In this document: piece by piece, positions 1 through 64,000 of the stretch
Position numbering within the stretch: the first letter of the stretch is position 1
How the letters are laid out: each line of letters opens with the position of its first letter
From: Owenia fusiformis
Lineage: Eukaryota > Annelida > Polychaeta > Sabellida > Oweniidae
Assembly: GCA_903813345.2 (NCBI GenBank)
Contig: CAIIXF020000001.1
Coordinates: 21,283,915 to 21,347,914, forward strand
Length of the DNA: 64,000 bases
Direction: 5' to 3'
Translations under genes and position numbers: made by a program
Notes under the pieces: model-generated
Seen by the model: the letters and a program-made list of their open reading frames with translations, nothing else
Database searches by the model: none
What the model was told of the DNA's origin: nothing

Positions 1-221
1 GTTCAAATAAGATACTGTGCGTTCGAATGCTGACTGCCTACGTACCCTAATCGTCTATTCTTTATACATGACACAGTGTAAATCATACAGTACATATTAA
101 AAACTCATAACTTCTATGTAAACACAGTCTATTAGCAGAAAATTATCAATAATTATCGGTTATTATTTTGAGATTGCCTTTGTCACAATTATTATGTTAT
201 CATTTGTATGGAGAAATCACT

Positions 222-942
222 TAAAGGAGGAGGGAAATTAGCGCAACAGATTTTGGACAGTCATATGTTGGATTTTGGCCATTTTCTGAGGATTTAAACA
301 ATTGCATATGTTAGGCCAATGCATTACCTCCAGGAAAATCACTTCTAGAGATGGTAAAATAATTTCAACTTTGAGACAGGGTAGATGCAAACAACCCACC
401 CACATGCTTTTTTTTAAATGTTTTCCTAATTTTCGACTCCTTCCATCCCTGCTTTTTTTATTTTTCTTGCATCAATATGTTGCATTTTGACACATAGTTA
501 ACCACTTTAAAGGAAAAAGTGATTCCTTCAGGGGTTTTAAAGATATCCATTATGGGTGACCAAACTTAGCTGAAAGCAATGATTTTTCCTATGGGAAAAT
601 AACATGGGAAATATTGTTTTCCACTTTGTCTAAAAGGAATCATTTATTCCTTTTAAGGGATTAACTGTGTGTCAAAACGCAACATATTGATGCAAGAAAA
701 ATAAAAAAAACAGGGATGGAAGGGGTTGAAAATTAGGAAAACATTTCAGAAAAAACATGTGGGTGGGTTGTTTGCATCTACCCTGTCTCAAAGTCAAAAT
801 TATTTTATCATCTCTCGAAGTGATTTTCCCAGAGGTAATGCATTCCCATAACATATGCACCTGTTTAAATCCCCAGGAAATGGCCAAAATCAAACATATG
901 ACTGTCCAAAATCTGTTGCGCTAACTTCCCTCCTCCTTTATG
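222..942. mobile_element. Foldback (MITE-like) element with long inverted repeats
   Basis: The ends are inverted copies of each other. The left arm begins TAAAGGAGGAGGGAAATTAG and the right arm ends with its complement, and the match continues for about 300 bp on each side around a unique centre near 480-670. No transposase is encoded; the small ORFs in both arms are the same arm sequence read on opposite strands. A shorter copy of the same family lies at 43963-44177. The superfamily cannot be told from the ends. Confidence 0.75.
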
Positions 943-1474
943 CAAGTAGATTCGGTTGTAATTTTATCCAAAGCTATCGAGAGATGGTCTAAACAATTGC
1001 CAATTCTGATTTAGAATAGCCAATTCTGACCTAAAAAGCTTTTACACATGTCATAAATTGGATCCATATTATTTAGGGGAAATTGGGAGGGGAGCTCCCC
1101 TTAAGCTCTTGGAGCACCATTTCTTTACTGCCTGAAGACTGGATAAATGCAAATTATTAAATAGTACAATGGCTTGGTCCATCTACTGATCAAAGCAAAA
1201 ATCTCAACAGCAATTGTTAGGGCAATTTTGTTCATTTCAACATTAAACAAAGCATGTAAAACAACACTTATAATTATATACATTTATTTTAGTCAGACTT
1301 GCATTAAGCCTCTGCCACCTTTAATATCTATTTCAGTAAAGTGTAAGAGAATTGTTGGTGCAACACAGGAGCTTAATGCAAGGTGGACTACTTTGTGACA
1401 ATTCTTTTTCACTCCTCATACAGCTAAGACTACATGCACATTTTGGAATTCAGATTTCATACTTCATTTTTTAT
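943..1474. other. 3' flank of the sterol reductase gene, no other gene seen
   Basis: The region contains the probable 3' UTR of the minus-strand reductase. On the minus strand a canonical AATAAA lies at 1283-1288, about 190 bases after the stop codon. I see no other coding or RNA feature here. Confidence 0.5.
1283..1288 (-). other. Candidate polyadenylation signal of the sterol reductase gene
   Basis: The plus strand reads TTTATT, giving AATAAA on the minus strand about 190 nt downstream of the reductase stop codon, a plausible 3' UTR length. Only the hexamer and its position support it. Confidence 0.4.
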
Positions 1475-2926
1475 CTAATAGACATAAGGAAGAATTTTGT
1501 ATGGTACCTTTTGGCGATATTGTTCCCAGTATTGCTTATACTTGTTATGACACTTTGTGTCATCCCGAAATGATCTGTGAGAAAGAAGAATCAAGAGCCA
1601 AATAAAATAGACATAAGGCATGACATTCTCAAATAAACCTGGGACACTCCATGCAAAGGCAAGCAACCACTCAGCATTGTAATGGAAATGACGTGATATA
1701 CCCCAGAATCCACTCGCGAGTAAAATACTCTCTTTGACGTCCCCATTTTCAATGCGATATTTAGCTCTGATGATGTCAGGTTTTTTGCCCCATATAAGAC
1801 AATTTCCATTAGAGTTACGAACTTGTTGCTTTTGCATATCAGCCCAGAAGTTGACAATCGTACTCAAGATTCCCACAGTGAGAAGCAATGCGGTTAAACC
1901 GACACCAAGCTGAACTGGGTGGTTTACCATATAGAGACTTACCGATCCATATAAACCAGCGATATAAACAAGACATCCCCAGCAAATATAGAACCCTGCC
2001 CGATCCATCATTATATCAATGGTACCCATGTAACCTGCCTCCCACCAGAAGAACTTAGTGAAATAAAACATCTGGAGGAATGTACAGACAAACATACTGT
2101 CTACAAATCCATGGAGTTCATAGCTCTTCAGGGCAAAGATACAGACCAATAATGGCCAAACAGTCATTCCAAATCTGCAGTTGGTGAATACTTTCACATC
2201 GACTCCAAATATTCTTGGGTAGAGCTCAGTTCCCCAGTAGTAATCAAACAGTGGATTCCCAGTCGTACTGTTATCCTCTGTTGAAGGCATGTATTTTCCT
2301 TTGAAGTACAAAACCAAGCAGATTAGGAGACTAAAAATGTTCAAAGCCCCTAGAATCTCACCGAAGCGATCATAGACAATTGTAGGCGACATTCCATGTT
2401 GTTTCAGATAGTAGGTCAATCCAGCGAATGTTACCATGGTGATGACATAGCAACTGAATCCATTGTCCTTATAGACGGGTACATTTCCTTTAGGGGTTAC
2501 AGGCCCTTCCGCCCTGGGCCCAGGTACCATGATTTGTAGAAGTAAAGCAAAGAGCGCATAGCCGTATATCAAGCACAGAGTGAATGGGTTGATAATGCTT
2601 ATCGAGCTCCAAATACTAACTAAAGTTGTCACGACACCATCCTTGACGAAATGATCGTTGTACAGCTTCATGAAACTGCCATCACATTTTGTGCAAGTGA
2701 ACCACAAAAGGATGATAAAATTTGGGGAACAGGTGATCAAAAATAATGGCGTCACAATCTGATAGAGAACATACTCTGGCCAAGACAGAATATGAGTTGT
2801 TGGCTCAGCAATGATTGTATTCTTAGCTACGCCATTGGTACATGTAGCTCCGGAGTCACCATTCCCATTTGCAACCTTTGCCGATTTATCATCACTGCTA
2901 CCGACAGATCTGCTTCTTAACTGCAT
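1475..2926 (-). CDS. DHCR7: 7-dehydrocholesterol (sterol delta-7) reductase, intronless CDS
   Basis: This ER multi-pass enzyme of the ERG4/ERG24 family reduces the sterol delta-7 double bond with NADPH, the last step to cholesterol. The 483-residue frame matches family length (about 475). Motifs seen: GNPLFDYYWGTELYPRI in the middle, KFFWWEAGY and DRAGFYICWG after it, LIWGKKPDIIRAKY (about 377-390), SGFWGISRHFHY (about 405-416), HRSFRDD then C and KY (about 450-463), and a KILPYVY C-terminus. Many hydrophobic segments fit eight to ten membrane passes. The start at 2926 was chosen because a good acceptor (TTGTTACAG) puts the exon start at 2957 and this is the first ATG in the long frame; a longer in-frame start at 3004 would read intron. 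The whole CDS lies in one exon, whereas vertebrate DHCR7 has several coding exons. Wording matches plant DWF5 better than human DHCR7. C14-reductases of the same family are less likely. Confidence 0.93.
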   Translation of the reverse strand: MQLRSRSVGSSDDKSAKVANGNGDSGATCTNGVAKNTIIAEPTTHILSWPEYVLYQIVTPLFLITCSPNFIILLWFTCTKCDGSFMKLYNDHFVKDGVVTTLVSIWSSISIINPFTLCLIYGYALFALLLQIMVPGPRAEGPVTPKGNVPVYKDNGFSCYVITMVTFAGLTYYLKQHGMSPTIVYDRFGEILGALNIFSLLICLVLYFKGKYMPSTEDNSTTGNPLFDYYWGTELYPRIFGVDVKVFTNCRFGMTVWPLLVCIFALKSYELHGFVDSMFVCTFLQMFYFTKFFWWEAGYMGTIDIMMDRAGFYICWGCLVYIAGLYGSVSLYMVNHPVQLGVGLTALLLTVGILSTIVNFWADMQKQQVRNSNGNCLIWGKKPDIIRAKYRIENGDVKESILLASGFWGISRHFHYNAEWLLAFAWSVPGLFENVMPYVYFIWLLILLSHRSFRDDTKCHNKYKQYWEQYRQKVPYKILPYVY

Positions 2927-2956
2927 TATCAGTTGTTGGACTTGGACAGCAACCAA

Positions 2957-4545
2957 CCTGTAACAATAATAAACTTGAGTAAAATGTAAAATTGCAAAGG
3001 GCAATTCTGAGGACCCTGGAGAGGTATATTGAAGGGACTAATCTGAATTCTAATCTGAAGATAGGGAATCAGTTCCAAACATGAAATATAGATACCCTAT
3101 AGTAGACAAGAAAATTTAACAACTTTTATAAAAAGAATCAGGGCATTAACATGCACAAGGTCACGCATTACATGCACAAGGTCACCACCTACCATTTGTT
3201 ATGGATGAAAACACATGTAAATAATATCAAGTGTAACATTACAAACTGTACAAATACATGTACAAGCATAACTGAAATGAGGTAACTTAAATCTGGTTTC
3301 TTTTGTAGGCTAACACCACTCTAAATGTCCTCTCAAAGTCAAAATAGTTGTGGCTGTCTCAAATTGCAGAGGTACATGTACAGTTTACACTTCAATTTTT
3401 AAATCAGCCAGTATTTCAAATTGTTCGCCATCAACTTCGAAAATTACTTCTGAGTGCTTATGAGCATTACCAAAATCAAAATGTGATTACTTCACTTGGT
3501 AATGCTCCAACCCAAAGGTAATTTCCAAAGTTGATGATGGACATTTTGAAATACTCCACTTGAACTGTGCCCCTCTGCAATATGAGACGGCAGCAACTTT
3601 TTGACTTTGAGAGAACATTTCCTGTTTAGAATCGATTGGGGTAAGAAATAAGTCTGTCAATCTTTTTCGACTTCAAAATAGTCGTTCTATTGTAGGCACG
3701 CAAAACCTGGGGCCATGAATTGGTACGTTCCGCAATCTGATCTGGATAAATTTCCTCGTGGATGATGCATTGACGAACTAATCTTGGAATTTAATATATG
3801 CATAAAGGTATGGTTCATATAATTATGCCGTAAAAACTGTGCGTGTGTCACCATAATTTACAAATATTGAATACCAGGGCAGCTGTAACAATCACTCAAA
3901 GCCGGAATACAAAACTGAAAGAGGTAGACAATGTGGGGAAGGAGTGATTCCTATTTGAAAAATAACATGTACATGTATTGAGGAATGCAGCAAAGTTCCG
4001 AACATGCAGAAGTAAGCCATCCTCCCAACATAGGCCTTCAGAACTCGTCCCGAAGGAATGTGGTGAATGATGTCTGGCACGCTGCGTTCGGAGGATAAGT
4101 TAAGCTGCTAAGACTAAGCTTACAAGCCGTGCAGTCAGCACCATCTATTGATAGTGCTCACTGTCTTTAGGCTAGTGGCGAATAAGCATATAACAGAAGC
4201 CTACCCCCCCCCCTTATGTTATCTATAGATAGGTTACACCAAGGGAGTGCAGGGGATTGTTATATTTAAGTAATAGGTAAACCCCCTGATATCCATTCTC
4301 GTATCTGACCTAATGTTCTGAATGCACCTTCAGCTTCAAGAGTCCCGCAAGTCCACTGAAGATTTTTTTTACATAATCTGAAAACATTGATAACAAATAC
4401 ACACCAATAGTAAATTGATTCTTTGTAAAATCGAATATATATAGAAACTCACCGACCTTTTGAAAATTTCTGCACTTTATGAAAACAGTCCACTGCACCA
4501 GACCCGAAATAAAATGGAGACAATCTGCAACAAATGACAACCGGC
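2957..4545 (-). other. DHCR7: 5' UTR exon and intron of the sterol reductase gene
   Basis: On the minus strand a perfect donor (GTGAGT) follows position 4453 and an acceptor precedes 2957, defining a probable non-coding first exon ending at 4453 and a 1.5-kb intron. The first exon has an ATG near 4540 that would open a short upstream ORF; through the splice it stops about ten codons into exon 2 and is not in frame with the reductase. The 5' end of the exon is not determined. The intron holds the foldback element at 3323-3621 and otherwise nothing recognisable. Confidence 0.55.
3323..3621. mobile_element. Small foldback (MITE-like) element in the reductase 5' UTR intron
   Basis: The stretch is an imperfect hairpin: the left arm with CTCTCAAAGTCAAAATAGTTG is mirrored by AGCAACTTTTTGACTTTGAGAG on the right, and the arms stay similar for about 110 bp each (both also contain a complementary block around CCATCAACTT). 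No ORF. Target duplications are not clear. Confidence 0.6.
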
Positions 4546-4570
4546 GCGGGGCAATGGCCAGATGCTCGAT

Positions 4571-4584
4571 TACGTCACTTCCGC
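4571..4584. promoter_or_regulatory. CRE plus ETS-like sites in the DHCR7/PEX3 divergent promoter
   Basis: TACGTCACTTCCGC overlaps a CRE-like TACGTCA with an ETS/GABP-type CACTTCCGC. It lies between the probable minus-strand reductase first exon (ATG near 4540) and the plus-strand PEX3 start codon (4719), so fewer than about 200 bases separate the two divergent genes. Adjacent CRE and ETS sites without a TATA box are typical of animal bidirectional housekeeping promoters. Function is inferred from motif and position only. Confidence 0.5.
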
Positions 4585-4718
4585 TAAAGAAAATGCGTAA
4601 TCTGGCAGTTCTTTCAAAAACATTTTAACGAACTCCCGTGCAGTTCGACATTTTAAATGTACTCGCATCACAATTCTACTTTATAGAGAGAGTCTATGAA
4701 GACAAACCCCACACAACG

Positions 4719-7700
4719 ATGCTCAGTAGCATCTGGGGATTCGTAAAGCGCCACAGACGCAAATTTTTGTTCACCGGGGCCGTTGTAGGAGGTAGACTAA
4801 TTATTTAGATGAATTTGTAAATCTTTGCTCCCAAGCCAAACTCAATTCGAAAGTTTACTGGATTTACTGATGAATGGTGTTGAACACCCCCAGTAAGCAA
4901 TAATAGAAACGCCTCCACTGTCTACCCTTTGCATTCGTTTGACTTCACTTCTTAAAAGAGAGCTTCGTCTTCACTCTTTCAAACTAAAATAAACCTGTGA
5001 ACTCACCGCGCCAATCAGTGTTCGTCGGCCAAATTTGACCGACGTTATATATATGGTCATTCCTTCTGACGTCATCGTTGAGCCCGGAATTGACCAATGA
5101 CATGCTCATATTTAATTAGAATGTATTTGGCGTGTGTTTCTTCAAGCTCGGTGAATGGTGGAAGAAAGGTCAGCGCATAGGTCAGAAGTGATTTATTACT
5201 CAAACTGTCACCGGTACCCGTAATATGGTCTCTACTAGGCAGAGTGTAGTTTAACTAGACTCTGCACGCAGGGTACCACTGTCTCATTTTCAATTGACTA
5301 TCACTTCGTGTTGAGCTAAATAAATGAAGTTCTACAGGTGGGATTGGCTAATCTAATGTGCTGTCGCGATGAATCGATACATTGCGATCTTCTAACCTCA
5401 TCAGTGTCAAGATTTAGGGACAATAAAAAGGCATTTTAAAGAAACGTTTCTGGTTTTTCGACTGAACCAATGACCCCAATTTTTACTTTGTTTTCGCACA
5501 CTGTTATGGGCCAGATGGGGATTGAATATTGAACAATGTCAAGCCCGTGTAAAGCATAATGAAACAAGCAAGATACAGAAATAACATGTAGTTAGGTCTA
5601 ATATGGAATCAAACCTAAGACTCTCTCAGTCCACTCAGTCTCAGTTCCAACATCTGATGCGATATTGAGCTGCCAAAGTTTAAGCTATGATGTCTGCACT
5701 TTAGTATCAATTTTTGTGCTATTAGGTGATTTGCTTTTTGGGGTTTGTTTTGAGACAAAAATCTCAACCCCAATAAATATTTATACAATTTATCTTCATT
5801 TTCAGGTGTTGTTCTCCTTGGAAAATATGCAAGGTCAAAGATCCAGCAACTTCAAGAGAAAGAGGCAGCAGACTGCCTAGCACATGCAAGGTATGATATG
5901 GGAGAAAGGTAACAATAGTTTTGCATAGCACATGCAAGGTATGATATGGGGGAAGGTAACAATACTTTTGCATAGCTCATGCAAGGTATGATATGGGGAT
6001 AGGTAACAATACTTTTGCATAGCTCATGCAAGATATGCTATGGGGGAAAGGTAACAATACTTTTGCATAGCTCATGCAAGGTATGATATGGGGGAAAGGT
6101 AACAATACTTTTCCATAGTTCATGCAAGGTATGATATGGGGGAAAGGTAACAATACTTTTGCATAGTTCATGCAAGGTATGATATGGGGGAAAGGTAACA
6201 ATACTTTTGCATGTACATGTAGCTCATGCAAGGTATGATATGGGAGAAAGGTAACAATACTTTTGCATAGCTCATGCAAGGTATGATATGGGGGAAGGTA
6301 ACAATACTTTTGCATACCTCATGCAAGGTATGATATGGGGGAAAGGTAACAATACTTTTGCATGTACATGTAGCTCATGCAAGGTATGATATGGGGGAAA
6401 GGTAACAATACTTTTGCATACCTCATGCAAGGTATGATATGGGGGAAAGGTAACAATACTTTTGCATACTTCATGCAAGGTATGATATGGGGGAAAGGTA
6501 ACAATACTTTTGCATACCTCATGCAAGGTATGATATGGGGGAAAGGTAACAATACTTTGCATAGCTCATGCAAGGTATGATATGGGGGGAAGTTAGTCTG
6601 AGAGCAATGTTTGCATTTTATCTAATGCAACAGGGAGTCACAAAACAAGCCTTTTTCTCACCTGCCATATGCATCTCTAAGCCCATTAGTATTAGGAAAA
6701 TGAAACATCTATTTTTTATAATTTATTTTTACAGGCGTCAGCATCATTTTGACAGTAATCAAAGGACATGCAATATGACAGTGTTGTCCATGATGCCTAA
6801 CCTAAGGGAGACCTTAATGAAAGCTCTCGACTCTGAGCATCTCACTGAACAGTTGAAAGCAAGGTTAGTTTATCAACTTCTACCTGGGGTGGAGTTAACA
6901 AAACGAAAGATGTATAGTTTGATATTCGGTTTGATTGATTGGAGTACAAGAATGTAGATTATTATTTTAATGAAGTCTGAGAACTGTTCTGTCTGTTGCC
7001 TGTATACATTACAAGGAAGATAAATGTGTATTTAGTTTTGTATATATACATATATGTTTTGTAGGCCAGCAAATAAGCTTGAAATATGGGAGGACTTAAA
7101 GATTACAAGTAAGATTTTAGTGTTCAATCATTTGAACCATGTGAATATAGAATCATTATCACACTGATTTCCCAACTGATTTTCTCCTAATGATGGTCAA
7201 ATTAACCATGGAAATGACATAACTATGTTTAACTTATGTTGTTGTAAGAATAAAATTGCTTTTACAATACTACAGTTAAAATTAAAGTAGGCAGTTGAAA
7301 CACTTAAGTTCTGTTAAAATTCAATAAGAGTGAATATGAAGTCACTGGGTTCATGTGAAGTGTTGCCCTTATGCATGTTATGGAGGTGTTGACTTGACAG
7401 GTTTTAAACTCTATATTGTTTTAGGCTTTTCACGAACCCTGGTCTCTATGTACAGTGTATGTATGGTTGTGGTCTACCTTAGGGTACAGTTAAACATCAT
7501 AGGTGGATACATGTACTTAGACAACCTGCTGAACAGAAATGGCACAGTAAGTTAATATTTTTAGACATGAAATTTGCATCTCTGCTATTGCATTGCAATT
7601 CTGCAAAATCCTATATCTTAAAAGTTAGTCTGATGATTGAATAGATTGATTTAAATAACTGGATTAACTGTGTTTAGGGATGAGGTTATTGCTCCTATAT

Positions 7701-10700
7701 CAAACTTTGGTTAATTGTGTACAATAAAACATAATGTTTTACTACAGTATCAAATAGATACATGTACAAATGAATTCCAAAATAGGCAAGTAAAATAGAA
7801 TCCCTAGAACATGTAGAACCACAATAGTTTTCAATAAATACAACATAAACCTTATTTTTATGTTGTAGGCAGGGGATATGCTAAATATTTTATTTATTTA
7901 CCTTTGCTTTTTGCCTCATTTCAGACACCTGAGCTTGCTGTAGCCTCACCTGAGATTCAACAGAAATACCTGGCCAATGTGCAGTATCTTCTAGGTCAAG
8001 GTAATAACATGAACTGGAAAATGTTGAAGTCTTTAATACAGGGTGTCCCGAAAGTATGCCCCCCTCCCTAGGCAGATATACATAGATGTCCCCATAGTAT
8101 GTGTCATATATCATTTTAAAGCTTTCCAAACTTACATTGATTTGCCAAGTATCATGGTTCAACTCACAAACGGGAAAAAGTTACACGCATTTCAAAATGT
8201 AGTGTTTTACCAAAGTTTAGTTTTACACAAAATTAATGTTCAGCGTGTCTCCCTTGGCCATGTTAACAGCAGCAATTCTTTCCAGATATGGCCTTAAATG
8301 CAATTCAAATAGGGGTATGGCATTTTTAAGGCATTTTAGAAGAGTTTCCTTGGAGTATCTGCCCTTACCGACCTCTTTTTACAACTCAATATCCATCCTC
8401 TCTTTGACGATTGCACCCATATTCATGGTCACATTCAGGTTAGGGGTGTTTCCAGGATACTGATTTTAACTTTAATTTTGACCAAACACTAAGTTTTGAA
8501 ATGTCTATAACTTTTTCCCATTTGTAAGTTGAACGATGATACTTGGCAAATCAATGTAACTTTGGATAAGCTTTAAAATGATATATGATACATACTATGG
8601 GAACATTGGTGTATGTGTGCCTAGGGGGGGGCATACTTTCGGGACACCTGTACATGAATAGTAGATAGGGGCAGATCTGCAAATCAATAGGAGGCGAAGA
8701 TCCAAATTTTGGGGGCCATACCTGAAAATTTGAGCCCAGTTTCTTTGAAATAGCTCCATTAAAAATAATGCCCAGTAATACTTGTTTGTTACCTAAATTG
8801 CCCAATTTATGTGGAGAGAAGCAGATTTTGAGCCCTAAATTTTTTGGGGGGGCTCCTTCCAGTGCTGGAAGGAATTATGTCTGTATACTATTACTGTTAG
8901 ACTGTAGGGTTACAGAACATTGTGTCTACAACAAAGCAAAATTTTTATGTGTAAGCATGTAAATGTGATGTCAGTCTTATGTATTAATTATAAACATGTT
9001 ATCTAAAAGGCTTTGTATAAAAAACCTCCTACCCACGTACCCTCGTACCCACGTACGTGGGTCCTGACCCAGTCTTTAAAGAGTTAAATTTTTAAATGTT
9101 TAAAACATTATTCAATCTCAGTTTATCCTGAATTATAGATGAATTTATGCATCCATATGCCTTCATTTATAGGTCTGACATCTCTCAAGTAAAATAAAAT
9201 AAAGCCGGAATTGCATAAATGTTCATTATTTTTGAGCTATTTGATTTATGTTTTTGATATGTCGAAATGTTTTTTGTTGATCGGGCAGTCTTACCTGTAT
9301 AACACATCAGTGCTGATTAGCAATCTCCTAGCCTTCGTCCAGTGCAATCCGTGCCTCCTGTTACCTCATGCAGATTGTAAATGTCCCGGGAAGTTTACCC
9401 TTGTCCAAAAGTTGACATCTTTTTAAAAATATATTTCTTAGAGTTTCCAACCAATTAAATTCACCACATTTTATTAGATGTTTATTTCAAATGTTATTAG
9501 AATTCATTCTTACGAATATTATACGTTATTAACGTATGTTAGTCAAAGATTTGGTGTCGTTGTTGTCCCGTATTCACGTTTTACGCGCAAAAAGCTAGAA
9601 ACTACAAAGCTGAACTTTTATCATTCAAACCAGTTTTACATCAAATCATTGTCAAAATAAAACTATACTCTTCATATTACCTAATTATGGATCAAACGGC
9701 CATGAATAATGTCGAAGTTTACAAAACCAAACTTACACTCCCCTGCATAAGTTTGGCAACTCTAACTTTTAATTCCATCTAAATGATTCACTGAACTAGT
9801 GCGCACAATTATTCTTAAATTGTGCCAAAAAGCGATTAAAAACGAATATAGCGAATCCTTCTACTTTTCAAATATTTCGTTATTCAATTGCGCCACGGTT
9901 AAACAGAAATGCAGCCTTTATTATTCCTTGAGATCGTGTGAATTGATCACTCTATCACTTTGTATCTCCAATTCTGATGTTAAATTAAATAAAAGACATA
10001 AGACAAATTACACGTATAGTTCAAATCTGTCGTGCAAACAATGAATACTTGTAATATCGTTTGAAAGAATAAAAAGTATATGTGATAAAAATCGAAACTA
10101 CAGGGTGTTAAAAAACAGGACCGATGAAAAGTTGAATAACTTCGTCAATCCAGAATCATCCAGGTCATTCAATGTGAATTTTGTTGTAAAAGTTTGACCA
10201 TATTCTGCTCATGGAGTCAAAAACTACAACACTTTACAACACATGCCCCATGTGGCCAATTTGCGCCAAGCAATAGATTGGTTGTACACTGTAAGACCAA
10301 CGATCAACAAAAAATCGCTTCGATATATCAAAAACAACACTCAAATAGCTCAAATGAACATTATGGAATGCCGGCTTTATTTTATGACGAGACAGATGTC
10401 CGATCTACAAATAAAGGCATATGGGTACATAAATTCATCCATAATTAAGCATACATTGAGATAGAATAATGTTTAAAAAATGTTAAAGATTTAACTCTTT
10501 AAAGACTGGGTCAGGACCCACGTACGTGGGTACGAGGGTACGTGGGTAGGAGGTTTTTTATACAAAGCCTATCTAAAATACTGAAATTATGTAGTATCAT
10601 GGGCTTTCAACTAGCTAATTGAAAGCCCGTGGTTGTATTGAGGAAGGTATGAGTATGCCGATTAACTTGTTTTAATATAAAGTCTTACACATCTCATTAT

Positions 10701-13700
10701 TCCAAACTTGTTATCATTTCAGGTCTTACACAACTCATTACTGATGTAACTGACATTGCGAAACACACATTAGAAAAGTAAGTTTTGTTCTTGTGGATAT
10801 TTCCACATACTGAGCCCTCTTTGTTTTTCTTTGGAAAGCCCTATGGCAAATCAAAATCATACAATCTCATCATTACAGCACACAATGTGCATTATATTAT
10901 TAAAAAGTGATTGTACATAATGGGCTTTCAAGAGCTCTTGTCACATGTCTTGTCTTCAGTGATATTTTCGAGGAATTGTGTTCTACTTTGAAAACATGCA
11001 TTTCTGAATCAGCAAAATCCACATTAATATCTTATAATATCTGAAGGCTTACATAATTACTACTAAAGGTGTATAAGTGCAAGGTTGTAGCCATCAAATC
11101 TTTGGTACTTCATAAATACCTAGAATTGCACCATCACATTTTTAGATTATTTGGGGGTTTTTTGTAAAAAGACACTATTTAAAAAAACATAATTGCCACA
11201 AAACCAACCTTTAATAATGTTACAAATTTCAGTATATCTCTGAAAGAAAAGCTGACATTTGTTCAGCTGAAGGAAGTTCTTCAGAAAGTACGTCACCAGA
11301 TGGAATACAGACGTCAGAATGGATATTATGATGCTTCTGCGACATCATTGTGTAAATACATACTCCCAGAGGATATAGGCCATGATGAGGTAGATAAGGG
11401 TTTTGCACCAGAAGGTTTTGGATACAGGTTTTATCATGAAGGAATTGTGCGGTCCCTCGAGATACACATACAAGGATAGTCCCTTGATCTAAAACTCACT
11501 GTACAAAACAGATGTTCTTACCAACGGAGGCTCTAGATAGATTCCACCTTCTAACTAAGATTCAAAAATTTTCAAAAATGATTTTTTACATAAATTCCAA
11601 TTTCAACAACTTCTTGTAAAAATGGTAAAAAATTCCTTTAGATTTTAAAGTATTTTTCAAAGAACATGGCGAAATTTTTTTTTTGAAATCGTCTTTAACA
11701 AATTGTGGTGTATAAATGGGATGGATATAGCCTGTATTTCGCGGACCTCTGCAATAGTGGGATAGACATAGAAAATATCCACTATATCCTACTACTATAA
11801 AGAGAAGACTCATCCTCATTGATCAACATGGTTACAAAAGAATAACAAGTCTGTTGAATGACAGATTTCACATTGGCAGACTATTCAAAAAGTGTCAGCA
11901 CATTATAGGAATTTCTATAGCTTTGAAATCTCCCTAATTTTGTTTTTTGCATGTGCTTTTAAGAGATTTGCATATTGTCGTCGTCTTGTGCTGTTGGGCG
12001 GGCAGGCGTGCGGGCGGGCGGCACATAAACTAAATCTTGTCATCAAATTTCCAGGATAACTGCTTACCTGTTCAACTCGAAATTTTTACAGATGCAAGAG
12101 CAGACTAGTACCAAGATCTGATTAGGTTAAGGGCATGCTGGGTAACTACGTGGCGGCCATTTTGAATTTTTCAACAAATCTTGTCATCAAAATTCCAGGA
12201 AAACCACTTATCCGTTCAACTTGAAATTTTTTCAGATGCAAGAGCAGACTATTGCCAAGATCAAGTTGATTAGGTTTTGGGTATGCTGGCTGAATTCAAT
12301 TTGGCGGCCATTTTGAATTTTTCAACTTGCTCCAAATTGACCAATTTTTTTTTTAAAAACATCTACAAGTTCTCAGAAGTTCAAATCTGACCTTAGATTT
12401 CAGATTTGACCTTTCATTCACCTTCAGTGACCTTGAAAAGGTCAAAAAAGTTGCTTTTCTAAATTGATATTTTGGATTTAAATTTAGGTCAGCTTAATTA
12501 CAAAACACCTACTGAGGTCTGAAAAAGTGAAATTTTCAAGGTCGAAGGTCAAGGTCATTAAACTAGGTCACAAATGATGTTATCCAAGTTTCTCAAAGTT
12601 TGAGACTACAAATCAATTCTTGTCATCAAAATTCCAAGAAAACCGCTAACCTGTTCAACTTGAAATTTTTACACATGCAATAGCAGACTAGTGCCAACAT
12701 CTGATTAGGTTTAGGGCATGCTGGGTAAACTACGTGGCAGCCATTTTGAAATTTTCAACAAATCTTGTCATCAAAATTCCAGGAAAACAACTTATCCGTT
12801 CAACTTGAAATTTTTACAGATGCAAGAGCAGACTATTGCCAAGATCTGATTAGGTTTTGGGTATGCTGGCTGAATTACATGGTGGCCATTTTGAATTTTT
12901 CAATTTGGCGGCCATTTTGAATTTTTCAAGTTCCAGTTTTTTGATTAGTTCCAGTTGATACCTGTGTTGTTTATCCGAGTAATTGTAGAGCATTAAACTA
13001 AACGTTTGCGATTATTTTAGGCATGCTCCTTGTCAGTGGAGGAAAGGACCATGAACAAACTGATGAGGGAAACTACAGATATGGTGGAAAGGTAATGATT
13101 AAATGACCCATGTATACAGAGAGAACAATAATCCAACTTAGGGGTCGTCTTTCAAGTTTCAACACATTTTCCATTATTTGTTTCTATGTCTTTCAAGTTT
13201 CAACACATTTTCCATTTTGTTTCTATGATACCACCCAACCCATGGAATTACTTTTTTTCCAATGTCTGAATGTGTATCTTATTTGGAAAACAAATAGGCT
13301 ATGATTATTTTAATAAAAAGATGATGTTTGCATTCATTAGATGATTAACCAGTTTTTCCCCACCAACCATTAGCCTAATTGTGTGAAATTTAAGTTAAGA
13401 TATAAGATATGGCGTTTGTATATTAAGAGAGGTGAAGCAGTCTCATTTTTCTTAACTAGATATTCTTTTTCATCAATCTCTAACAGATCGACTAACCAAA
13501 CAACCTTTTTGGGATTGTTGAGTTGGCGGAGAGGGCTTGAGCACCAGCACGTTCGAACTAGGCGAATGGTTGCCATAACCATGAGGTTATGAGTTCGAGA
13601 CATGTGTGCTCCTTGTGTTATTCATCTATTTTTTAGAATCAGTTTTGTTCAGGATTCACAGAAATTATTCATCTTGTACAGAAGAATCATGTTGATAAAC

Positions 13701-15038
13701 ATTAATATTTCATTGTTTTACTGAATAATATCATGAGAACATTAATTTTTAATTATTTCATGTAAACTAAGTATATGAATGTTTCGTTTTGTTTTCTTTA
13801 TAGCGGTGACTTCCACTCTGTACTGACCAACTGCTTGGATTCTAGCTTCATCATGATATATCAGAAACTCCATGATTTCTACAGAGAAACAGAGTATGTA
13901 AAACTTTCTTATAATTATATTTATATAATTCATAGATTTATCAATAGATCAAAATCTTAGAAAAGTTCCATGTATGAACTCTTTTTCGATACCTCTTGAA
14001 TGGCTTTATCAAAAGGGATTGTCAAGAAAAGGTCCACTTTCATATATTCTACCAATGTATTTTTCTGTCATTATGAAACTCTTGTTCTGAAGTTTCATAT
14101 CAAGAGTTGAAACATTTTTATTATCTATTATTCAGCATATTTTAATCTTTGTTTTTTATTTCACAAAATATAAGAAATTCTGGATCTTGATTGAAGAGAC
14201 TTTTTCACGAAGACATAATGGAAAAAATTAAGGAAGATAAAATGACAGCATATTTTGTAGTATTTAAACAGATAGGAGTGGGTCTATTGTAGCCTTTGGA
14301 TTTTCTATTGGTATGGAGCCGATATGTTGTTTGTATTGTATTGAGAGTCCATCAAACTGTAACTCAGTCTACTCCCAGACATGTTTTCAGGCATTTTGTG
14401 TAGGTACAACTGGTATTCAATCACTGCAAATATTCATTTCATGTTTTTTAGTGATGAATCCATTCCTCTAGCCAAACTTATCCCAATGGTTAATAGTCTG
14501 ATTCATACAACATGTGGGGATTCACCAAACTTCTTCATACAGGTGAGTAGTCACAGTGAGCTGTAGATTATTGTCAAGCTACGTATAAGATACAGGGGCA
14601 AACCTGAATAAAGGATGACCTCAAAATAGTAAAACCCTTTTATGAAAATGTGGGCTCCAATTTGAGGCCCAGTTTTCCAAATAAATAATTATCATTTGAG
14701 ATCAATTGTAGGATTGGAAGCCATGCGTCCCACTTGTTTCCAGGCGAACTATTTGAAAGATTGATTCTTAATTTTCAGAGCTGTTTGTTTGCATAACAAT
14801 CTAGAACTGAATATTTTTGAGCATTTTGGGTAACGGTGGCCATTTTGGATTTCCTGTCCTGAAATTTTGGCAAACCGTTCATTCCTTTATTTCAACACAC
14901 GAATTCTGAATAATTTGATAAATACATGTAACTATATTAAATGCATGTCCTTTATTTCAGGAGATATTACTGATGGAACAAGTCAAAAACTTTGCTGCAA
15001 ATGTTTATGAAGCCTTTAGCCAAGTATCTAAAGACTAA
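4719..15038 (+). CDS. PEX3: Peroxisomal biogenesis factor 3 (PEX3), 12 exons
   Basis: PEX3 is the peroxisomal membrane receptor that docks PEX19 and its membrane-protein cargo. I assembled 12 exons with GT-AG junctions and continuous phase: 4719-4791, 5806-5890, 6735-6863, 7065-7108, 7425-7546, 7925-8000, 10723-10777, 11233-11389, 13021-13091, 13804-13893, 14452-14542, 14961-15038; 1071 nt, 356 residues (human 373). The start encodes [16 protein letters not shown], a basic segment before a hydrophobic [13 protein letters not shown] anchor, as in the family. Conserved blocks include [26 protein letters not shown] with the PEX19-contact tryptophan at 104, [31 protein letters not shown] and the end [15 protein letters not shown]. 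Intron 2 starts with a minisatellite built from the exon 2 donor; intron 6 carries two transposon-like insertions; intron 8 a degenerate tandem repeat. The 5' end faces the sterol reductase gene across a short shared promoter. Confidence 0.95.
4792..5805 (+). other. PEX3 intron 1, nothing recognised
   Basis: A one-kilobase intron between a GTAGAC donor and a TTTTCAG acceptor. I see no ORF, RNA gene or clear inverted repeat. Confidence 0.5.
5881..6593 (+). repeat. Minisatellite of about 48-bp units seeded on the PEX3 exon 2 splice donor
   Basis: About 14 complete units and a partial one follow one another, each reading CATGCAAG then GTATGATATGG, a run of G and A, GGTAACAATACTTTTGCATA. The first unit begins inside PEX3 exon 2: its CACATGCAAG is the last coding sequence of the exon and its GTATGATATG the intron start. 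So every unit repeats the exon-intron junction. All copies keep the donor GT except the fourth (near 6025), which reads CAAGATATG. Two units near 6210 and 6370 carry an extra TGTACATGTAG. Each unit also has a second donor-like AAAGGTAACA. Reading from exon 2 through the first donor meets a stop (TAA in GGTAACA) seven codons later, so only the first donor yields the full protein. Confidence 0.95.
8039..8650. mobile_element. Tc1/mariner-like non-autonomous element in PEX3 intron 6
   Basis: The element begins CAGGGTGTCCCGAAAGTATG and ends with the complement CATACTTTCGGGACACCTG, flanked by TA on both sides (8037-8038, 8651-8652), the classic target duplication of Tc1/mariner elements. The arms remain similar for roughly 180 bp. 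The centre on the minus strand reads as a short degenerate protein fragment ([10 protein letters not shown], then a stop, then [17 protein letters not shown]) that may be a transposase remnant. It does not touch the neighbouring splice sites. Confidence 0.8.
9009..10569. mobile_element. 1.56-kb TIR element with 9-bp target duplication in PEX3 intron 6
   Basis: The ends are near-perfect inverted repeats of about 85 bp starting GGCTTTGTATAAAAAACCTC and containing a nested GTACCCACGTACGTGGGT palindrome. The flanks carry the direct repeat TATCTAAAA (9000-9008 and 10570-10578), a 9-bp target-site duplication. The interior is AT-rich with no ORF above 84 codons, so the copy is non-autonomous. A 9-bp duplication fits Mutator-like or Merlin-like families; I cannot decide. 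A CAGGGTGTTAAAAAAC string near 10101 resembles a Tc1/mariner end and may be an older nested insertion. Confidence 0.8.
12001..12935. repeat. Degenerate tandem repeat in PEX3 intron 8
   Basis: After a GGGCGGGCAGGCGTGCGGGC run, a module containing TCTTGTCATCAAAATTCCAG, GTTCAACTTGAAATTTTTAC, CAGATGCAAGAGCAGACTA and GGCGGCCATTTTGAATTTTTC occurs about four times, with a spacer rich in GACCTTGAAAAGGTCAAA in the middle. The same AAGGTCA-rich motif appears at 15460-15830. No coding signal. Confidence 0.7.
13501..13605 (+). repeat. Possible tRNA-derived SINE head or tRNA-like relic in PEX3 intron 9
   Basis: TGGCGGAGAGG (13524-13534) resembles an RNA polymerase III A box and GAGTTCGAGAC (13591-13601) a B box, about 55 bases apart. 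I cannot fold a complete cloverleaf from the stretch, so it is at best a tRNA-like SINE head or relic. Confidence 0.3.
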
Positions 15039-15282
15039 AGGGACTCACAACATCTAGAACATTAAATCATTATAAAAGTGAGACATACACAAAGAAATAG
15101 AACAGCAATTGTGAATGATATGGATTTACAAATCAGATCCAGTTATTTTGGATATAAGCTATACAGTATTTCTATTTTTATATAAAAGGAGATTAGAAAT
15201 GCTCCTCATTTGATGTGTAACAGCTTTGTTGACTTAAAAATTGACATGCACATCAAGAAGTGAAATTAACAATGCTTGTTAA

Positions 15283-15880
15283 ACACCAAAAAGTAGTGAC
15301 TTATTGTTATGGTCTCCGTTTTTTGTGGCAACGGTTGGCAATTGGCGGTTGACGTCTGTAAAAAATTCTTAAGACTTTTAATAACTTAACAAATACTGTT
15401 TAGACTGACGTCAATTTTTTCGAAATCATCAACAAGTTTTCAGAAGTTTAAATCTGACTTAAGGTAAAAACGGGTCAAAAAGGTCTCTTCAACTTGCTTC
15501 AAATTGACCTTTTTTCAAAATCATGTACATGTTATCAGACGTTCAAATCTGACTTTAGATTTGAGATTTGACCTTCATTGACCTTTTCAAGGTCAAAAAT
15601 GTCTTTTTTCAAATTGACCAATTTTTTCAAATTATGTACAAGTTATCAGAAGTTCAAATCTGACTATAGATTTGACCTTCAATGACATTCTCAAGGTCAA
15701 AAAAAGATTTGAACTTCAGTGACATTCTCAAGGTCAAAAAGGTCTTTTTTCAACTTCTTCAAATTGACTAATTTTTTTTCACAGTCATCTACATAGTTCT
15801 CAGAAATTCAAATCTGACTTAAGATTGAACTAATAATATTATGAGCAACTAGTTGGTGACATTTTGTCATGTTGATGGTT
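15283..15880. repeat. Dispersed repeat downstream of PEX3
   Basis: It starts with TTATGGTCTCCGTTTTTTGTG, also present at 22949-22970, and ends with GGTGACATTTTGTCATGTTG, whose complement occurs at 32034-32055 and in part at 22919 and 45480. The interior has three to four loosely repeated blocks with TTGACCTTCATTGACCTTTT and TTCAAATCTGAC. It may be a degraded foldback element about 0.6 kb long. No ORF. Confidence 0.55.
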
Positions 15881-16339
15881 TCAATACAGTAATTAATGGT
15901 TTCAATACAGTAATTGTTTCAATACAGTAATTGACATTATGATAAGGCTAATCTGGAATGTAATCAAGTCAATGGGAATTTTGAAATAAACTTGAATTTA
16001 CAAGTATTTTTCTTAGATATTTGATAAAAGGAAAAATCATCACTTTATATAATTTAAAGTGACCTTTTTTTGTTACTGGTGTTTAGCGGTCAGTGTTCAG
16101 CATTCTGCGACGGAATGTTGCACTTTTGTAACCATTCACAATTTCTTACCAGGTAATGACTGAATGACATGTGTACGTTCAGTTAATGCTTTGTTTGTCA
16201 TACTGAACATAGTACGTACTTGAAAATGTGGCAAAGATTCTCCTGGGAGAAATATTCAGCCATGTTGTTTAATCAATAAAGTGTATATAAGCCTATTATA
16301 TGTAATGTACTGTTTTTTACCTTCTATATATCACTTACA

Positions 16340-16687
16340 GCCCATTTCACTGTTTTATTTCGTCAGTAGAACGCCAAAAATAAGAAATCAGGAGACCATT
16401 GTGCAATAATTATACATTTGTATATTTCAGATTATTTAGTTTTTTGTGCACTAAGACTATGTCCTCTTGTAATTTAAAGAATTTTAGCCATGTTAATCTT
16501 TTTGAAAATACTATGGCAGAGAAGCAACAAAATATAAGAGGCCACATACTTCATTAGCCAAACTAGAAGCAATCCAAGATATACAAATGTCATTTATGTA
16601 CAATAGAAATATATTTTCTATATATTATTGCACAATGATCTTTGATTTTTTAGGTTTTACTGACGAAATAAAACAATGAAATGGGCT
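16340..16687. mobile_element. Palindromic MITE-like element
   Basis: AGCCCATTTCACTGTTTTAT at the left is mirrored by ATAAAACAATGAAATGGGCT at the right, and pairing continues inward through TTTCGTCAGTA and GTGCAATAAT. The loop contains AATTTTAGCCATGTTAAT and ATGGCAGAGAAG, nearly the same as the loop of the element at 49402-49787, so the two share an origin. Confidence 0.7.
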
Positions 16688-17224
16688 ATATGTTTACATC
16701 AGTTAAAACATCACATCACTGTTGGATATTCAGAAACTAAATGGTGGAAATATTTGTAGTGAATCACACAAGTGTAAACCACGAGGACCATAATTCTACA
16801 AATTCATTAAAATGTGTGGATAACACTTCTTTTGGACTGAGTATTTTTACTGTGAGCACATAATGACATGTTATAAATATCTAAGCCGTTTGGGTTAGAT
16901 TGATTCAATAATCAATTTTATAATGCCTATAAAGATGTTTCAGGTTTGCCATTTGAGCAATATCTTTTACAAATGCAGGTGAATTATTTGCATCTCGCTT
17001 TCTTGTTTCTGTGGAATATATTTTATGCTCTCTTTATACAATGGGTATCCAAATTAGAAAGAAAACCAGAAATTAACCACGATGATGCCATATAACTTCT
17101 GCAAGACTTAAGACTAAGTTACCTTTATGACACCCAAAAAAACTTAAGACATTCATCTAAAACATGTGAGAATGACAGTCCATTAATGCAAGTGATAACT
17201 GAGATATAGCTTATTTCAAGGGTT

Positions 17225-17495
17225 CATTTTTTGGACCACCATGTATAAAATTTGAACCAAATCCATCAAAAGATTCGACTTATCAAAGATCACGTTTTTT
17301 ACGAAAAATGGCTGCCTCTTTGAATTGAGCAGGCATTTTGGAAACTTCTCAAGCAGAGGTTCTATACCCATAAGACATACGCCTATAAAATTTGAATAAA
17401 ATCCGCTAACCGGTATTTGAGTTATCGCACGGACAAATGGACGGACAGACCAACGGATGGCTATATCCCCCGAACTTTATTGGGTGGGATAATTA
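17225..17495. repeat. Dispersed repeat with ATGG-C-CATTTT block and CGAAC hairpin tail
   Basis: The stretch contains AAATTTGAACCAAATCCATC, AAAAATGGCTGCC, then GGACGGACAGACC and ends TATATCCCCCGAACTTTATT and GGGTGGGATAA. The order and the ending match the repeats ending near 27330 and 34880, so this is one copy of an interspersed family. Confidence 0.65.
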
Positions 17496-17870
17496 TGAAA
17501 ACAAGGAATGCATGAATCGTTTCACTGAGTCATGTGAATAAATATTTTGAAGTTTATATATTGATTATAATTCATTATACTGAAATCTTTTATTGGGTCT
17601 TCTTATGTAGGCTAATAGAGAAATTAAACTTTAATATCTGACTATGTTATACAATCAACTTAGAATTGGTTTTTGCTATGAGTATCGTAAAAATAATCTA
17701 AATGAAAACATGAGTACTCATACACCGTGTCATACCTATGTGAAAAGAAGAAATGAACTATATTGGCACATTACAATTAAAATGATTATAAAATGAAAAA
17801 TAAGTCCTCTATGATATTTCTCTTGGTTTCACCTTTTTTGAAGATGTTTGTGTTTTTTGATAGTCTTGCT

Positions 17871-20800
17871 TTATTGTTGTATGTTGTTGTTATCATTTTG
17901 ATCCAAGTGACTGTAAAAACGGTTCTGTGACATTTTGCTCCTTCGGCTTCTTTGAGAGCTCATACTGATTCTCCTTTCAACGTCTTCCTTGGAATTTTTT
18001 TTACCTTTAAGGATAAATACAATGATAGCAACAAGGACAACCAGGACTCCTACACTAACACCGACAGCTATCACCTTAGAAGAGGCATCCCCAACTGGAT
18101 CTGACTTCATTGGAGGGACATCCCGCTGTGCACTCGTGCTAGGGGCGGACAATGTCTCTTCCACAAGTGTTTTAGACACACACCTATAGCCAAGGACACT
18201 GTTTGGATCTGCTTTACATGTTTGTTCAATATCAGGGCATGGATTTGTTGAGCATGGATCAAAGCTTGTTTCACACATGTCTCCTTTAAATGATGGCGGG
18301 CAGCTACATTTAAGTCTGTTATTGTCAACAGAACATGTGCCACCATTTCTACAGAAGTTGTCGGAACATGTCAGCACTGTGGTAGGTGCCAAAGTTGTTG
18401 TTGGTGATGGTGATGTCATTGCCGTTGTTGGTGGTGGTGTTGTTGTTGTTGTGGTAGTGGTGGTGGTGGTGGTGGTAGTAGTGGTAGTAGGGGGAGTAGT
18501 GGTTGTTGTTTCTTGGTCGTGTCGTGTGCCATAATTTGGCCAAACCTCTTTAAATATTTTGAGGATTTTCAACTTACAGCCTTCTTCATCTTGTGATGGC
18601 TTGCAGCCATTATCTAAGAAGGACATTTTCATGGCATATCTTCGATCCCTCCAATTTTTTTTTGTAGAAAGGGTTTCCATTGTCCTTTTAAGCAGTGAAA
18701 TACATTCCCCTGATTTGTTCGGAAGCGTCGGATTTGCAGAACAATACCTTTCGAGACGCTTTACCAGATCAGTTTCAGCCATCTCCCAATCTAAAGGTAT
18801 TTCCACGATGATAACATCGACAGGTCTTTCACATAGTACACCTTCAAATGCGGGCAGGCAGAAACATTTAATTCCAGCAGTGTTAATAGAGCACGTGCCG
18901 CCATTTCTACATGTTGTGGCTGTACACATTGGTGGTTGAGTATTGGCACTGGCTGGTCGTTCTGCTGGTAGACTACGGCCATATGAGCGCCAAAGTTTTT
19001 TAAATATTTTAAGAATGTCCCACTTGCAGCCTGCTTCATCTGCTGATGCTTTGCAACCTCTATTGAAAAAGGATGCTTTGATTGCATTCCTACGATCCTC
19101 CAGCCTTCTGTGTTCAGAGGCACTTTTTATTGTTTCCTTAAGTAGTGGCATACAGTCCCCTGAATTGTTTGGAAGAATCGGTTTTGTAGCACAATACTGA
19201 TCAAGAAGTTGAATCAATTTTGCTTCATCATCGTCCCAAGCAACTGGCATCTGAAAATTTGCTTGTTTACCATAATCATTAAATACTTTGAGGCATGCAT
19301 CTCTCTCTCTCGCACCTGGTCCATCTGGTTTTGAAAAATGTGCAATCGTTTTGAAGCAGTCATGCTTAATCATTGGTTGAAAAACAAAGATTGTTTGAAG
19401 CTGATGATCTTTGAATTTTATTGCAAATTCTGCCCCTTTAGTAATCCAGCTCTCACACTTTGCCATGAAAAGTTGAACGTTATTTGCGTATTTTGGCTTT
19501 TCATGACAATATTTTCTCATAACTTGCATTCCTGTTACTATTCTTCTATTGGCCGCTGCGAAATTAGCTGTTTCACATTCCTTTCCTTCATATGGTCTCG
19601 GGCAGAAGCATTTAGCTCCATCAGTGTCAAGAGTGCATGTGCCACCATTTTTGCAGTAGTTAGTACAAGATGGCGCTGGGGTAGGGGCACCTGGTCGCAA
19701 TTCGGATAGTTCTATTTCAGGCTCAAAACGCTTCCAAACTTTTCTCATTATTTTGTAGACATCCCAGATACATGCTGCTTTTTCTGTGGCATCTGGTAAT
19801 GGCGTACAACCTCTATTGACGAAGACATCTTTGAATTGACCCCTACGATGCTCCAAATTTGTTCTTTTGTTAGCTTCTTTCATTGCATGCTTAAGTAGTG
19901 AAATGCAACCACCCGCTCTATTCGCAAGTATCGGGTTTGAGGAACAATATTTGCTGAACCCTATAATCACATTCTTTTCATCCTCAGACCAACGTACAAT
20001 CTCTGTATTTCGTTTTCTAGCAGCATCTCCAAAGAAGGCCAAACAGTTATCTTTTTGTGGTTTTAAATACTTACTCAAACATTCCTTCATTATCATTTGA
20101 TATAACAAAAAGCCACGCTTAATTTGTGAATCTGTGAACTTTGCAGCTAGCCTCTTTCCTAGCCTTATTTGATTTTTGCAATTATGTTTTTTGATGCGAT
20201 TATTTCTCCATGTCGTTGTACAATACCTTCCCATATCTGCCACTAGAGAATTATAAGAAGCATCTCGTTTGACACGTTTCGGAGACCTCGTAATTTTTGT
20301 GAACATAGTCTCGAGAACGCGGTTTGTTGAGTAGTCCTTATGTGGGTGAGGTAGATCATTGCAATTTATAGTCTCCTTATTCTTCGTTGTTATGGCTACA
20401 AAAAAACATCATTGTGTTATCAGAAACAAGTCAAATTCTTTACTTCAGAGAATATTTTTAATTTAAAAAACATCATTGTGTTATCAGAAACAAGTCAAAT
20501 TCTTTACTTCAGAGAATATTTTTAATTATCATTGTGTTACCTTATGTGTCCATAACCATTTCATTTGTGTATAATTTCAATCATTGATTAATATCATCCA
20601 CTTCAACTTATAAAGTGAACTTTTCAAAATGTATCAGCCATCATTTAAACTATTTAGATATCATACATACACACAACAGTGCGTATAAAAAACGCAAAAA
20701 GATTTTTCTCGGAAAAGCACAAAACCAGTGATAACAGCATTGATTTCATCCAATGCACCATAAAGCCATGAGTCTCCTCTTTACAGTGATATATCATTCA

Positions 20801-22736
20801 TTGATATTTGGTCATGGTTGGGCGAGTAATCATTCCATTTGCAAAGTGGGCCAAAATTAGCTTGGGACCAAGTTACAAACATCGCAAAAGCAATATTGGA
20901 AGAAAACGTAAAACCAGTGCTGACTGCATCATTTTCATTCAATGTACCAAAAAGCGAAACTCCTCTTTGCAATGGAATATCATCCATTCACAGGGAGTCA
21001 TCACTGGCCGAATAATCATTAATTTTGCAAAGTGGGGCAAAATTCAGCTCGGACCCAAGTTTTAAACACTGCAAAAGTCAGTACAAGGGGAATAGGGGCT
21101 GTTGGAAGAAGATGTGACAGGTACGGCATTGACAGTAAAGTGTTCAAACTCATACTCTTGCAAGAATACATCCTATACCCCTCCAAATTGCCAGTACTTC
21201 CTTGCACATTAAGATGCGCTCATCTGTCCTCGTCATGCATGGTTCAGCTCTGAGTCATCTGTGGGTTAAAGCAGAGAAAAGCAGCCCATGGGCAATTCTT
21301 TCTCGAGGTTTTGCAATATCTGTCGGAGGAATTGTGAGCACAGATGATCCTGAGATAGCTCCAAAAGAAAAAGTCTCAACAATTCAAGTCAGGGGAACTT
21401 ACATTGGCACTTAACCGATTTTAACCCACTGTGCAAATGGAAAGATTTCTCACCCAACCATTACCACATGTGAATGAATGACATATCATTGCAAAGAGGA
21501 GAGACGTGGCTTTTTGATACATTAAATGAAATTGATGCTAGTTTTGTGATTTTACGAGATAACTACTTGTTGCGTTTTTTTTTGATACACCCTGCATATA
21601 TGACACTATTTATGCCTACATACGAGAGGTTATCATAAAGTTCTGATAATATCTCTCTAATTTCACTATTTTTTGATATATCACCGGGCGTGTCCGATCA
21701 CCGGGCGTGTATATTGAAGCCTTACGACAAATTCCATTATTTGATTAAGATGACATGGCCAAGCAGAGGCGGTCCATGTGCCCAACAAATATCAACCACT
21801 AATAATGCAACACATAAGATATGGGAGTTTATATACTCACATGCATCATACACGAATTTTCCACGGAGTTGTCCTTGTTTTCCATCTCTTGTCAACCGGA
21901 GACACTGATATCCTTTCTCTTTACTGAAAAACAAAAATAAGTTGATCCTATAACTAGTCGATGGATAGGGTATAAGGCAACTGTGATACATAAAACTGAA
22001 ATCTCAAAGATGTCGGGGGAGATGTGACCCCACTGATATGTATTTCCTGCTCCAATATTCCAGGGGAAACTACTAAAAACTTATTGTACTTATTACAAAT
22101 AATATTCTTATAAATCTCACTACTGCTTACTGGTCGTTAGAATAAACCATATCCCTTACCGATTCAATTTTTGCCCAAAAACAACTGTCATTGACTTCTT
22201 TGTGCAGCTTATTTGTTCAAATGGTAGCTTCTTGTTCGTTATCCCTAAAGTAAACAGGTCATTTAATCACAAATCTTTTTTTCTTCTTTTCCCAACCTTT
22301 ATTTTACTAAACAGGACGTTGCGGATCCTGTCTGGATCCTTTTCAACTATTTTATGATAACACCTTGAACGAACTGAAATCAATCTTTTCAAGCACTTTT
22401 CAATTTATCGTTCTTCATGGAACCATTGGTTTCAACAGTATTGAATGCCCATGATGGAACTTATTCAAGGCAGTGTTATAACTCTACAATGGTCATAGCC
22501 CAACTTACAAAATGCATAGGGGCCCAGTTTTGCAACGTCGTGTACACGAGGAGTTGGTCCAAACGCAATGATTCCGTCTTTTGCGATGTTAAGTTCTCGT
22601 CCACGTATAAGGGATATACGAAATCGTCCTAAGAAGTCCTTTGGGGGTTCGGTACATTTCGAACCGAGTGTGCTACCTGCATACACAGCGATGAGCATGA
22701 ATGCAGCGATGAGAGCTTGCTGCACCAAGCGTTCGC
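17871..22736 (-). CDS. Unrecognised type I membrane protein with repeated Cys-rich modules and EGF domains (5' end missing)
   Basis: Four exons join in phase on the minus strand: 22736-22509, 22244-22160, 21923-21841 and the large last exon 20395-17871; about 972 residues, start exon not found. The first exon encodes a hydrophobic QQALIAAFMLIAVYAG segment, a probable signal peptide. Numbering from the methionine at 20306: RVKR at 11-14 looks like a furin site. A helical cysteine module follows (about 24-198), EGF at 214-245, a second module (about 260-445), EGF at 461-493, then only the second half of the module (about 504-592), a threonine-rich stalk (from about 600), one or two more EGF-like domains, a membrane helix (745-766) and a basic, serine-rich tail. 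Half-modules share YC-x(4)-P, a C-x(2)-LLK stretch, RR, F-x(2)-(R)GC and a W near the end. I do not recognise the module. Role as a cell-surface receptor or adhesion protein is inference. Confidence 0.8.
18410..18510. repeat. GTT/GTG/GGT microsatellite coding the threonine stalk
   Basis: Nearly uninterrupted GTTGTTGTT and GTGGTGGTG triplets on the plus strand, read on the minus strand as ACN/CCN codons giving a run of about 18 threonines flanked by TPP. The triplet period keeps the frame of the host gene, so length changes would only alter the stalk. The opposite-strand ORF of valines is a shadow. Confidence 0.85.
20401..20540. repeat. 64-bp tandem duplication just upstream of the last exon of the EGF gene
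   Basis: Two identical 64-bp copies, starting at 20401 and 20465, plus a partial third of about 20 bases, directly abut the acceptor of the last exon (exon starts at 20395, minus strand). The near-perfect identity indicates a recent event. The acceptor AG itself is not duplicated. Confidence 0.85.
20677..21594. mobile_element. Tc1/mariner-like foldback element in an intron of the EGF gene
   Basis: The right end read inward is CAGGGTGTATCAAAAAAAAA, a common Tc1/mariner type, and the left end CAGTGCGTATAAAAAACGC is a decayed match. The arms match inversely for about 170 bp (shared CTCCTCTTT and ATATCATTCATTG blocks), and the left side has an internal direct duplication of about 180 bp. No transposase ORF remains. 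Flanking TA duplications are not clear. Confidence 0.6.
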
Positions 22737-22918
22737 CTGAAATTATTAATGCATACTGTATTAAGCCCATGGTTCGAAATAGGGGAATTCGGAAAAAATG
22801 GCCACGTGGGGCAAAAGGCTCAGCGCAATAACTTAATTAATTCATTGATGGATTGTCAAAATTAGTCTGATAATACAATAACACATTTAAAAGTATTTCC
22901 CTGCCATTTAAACACTCG

Positions 22919-23030
22919 TAATGTCACCACCAAAAAGCTGTAACAAATTCTTATGGTCTCCGTTTTTTGTGACAGCGGTTGGTGGTTGGCGAGCTGCGGT
23001 CGTTGAAATGGTGGTGACATTTTGCATGGG
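22919..23030. repeat. Short copy of the AATGTCACCACC repeat family
   Basis: AATGTCACCACC at 22920 is mirrored by GGTGGTGACATT near 23010, with TTATGGTCTCCGTTTTTTGTG between them as in the repeat at 15283. It is probably a deleted copy of that family. Confidence 0.5.
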
Positions 23031-24689
23031 ATTGAGGAGATTTTCTAAAAAAAAAGTAATTTTCATGTGTACCCTAACTTTTTTATGTTTTGCTTTGGTA
23101 AACATACAGTTTGGAGAGCAGTTTAATTATCTCGTCAATCTATCATGTTTAAATTTCAGACAACTGACACTTACCAGTCAAGTCAAGTAACTAAGTCAAC
23201 ATTCGAAAATAAAAATCTAAAAAATCGTACATCTTTGATTTCCAAAATAATTTGTGAGGTGGTTATTACGATCATAATACACGTTTTAACGTATAAATTT
23301 TGATTACATCTCGAATCAATTCTCAACAAAGCGTCCGCGAAATAAGTATTCGAAATGTTTGAGTTCGGGATGATAAAAGTACGTTAAGATATACGGCTCC
23401 TTGAAACTTTCCTTTGGGAACAAGATATAGAATCAAAAGCAAATTCTTCTCAATAACTCCCTGACACATACCAACGAATGTTACGTAAGTAAATATCTCC
23501 GTTTTAAATAATTTTGTAAACGTTGTTCTCTACAGGCGACATTTTTTATGATTATAAAACAAAATTGAACATTTAAAAACGTTTGCATTTCTAAATTGAT
23601 AAGTTTCTTCGAATACAAAATAACTGTTAACGATTTAAGTCATCAATGATATTTCCCTTAGTGATCCCATGATAAATATACAGTAACTGGGTCAATGTTT
23701 TATGTTCAACCTTATTTTCATGACTTTTAAACATGAGTCGATAATTATGTAGGTTTCAATTCCAAATGTCAGCGTGTCAACTCGTGTTTTTCACAATATT
23801 TAGCCTTTTATCATGATAGATCCCCAAAATCTGCATGTACCTCTAAATGAGGCGATATGTTTTTAATTTTAGAGATGTAAGCTATAAACTCAAACAAAAA
23901 TTCAAACTACCCGCTATTATTTTGATTGCACAAGACGAAATTTCAACTCCCGGGGAGCACTTTGGTAACACTTTGAAGGAGGATTTTCACAAAAGGTTTC
24001 ATGCAATTTTATTGCTTTGTTTAAGCCTCAACTAAAATCATACTCAAATCCAATACCATAATAATAAATTAAAATGAAACATTAAACTCACCAGGTTATA
24101 TGATAAACCGTTTCGAGCATCGATGATTTGAGTTAAACTGTGGATATTTAAATCAATGTAATAAAGACGTAATATAAGTCGACATGTATTCGACAGTTAA
24201 TGTACACATATGATGTATGCATCAACGTGTGACTTAAATATCAATTCGTGACCATCATATTTGGCTTTCAAAAATTAAGTTGGAAGCTACAGTGGTAGGA
24301 GATTAACGAAAACGTCAATCGCATCCAAATATCCGAACGACGTCAAATATTAACAATACACTTTTCGTGCATCTCCATGATCCAGCAATGTGTATTCCAA
24401 CAATTTTCATCGAGTAGGAGATTAGCTTACATTCGAAATCACAACTTTCAAAATATTTGTTTCAACCAAGAATTAAGAACTTGAAACATGTTTTTAGTTT
24501 TTCAAACCGCATATCCTCATTTACGTTCTTTGATATGGGTGAATCCATTTGAAAACATGGATTTTCTTGATTATTCTTCAAAACTACCCTTGAAATATTA
24601 GTGATATTACAGTGTAAATTGACACGCATTTGTTTGCTCCATATCATGAAAACAAAAATCAGAATATTGAAAAGATATGTGATAAGACC

Positions 24690-24876
24690 CCCTTTCCTGT
24701 GGCCTGGCTCATATAGAATAATTTATCGGGGAGGGCGATTTTATCAAGGGGGAACTTTAGCCAATGGAGGGGGGAGCTTTTTAACAGTTTTAGGCAAAAA
24801 ATCATGCGAAAAGTGCTCAAAAAGGTGAAAACGGCATGGTTTTGACTGCTCCCTCCGCCCCCTGGCTACGGGCCTG
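24690..24876. repeat. Interspersed repeat ending GGCTACGGGCCTG
   Basis: The right end reads CCCTGGCTACGGGCCTG and the interior has the GGGGGGAGC and GTGCTCAAAAAGGTGAAAAC blocks seen inverted in the copy at 43415-43610 and more loosely at 52750-52950. No ORF. Confidence 0.55.
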
Positions 24877-26879
24877 ATATTCTTTCTCTGAAAAATGTTA
24901 ATTTGGAGATGGAATCATATCGTGGTTATGATTCAAAGCCCATTGCTGAACAATGTCCAAATGCTGTCTTCCCCAAAAGCTAAGAATTCTGATCTGCCAA
25001 ATCTAATATTCCACATTTATGAGCAACAGTGTAGGCCTAATTACAATAACACCTTTAGCTCTTAATTTATGAATATTTCAATCTATGTTAAAAGTTTATA
25101 TTACCTTTCATAGTCATTATTTTTTTGATTCCTGTATTTGATGGCAGCCATCAAAAAAATAGATGGGGTCGTTATGGATAAGAGTGACGTAGGAAAGTAT
25201 GACGTCATCAATGCAAGATCACGTGGCAATAATGTTACATGTGACTTCTTGAGTGAACACTCAGCAGTCAGCATCGTCAGATAGACATCAACAATGAAAA
25301 TTATGGTGATCCAAGTGAAAGCATGAATTCAATGTTTTAAAGAACTTCGCGGGACACAGACGCTGACGTATAATGCTGCGGGAATTGATACCAGGAGCCT
25401 AAGCTTCTATAGCCTATGATTTAAAATTGACAGGAATATTTGTGATAAGCTAAGCTTTACATCATGTTATTATATGATCATCCGAAAGCTTACTCACTAC
25501 CTCATCGGGTTCTACTCACGGTATAATCGGAATACTCAGGCGGTAGCATCGGGTCCTATATAACTTAAGCTTAATCGTACTCGTGACATAATCGGGTCTT
25601 TCATTTTCAACTTTCACCGGTGATTTCAATTATATGCAACGTATGGCAACTGAAATAAATGTGATATATTTACACCTATTTGTATCTTTGAATTGAATGA
25701 AGTAAAGACAGCAATGGTTCTTACTTATTTAAGATGTAAAGCATCATTCAAATATTTAGAAGTTGAATAAATATATTTAGAAGTTGAGTAAATATTGCAT
25801 CAAGTAAGCTTAAGCCTGAGTGCCTGGAACAATAAGTAAGCTTATATCGGTTAACTTACACACAATTCTGTGTTTTATCTTTTTCTCATATTGAGAAATT
25901 AAAGATATTAACAGAAGTTTATTAACTTAACCCCTACATTTTCAGACATCTTCGGGTCTTTGCTTGGCGGTATTTGTATATAGCCCGGGTACACTTTCGC
26001 CTAGTGCAAACTCCTAGCCTAGATAGCCTACCCTAGCCACTGACCCAACCGATCAACGTTTTTTTAGTTTTAGTAGCCTATAAGCTTATACAGTAAGACC
26101 TGAAGAATTAAGTCCATGCTAGTACTAACAAATCTGCTGGATAAAATGTGCCAAGTAGGCATACCATCGAAAAGACGTGGTGCATTGGTCGGAATCCGCC
26201 AATTGGTCTAAAACCCACACGTCCGAATCCCAAGAGTACGGATAACAGTGACCGAACCCCATCCATAGACTAGGTAAGTTTAGTACGAATCCCAAATGGT
26301 CCGAAAATAACTAATAATATATTAGCCTAATAAGATGATACAAATGCAAATATCGTATATTGTATTCACTCTCGTTATGCGTTAGCAATTTTTAGGCAGA
26401 TAACCGTGTTAGAAAAAATATATAAAAACTAAAATAAGCCTTTCATTTGAGTATAATACATCTGTAATCTCAAAATTGACGGAATTCCTTCCCCTACACA
26501 CGACCCCCAATGTTAGAGCAAAAATAAGGGAATATACGTCAAAACGATATTTGCATGAATAATCTACGAAAATTCCAAGCAGTAATACGAGAACTTCACT
26601 TTTCAAACCGGTTGCCATCTTGAAAAATTCCACCAAATATGATGAAAACCTGTCCATTTGAAGTCAAGTTATTTTCCAGATAGACCGGAGGGCGGACTAA
26701 CTGAGTGCTTCAGTGCAGTATATCCCTACTGAACTTCATTGGTTGGTATAACCAGAACAACGGCAACGCCAAAGCGTAGCGAATCCCATCGAACAGAAAT
26801 GACTGGCATTTTACAAACGAAATATTATAGCAAATATCATAAAACAAAGCACATAAGAAAGGCCACTATTTTCAAAATG

Positions 26880-27335
26880 GTTGTTCACTAGCTAAGTTGT
26901 CATCAGAAGTAATATGCTTTTAAGTAGCCACCTATACATTTTTTTAAATGGTCACCTTCAACCAAAAATGTCGTAAGACAGTATGCAATGCTTATGAGTA
27001 TTCACATATAAAATATGAACAAAATCGCTCTATTACTTTTTGAATAAAAAAAAAAGAAAAAAAGTAAAAAATGTAAAATAACACACATAAAAATGGTGGC
27101 CATTTTTCAAAATGGCCGAATACTCCCCAAAGTTTTATTAGACAATGTGCCATGCTTAAAGTATTCACATATCAAATATGAACAAAATCGCTCCACTACT
27201 TTTCGAGTTATAGTAGAAAATGTAAAAATGACAGCCATTTTTTAAAATGGCCGCCTACTACCTACGTACGTACGTACGTACGGGCGGAGGCGTTCCCTAT
27301 ATCCTCCGAACTTCGTTCGATAGGATAATTAGCAA
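26880..27335. repeat. Dispersed repeat with ATGGCCGCC blocks and CGAAC hairpin tail
   Basis: Two to three repeated blocks with CATATCAAATATGAACAAAA, a CGCTC(T/C)ATTACTTTT motif and TTTTAAAATGGCCGCC lead to a CGTA run and the tail TATATCCTCCGAACTTCGTT, CGATAGGATAA. The order matches 17225-17495 and 33930-34880. Confidence 0.65.
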
Positions 27336-27383
27336 TATAATGTTGGGAAAGAAAATAACGCTTATGACCAATGGATAAATATA

Positions 27384-28262
27384 CTCCTCAAAAAAAGTTA
27401 AAGACCTCATAGGTTTACATGTTAATCCCCATATTTGTTTAATGACTGTTTTCTAAGCGGGGAACAAAAGAAATCCCAATAAAGAAAATAAATCTGTATC
27501 TTGATTCTATTCACTATAAAGTCCGCAACATTTCAATGTTATATCTCCATTACATTGGGTCAAAATTTGATGTCAAAATTGATGAATTTTATGAAATGTA
27601 ACAAAAATGGCAGATCCCATGTTAAACAAATGGGGAATGGTTGGGTTGCCATAATTCATATGAGGAACGATCCATCCATCCGTTTGCTCTCAAAATTGAG
27701 ATTGTAAGAGATAATTAAATTTGCTAAATTGTCTACTAGACAAAAAAATGATTTAATTGTCCAGGCTTTACAAAAGTTAATGGTTTCAAATTCAATAATT
27801 TTTTAATGAACCTCTTATTGAAATAACACAGGTGGTTCAGTGAGGTGGTCAAAATTACTTTAACGCTCCATATCGCTAATTTTAACAACATAAGCGAGAC
27901 ATTTAGCGTGTAAAATGTAAAATCATTCAATTTTCTACTAAGAAAGTATTTTTAATAAACGTTTTGCTGAATACATATTCCAAAATCTGAGTTGCCCCTA
28001 AGCCACCATTCCCCATTTGTTTAACATGGGATCTGCCATTTTTGTTACATTTCATGAAATTCATCAATTTTGACATCAAATTTTGACCCAATGTAATGGA
28101 GATATAACATTGAAATGTTGCGGACTTTATAGTGAATAGAATCAAGATACAGATCTATATTCTTTATTGGGATTTCTTTTGTTGCCCGCTTAGAAAACAG
28201 TCGTTAAACAAATATGGGGATTAACATGTAAACCTATGAGGTCCTTAACTTTTTTTGAGGAG
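27384..28262. mobile_element. Tc1/mariner-like foldback element with about 265-bp inverted repeats
   Basis: The element begins CTCCTCAAAAAAAGTTAAAG and ends with the complement, flanked by TA on both sides (27382-27383, 28263-28264). The arms match almost base for base for about 265 bp, so the copy is young. The middle (about 27660-27990) has no transposase. ORFs in both arms are the same sequence read on opposite strands. Confidence 0.88.
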
Positions 28263-28737
28263 TATATGAATTTCAATAGTCAGTTTAAATATAGGTCCTG
28301 TTTGTCTGTTTGTTATTTTTTTACAAGATATACAGATACCGGATGACAAGTATGATATGATCTTTATCCACAAATATCAATATCCATGAGAAAAACCCGC
28401 ATCATGAGGATCATAGGATGTTACTTTTATTCCATAGGTAAAAGGTGCCTAATGAATTGAATCAATCTTTCCAAACAGCTGATGGACCATTGCTATGACA
28501 AGTCTCGTTTTGGGTGAGCATTAAAAATATGTTACCCACCATATTATATCATGATTTAAAAGCCATAATTGATGGTTTGGTATGCCAAAATATCATTGAG
28601 TATGATCAGAGAATACAAAATAACAGAAATCCGGACTAAAATACAATAAGTACAAAATAATAGCAAATTAGTTTTAAACAATAACATTTTGTAATCTTTA
28701 TTTCATATTACAGCCATATATTCAATTTATTTGTTTT

Positions 28738-29631
28738 TGCCTATGTCAGATTTGTGCTGGGCGCCCGGTTATGAGTAGGAATCGGCGATTTTTAAATGGA
28801 CCGGGCGCCGTTGACTTCTCTGGTTCTCTCTGATGTCTCCATTTTGCCATGAGTATGGTCACATAATCAAGGTCACTATATTGCGCCCGCAATAAATCTG
28901 GCGGAAAAAATCAAACAGGCATCTGTAGGATATGTAAGACTATCACACTGGTATGCAAGGTCATCTCGTCGTAAGATTATCAGACGATGACCGTATTGCA
29001 CACGTCCGAACATGGGACATCGGGACATTCATGAGTGAATATACACCTCTTAAAGGGTATAACATATTTAATATTCATGACTAACTTTCGATTGAGGTTG
29101 ACACAAGCTAAGCATGACTGACCCATCCACCCACCCAAGTTTGTCATTCATATTTCATTGAACTGTTCATTCTATTTTTATTTCTTAATGCAGTCATGTG
29201 AATATATTTGATTCATAACTTTATCTTTGTTTGAAAACGTTTATACTACTTTATTAGAACGAATAATTTAGATTTATTAAACAATTCAAATTGTAATCGC
29301 CTTGTAAGCGAGGAGTCGTAAGAATTTCATTCTGTGTTTTCATTAACTACAAAATCCCAGGATGACCGCACGAGCTGGAGCCATAAGATAATCGTATGAT
29401 GGACCATACGGGATACGTCCCGGTAGGTACCGATGAGTTTGGTTTGAGAAAAATCGGTAAGATATCGGCAATTTTTATCCCCGATAAACTCTCCCAGAAC
29501 CCTTAAGACTTTTATAAACCGGTCGATGGTCGCCGATCATCGCCAGGCGCCCGTTCGATACCCGGGCTTGTCGGCCGAATTTGGAGAAAATACTCATCGG
29601 CTGGGCGCAGTAGCAAATGTGACCAAGGCAT
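28738..29631. mobile_element. GC-rich-ended foldback element abutting the TTI1 stop codon
   Basis: TGCCTATGTCAGATTTGTGC then TGGGCGCCCGG at the left corresponds, inverted and with mismatches, to CTGGGCGCAGTAGCAAATGT then GACCAAGGCA at the right. GGCGCCCGG-type blocks and TGAGTA recur in both arms. The right end lies 12 bases from the TTI1 stop codon (29644-29646). No ORF. Ends and family are uncertain. Confidence 0.5.
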
Positions 29632-29643
29632 AAGCAATGAAAG

Positions 29644-32600
29644 TCAGTGTACAAGCCATGAGTCCATCGCTGCTAGAATTGTGTCTACATTGTCTTTATA
29701 GTCCTCGGTCTTCACCTTCCACTTCACACCCTGAAAATACAAAACATGTTATTATTATATTATATTAAAGATTGATAGTTTTGTATCTAACGCCATAGCA
29801 TTGTATATGACATATTCATTTCAAAATCTGATCTAAGTCAAAATACAGTGGTGGAGTTAGGAAACACATTTACCCGTAAGTCAATTAGTGCACATAGATA
29901 AGTTTTAATTAAACCAATAGGCTTACTCATAAGTCAATGAAGGCATAGAGAGGTGGAGTTAAGCTATAGCTTTACCTTGAAGTCAATAAAGGCATAGAGA
30001 GGTGGGGTTAAGCAATTTGTTTACTTGTAAGTCAATGAGGGCATAGAGAGGTGGAGTTAAGCCATAGCTTTACCTTAAAGTCAATAAAGGCATAAAGAGG
30101 TGGGGTTAAGCAATTTGTTTACTTGTAAGTCAATGAGGGCATGGAGAGGTGGAGTTAAGCAATAGGGTTACCTGTAAGTCAATGAAGGTATAGAGAGGTG
30201 GAGTAAAGCAATAGGTTTATCTGTGAGTCAATGAATGCAGAGAGAGGTGGAGTTAAGCAATAGGCTTACCTGTAAGTCAATGAAGGCATAGAGAGGTGGA
30301 GTTAAGCAATATGTTTACATGTAAGAATGTAAGTCAATGATGACATAGAGAGGTGGAGTTAAACAATAGGTTTACCTGTGAGTCAATGAAGGCATAGAGA
30401 GGTGGAGTTAAACAATAGGCTTACCTGTAAATCAATGAAGGCATAGAGAGGTGGAGTTAAGCAATAGGTTTACATGTAAGAATGTAAGTCAATGATGACA
30501 TAGAGAGGTGGAGTTAAACAATAGGCTTACCTGTTAATCAATGAAGGCATGGCCAGGTGGAGCAATAGGGTTACATGTAAGTCAATGAAGGTATAGAGAG
30601 GTGGAGTAAAGCAATAGGTATATCTGTGAGTCAATGAAAGCAGAGAGAGGTGGAGTTAAGCAATAGGGTTACCTGTAAGTCAATGAAGGCATAGAGAGGT
30701 GGAGTTAAGCAATAGAGTTACCTGTAAGTCAATGAAGGTATAGATAGGTGGAGTTAAGAAATAGGTTTATCTGTGAGTCAATGAAAGCAGAGAGAGGTGG
30801 AGTTAAGCAATAGGCTTACCTGTTAATCAATGAAGGCATAGAGAGGTGGAGTTTAAAGCAATAGGTTTATCTGCGAGTCAATGAAAGCAGAGAGATGTAG
30901 AGTTAGTAAATGCTTTACCTATAAATCAATGAGGGCATAGAGAGTTGGAGCTAGGAAATGGGTTTGTTTACCTGTAAGTCAATGAGGACACTGGGCATAG
31001 AGAGTGGAGCTAAGAAATAGGTTTACATGTAAGTCAATGAGGACATAGAGAGGTGGAGTTAAGCAATAGATTTACCTGTAAGTCAATAAGTCAGAGAGGT
31101 GGAGTTAGTTATAGGCATTGCATTACCTGTAGATCAATGAAGGTAGGATGAGGTGGTCTGAGATCCAGGTTAAAGTTTACAGTTTGTAGTTTCAACCAAA
31201 CAGCATCAGGATCAACATAACTCATCTCAAGGAACATCTTGGTGGCAGCCTAAATAGTTAGCAAAATACATAATATATTGAAAATACTGTAATACTATTA
31301 AATCACCTTTGGTAGTCATCTTTATCTTATTGAATTTTACCTTCACAACCTCTCATTCTTATTAAATACAACTATACTTTAAAGAATAAAAATTCATGGA
31401 GATGGACAGACATACTGAATTTCAAACGAATACCGAATTTCACAATGTCAATATTTGCGATATGCTCAGCATCTATCATACATTCATTCGAAAGTATTCT
31501 ATAGGCATGTATAGATAGAAGATATCTAATGCAGTTTAACCACAACATATGCTATCATAAGTTCATGTACCAGCATATAGAAAATGTTAACTAGCCTAAC
31601 GGATATTAGGTACAAATGAATGCCGACCTTTAGCCTTTTCCTGGTAACTGCCCTCCAGAGTGAATATCTTACCTTTTGTAGCACCTGTGGTTGCACTGAG
31701 TGTAAGTATGGTAAGAAGGCAGTAAGAACATGATCAAATTCAATCTCATTTTCATGTAGGTTTATCTGAAAGAAGAGGTCAATACATCGATATTTTCAAA
31801 TCAGCTCTTTGATCCTCAATTGATTGAACAGCCATATTCTCCAGGTTACATAATCAACCATGGTAAAACTACAATATATGGTTCATTTAGTAAAATGTTT
31901 ATTCATATTGTTCCCTTGTAAAACAAATCACTGAAATCACATGTAGTTGAAAGTACATGTAGGTCAGAAAGGTTAGATTTGATGTGTATATCTACATGTA
32001 TTGTAAATGACCTACTATAAACAAGGCATTAACATGACAAAATGTCACCACCAAGTTGCTCACAATATTATAAGTTCTATGTTCAGTCAGATTTGAATTC
32101 CTGACAACTTGTAGATGATTTTGAAAAGAAATTGATCAAATTGAAACAAGTTGACAAAAGATGACTAGTATTGCAAAGTAGAATAACAATATACCTGTTT
32201 AGCCATGTCACCCATTGTCTGCAAGATTGCTAGCTGAAGCTTACATACTGATGTAAACTTGTATGTCTGTCCTGCCTTAGCACTGGAAAAAAATCAAGAC
32301 TAAATCGGTACATAATTTGTATAGAGACAGATCTGACTCTCTTTGTTACAACAAATACAGTACTATACTAGTATACAAATGTACAGCTTTTGAAATCTAA
32401 TTTTATTGTTTGGGTCAATACATATGTGATTTTATAGTGACAAGAAATATTCCAATTCAACAGAGACAAAGTTTATAGATAGCTACAAGAAAACTGTAAA
32501 ACCTTGGAAGCTGCAAATCCCATTGGTACTCTCAATATCAATGGAAACATATAATGTATATATTATCTGGTTTGAATTATAAATGATACAGACTTAAATA

Positions 32601-35600
32601 TTATCAAAAATGTGATTTTGATGACAAGAAGTTAAATTGATGCAAAAATTAAGAAATTGGTACAATGGTGTAAAGCCCAAATATGGACCACTGGATCAGT
32701 TTAGATTAATGTTTTCATGTGTCCAAAAATTGTTGCTATATGGATGGACAGGCAGATGTACAGATGGGTGGCCAAGTTCATTAGCTTACCACATGAGCCA
32801 AAAATGGTGAAATAAATCTATTAAACTTCTTGATGGTGACATGAAAACTATTGTTACATAGACAATTATCCAATAGAAACCTTATTGTACCTGATAAGTG
32901 CTTGTTTCTTCAAGAAGTCCATGAGTCTTGGAAGTATATCCTTCACTATTCTTCTTCTCATGAAGTCACCACTTATCTCTGTCATTATTTGTAGCATCTT
33001 TAATGCCTGGAACATAGACATACAGTAAAACCTGTTCTAAGTGAAACATCTCATGAAATGGAACAACTCGGAAGTAGTTTTTAAAAAATCCCGTTTTTTA
33101 AACCCATTGAATTAAAGTACAATTGAAATAGTGTTTTAAACATAAAAGAAACAATTTTATTTAATAATGAATGTATTTGGACATGTCATCTAATCAGTAA
33201 TGTGGCAACCATTTCATTCCAATGAATGTGGTAGCTATTTAATAAACAATATCTAAATGTTTTGTGACATTTTTTGGCCCCCATGTGACTTTTGAACTGA
33301 CAGCTTAAGAGATATCACAATGTTAATAATGAAACTTACTCTGACAGTAACTAAAGTTTCATCATCCTTGAATCTTTGTAGAATAGCTGGCCACAACTTG
33401 TGCACCATTGGAAGGAGATCATCTGTAATGGAACATTAAATAATAAAATGCAACACAAAATTAGATAAACATTCTAATATTGCATATTCTGTTTGACCAT
33501 TTATAGTAATATAAAAAATGAGGTACAAAAATTCTTGGATTGGAATAGCCCTAAATATATTTATTTGTGCAGGGGTTTACCTTTGTGATTTGCCATAGCC
33601 AAACATCCATTCTCTATAACATCTAGAACCTGTAGACGCAGCCTTGGATTCCCAGTTGATAAAATGTGTATACACCTTGTGAGCACCTAGTGGACAGAGA
33701 ACAGTGTCATGTATGATCAGCAATGGATATACATACATATACATATATACACGTACATATTCATATACAGTATATAAATGAACATATTCATGATGCATTT
33801 TCAGAAGTTGAAGAATGTTATATCACCAAAATCTAATGCTCCTCCTCCTTACAGGGAATTTTTTAGCTTTAGCTTTATAAATGCATATAAATTTTATTGA
33901 CTTCTAGTACGTCATGTGCAACTAGAAAAACAGCAACTCCACGGAGTAGCAAATCCCACCGAACAGCCACCTTGAAAATTTCTTCTCAAGCAGAGCTCCT
34001 TTATCTATAGGCATCAGTATATAAAATTTGAAGTAAATCCGTCCAATGGTATTTGAGTTATCAAAGATTACCTTTTTTATGAAAAATGGCAGCCATTTTG
34101 AAATTCAGCTGACCCCTTTGAAATTTCTTCTGAAGCAGATCTCCTATTTCCCTAAACATCAGGATATAAAATTGGAACCAAATCCATTCACTGGTATTTT
34201 AGTTATCAATGATTATGTTTTTTTAACGAAAAATGGCGGCCATTTTGAAATTTAGCTGCCATCTTGAAAATCCATTCTCAAACAGAGCTCCTATGTCCCT
34301 AGGCATCAGCATGTAAAATTTGAACCAAATCCATTCAATAGTATTTGAGTTATCAAAGATAAAAAATTTTACAAAAAATGGCCGCCATTTTGAAATATGG
34401 TTGCATTCTTGAAAATGTCTTCTTGAGCAAGGTTCCTTTGTAGTTTGTACCCAGGCAACAGCATATAAAATTTGATCCAAATCTATTCAATGATATTTGA
34501 GTTATCAAAGATAACGTTTTTTTTATGAAAAATGGCCGCCATTTTTAAATATGGTGGCCATCTTGAAAATGTCTTCTTCAGCAGGGCTCCTTTGTACCCG
34601 GACAACAGCATATAAAATTTGAACCAAATCCATCTACAAGTATTTGAGTAATCAAAGATTATATTTTTTCCGAAAAATGGCCGCCATTTTGAATTTAGCA
34701 GCCATATTGAAAATTCCTTCTCGAGCAGAGGTCCTACACCCATAAGGCATACGCCTATAAAATTTGAATGAAATCCGTTAACGGGTATTTGAGTTATTGC
34801 CCGGACACACGAACGGACGAACGGACGGACGGACGGACGGCTTTTCTATATCCCCCTCGAACTTCGTTCGGTGGGATAAAAATGCATCTATTGAACTAGA
34901 TAATATAACACTGTGTTGGAAGAATACATTTAAAGTGTGATGGATTCAGAAGGTTAATTCTTCAAAGAGTTAATTTGGTTGAAAATGTTAAAAACTAACT
35001 TCCGGACCCAAAACTGAACATTTTTGGAAGACATTGAATGTATTCTCTTAACAGTTCTTGCTTCAACACATTTTCATTGATATTTGGAGTCACAGTTTAT
35101 CTGGTCAAAATTTAATTCAGAAGCAATCTGAAATAAAATGGAGTCTATAATTGAAATAAACAAATGCCAAAAACTTGAGATTCAAAAATATAAAATCTAT
35201 GAGTTAAACCTCTAAAACAGCTTTGATATGTTGTGGTACTTTCTTCTCAGTGTCACCCTCTGTAGGATCCATTTCTTCTTCTACATTATCCTTATCATCA
35301 TCACCAACATCATCATCTCCCATCACAGTCTCATCAGTGAAATCACCTTCAGCTATCCGTTTTTGGGTTTTGTACTCCAATAAAAATGTTTTCACATCTT
35401 CTACACTAAGATGCTTTACAGTCCTCGATGTATCTGAGATTCTACCATGCTCACTTGAATTCTGAAATACAATTTTTGATTCGAATTTCAAGCCAAAATA
35501 CACTCCATGTACATGCTGACTATGACTATAGACCATTCTATTGGAGTTGAATATGTCTCATCCTGAGTTAAAGAGATTTCTATCCAACACATACTCACTT

Positions 35601-38600
35601 TGTCTTACAGTGAATATCAATTGTTATAATCTATAGGCCTATCCAAAACTCATGAAAAATCCATCATCTCAAACTTACCGTTTGGGGAGGATACCATCTC
35701 TGTACTGCACATACAAGGGAATGTAGCACCTTCATAAAGATCTCACATTCATCTTGATGATTGTCATCTAGTGACTGTAAGATCTGCAATCAAATACAAG
35801 ATACAAATGTACACTTTACAGTGTGTATATTAATAGAGGATATCATGTGATATACTGTACTCCCAGTTAATTTCGCGAGTTTTAATTTTGCGAATTTTGA
35901 GAAATCGCATTTACGCAGCTATTAAATTTCGCGGTTTTCACAAGTTCAAATTTCTGAATCCTCAAGTTTTGTAAACTTTGTTACACAGTAGTTACATCCA
36001 ACCCAGTATAATATTTGGATAAAATTTATAATTACTAGATCTTGGAGAATGGTACGCTGCACACCAACCTCTATTACATCGTCATTTTTGGTAAAATTGA
36101 TCCAATAAGCCAAGGAGACATCGTTGCTATATCCCATTTATCACCCATGTTTTGCAAATGTTTTACACAAAACGAAATGCATCGGAGTCCCATGTAATAA
36201 CAAATCCCCGGAGATTTGATTAGTGAATTTCGTGATGTTTATTTTTCGTGATTTTTCCACAATCGCGAAGAGCCCGAAACTAAATTGCACGCGAAAATAC
36301 CGGGAGTACAGTATTCATGATATGATTTTTATCTATGAATGGATATATTATGAGCCATATCTCATGCTTTAAAAGCATTATTAGATGGTTGTGAATATTT
36401 GACAAAATATATAGAATAATCTGCCTAAGAGCCAAAGGGCAGAAACAGTATATTTAAGGATCATCTAAATTGTGTATGCTGAAACAAAACGTGTTAAGTA
36501 TATTCGCATCAAATTCACCAAGTACATGTATGGAGGAACATGAATAAATTTAATACCTTAGAATAATTGTGACAATTGTGTTTTATATAATCAAGTATAT
36601 TTTCTTCATCCATATGATCATTTCATGAATTACACTGAAGCATGGCCTCTTGAGAAAGAAATATTTTTACCGGCATAGTTCTAAGCAACCTAATAACATG
36701 TACTTCATTTCTATACATTCATATAAATGTACATGCAAAATTGAGAGGATGATAATTGGTTGTAAAATCTTTTAATCCTCTTTTTGATCCTTTTAATGCA
36801 GCAGGTTGCGGTTTTGTCAATGAATAGTATTTTTATATTATCACAGTTCATTGACTGATCATACCAATGTTCATATTTAGAAATCCAACAGAACTTTATT
36901 GTATATTGTGCAGAAGAAATATAAGTCGCAATCAGGCAGAAAAATAAAAAGTAAAGGTAACTGTAATCACTTAATACCCCCTAAATGGAGACAGGGGGTC
37001 ACATCCAAATCTAAGGAAGGTAAAGCATTTGCGTAAAAATCCTGTACAAGGTTTGTGTCCTCCAAATCTCACTATACATGGGTGGAGTACAACCCAGATC
37101 CAGATGTATGTAATGGTAATAGTATTGATGCAATCACTGAATGGTGTTGTTCATGCCCAGTTGGGAGTAGGGTTGTAGGTTCATGTGCACACATTGCATG
37201 TGCTATTTGGTTCCTAGGCAGTGGAAGGCATGACATTTAAAATTCAAAAACTATGGAAATCTGGAATCTGGGGGGGGCCCTAAAACCAAAATTTAGCCCA
37301 AATATTGAAAATTTTAGGCCCATTTTTTAGATAATTTGGCCTAAAATTAAAAATAAGGCCTTAAAAGGCTCATTTATTTCCAAAAGGTTTTTGTGTTTTT
37401 CAATGTTGCCCCTTGTTCTTTCTCACTGTGATTTAAATTAACATATTTCTCTTTTCTTACACATTTTTGTAAACTGTTTGTGGACAATTGATCTTAATGA
37501 AATATAAAGAAGATCTTAGTCTGATATGCATTTTTGACTTCTTATACTTTATGTGTGTTTCCAATTATTCTAAATATATTGGGGCCAATATAGGGTCTAG
37601 GTAAAAATAATCTGTCAAAATGAATTTTAGAACCCGTATAATCTGAATATCTCTGGGACTGGCCAAATGTATGCAGGTGTTCACATTTCAAGATTTCTTA
37701 TCATTTGAGTCAATTAGAGATAAAACATAACTGCAGGTCATATTAACCATGTTTAACTCAGTTACAGTACATTTTAACTTTGAATAGTTACACCATTTGA
37801 TATGAAATGCTATTAGCTATTGACAAGTCGAACACTGCATGCAAAAATGTTCCTTTTCAAGTTTTCAAGTCTGAACTTTGACTCTGCTGCCATGCCAACT
37901 TTCAAAATTGCTTTTGAATTAATATGACATATTTGTTTTTTGTTCAAAGTTATTGTACTTTGGTTAAAGCTACTATGTCAACTTGACCTTAAACTAGATA
38001 TATCATATAGAAAGATGAGGTCGAACTGCCATTAGAACTGTATTTGGATAGACGCAAAAAAAGCAGGCCGAAAAAGAGTTCAGCAGAGAAGAGAATGTCG
38101 AGTCTCAAGGCAACATTTGCAGTTGTTACAGGTTCAAGCCAAGGACTTGGTAAGGAAATTGCCCTACAGTTTGCAAAGGTCTGCGACGGAGAAACATCTG
38201 TACTGGTTTTACATGGAAGAAATGAAGAACGTTTGGCAGCTGTTCATGCTGACATAAAAGCAGTAAATCCACTATTAACTGTGTGTGCTGTTGTCGCTGA
38301 TCTGGTTGAACATGAAAGCTACAAACGCCTTGTTGAGATATTTGATGAATTTGGGAAGCAGTCATTTGAGAGAGCGTTCCTGGTACATAATGCCGGAGAC
38401 CATATGGGATTCGTAAAAAACAAAGCCCATGAGATTGATGATCATCAAGCCATACAAAGATTCATGAGTATGCACCTAACATCAATGGTTGTACTAACAT
38501 CAAATTTCATGAAGAAAATTACAAGCCATGCTCTGATAAAGACCAAACAGTATGTGGTCAATGTAAGTTCAATGTCTGCTTTGGTACCAATGAAAACATT

Positions 38601-41600
38601 GGCACTTTACTGCTCAGCAAAGGCAGCAAGAGAAATGTTCATGCAGGTGCTAGCTTTGGAGGACCCTGAGGTTAGAGCATTGAACTTTGACCCTGCTATC
38701 ATGCCAACAGAGATGTTGATAAATCACATTAGAGATGCGTATGATCGCGACTTTGCTAGGAAGTTGACAAAAATGGGCAAAGATGGAGAAATCTTTTCAG
38801 CAGTGAAAATTGCAGAAGAGTTTATAAAGGTGGTTATTCTTGATGAATGGAAAAGTGGTGAACATGTGGCACCGTGTAAATTTAAGGTGTGAGGACACGT
38901 GAGAACAATACAAGAACACTATGAAAACATTTTGATAACAATAGGAAAACAATGTGAGAACATATTGAAACATTATGAGACCAGTTAGAATACATAACGA
39001 GAAAAACACTGAAACATTTTGAGAACAGGAGACATTACACGAACAATTAGAAAACATTTACAAGAAAAACACTAAAATACTATAAACCCAATGGGAAACA
39101 AGAACAATTGGAAAATATTGAGATTGAATTTAAACAAGGCACAGACGTGAACAATATCGTACCTAAAACACAGCAGTGTGACAGTGAAGAATTTAGGACG
39201 GAAAATCCAAAATGGCCACCTTAAAATTTACCCAGAATGCCCAAAAACTAATCAGTTCTTAACTTTGATACGTAGAAACATCCCTGAAAATTTCAGATGA
39301 ATCCATCAAATGGTTTGGCTGGAAACCTGTAGACAAGTCTTGAAAGGGAAGATTTTAGGACGGAAAATCCAAAATGGCCACCTTAAAATTAACCCAGAAT
39401 GCCAAAAAACTAATCAGTTGTTAACTTTAATATGTAGAAACATCCCTGTAAATTTCAAATGAATCCGTCAAATGGTTTGGCTGGAAACCTGTAGACAAGT
39501 CTTGAAAGTGAAGATTTTAGGACGGAAAATCCAAAATGGCCACCTTAAATTTTACCCAGAATGCCAAAAAACTAATCAGTTCTTAACTTTGAAGCCCGCC
39601 CGTCAAGCTGACGACAATATCGTACCTTTATTAGGTACGATAAAAAAACATTATGAGAACAATACTAAATATAAAGGATTTTATAATAAAAACATTATGA
39701 GAACAATACTAAATATAAAGGATTTTATAATAAATATGTAAGACACAGTGTAAAATATAAAAAATTGTGAGTGAAATATATCCCATTTGTAAATGAATCT
39801 TTGTTGTTTGTTGGTTAATAACTGAAAAGCTAAAGCTCACCTCTCTTATGGTGTCATCAATGTAGTGAATGATTTCCTTCCCCGTGTACTTCAGTAGGAC
39901 CTTCAGAACCAGAGGGGTATTTGGGTTTCTGCCTAAATGTCGAAGCCTCAGAGAGATTGACGACACAATGAAATCTGCATTCTTGCACAGTAAGTCATTT
40001 ATAGAACTGGAACATACATACATACATAACTTACATACATGTACATGTATATCATAAACTGATGTTTTTGATGATCCAGGAATTTAAGTATTTATGGCTA
40101 TTATTTACACAGAAATCTGAAATGCAAATAAACCATTGCACCTATATCTATAATAGGGGAATGTTTTCCGAAAATTTCCATCAAATATAGATGGCATGAT
40201 GGCACGGGTAACTATCAGGGGGAGGGGGAATAATGAGAAATTTCAGAGGAGGGTATGCACCCCTTAAGCAGGTATACACCAATGGGGCAAAATCCCACTT
40301 GCCCCATCGAGTCCCATCTTGCACCATCGAATCCCAACTTGCCCAATCGAATCCCACTAAGTCCCATGGGACCTTGATGACTTTGCCCCATCATGCTCTA
40401 TGGAGTCCCAGCAAATCCCACCTTGCCCCATTGGTGTATGTTGGGCTTCACACAACACATCATATGATCGAAAATCCCACGATGCCCAATGGAAAGAATG
40501 AACATGTTCATTCTGGATGGGGCAAGATGGGACTCCGTGGGATTTTGCCCCATCTTGCCCCATCGAATCTCACTGAGTCCCATTTGGGACCTCATGCCAC
40601 GGACTCCATGGGGCAAAATCCCAAGAAGTCCCACAAGGTCCCACGCAATGTTAAGTCTATGGAGGTCCCAACTTGCCCCATTGGTGTATACTGGGCTTTA
40701 ACAAAGTCATCTAGTACCTGTATTTGCCATGCTTTGTGATGTCACAGAGTGTAATATAAGCAGTATCACTCAGTAATGCAGATTCTTCTCCTAGTTTCTC
40801 TAATGTAGGATACAAGATATATTGCAACATCACTTCAAAGTCCCCACCAAGCACCTGAATCATAAACACATATTGTTTACTTACTTTTACAAAGTATATA
40901 CTTCTACAAAATATTTGAGGCTTCTGATTATAATCTGTCTTTGTTAAATAAATAAATACACATAGTTTTGATTTCATACTATAATGCAAAAATCAACATT
41001 ACAGGGTGGGCCAAAAAAAACCAATACCCAACTTTAAATTAGAATGAAAATAGCTATGTTCAATATGATACATTGATTTATATATCATTGTACAGGTAAT
41101 CCATTTTCGAACAATTTGGTATATAACACTATGTCATGAAATCAATATTAAAGATTTATCATGCTTATTTGGGAGGCCGGGTCGGTATTTAAGGTATCCA
41201 GATTTTAGGGAGAAAATAGTAAATCTGCGGAATAATGTTAATTTTTTATTTAAAGAATATCATTTTGTTAGGTGAATACATGCTTGTATATTTGTATATT
41301 GTGTGACTAAATTTATTGTTTATGAATTTTAGTGTTGTTTATTATCAATAAGTACTCAAAGGGGGTCTGTTAAAAGACATTAAACGTATATGTGACGAGG
41401 ATTTTATTTTCCAACAAGACATTGCCTCGTACCGTAGATTTCAGGAGACATTGGCATTCCTTTGCAGACAAGGTGTCAATTTGATTGATCTGATGCTTGG
41501 CCACCCAACAGCCCCGATGCTACATGTAATGTGTTTGATTACCATACATGGAGCCTTCTCAAGGAAATTGTACAATCAAAAGCATCCAATAAACAACATT

Positions 41601-44600
41601 GATGAGCTGAAACAGAATCCTAAAGTGCTGAAATGAATTGCAACAGAAATCTCTCAATAAGGCTATTGATAGATTGCGCTACCACTTGAAGCTTATTGTT
41701 GATGCAGAGGGGAGGGAGTGGGGGTATATTGAGCAATTGTGAAAATTAATTAAATAAATAAAGTGTAAAATGTTATTAAACAGCACTGAAATTCAAAAAC
41801 AATAGATTTAGTCACACAATGATGCAAATATCAATATCCAAGCATGTATTCACCTAACAAAAGAATGATATTCTATAAATAAAAAATTAACATAATTCCG
41901 CAGATTTACTATTTTCTCCCTTAAATCTGGAGACCTTAAATAGCAACCTGGCCTCCCAAATAAGTAAAATAAAACTTTACTATTGATTTCATTACATAGT
42001 GTTATATACCAAATTGTTTGAAATTGTATAACCTTTAAAATGATATGTAAATCAATGTACCATATTGAATGTAACTATTTTTATCCTGATTTGAAGTTGG
42101 GTATTGGTTTTTTTTGGCCCACCCTGTACATTACAAAGCATTAAATATGTATAGGAAATCTATATTTCATCCACAAGTGTATAGTTTTCTGAATAAATCA
42201 GGCACCGAGAACATACCTTTGCAAAAATTCCAAATCCCTCCAGCATGAGGCAAAGTTGCATTATATTGCTGTTGAGTGTTTCAATAGAATGAAGGTTTTT
42301 CTTTAAGCGACCACTTTGGTTAAGCTGCCAGGGATTGGCCTGTTGTTGCATTCCCCGGATTGCTTCAGCGTTAGACACAGGAATATTCCAGTATGCTGCA
42401 GATAGGTATGTCTCAACCAATGACCTGAAATAAAGTTCCTATTTTAAAGATCTTGAACCCATCAGAAGCCTAAGGCTGAATGACTTAATTCAACCAATGA
42501 TTAAACACATTCAATGAGACAAGAACTATCTTTCAAAAAGTCAGTGCCACTCAAGTTAAAATCAAGAACAAAAATAGTGTTGTATATTTAGTGCCAAATT
42601 ACAGTTAGTAAACATATACCAATGTATTGTATAAATAGCTTCATGAGGATGTATTAGTTACAATAAAACCCCTTCAATAGCATGCAACAATGTACAGCGT
42701 TTACCTGATGATGACTGCAATAGTTTCTTTGGAATGCTTTAGATGTTGAGGACTGTCTGAACAGGTGGTTGCTCCAGGTGTAGAGTTCAGATTCAGACCT
42801 TCACCCGTTGTTCCTAGCATTAGCTCATTCAGAATGAGTATGGACTGTTTACGATGCAGACTCGTTTCAGTGAAAACATCTAAGAAATGGTCGGTCAAGA
42901 CGTTAATGTCACCTTTAAAAACAGTACTAAAGAGATAAACAAGAGAATCATATCAACACAAAATATACAAGCAAATAAATCAATAGGCAAAAGTAATTAG
43001 TATTGTATATATAAAGATTGTTATTGTATATATAAAAATTATCAAAATCATTTCAATTAATTTCCACAAAATTGAGTTTTAATGCAACCATGATTTTTTT
43101 CATTTATGATAAATCGTTGCTATAATTATCAATATTTACCATAGTAACCCAATAGCCTGCAGATTAACTGCAACTCTTTGTGTATTCGCTCGTCTGTAAA
43201 TTCTTTAAAGTATTTCTTTGGTCTGATTATTTCTGGTTGGCTGGACATATATCCCATTGCTGCTTCTGAAACATGACACATCAGGTCTTTAAACATTTAG
43301 CAGCCTGTACCATTTCACAGGATAACTGTGGTCTCCTATTTTTCAATTACATATGCTAATAGGAGAATACTAGATGGCAGACTGATTAAAGCGAACTTAA
43401 AAAAAACCTTACATGATGCAGGCCCGTAGCCCCCTGGCCAAATATTCTTTCAAAATCATGCAGTTTTTCACCATTTTGAGCATTTCTCAAGAGATTTTAG
43501 CCATATTTGGGCCAAAATTGTCAGATGTGAACCCCCCCTGGAAATTTTTGAAAACTGAACCCCCGTTGGCAAACTATTTGTCATTCAAAACTCAGACCAA
43601 ACTGATCTGGTACAGTGGTTAAACACAAGTGCCAGTGCATGTAAGTACCCTTTCATTCAAGAGAAATTCACAAATGCAAAATGGCTGTTTTCTACAAAAT
43701 TGGTGTGGAGGTTATGAGATGACAAAATGGCTTATAGGCAAAAAATGAGTATACCTGTGGATGCCGAGGTCCTATCCTCCACAATTTTGATATCTGTAAT
43801 GTCCAGCTCCAGTGTCTGCACCAAGGCTAGGGACAACCTCTTCAGATGTGGATAAGACAGAATGAGACCCTTAATCCTGGGGCCTAGAATAATAATGGTA
43901 AATGTTATAAATTAGAACCTGTTAAGAAAGCATACTAAAAAGTGGTTGGATAACAGATGCGGTCAAAGGAGGAGGAAAATTAGTGCAACAGATTTTGGAC
44001 AGTCATATGTTTGATTTTGGCCATTTCCTGGTGATTTAAACAGGTGCAAATGTTAAGCGCATGCATTACCTCCAGGAAAATCACTTCTAGAGACGATAAA
44101 ATAATTTCTCAGATAATGGCCAAAATCCAACATGTGACTGTCCAAAATCTGTTGAGCTAATTTCCCTCCTCCTTTACAGTTTTTGCTGAACATTGTATGA
44201 TAAATCAAAGATCACTGAATATAAACATACTATGAGTCACCTTTTTAAAATTCCCTTAAATATAATACTCTGCATGACTGCATATCTATCTATTGCCTGC
44301 CTTTTATCAATAAAAAACCAATCCTTTAATTAATTAGCAATCATTCTACCTGTCAATATTACCAAATATTGATGACAAATTATAAGTACAATTTCAAATA
44401 ATTGAATTCATTCTTGCCCAAATAGTGACACTAATAGTGACATAACCTCTAAATATATTTAGTTAATAACTAATAGGCATGCTACTTATGCTCACCTAAT
44501 AAATTCAGATATCCACTGAACAACTGTAGTGTTGATATTTTCTTATTATCATCCATGGTTCTTATAACTCTTGGTAAAGATGTCGCCAGTGCATGTAAGT

Positions 44601-47600
44601 TCTCTTCAAGAATTTCAACCAAGGATTTTGATTGGTTGTTAGCCATATGTGCATTACTGAACTGCTGTAAGGCCTGAGTAGCCTTAGAAGCTACGTTAGG
44701 GTAATCATCTCCCACTAAACCAACTAATACTTGAAGCAGATGAGGAATAGAAGCTTCCATTGATCTGAAATCGCATGCTACAATTTACATCAATTTTAAC
44801 AACCTACGTAGTAAATGTATATCAAAAACATTCACTTAGTCAATGTTTGATATGAAGCCTTTACAAGTGAATAAGAAAATGGTGGTGAAAACCCCAAAAC
44901 AGAACCTAAGGCAGAACCATGAGATTTACAAATGGGTGTAATTGAGAATAGAAATAATACACTTTTGTTTTTAAAAGATATCTTTGATGCTGCCACATTT
45001 ACATGATAAGGATTGTTAAATGGAAGAAGTGCTCAAAAGTGTGTGCATTGTAGTGCCACTTGTATGTGACGTCTTATGTGGTAAACCCCTCCCCCTCATT
45101 ATTCACATTTTTGCTAGTTAGTCAAAATTTGCAGATCTTTATTTTTCTTAAATTCTTAATTTTCAAATGGGTGCAAGTGGTTTTTCAAGTGGGTGCATAT
45201 CTCACACTTCCTACAGTGGGGAGATCACACTGGACAATTTCTGCAACTGAGAATCGACTTACTTGTTACACTTGGTAATGAGGGCCTCTGCCCAGTCAAC
45301 GAGAGCCATGCGAACTTTCCAGCTAGAGTGGCCCACCAATGTTGCGATATTCTGAACAAGAATATTCAGTTTGTGTGCCGTGTCTTCACTCCATCTCTTA
45401 CACCTGGTCACTGCTAATTTGTTACTCTCACTGTGATGACTGGACTGTCCTGGAAATGAAATAAGGCATCAACATAGAAAAATGTCACCACCTGGCTACA
45501 ATTACAAAAGTGTAACCATGTAACATAACAAACAACCCCAAATGCAGAATGTGGATGGTGGTTACAAGAATGTCTATAACAATGTCACAACTCATTTTTG
45601 TTATTGGTGAGTTTGATATTTCATTCAATTGACACAAACTCTTGAAGAAAACACATTTGCCAAAAACAGGAAAATTCATGCAACAATTCTCACTTTACCT
45701 ACACAATGAATAAATTACATGTAGTATGATGAATGTAATCAAAATTGATCATTAGAGAATGAAAAGGGATTTTTACATGCCAATTGTCAAATGATTTTGC
45801 TATACATGAGATTCACACATTGCAGTATTCCAGAGAGGAAAGGCGAATTGGGCCACTAATTATTTGAAATATTGTAACTTATTCAGGAAGTATAGCACTT
45901 GTGGAATCTGACTCATATGATTCAAAAACTTCAAAGAGATGACCTTAATCAAAAGTAGAATATTTATATTACCTGATGATTTGGTATTTTTTTGTTCTGC
46001 AGCATTTAACATCTTATCTCCCATGACAAGGCACACAATCTTTGTCCAGCAGTGAATGGCATTCTAAATAAACAAAAAGACATTCATTCAAAATCTTATT
46101 GAATTTAAATAAACCAATGGTGCACATAATTTAGTCTACATGTTACATAGATTCAAGTATTTTCACTACCAGTTGACGACACACAACAGGAAAAATAATG
46201 TGGGCGCAAACTTTCTTATGAATTGATTTGGTTGATGCCTGATGTTCTACTTGCATTCTTTCTTTGAATTATAGTTAGATATCATTGAGAGTGTTTGATG
46301 AAATAAAATGAAAATTGGTCAGACAAAACAGACTTACAGAATGTTTTCACAATGGAAAATATGTGAACCAGAACAACTTCCATAATTTGATGTATGAAAT
46401 AAAACATGACTTACCGGTGTTACATTCTGTCCTTGTTTGGTGTACCCTATGATGACTCTATATATAGCAAGACTTATATGAAATGATGCATGACTTACCA
46501 GTGTTACATTCTGTCCTTCTTTGCTGATGCATGACTTACCAGTGTTACATTCTGTCCTTGTTTGTTGTCTCCCATTGTGACTCTATATACAGCAAGACTT
46601 ATATGAAATGATGCATGACTTACCAGTGTTATATTCTGTCCTTGTTTGGCGTCTCCCATGGTGTCTCTATTTATAGTAAGACTTAAATGAAATGATGCAT
46701 GACTTACCAGTGTTACATTCTGTCCTTGTTTGGTGTCACCCATGGTGACTCTATATATAGCAAGACTTATATAAAATGATGCATGACTTACCAGAGTTAC
46801 ATTCTGTCCTTGTTTGGTGTCACCCACGGTGACTCTATATATAGCAAGACTTATATGAAATGATGCATGACTTACCAGTGTTACATTCTGTCCTTGTTTG
46901 GTGTCTCCCATTGTGACTCTATATATAGCAAGACTTATACCAGGCAGGAATGATGCAAATATGTTCCCAACTGATATCACCATAGTAGGGCACACTGCAA
47001 TATATATAAATAAAAGACTGAATATTCAAGACAATATAAGCATGTACATGTACTTTGTATGATATGAGAGCACAGAAAAAAATTCAACATTTCGTTTCTG
47101 TTCCTTTACAAGAAAATCTACTTTTCATAGCTTTGGACCTCAAATCACATGGGCCCATAAAACCAGCATTTTTTTTTAAAAATTTTGCACCGAAAGAAGT
47201 TCATTTTTTCACTCCTTCTCAATAAAGAGGTTTGAAGACGTTTCACTACTAGATAGACCTAGTCAATCAACTTTTGTGACACCTCTATTAAGAATACTAA
47301 TTGTATTTGTAATTTAAATGTAGCATGCTCCCATTTTCATCATCATGATACGTAAAGAGATCACATTCCACAAAATCAAAACCTTTCTTATTGCAAGTAA
47401 ATACCTTTCATATTGCTATTTAATACCTTTCGTATTGCCAGTTAATACCTTTCTTATTGCATTGTGCCAGTTCTAGCAATGCATCCATGGCATCCGTCCT
47501 GAGTTGTCTTAGTTTTTCTTTCTCTATGAGGTCTAGTAGTAGAGATACAGCATGCCCCATGGGTGGAAGAAATGGGACTGCATATACTTTCTCTATAATG

Positions 47601-50600
47601 CTACAACATACAACATAATAAAACATTACTCTCCAGATTTGCTGATAGGAGATAAGGCTTCCTTGTTCATCCTCTATTTAAAATATGAATTTATATTACA
47701 ATAGACTATGCATTGTATTAATCAGGATTTTCTTTCCAGCTGGTTGCAATTACATATAACTTTTATTGACATATTGTATCATAACATGATTACATTAGTC
47801 ATTATAAAATTGTAACATTTTGCTACAGACACTATTATAGTTTTTATCACTCAGGAATTATATGTATAGCCCAAAGGACCACCAAATACCCCTAGATATG
47901 ATATATATGATATATGTTATTCACCTAGAATTTCAGTAGCTATGAGATATAATATAAATGTCTAGTATTTATATACAGTTTACCTGTCTGGGGCTTGTTT
48001 AATAAGAGTTCTCATGCACTTCACAGTCGCATGCTTCAGCTCTTCTGGGATCTCCTCCACTACAAAGATAACATAAACTGCTACTACCTGTAAGTCTTAT
48101 CTTAAATTACTATAAAATACTTTTAATTCATAAAATGTAACTTACATAATTCATAATATGTAACTTACACAATGAAAAAAATGGCAATAAACTTTCGCTT
48201 CTATGTTATGAAAGATTGAAGAAAATACAGCCTCACCTACATGTATGTATACATGTAGTAAGCAGTACCATCAGTTAAAAATAAAATAAATCTGAAATGG
48301 CAACTCTTACAGTGTATCTATTGGTCTATTGTTAAATGTCTGTCTCCTTTTATAAAAATAATGAATCTTAGGTTTCACTGACGGCAGAAATGATAGCATT
48401 TTTGAAGCGATACTGGTTTTAGTTTTTTTTTTAAAAAGTTTGAATGGAGATTCCAATCTATTTCTTCGGGTCTGTGGAGTCGAATGGTGTCAGGAGATAG
48501 AGTTCTGTGACTATTGCATAATTTCATTTATGGTTGGATTCTAGTCAAAATCACCTTGAAGATTCTTGGAATTTCAGGTTGCTTCGAACAAAATCTCTTA
48601 GAACACGTGTGTTTAAGATTCCCTATGGGGTATAATAGTGTAAACTAGGCTAGGCTAAATAAAATTATTTAAAAAAATCTGCAAAGGGATGATCTTTCAT
48701 TTACAACTGGTGGGTTGATAAAAACACAAAACATACCTTTCTTTTTCTGATTAGGTGGTGGGCTGACCAGTATGCAGAATGTGTTAAATAATCCTTGAAA
48801 TAATTCCCAGTTGTGCATTGTTGTTCTGCTAAATATTGTATTCATGCAATTCAGGACATCACAATAGAACTCTGTTGACCTGGAAAATCAAATTAAACTT
48901 TCCTTCAACACTGTTTAAACAGTTGACTTTCATTAGTATTAATAAGGTGTGTGTCTTTCTGTCCAAATGTGAGCATACACATAGTTGTCTTGCATGGGGC
49001 TCGGGCCCCCTCTCCTTTAGTGGGCCCAGAAATTTTTTTTAGTTTGTGGGCCCAAAAATTTTGTAGGGCCTCAAAAAATGGGCCTTAAGGACATAATTTG
49101 GCCTTTTATAGTCCAAATGTATCGGCAGAACGAAAATATTTTCGTTTTTGATTGCAATATTTGCATGTAATATTTAACTATAATATCAACCATCAAATTC
49201 CTCCATTTATTGGTACTTCCGGGCCACTTCCGGGCCAGTCAAACGGGGAATCCCCTTTTAATTCCAACAGCCATCTTGGAAAGTGATGCAATCTCTCTCA
49301 ATCAAAAACGAAAATTTCTTCGTTCTGCCGATAAACCCAGACAATTTTGGATTCAACTACACGAAAAGAATGCTAAAATACCAAGGAATCTATTGAAGTA
49401 CAGTCAAAACAGTAATGTTTGTGAGTACTTTGAATTTAAAAAATAAGCAATCAAATGACCATATTGAAACAGTTTATGTAAAATAGAAACATTTATATTT
49501 ATCTTAACTTTTGTATATTTCAGATAGTAATGTATAATGTGCAGCAAATCTGTGGCTTTTTGTAATTTAGGGAGTTTCAGCCATGTTAATTTTTCCAAAA
49601 ATAACATGGCAGAGAAGTATCAAAACATAAGATAACAGATATGATAGCTAAACAAGAAAACAAACTAAAATATACAAAAGTTAGGATAAATATAAATGTT
49701 TCTATTTTTACATAAATTGTCTGAATTTGGTTATTTGATTGCTTATTTTTTAAATTCAAAGTACTCACAAACATTACTGTTTTGACTATAGGTTACTCGA
49801 GTCTCTAGCCAATACTTGCCAATACTTGGCTAGAGGGGATTTTATCTGGAATACTGTGAACTCCATTTGAAAAAAGCTGGCCGCTGTGTCATAAATTTAT
49901 TGAATATTTTAAAAATCGCCAGATAAATAAATCATTAATCAAAACAGACCCCGCTCGGCTCCTTGATGAGATATGACATGATTTCATCAGGATTTCGTCT
50001 AAAATTAAAACAAAATGGCTCCAAGAAAAATGGCGATGTTCGAAAACTGGACGAAATGTCGTTAACGTCTGACATTAGTAACTGGCTGTAAATTTTAAGT
50101 TAGCGATCCAGAAGATGTGAACTAATACACTGATAAGTGTGTGTTTTGGAATTTTTGGTGAGGTAATAAGACCAAAACTCTCAATTCAAATTGTGATGTG
50201 GAAAAATGGCGGACATATGATTTCAAATTTTATGATTACGACATGACCAGTTGTTCATGCAGGAATATATCTTTACTGGAAGTGGCCTTTGAAGGTAAAC
50301 TATAGATATCTAAAGTGTAAGGGGCGTAAATAATTCTCATAAGTTGTAATCGTACAGGCAAAAGATTGGGCTCGTTCCAGGACTATAGTCCTGGCACGGG
50401 ATAAGTAAAATGGACTCTAGGTACCCAGTCACACACTACACAGCTACCCATTTTTACACAAACCACCATTAGTTCACACAGCGCAAATGCGTACTTACTG
50501 TAGCCTTAGATCCCTGAGACTTATCCCGTACCAGGACTATATAGTCCTGCATCGAGAGCATTCTTTTGCCTGTACAATTACAACTTGGGAGAATTATCTA

Positions 50601-51271
50601 CGCCCCTTACACTTAAGATACCTACTTCAATTGATTCCTGGGTATTTTAGCATTCTTTTCGTGTAGTTGAATCCACAATTGTCTGGGTATATCGGCAGAA
50701 CGGGAACATTTTTCTTTTTCATCGAGAGATATTCCATCACTTTCCAAGATGGCGGTTGGATTTAAAAGGGGATTCCCCGTTTGACTGACCCGGAAGCACC
50801 AAAAATGGAGGAATTTGATGGTTGAAATAAGTTAGATATTACACGCAAATATTGTGATTAAAAACGAAAATTTCTTTGTTCTGCCTATAAACCCAGACAA
50901 TTGTGGATTCAACTACAAGAAAAGAATGCTAAAATACCAAGGAATCTATTGAAATAGGTATCTTATAAGTGTAAGAAGCGTAGAAAATTCTCCCATGTTG
51001 TAATCGTACAGGCAAAAGAATGCTCTCAATGCAGGACTATAGTCCTGGCACGGGATAACCTGAGACAAATATGTTATTGAACTTACGTATTTTTGGACTG
51101 CTTCAAGATGAAACGAAGTGGAAACAGTACATATTCTTGCAGACTTTGCAAACTTTTTTGGTCCAATTCTTCTAATTTTTCATTTAGTTCTTTTACATTT
51201 TCTCTTGTGTGTTCTTGGGAGAGTGTAACACATATCGGGCGAAGAGTACTAAAAGCGGATGTTGAATCCAT
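29644..51271 (-). CDS. TTI1: TELO2-interacting protein 1 (TTI1), 23 exons
   Basis: TTI1 is the HEAT-repeat scaffold of the TELO2-TTI1-TTI2 complex that stabilises PIKK kinases (mTOR, ATM, ATR, DNA-PKcs, SMG1). Exons, all phase-consistent: 51271-51087, 48879-48737, 48059-47984, 47600-47449, 46994-46876, 46063-45973, 45449-45263, 44764-44496, 43883-43755, 43265-43140, 42912-42705, 42424-42217, 40854-40718, 40006-39841, 35783-35679, 35461-35210, 33686-33581, 33422-33340, 33006-32891, 32282-32195, 31765-31673, 31249-31127, 29730-29644; 3249 nt, 1082 residues (human about 1089). Diagnostic blocks: LRPICVTL at the start, [93 protein letters not shown]. An acidic stretch ([12 protein letters not shown]) lies in exon 16, whose donor GTTTAA is weak. 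Introns after exons 4, 5 and 22 begin with arrays of repeated donor sites. The SPR gene sits antisense in intron 14. Confidence 0.94.
29860..31160 (-). repeat. Minisatellite of about 50-bp units seeded on the TTI1 exon 22 donor, filling intron 22
   Basis: About 25 variable units run from the exon 22 donor almost to the last exon. On the minus strand a unit reads CCACCTCTCTATGCCTTCAT, TGACTTACAG, then GTAAGCCTATTGCTTAACT. Exon 22 itself ends CCACCTCATCCTACCTTCAT, TGATCTACAG and its intron starts GTAATGCAATGCCTATAACT, so the unit is a copy of the exon end plus intron start. Many units keep a perfect CAG|GTAA; others read CATGTAA, CAGATAA or CTTGAAG. Downstream use of the first donor region reads into a stop within a few codons. 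Intron 22 is about 1.4 kb, of which nearly 1.26 kb is array. Confidence 0.92.
33930..34880. repeat. Tandem ATGGCCGCCATTTT repeat with CGAAC hairpin tail in TTI1 intron 16
   Basis: About six units of 120-150 bp each contain a TATAAAATTTGAACCAAATC block, AGTTATCAAAGATTA and AAAAATGGCCGCCATTTTGA. The array ends in ACGGACGGACGGACGG and TATATCCCCCTCGAACTTCG, TTCGGTGGGATAA; CGAAC-TT-CGTTCG can form a small hairpin. Same family as 17225-17495 and 26880-27335. Confidence 0.75.
35853..36313. mobile_element. Foldback element with TACTGTACTCCC ends in TTI1 intron 14
   Basis: The left end TACTGTACTCCCAGTTAATT, TCGCGAG is mirrored by CGCGAAAATACCGGGAGTAC, AGTA on the right, and further inner blocks with TTCGCG pair between the arms. 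No ORF of note. Confidence 0.65.
37034..37240 (+). pseudogene. SWIM-type zinc-finger fragment of a transposon protein
   Basis: An open stretch after a TAA reads [26 protein letters not shown] and [16 protein letters not shown]. The C-x-C-x(9)-C-x-H pattern with a preceding W and a following WFL is the SWIM zinc finger, in the form common to C-terminal parts of transposon-derived proteins in invertebrates. There is no ATG near the start and it stops after the motif. I read it as a relic in TTI1 intron 14, antisense to that gene. A real exon of a nested gene is less likely because no other exons are visible. Confidence 0.6.
38095..38892 (+). CDS. SPR: Sepiapterin reductase, intronless, nested antisense in TTI1 intron 14
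   Basis: This short-chain dehydrogenase/reductase performs the last NADPH-dependent step of tetrahydrobiopterin synthesis. The frame from ATG 38095 gives 265 residues (human 261). Seen: the Rossmann motif TGSSQGLG (12-19), ADL (about 69-71), HNAG (98-101), [10 protein letters not shown] (about 128-136), VVNVSS with serines 158-159, Y172-x(3)-K176 as catalytic pair, and [17 protein letters not shown], which mirrors the SPR-specific VLALEEPNVR block in human. The C-terminus KSGEHV matches the family end. The frame is open further upstream to 38044 but without an ATG, so 38095 is preferred. The gene has no introns and lies within the 4-kb TTI1 intron between exons at 39841 and 35783, on the other strand. 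A general carbonyl or benzil reductase is a weaker alternative. Confidence 0.88.
   Translation: MSSLKATFAVVTGSSQGLGKEIALQFAKVCDGETSVLVLHGRNEERLAAVHADIKAVNPLLTVCAVVADLVEHESYKRLVEIFDEFGKQSFERAFLVHNAGDHMGFVKNKAHEIDDHQAIQRFMSMHLTSMVVLTSNFMKKITSHALIKTKQYVVNVSSMSALVPMKTLALYCSAKAAREMFMQVLALEDPEVRALNFDPAIMPTEMLINHIRDAYDRDFARKLTKMGKDGEIFSAVKIAEEFIKVVILDEWKSGEHVAPCKFKV
39186..39735. repeat. Three 162-bp tandem units plus a 45-bp duplication, downstream of SPR
   Basis: Units start at 39186, 39348 and 39510 with GAAGATTTTAGGACGGAAAA, then TCCAAAATGGCCACCTTAAA and GGTTTGGCTGGAAACCTGTA. The array is followed by the palindromic TATCGTACC...GGTACGATA near 39610-39632, and a partial TATCGTACCT also precedes it (39150), suggesting one repeat element. 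Directly after, a 45-bp block with ATTATGAGAACAATACTAAA occurs twice (39650-39735). Confidence 0.7.
40273..40690. repeat. CCCATCTTGCCCC-rich foldback repeat in TTI1 intron 13
   Basis: The ends are a perfect 18-bp inverted repeat, TATACACCAATGGGGCAA and its complement, at 40273-40290 and 40673-40690. The interior is made almost entirely of variants of TTGCCCCATCGAATCCCA in both orientations. TTGCCCCATTGGTGTATG also occurs internally near 40424. Because of this composition all six frames are fairly open, which explains the spurious 168-codon ORF. It ends 27 bases from the exon 13 donor. Confidence 0.75.
41002..42126. mobile_element. Tc1/mariner-like element with decayed transposase, TTI1 intron 12
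   Basis: The ends are CAGGGTGGGCCAAAAAAAAC and its complement, with TA duplicated on both sides (41000-41001, 42127-42128) and arms similar for about 330 bp. In the centre, plus strand (41400-41640), a relic reads [18 protein letters not shown] and, in a shifted frame, a D-x-HTWSLLK stretch. This matches the catalytic FQQD and the later D-x(2)-x-WG region of Tc1/mariner transposases, now broken by frameshifts. It is a non-functional, internally deleted copy. Confidence 0.85.
43415..43610. repeat. Interspersed repeat starting CAGGCCCGTAGCC
   Basis: It begins GCAGGCCCGTAGCCCCCTGG and has CATGCAGTTTTTCACCATTT and ACCCCCCCTGG blocks. Similar blocks occur inverted at 24690-24876 and in direct orientation at 52750-52950, so all three belong to one family. 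Confidence 0.55.
43963..44177. mobile_element. Short deletion derivative of the 222-942 foldback family, TTI1 intron 8
   Basis: The left half repeats the left arm of the first element (GGAGGAGG, ACAGATTTTGGACAGTCATA, ATTACCTCCAGGAAAATCAC) and the right end is its inverted terminus ending CCCTCCTCCTTTA. The centre of the longer copy is absent, giving a 215-bp hairpin. Confidence 0.75.
46400..46960 (-). repeat. 84-bp minisatellite seeded on the TTI1 exon 5 donor, frame kept open
   Basis: Seven consensus donors (CTG or CCG before GTAAGT) follow exon-like ends at 46876, 46792, 46708, 46624, 46540, 46499 and 46415; spacings are 84, 84, 84, 84, 41 and 84. Each full unit copies about 63 nt of the exon 5 end (encoding [20 protein letters not shown]) plus about 20 nt of intron (GTAAGTCATGCATCATTTCA). 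Since 84 is a multiple of three and the intronic part reads VSHASFH without a stop, the frame is open across five units and ends near 46504. The human protein has a single copy of the corresponding segment (GIS to KQG), so the first donor gives the expected protein. Confidence 0.95.
47388..47462 (-). repeat. 22-bp tandem repeat of the TTI1 exon 4 donor
   Basis: On the minus strand, four consecutive units read GCAATAAGAAAG|GTATTAACTG with small changes (AATACG, AATATG, AATAAG before AAAG). The first is the real end of exon 4 (exon end at 47449) and the others lie in the intron. Each has 12 bases of exon end and 10 of intron start; the last reads AAAGGTTTTG. Confidence 0.88.
49120..49333. mobile_element. 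MITE with TATCGGCAGAACGAAAAT ends, copy 1 (TTI1 intron 1)
   Basis: TATCGGCAGAACGAAAAT at the left is mirrored by TTCGTTCTGCCGATA at the right. The centre contains GGGGAATCCCC and AAATTCCTCCATTTATTGG. A second copy, inverted, is at 50690-50889, and both sit in the same surrounding sequence (ACCCAGACAATT), so they were duplicated together as part of a larger inverted repeat. Confidence 0.7.
49402..49787. mobile_element. Palindromic MITE, TTI1 intron 1
   Basis: AGTCAAAACAGTAATGTTTG to the left is matched inversely by CAAACATTACTGTTTTGACT on the right, and the pairing extends for about 125 bp with few mismatches. The loop (TTTCAGCCATGTTAAT, ATGGCAGAGAAG) is shared with the element at 16340-16687, although their outer arms differ. 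Confidence 0.8.
50315..51060. repeat. Nested inverted and direct repeat cluster with an 18-bp palindrome
   Basis: A block with TTGTAATCGTACAGGCAAAAG followed by CAGGACTATAGTCCTG occurs at 50345-50394, inverted at 50525-50590, and again in direct orientation at 51000-51050. The core is a perfect palindrome CCAGGACTATAGTCCTGG at 50377-50394 and a 16-bp version at 51032-51047. The cluster also encloses a second TATCGGCAG element (50690-50889) and a copy of the flank ATTTTAGCATTCTTTTCGTG. It is the product of insertion and inversion duplications. No coding content. Confidence 0.65.
50690..50889. mobile_element. MITE with TATCGGCAGAAC ends, copy 2
   Basis: Left end TATCGGCAGAACGGGAACAT, right end TTTGTTCTGCCTATA, with GGGGATTCCCC and AATGGAGGAATTTG inside; it is the inverted relative of 49120-49333. 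Confidence 0.65.
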
Positions 51272-51426
51272 TTTTATTGTGTCAATTCACTGCTTGCTTT
51301 ATGTTTGGTAATGCATTTAGAAAGCGAGAATATGGGCTTATTAGCCTTTTGCGGATTATTGACATAGACATAGACATAGAATGCGAGAATTCATGAAAAA
51401 TTACTCATTCCTCAGTTTGGACCCTA

Positions 51427-51440
51427 CCGGAACCGGAAAT
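51427..51440. promoter_or_regulatory. Tandem ETS-like sites upstream of TTI1
   Basis: CCGGAACCGGAAAT contains two overlapping-register CCGGAA cores about 155 bases upstream of the TTI1 start codon (51271). Tandem ETS sites are common in animal TATA-less housekeeping promoters. Inference from motif and position only. Confidence 0.35.
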
Positions 51441-52749
51441 GAAACCATGAAATGAAATGTTACAGTACATAGCTACTGAAATACAAACGTTAGCTGATAA
51501 ATATACGAATTAAATCTATGATAATTTTAACGTCGGATAAAAATCAAAATCAAGGCGACATCGTTATATTATTGTTCCCGCCGGTCAATAAGTGCAGTGG
51601 TTGACCTGGCTCGATTCTGATTGGTTAGGAAAGACGAGCCCTTTTTCCCACGTTCTAACAAACAAGAAAGTGACGGCTTACATAACACATATTACTGCTG
51701 TTTCCACCATCAGTGTAATCTCCTTTAACGCGTGAGTATCTCATACACCTTTTAAACTATTTAGCTAATATTTCTGATTGAAAAGATTCCGCAATTTCAT
51801 AGATCTAGACATCTAAATACAAAAAGGGCCAAAAAGCAATCAAATTCAAAAATCAAAAAAGTTAGACCACAAATTCATGCCATGTGATGGAAGTCCCCTC
51901 ACTCTTATATTGTGTAGCCTATATTACTTTTTATAGAGAATATTAGAGGGGGAGTTGACTTACTCCCCTTGTACAAATTTTGGCCGCTTAAAAAAATCCA
52001 GGCATGCAGGCCCAAAGCCCCAGAAGCACTCGTTGCCATAAGTCGCGCCCTCAAAACCCGGGTCAGCCGTCATCCAAATCCGCCTTTGCAAAAATGTGAA
52101 CGGTTATTAATTAGATTCGTTCGTGTTATTTTCGGGAGTTTTCAAACCTGGAATTGTTTTTATTAGAAGGGTTCCTCGTTATCAATTGTAATATGTAAGA
52201 TTTTGACCCAGACTGACACAGCAGAAATTGTAACACTGGAGGATGGTAATAGCGTGGCATTGTATTTAAATAAATTATTATTCATATATATGAATAAAAA
52301 TAAATTTGTTTCAAGTTCCTCATCTCTACTGGTCAATTGTTCCTTGTTTTAGTAGCCATTGTACCGATATATCATCTTAGTCAAAATAGAGAATGAACGA
52401 GTATAAGGGGTCTTCTAGCGTTGCACATTTTACACCAGTCATAATACGTATCTATTTCCAATGTGTATAATGTCTTGGTAGATACAAAATAACACGTATA
52501 AAATTTTAATAAAACGAACTTTTATATTTCGTGGCCTCATTAAGCACTTATTTCGTTTGGAATGACCTTAAACCCTGGTCTGCGAAACAAACATTTAAAT
52601 AAGGGATTGGCGCGCCCGGGTCTGACTGTAAACCTCCTGTTCACTGTCGTATGGATTATGAATGTAGTTTTGCACACTTGTCAACGGAAACAAACAGTAA
52701 ACCCTGCTTTCCTGAACCCGGGGTTTCCAGGATTCGGCTCGCATCCCTT

Positions 52750-52950
52750 CCCCTCTTTCTCCAAAGCCCGGGCCCAAAGCCAGGGGTGGAGCGGAGGGAG
52801 CGGCCGCTCTCCCACCGGGTCAGAAATTCTTTCAAAATGATGCAGTTTTTCACCATTATTATTTTTTGCCTTAACTGTCAAAAAGTTGAAAAGCCCCCCT
52901 TGGCAAAAACCTGGCCGCTCCCCCCAGGTAAATCCTGGCTATGAGCCTTG
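52750..52950. repeat. Interspersed repeat of the CAGGCCCGTAGCC family, decayed
   Basis: It contains GCCCGGGCCCAAAGCCAGGG, AAATGATGCAGTTTTTCACC and ends CCCAGGTAAATCCTGGCTAT, GAGCC, corresponding to the blocks at 43415-43610. Open frames here are due to composition. Confidence 0.5.
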
Positions 52951-53550
52951 CATGACTCTCGAGGCTCTACACTTTTCGAACTCAGTTACTGAAACAAACA
53001 ACCCAATTTGGTAACAAAATGTCGGTAGCTAGAAGTTATAATTTTTCTTTTAATAGAGGCCCCCAAGTAGTGGGTGGATCTCTTCATACATATAGGAGCA
53101 GGTAAAACTGGTTTAAGTGACCTAAATAGTCTGCCTATTACCCCACATGTATATGCCAAATCGGCTGTCATATGATGTGATTGAGGTTCGAAGATATGTC
53201 TATCACATGAACTATGACATCAGTCATATACTGTACATGTATATTGCCCTATCACCAAAATCTAAGCGTCACACATTAATGTTGATTCTATTTTAATCTG
53301 TGACGTTATTAACGTGTTTTGTCCATTTGGTCAATCGACTTTTTAAGTCCATCCAAATTTGGTTTCCAAACTCATGTAGTTATCTAACCAACGAGCAAAC
53401 AAATATTTAGCTACTTTATGACTTTATGACTTATTTAGGCGAAGGCTATTTTTGCCTGTTGCCATTCTTATCTGGGAGTGTGCGTCTTGGGGGTGGGGGG
53501 AGTAACGGGAAGGGATACCTTTACTGGCCTTTCATGGATACTGGAGAACT

Positions 53551-54989
53551 TCACAGGACATCTTGGTACTTGTAGTCATGCTTGGCTGGATGATCTGCCC
53601 AATGTTTGTCGAGGTTGATCTTAAATTGTAGTACATTGTCGGAATCTATGACACTTTGGGGTAGACTATTCCAGGAATTTATGACCCTCTGAGTGAAGAA
53701 CTTAGATCTCTTAACTGTCCTTGAGTGAGGCTTTATTAGTTTCATGCTGTGACCTCTGGTTCTCCCTTGATCCTCTGCTTTAGTTAGCAAATCCTCAACA
53801 GGGATATTATATAGTCCATTCAGTAATTTATAAGTCTCAATCATATCTCCTCGTTTTCGTCTGAAGGCTAAAGTTGTCATATTCAACTTTTCAAGTTTCT
53901 CTGGGTATTCGAGCTTGTTGAACCCTGGGATCATCTTGGTGGCTCTCTTTTGGACTTTCTCTAGGGCTTCAATATTGTCCATCTGGTATGGCGACCATAT
54001 TGTGACTGCATACTCGAGTCTAGGCCTGACTAGTGCCTTGTACAAGTGGGTCATGGTATCAGGGGTTAAATGCTCAAATGTCTTCCTGATTATACCTAGT
54101 ATGCTGTTTGCCTTATTTACTATTGTCCTGATGTGTGTTCCCATTTTTAGGTTTTCTGTGATCTCAACACCAAGGTCTATTTCACTTTTACATTGTTCTA
54201 TTTCATGAGTACCAAGTTTGTATTTGAACTCTGGAGGATTGTTACCTATTCTGAGGACATGACATTTTTCTTAGTTGAAGCCTAACTGCCAGTCTTCAGA
54301 CCATTGTGCCAGGGCCACGAGGTCTTTCTGTAGGTCCTCACAGTCTTCAATTGAGTTTACTTCCTTGAATAACTTTGTATCGTCAGCAAATAGGTTTACT
54401 GTGTTGGATACATACTCAGACATGTCGTTAACGAACATGAGAAAAAGTACCGGTCCTAACACAGTTCCTTGAGGTATACCAGATATAACGTCTTTCCAAC
54501 CTGATTCCGTGCCGTTATTGATGACTTTCTGTTTCCTATACTTATGTGTACTAGGTCCATTTTGGGAATCGTCCTCACTTGCACTGTCGTTATTCTCTGG
54601 AACCCGGTATAAGTCTCCCTCGTTTCTCGCTCCCAAGAAATCCTTTATCCAATCGAGAGTTTTTCCTCCTATTCCTAGGCTCGCTACTTTCCTTATTAGT
54701 CGCAGATGAGGCACTGTATCAAACGCTTTCCTAAAGTCAAGGTAGATAACGTCCACGTTACTGCCTTCATCGAGGATTCTGGATAGGGCTTCGTAACACA
54801 TGATTTACATGGCAGAAAACCGTGCTGACATCCTGCAAGTAGGTTGTTTGAAGCCAGGTGGTTAATAACTTTTTCCCGAATGATGGATTCCATGTATGTT
54901 TTGGTGAATAAATTTTCTCTACATATCATGTGGCCTTTTTTGAGTAAAATTTTCACTGGATTATTTTGTTTCCTTATCCCAACGAACAT
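53551..54989 (-). pseudogene. Decayed CR1/jockey-type LINE reverse transcriptase, 5' truncated
   Basis: Minus strand. From 54989: a fragment with HGFLPCKSC, then a frameshift near 54810, then YLDFRKAFDTVPH, GIPQGTVLGP and LFADDTKLF, which carry the RT catalytic aspartates (YLDF and FADD). A TAA at 54271-54273 interrupts the frame right after QLGFN; the frame then continues through CHVLRIGNN into the C-terminal part (LVRPRLEYAVTIWSPY, FAFRRKRGDMIETYKLL-like, SWNSLPQSVID). The order is that of CR1/jockey-group LINE ORF2 C-termini. An unusual insert of about 30 residues (rich in N, D, S) lies before the GIPQG motif. The endonuclease part is missing. One stop and one frameshift show it is dead. 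Confidence 0.85.
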
Positions 54990-56583
54990 ATCTTGGATAT
55001 AATGAAGCCCTCCGTCAGTCAGTCTGTCAGTCCATCTATCTATCTGTCTGGTTGTCTGTCTTGAGCATATCTCAAATACTTATCGCCCAATTCTCTTCAT
55101 ATTTGGGGAAAAGATGTATTTTGGTGAATAGTTGTATGCACAAAAAATTTCAAGATGGCCACTACATTAAAAATGGCAGGAATGAAGTTTTTCATTTTAA
55201 AACTATGTAATAAATATTATTGTTTGAAATTTTGATAATATATTTACAACATAAATCTATTTCTCATACGTATTTTCTGCATTTTTCAGCCTGTCCCCAG
55301 GGGCAGTGAATTGGGGTCGGGAAAACTGGGTCGTTTTTCTGATTCAAGCCTTGTAAAATTCTAAATACCACACTAATACAGATATTATACTCAAATTGTA
55401 GGCACTTAAGAGTAGATTACAATAGACTAATACGTGATAGATGAAAACATGGTCATTAACATAAATATCTCCCGCAATGCATCACTTCAAGTGGGACAAA
55501 TTTTCATTGGTCTGTTGATTAAACCAAATTCTCCAAACCTTTAAACCATGTTTTTGTCTTGACGATAAAGGTCATACCTTATAAGTAACATGTACCCGGT
55601 TGAAAATCTGAAAATAATATACCACCTATGGGCGTAGCGCTATTTTTCTAAGAAATACGCCACCACAGGAACAAGATTTGAACGAAGTATAAAACAAGCG
55701 TGCAGGGGGGTCTTGGTGGATTTCCCCCAGGAATATTTTGAAATTTGGTTGTATTTAGAGCGAATTTGCAACCATCTGGTACGCCTGTGTGTACCCAGCG
55801 TACTGGGCACTACGCCCATGCCACCCTGCTGAAAGTCTGTCTGCACCTTATATTACCAAAAGTTTGAAATAGTGAGATATTTTGATAAAATGCAACAAGT
55901 GTGCTTTCCAGAAAAAATAAAAAATCATGTCTTAACATACTTTATTTCTTGTGCCTGAAAATAACATGTGCAGGGATAACAATTTTTTTTCAAAAATATT
56001 TTCTTGAACATGTGCCTTAAAGTATAATATCTTTAGAATAAACACACTGAATTTGAATCGGACTTGCTATTTTATTAAAGTTGTAAAGTGTGTATTGATT
56101 TTAAACCAGTATTTTATGTGTTATTTCAGGGTCAATGTTTAGTACAAGAACGTAGAGCTCAAAGGATTCAATCAATAAACACACAGTACACACACGTCTG
56201 CAAAGAGTATAAATTTTGTAAACCAAAGGCCGGATCAAGCTCCACATTAGAGGTATATTGACGTATTGGATATATACTTGTACATGTACTTCATCTTCAG
56301 AAGAAAACCTACTACTACCTAGAAGAGATTGATCCTCAAAGGCATCATTATTTAAAAGTTCAGTTATAACAAGGTAATAACCGGGGGTAATAATAAAAAA
56401 CCGATCCATAAAGTAAATGCCTAACCTTGAATACTGTACAGTGTACACTACTAAAAGCACTGTACACTACTAGACTACCTCTATTTTAGTCAGAGGCACA
56501 ACGTTTAATTAATAAAAACAAAATTGGACACTTATTGAGAAAATATCTGAATATCTAACATCAAGGACATTGTATACAGAATC
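54990..56583. other. Intergenic region upstream of TDH, nothing recognised
   Basis: After a short CAGTCAGTCTGTCAGTCC simple repeat (55015-55060) I see no conserved coding sequence or inverted repeat. The last 100 bases should contain the TDH promoter and 5' UTR, but no core promoter motif stands out. Confidence 0.4.
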
Positions 56584-60469
<3,886 letters not shown>

Positions 60470-62131
60470 GTAAAATGTTTGCTAGTATTTAACAGTAGGG
60501 ATTTTTTCAAACATATAGGAATTAAAAATATTCTGAATATACGGGGAGTGAGTTTTTCTGGGGAACAAGTTAAGTGAAGAACACTGTAACCCTAAATATC
60601 CTGTATGCATCATAGCTTTTATTATCACAAATTAGGCTGGATATGCTGAAACATAATTTAAAAAGATTTAAATCTTGAACAAAATCTTCAATAATAAGGG
60701 CAGGGTAGTGATGATAATATAACATCAGATGTTGATGAAGTGAATCTATCAATTTAACTTGTGAACAATGAAGGAAATTTTTGTTGAGTAGTTTGGTGAT
60801 TATTGTTTTAAGTTATGAAGAACTGTTAATGCTAACATGGCTATGTAATATCAGTTACAAAAAGAGATGGTGTTAGGACATGGCCAGGGTTTACCCTTGT
60901 AAGGTTGATGTCATTACAATGGTACAAGAGTTCTCATTTTCAACTGATTCTTTATTTCATTAATTTTTTTATATAATTCATCGAACATACAAACAACATT
61001 TACTCAATACTTTTTTTTATTAGTCTTATTGTACTCTTATGGTTAGTTTCATTTCAAATATGAACATTAAAGGTGCAACAATTAAGGGGAGGCATCAAAA
61101 GTTCGATGTCGGATAGAAAACTAAATAAATCTAGTTAGGGGGGAGGGGGTTCAAACCAATTTCAGTTTGCTATCCGACAAATGTCAGCATTTCAAATTTT
61201 GGGCAATTTTGACTCAGAATGCCTTGGAATGGTTTAAAAATAAAGATTTTACCTGATGCTTTCTTCGTCAAGATCATTCCAAAGGATTCTATTCTATCAA
61301 TAGTTGTTAAAAGCCGCAAATTACGATAGGAATTAACGAAAACTAGATCGTGTTTAGCAATAATTTTTCAAATTCTCAAACCGTAAGTCAGCGATCAACT
61401 TTCATGGTATTTAGTTTTGGGGGGAGGGGGGGGGGTCAGAGTCAAAACTAGATTTATTTAGTTTCCAATCCGACATCGAACTTTTGATGCCTCCTCTAAT
61501 GCAGAGGGGCCATTCAACGATCATGGACCAGTGTCAAAATATATTCAAGTTTGGATATTTCATGAAGACTAACATATGTTTTTATTATCTCGAAAGAAAC
61601 CCCCTGGATGAATATTATTTCAGCTGATATTCCTCTTGAAACGTGATGGATCTTCAAAATCTATACGTGGGACTCCCTTCATAGTAGCTTTGAACTGAAT
61701 TTACACTTCTTAATGCTAAAATTGATAGTTTATCCATACATTTTAAGAAAATAGATATGTCGAAGAAGATGTTAAGCCAAATGTTGCCCTGATAGCTCAG
61801 ACAAAGTAAAGATTTTTGAATTTTCTCTCTACAGGCCTTGTTGCCCCTTTCATGTCCTATGAAGACTATACATTGGGCATTTTAGTTACATTTATTTATT
61901 GATACATGAGTATTCAAGTACATGTACATGCATATTTGTAAGCATGTAGGAATAAAAGTACAATTGTTTGCTATTGAAAAATATCCATTTTCACTTCCAT
62001 TTAATGTACATGTGATGTTGGAATACTCAACATGTTGCTTGAATTCACTTTTTATTGCACTCAACATTCTAACACTCGTATATTCACTTAATTGCATTTC
62101 ACATTGAAATACACATCTTAAAAATACTCGC
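60470..62131. other. Region between TDH exon 8 and the sulfotransferase gene
   Basis: I looked for the TDH terminal exon. Two acceptors are in phase: ATTTCAG|CTGATATTCC at 61622 gives AD then stops within six codons, and CTCTACAG|GCC at 61835 gives about 23 residues with no family similarity. Neither is convincing. Apart from the element at 61086-61496 nothing else is seen. Confidence 0.4.
61086..61496. mobile_element. PIF/Harbinger-like MITE
   Basis: Terminal inverted repeats of about 50 bp, starting GGGGAGGCATCAAAAGTTCG on the left and ending with the near-complement on the right, are flanked by TAA on both sides (61083-61085, 61497-61499). A GGG-type end with a 3-bp TWA duplication is typical of PIF/Harbinger. 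No transposase. G-runs lie inside both arms. Confidence 0.75.
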
Positions 62132-63361
62132 TCAATTGCAATCAACATTGAAGTACTCAATGTATCGCTTGAAAACTCTCTTAATTTCATCCTCAGTTAA
62201 TCCGTATGTGCTTATATCATAGACATGTTTTCCGTGCTTGTTCTGTTGATTTTCCTCGAGGTAATGCTGAACATTATCCAAAGTCTCTTGAGTGAGCTCG
62301 ATGTTGAACTTAGTGTAAATCTTCTCCAAAGTGCCTTTGGGATCCCCAACCAAGTCATTGTAATAAACATCTACAACATTGGCGGAGCTCTTATCTGGAC
62401 CATCTGTGGCCTCACGATAATCCATATAAGTGTTAATGATGTGGTCAGCATTTCTTAATATTCGCTTCCCCATTGCCTCAAGGTCAAGGTTGTCAGGTGT
62501 GTAATAGGCTTGGTTAACGGTGTAGCTCATAGAACAAATGGAACCAATTGTTTGGATTGGGTTACGTATCGAGTTTACGGTTCGGGCTCCAGGAAATACC
62601 CTCAACAAGGCAGGCATATTGGCCATGTGTTGAGCATCCTTTCGAACATATGTTCTTGAACCAAATCCTGAAATCCCAAATTATGATCTGTATTATGCTC
62701 AAAGAAATAATATCTTATCTGTTCATCAATTTGTCAAAGAAGATTTTTTGAAAGGAATATCAGAGATATCCAAGAGGTGATTTCAGTCATGTTTTTTTCA
62801 TAATTGTAATATTGATGGTTTGGATGAAGAGACAGCTCAGAACAGAATTATTGAAAAGAATGGGTATTAGATGAATTATGAAAAAAAATATTTTAACGTA
62901 ATTTTTTTAAGTTATTTGCTGTTATAGCTATTAGCTTTCATCAATTGACACATTTCATTAGTTGAAATTGCCAAGAAAGAAACCTTTGTTATCCCTTTCT
63001 TTATCTTACAAAAAGCAACTTTAGAATGGTGGCAATGGGAGAATAGGCTGTTTCTACAATATTAAAATTCACCTTGTTTGTACGCCAACAATTGCAGTTC
63101 TTTCTTGTAGTATTCATACATGCTGACTTTCCATTCATCCTTCAGTTGTTCATACCACTGGGTGTACTCCTCTATATTCTGTCCCCCTAGTAAGAGCTCC
63201 TTCATACATCCTGTCTTACCAAGCTGGCCAGAGCATTCTTCAAGGGCATAGGGTGTGAATGCCTGATGCTTCTGTAGCCAACCAGGAATTTGATTGTAGT
63301 GTTCTAAAAAGTGAGTTGGGTTCTTTAGAATTGTATGAAAAGTCAAGATATGCTGTCTCAA
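62132..63361 (-). CDS. Sulfotransferase of the Sulfotransfer_3 type, two 3' exons
   Basis: Two exons join in phase: about 63361-63073 (donor CAAG|GTGAAT) and 62667-62132 (acceptor GGGATTTCAG), ending in a stop at 62132. The junction reads YKQ-GFGSRTYVRKDAQHMANMPALLRVFPGARTV. The HMANMPALLRVFPGAR followed by SIRNPIQTIGSICSM matches the PAPS 3'-phosphate-binding region of Sulfotransfer_3-like proteins (normally LKSP-x-H and HRDP; here RKDA-x-H and IRNP). The upstream part has TPYALEECSGQLG and WYEQLKDEWKVSMYEYYKKELQLL, consistent with the middle of the family. The N-terminal P-loop-like PAPS motif (RxGTT-type) is absent from the window; more 5' exons are expected beyond 63400. The exact start of the first exon listed is uncertain. 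Substrate unknown. It lies antisense and downstream of TDH exon 8. Confidence 0.75.
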
Positions 63362-64000
63362 ATATTTAATTTGCCTCTATTTGAATCTTAGATGTAATTC
63401 CTTAAACAAACCATACAAGATGATATGTTGCATTTTTTGGCCAAGATCATTAAAACTCTTAAATATCACTTTAATACTGCTCCATGTCCAAATAACAATT
63501 TATTGTTTATTCAGTGAATTCTAAAGCCCTGTTTACACTGACTGGTCTTTTTTACCCTGCTTTTGTGTACAGGGTGTTCAAAAAAATGCAACCCAAAGAA
63601 ATCCCTGTATTTCCCATGGGAGAAACGACCAACAGTCTTTTGGCGATCTTCATAGGAATTTCAGATTGGACCTTTCAAGGTCTTGATCAGTATTTTTAAA
63701 AAGTTTGATGGTATGCTGTTGAGTCAGGTGAAGTCCGATGGAGACCACAATGAAAAGACCCTCTGACATTTTTGTGAAATACAGGGTGTTCCAAAAGTAA
63801 CAGGACTGGTGCTGGCATTTTGTTAAATATGCACCAATCGTCTTCAAAATTTTACATAATGTACTTTCATGTATCCTTACTAAGACTGCAAATTTTCTAC
63901 AAAATATATGAAACTCGGGTAGAGTTATGGTTGCTATAGTAACATGACATCACAATACCCGGGGCAACATTCCACGCAAAAAGTTACGGAGACATTAAGC
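63362..64000. mobile_element. Ends of two Tc1/mariner-like elements
   Basis: CAGGGTGTTCAAAAAAATGC starts near 63569 and CAGGGTGTTCCAAAAGTAAC near 63783, both preceded by TA or ATA. Such CAGGGTGTNC-AAAA starts are typical of Tc1/mariner termini. The right ends are not visible, the second probably lying beyond the window. No coding sequence is seen. Confidence 0.45.

Follow-up and report, generated by a model that had tools for sequence, protein, structure and literature searches.

The window analysed here, a 64,000-nucleotide stretch of DNA, contains the genes PEX3 and TTI1, which were rebuilt from splice sites and open frames. The PEX3 model has 12 exons encoding 356 amino acids, and the TTI1 model has 23 exons encoding 1082 amino acids with 0 internal stops (exon 16 has a weak donor, GTTTAA). 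The PEX3 model aligns with PDB chain 3mk4 (E=6.5e-96) and the TTI1 model with 7ole (E=3.4e-204), and the protein alignments are gap-free over the PEX3 exon 2/3 joint (3mk4) and the TTI1 exon 5/6 joint (7ole); the 7ole alignment has a gap next to the TTI1 exon 4/5 joint and does not extend to the exon 22/23 joint. The exon models that place the four donors discussed below are thus supported, as both proteins match solved structures and two of the four joints are gap-free.

Other features of the window include an ERG4/ERG24 sterol-reductase family ORF (1475-3037, - strand), a sulfotransferase ORF (62132-62680, - strand), and a short-chain dehydrogenase ORF (38011-38892, + strand; adh_short, E=1.5e-24; sepiapterin-reductase-like by eye) that lies antisense within TTI1 intron 14. 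PEX3 intron 6 harbors a 1.56-kb stretch (9008-10570) with 88-base terminal inverted repeats that are 99% complementary, suggestive of a young non-autonomous DNA transposon, and a reverse-transcriptase ORF at 53551-54804 (- strand) is broken in two, one piece matching RVT_1 (E=5.7e-17) and the other yielding no match.

Four minisatellites at exon-intron junctions

Tandem arrays, identified with TRF, lie at four donors of these genes:

5806..5890, + strand: PEX3 exon 2; donor after base 5890 (model and PDB homology)
5874..6592, + strand: PEX3 exon 2 array; TRF, 48 bp x 14.7; copy 1 overlaps the final 17 bases of the exon
29915..31156, - strand: TTI1 exon 22 array; TRF 29915-31107, 49 bp x 24.0
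31127..31249, - strand: TTI1 exon 22; donor at 31126 (model, TTI1 homology)
46405..46939, - strand: TTI1 exon 5 array; TRF 46525-46939, 84 bp x 4.9; 64 exon bases overlapped
46876..46994, - strand: TTI1 exon 5; donor at 46875 (model and PDB homology)
47381..47461, - strand: TTI1 exon 4 array; TRF, 22 bp x 3.7; 13 exon bases overlapped
47449..47600, - strand: TTI1 exon 4; donor at 47448 (model)

The TRF edge of the exon 22 array falls at 31107, while likeness to the unit reaches 30 bases inside the exon, to 31156; the exon 5 array is extended to 46405 by a 125-bp row. In all four arrays the exon-proximal copy is the genuine exon end, which is identical to the unit at 15/17 positions for PEX3 exon 2, 23/30 for TTI1 exon 22, 62/64 for exon 5 and 13/13 for exon 4, and none of 5000 shuffles gave an equally good exon-unit match for any of the arrays. 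TRF and exon-unit alignment together confirm the original prediction that each of the four arrays fuses the end of an exon to the start of its intron at the donor. The accompanying claim that the units are centred on the donor GT is refuted by the exon share of the unit, which is 17/48 (PEX3 exon 2), 30/49 (exon 22), 64/84 (exon 5) and 13/22 (exon 4). By eye, the four unit sequences appear unrelated to one another, which supports the proposal that these junction-anchored arrays are independent in origin. The PEX3 array, which has a single match in the assembly (498 Mb, 525 contigs), shows a 351-bp higher-order period, and unit types recur in the TTI1 exon 22 array; this pattern suggests growth by block duplication.

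PEX3 and TTI1 together contain 10 arrays with a score of at least 100, of which four are at donors (the TRF edge itself touches three donors, the exon 22 array having been added by exon-unit alignment), six are elsewhere and none is at an acceptor, among 33 donors and 33 acceptors. Under naive random placement, donors are not in excess (3 hit vs. 3.9 expected, p=0.82) while acceptors are hit less often than expected (0 vs. 3.9, p=0.008), both p-values being unreliable because this null allows long arrays to overrun exons. An edge-based test places 4/10 arrays at donors (p=0.005, with a 70-base cut-off set after seeing the data). All of these in-window p-values are optimistic, since the window was singled out for its junction arrays. 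That choice of window, the naive p-value, the six in-gene arrays away from donors and the absence of a significant excess among arrays picked with neutral words alone (below) would all fit chance, with a repeat-rich genome sometimes clustering four such arrays and no real donor excess. We consider this rather unlikely, given that more donor arrays were found outside the window, including at exons matching Rieske, PUS3, thrombospondin and homeobox domains.

Downstream donors, reading frame and constraint

Many array copies carry splice signals. Later copies equal the first donor in score in the PEX3 and TTI1 exon 5 arrays, and downstream donors score up to 8.7 vs. 5.9 for the first donor at TTI1 exon 22, and 6.0 vs. 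5.5 at exon 4; with downstream scores the same or higher, position, not strength, must decide which donor is used, if protein is made. Homology across the joints shows, for the predicted proteins, that the exon-proximal copy fits the conserved protein in two of the four cases (PEX3 exon 2 and TTI1 exon 5), where the first donor is needed. Reading through the first donor reaches a stop in at most 10 codons at PEX3, TTI1 exon 22 and TTI1 exon 4. At TTI1 exon 5 the frame stays open for 123 codons beyond the first donor, with five equal-score donors, all in frame, and the five coding copies show 9 replacement and 5 silent differences (dN/dS ~0.55), a ratio that settles nothing either way. The frame-keeping ascribed to these arrays is thus seen at TTI1 exon 5, and is contradicted by the early stops at the other three.

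Downstream donors that equal or beat the real donor could mean that selection keeps duplicated donors, or that these donors serve as decoys that tune splicing, and the T and A following the donor G are indeed invariant across the copies of the two arrays tested (TTI1 exon 22 and PEX3). The G itself is missing from 4/26 exon 22 copies (85% identity vs. a unit mean of 87%) and from 1/14 PEX3 copies, ranking 31/49 and 36/48 in conservation within the respective units, and use of downstream donors would give early stops in three of the four arrays. The earlier suggestion that selection retains the duplicated donors is not upheld by these losses, which affect the G only: the duplicated donors have no clear protection, with some constraint possible given the invariant T and A, and we regard selection on donors as highly improbable.

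Donor arrays elsewhere in the genome

Array and exon calls on flanking sequence were made by eye, using open frames and splice sites. Among the donor-motif matches listed, 18 places were examined, comprising 8 for AGGTRAGT and 10 of the 16 AGGTAWG arrays that remained after a dispersed AGGTAAGGAGGAGG-type repeat had been left out before counting. Clear donor arrays were found at four of the AGGTRAGT places (3.28, 6.98, 15.10 and 19.35 Mb) and three of the AGGTAWG places (1.41, 8.17 and 10.31 Mb). Homology at these seven comprises Rieske (E=1.9e-12), PUS3 (E=4.7e-11) and a marginal crotonase match (E=0.11); the remaining four were called from an open frame and splice sites. As for the other AGGTRAGT places, 8.83 and 14.18 Mb represent one dispersed repeat, 11.97 Mb has an uncertain edge, and 5.41 Mb is ambiguous, being a 33-bp array (L008 1472-1974, on C1) that is open in all copies, encodes an 11-residue repeat, and may be coding or a donor array. 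The 18 places retain as misses the 8.83/14.18 Mb repeat and L048 (no array), and uncertain edges (57 kb, 28.9 Mb, 11.97 Mb, L044, L050, L052, L054) were also counted as misses. A single flank was read for 28.9, 42.06, 44.65 and 60.95 Mb.

Arrays were also picked without donor bias, in three ways. Among the matches listed, two neutral words, free of GT, AC, AG and CT, led to 9 and 8 arrays, respectively (for the second word, after removal of a dispersed family and two transposon-like places), with one donor-containing array each: at 10.31 Mb, and at C3 19.65 Mb, where the exon is ORC6-like (E=2.4e-4, under the Pfam cut-off). By themselves, the neutral words place a donor in 2/17 arrays, which is not significant (p 0.09-0.24). 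The matches listed for the reversed donor motif included 9 arrays on C1, one of them, at 60.95 Mb, at a thrombospondin-domain exon (E=1.4e-15); the 19.35-Mb array, which is at a donor, was left out because the reversed motif overlaps that donor, leaving 1/8 arrays with a donor. Finally, 12 randomly drawn 10-kb stretches contained 8 arrays that passed the cut-offs (unit 15-120, at least 3 copies, score at least 100), for 7 of which flanks were read; a homeobox exon (Pfam E=2.1e-8) supplies the donor at which one of them (L021 8719-9171) begins. At L015 1-4567 and 8307-9852, long arrays repeat with a period of 145 bp (or 437 bp) and have, by eye, a tRNA-like B-box stretch in the unit.

Pooling these three sets, 4/33 arrays contain a donor vs. 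~1.2 expected at a donor density of 3.5%, with p=0.017, 0.027 and 0.106 at 3, 3.5 and 5.5%, densities that are assumed estimates and on which the expectation depends. No acceptor-containing array was seen among the 33. An earlier pooling, which included the 19.35-Mb array and lacked the random sample, gave 4/26 (p 0.007-0.05); dropping the former and adding the latter lowers the odds of a targeting process and raises those of chance. By eye, the arrays at 6.10 and 31.59 Mb begin just beyond a donor and the one at C3 30.60 Mb degenerates up to a donor, the starts of all three lying roughly 8 to 60 bases beyond it; the 9.13-Mb array stops just short of an acceptor. A donor excess over chance is suggested by these data, not proven, being small and of borderline significance.

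Two other measures were rejected. Genome-wide motif match counts exceed those of reversed motifs (AGGTRAGT triplets, 570 vs. 517; AGGTAWG, 2400 vs. 1086; the acceptor motif TTTNCAGG, 664 vs. 432), but neutral words also exceed their own reversals (355 vs. 96, 485 vs. 0), so that such ratios say little, and flanks were read instead. A codon-plus-splice exon-end score reached 13 in 9/18 donor flanks and 0/12 control flanks, and was set aside because it is biased toward donor-motif sets and some of its matches lie away from the array.

Arrays at acceptors

The claim that no array is seeded on an acceptor stands within the window, where 0/10 in-gene arrays are, and fails elsewhere. Of the 29 acceptor-motif arrays among the matches listed, 10 places were examined, and arrays at four of them end at an exon start, so acceptor-seeded arrays exist: L057 (7tm_3 at E=6e-6, under the Pfam cut-off; GABA-B-receptor-like by eye), L058, L060 and L062 (LIM-like by eye, with no Pfam match). 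Clear donor arrays (7/18 places in 19.5 Mb) outnumber acceptor arrays (4/10 in 49 Mb) 4.4-fold per Mb (p=0.016), a comparison in which array numbers are small and each motif set covers the same proportion of known sites (5/33). The 5.41-Mb array was dropped from this ratio because it is open throughout and possibly coding; counting it too gives 8 donors and a 5.0-fold ratio (p=0.007).

Origin of the arrays

We favor the reading, with a probability of roughly 0.57, that these are ordinary minisatellites begun by short junction-spanning duplications, tolerated where they arise and filtered harder at acceptors. A short tandem duplication across an exon-intron junction would start the minisatellite, its exon side being fixed by the protein. 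Duplicated copies would land in the intron while the spliceosome keeps to the exon-proximal donor, and would for that reason be nearly neutral, free to expand and contract by slippage and unequal exchange. Acceptor duplications would arise too, and would be removed more often because an additional upstream AG is likelier to be spliced. Against this reading, intron interiors should tolerate arrays equally, and the hint of a donor excess is not obviously predicted.

That hint would be expected if a mutational process targeted junctions, donors above all, through R-loops, polymerase pausing or duplications involving U1-bound nascent RNA. The pooled count of 4/33, with no acceptors, and the three further arrays that begin shortly beyond donors are consistent with such a process; the neutral words alone yield no significant excess, the donor density behind the expectation is an assumption, some arrays are seeded on acceptors, and none of the results bears directly on a mechanism. 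The targeting of junctions put forward in the original prediction is thus possible as a small donor excess of borderline significance, while its donor exclusivity fails; as an explanation, we judge targeting unlikely. A bolder version, in which transcription- or splicing-coupled duplication of junctions, mainly donors, operates across distant phyla, the arrays act as copy-number-variable decoy donors, and TTI1 exon 5 could add protein in 28-residue steps, seems quite improbable. Ordinary, tolerated minisatellites remain our preferred account.

Comparison with known junction-spanning repeats

The amphioxus precedent named in the original prediction, minisatellites at 5' intron ends, is in print (PMC3087553). 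Amphioxus ‘mirages’ are described as minisatellite-like arrays in which an exon-intron boundary, with its splice signals, is repeated in tandem, in Adh3, BflGb6, BflGb9, TnC and PGBD5, occurring at both 5' and 3' boundaries (including an array at an acceptor in BflGb6), with units of 10-72 in Adh3 and 150-160 in globins (PMC3087553); they are said to leave regular splicing undisturbed, and RT-PCR and polymorphism are reported. The units described here (22, 48, 49 and 84 bp) fall within that range of tens to ~160, and here too many copies carry splice signals and both junction types occur in the genome. Unlike the mirages, the present arrays are known from the sequence of one assembly alone, and their host looks lophotrochozoan rather than cephalochordate, so that the two are likened by structure, not descent.

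This placement of the host draws on Hox-like homeoboxes that lie in line on C1 (17.97-18.47 Mb). The alignment of one Hox gene (L013) with Drosophila Ultrabithorax continues past the homeodomain into a UbdA peptide (QAIKE.NEQ), and in another (L011) the homeodomain is followed by KLTGP. The UbdA peptide and KLTGP following a Hox homeodomain mark protostomes and lophotrochozoans. Searches for cox1 and GFP found no match, which carries little weight, no control having responded in the GFP search. The host is probably not amphioxus, and these peptides point to a lophotrochozoan.

Among the matches listed in a literature search that mostly lay outside subscription papers, no report of junction-seeded arrays outside the amphioxus phylum was recognised by title or abstract start; a C. 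elegans paper, an earthworm metallothionein paper and a plant survey deal, in the parts seen, with repeats inside introns and not with arrays seeded at junctions. Tandem duplication of AGGT sites as a route to intron gain, as summarised in PMC3087553, likewise leaves splice signals in tandem copies, whereas the copies described here lengthen an existing intron between conserved exons. The class is already known from amphioxus mirages, and its host here is apparently a lophotrochozoan. If junction-spanning minisatellites recur in lancelets and in a lophotrochozoan, they would represent a general trait of some intron-rich genomes and not a peculiarity of lancelets. The arrays also provide a natural setting in which to test how the spliceosome selects one donor from a long series of near-identical ones, and whether such repeats give rise to new introns or exons.
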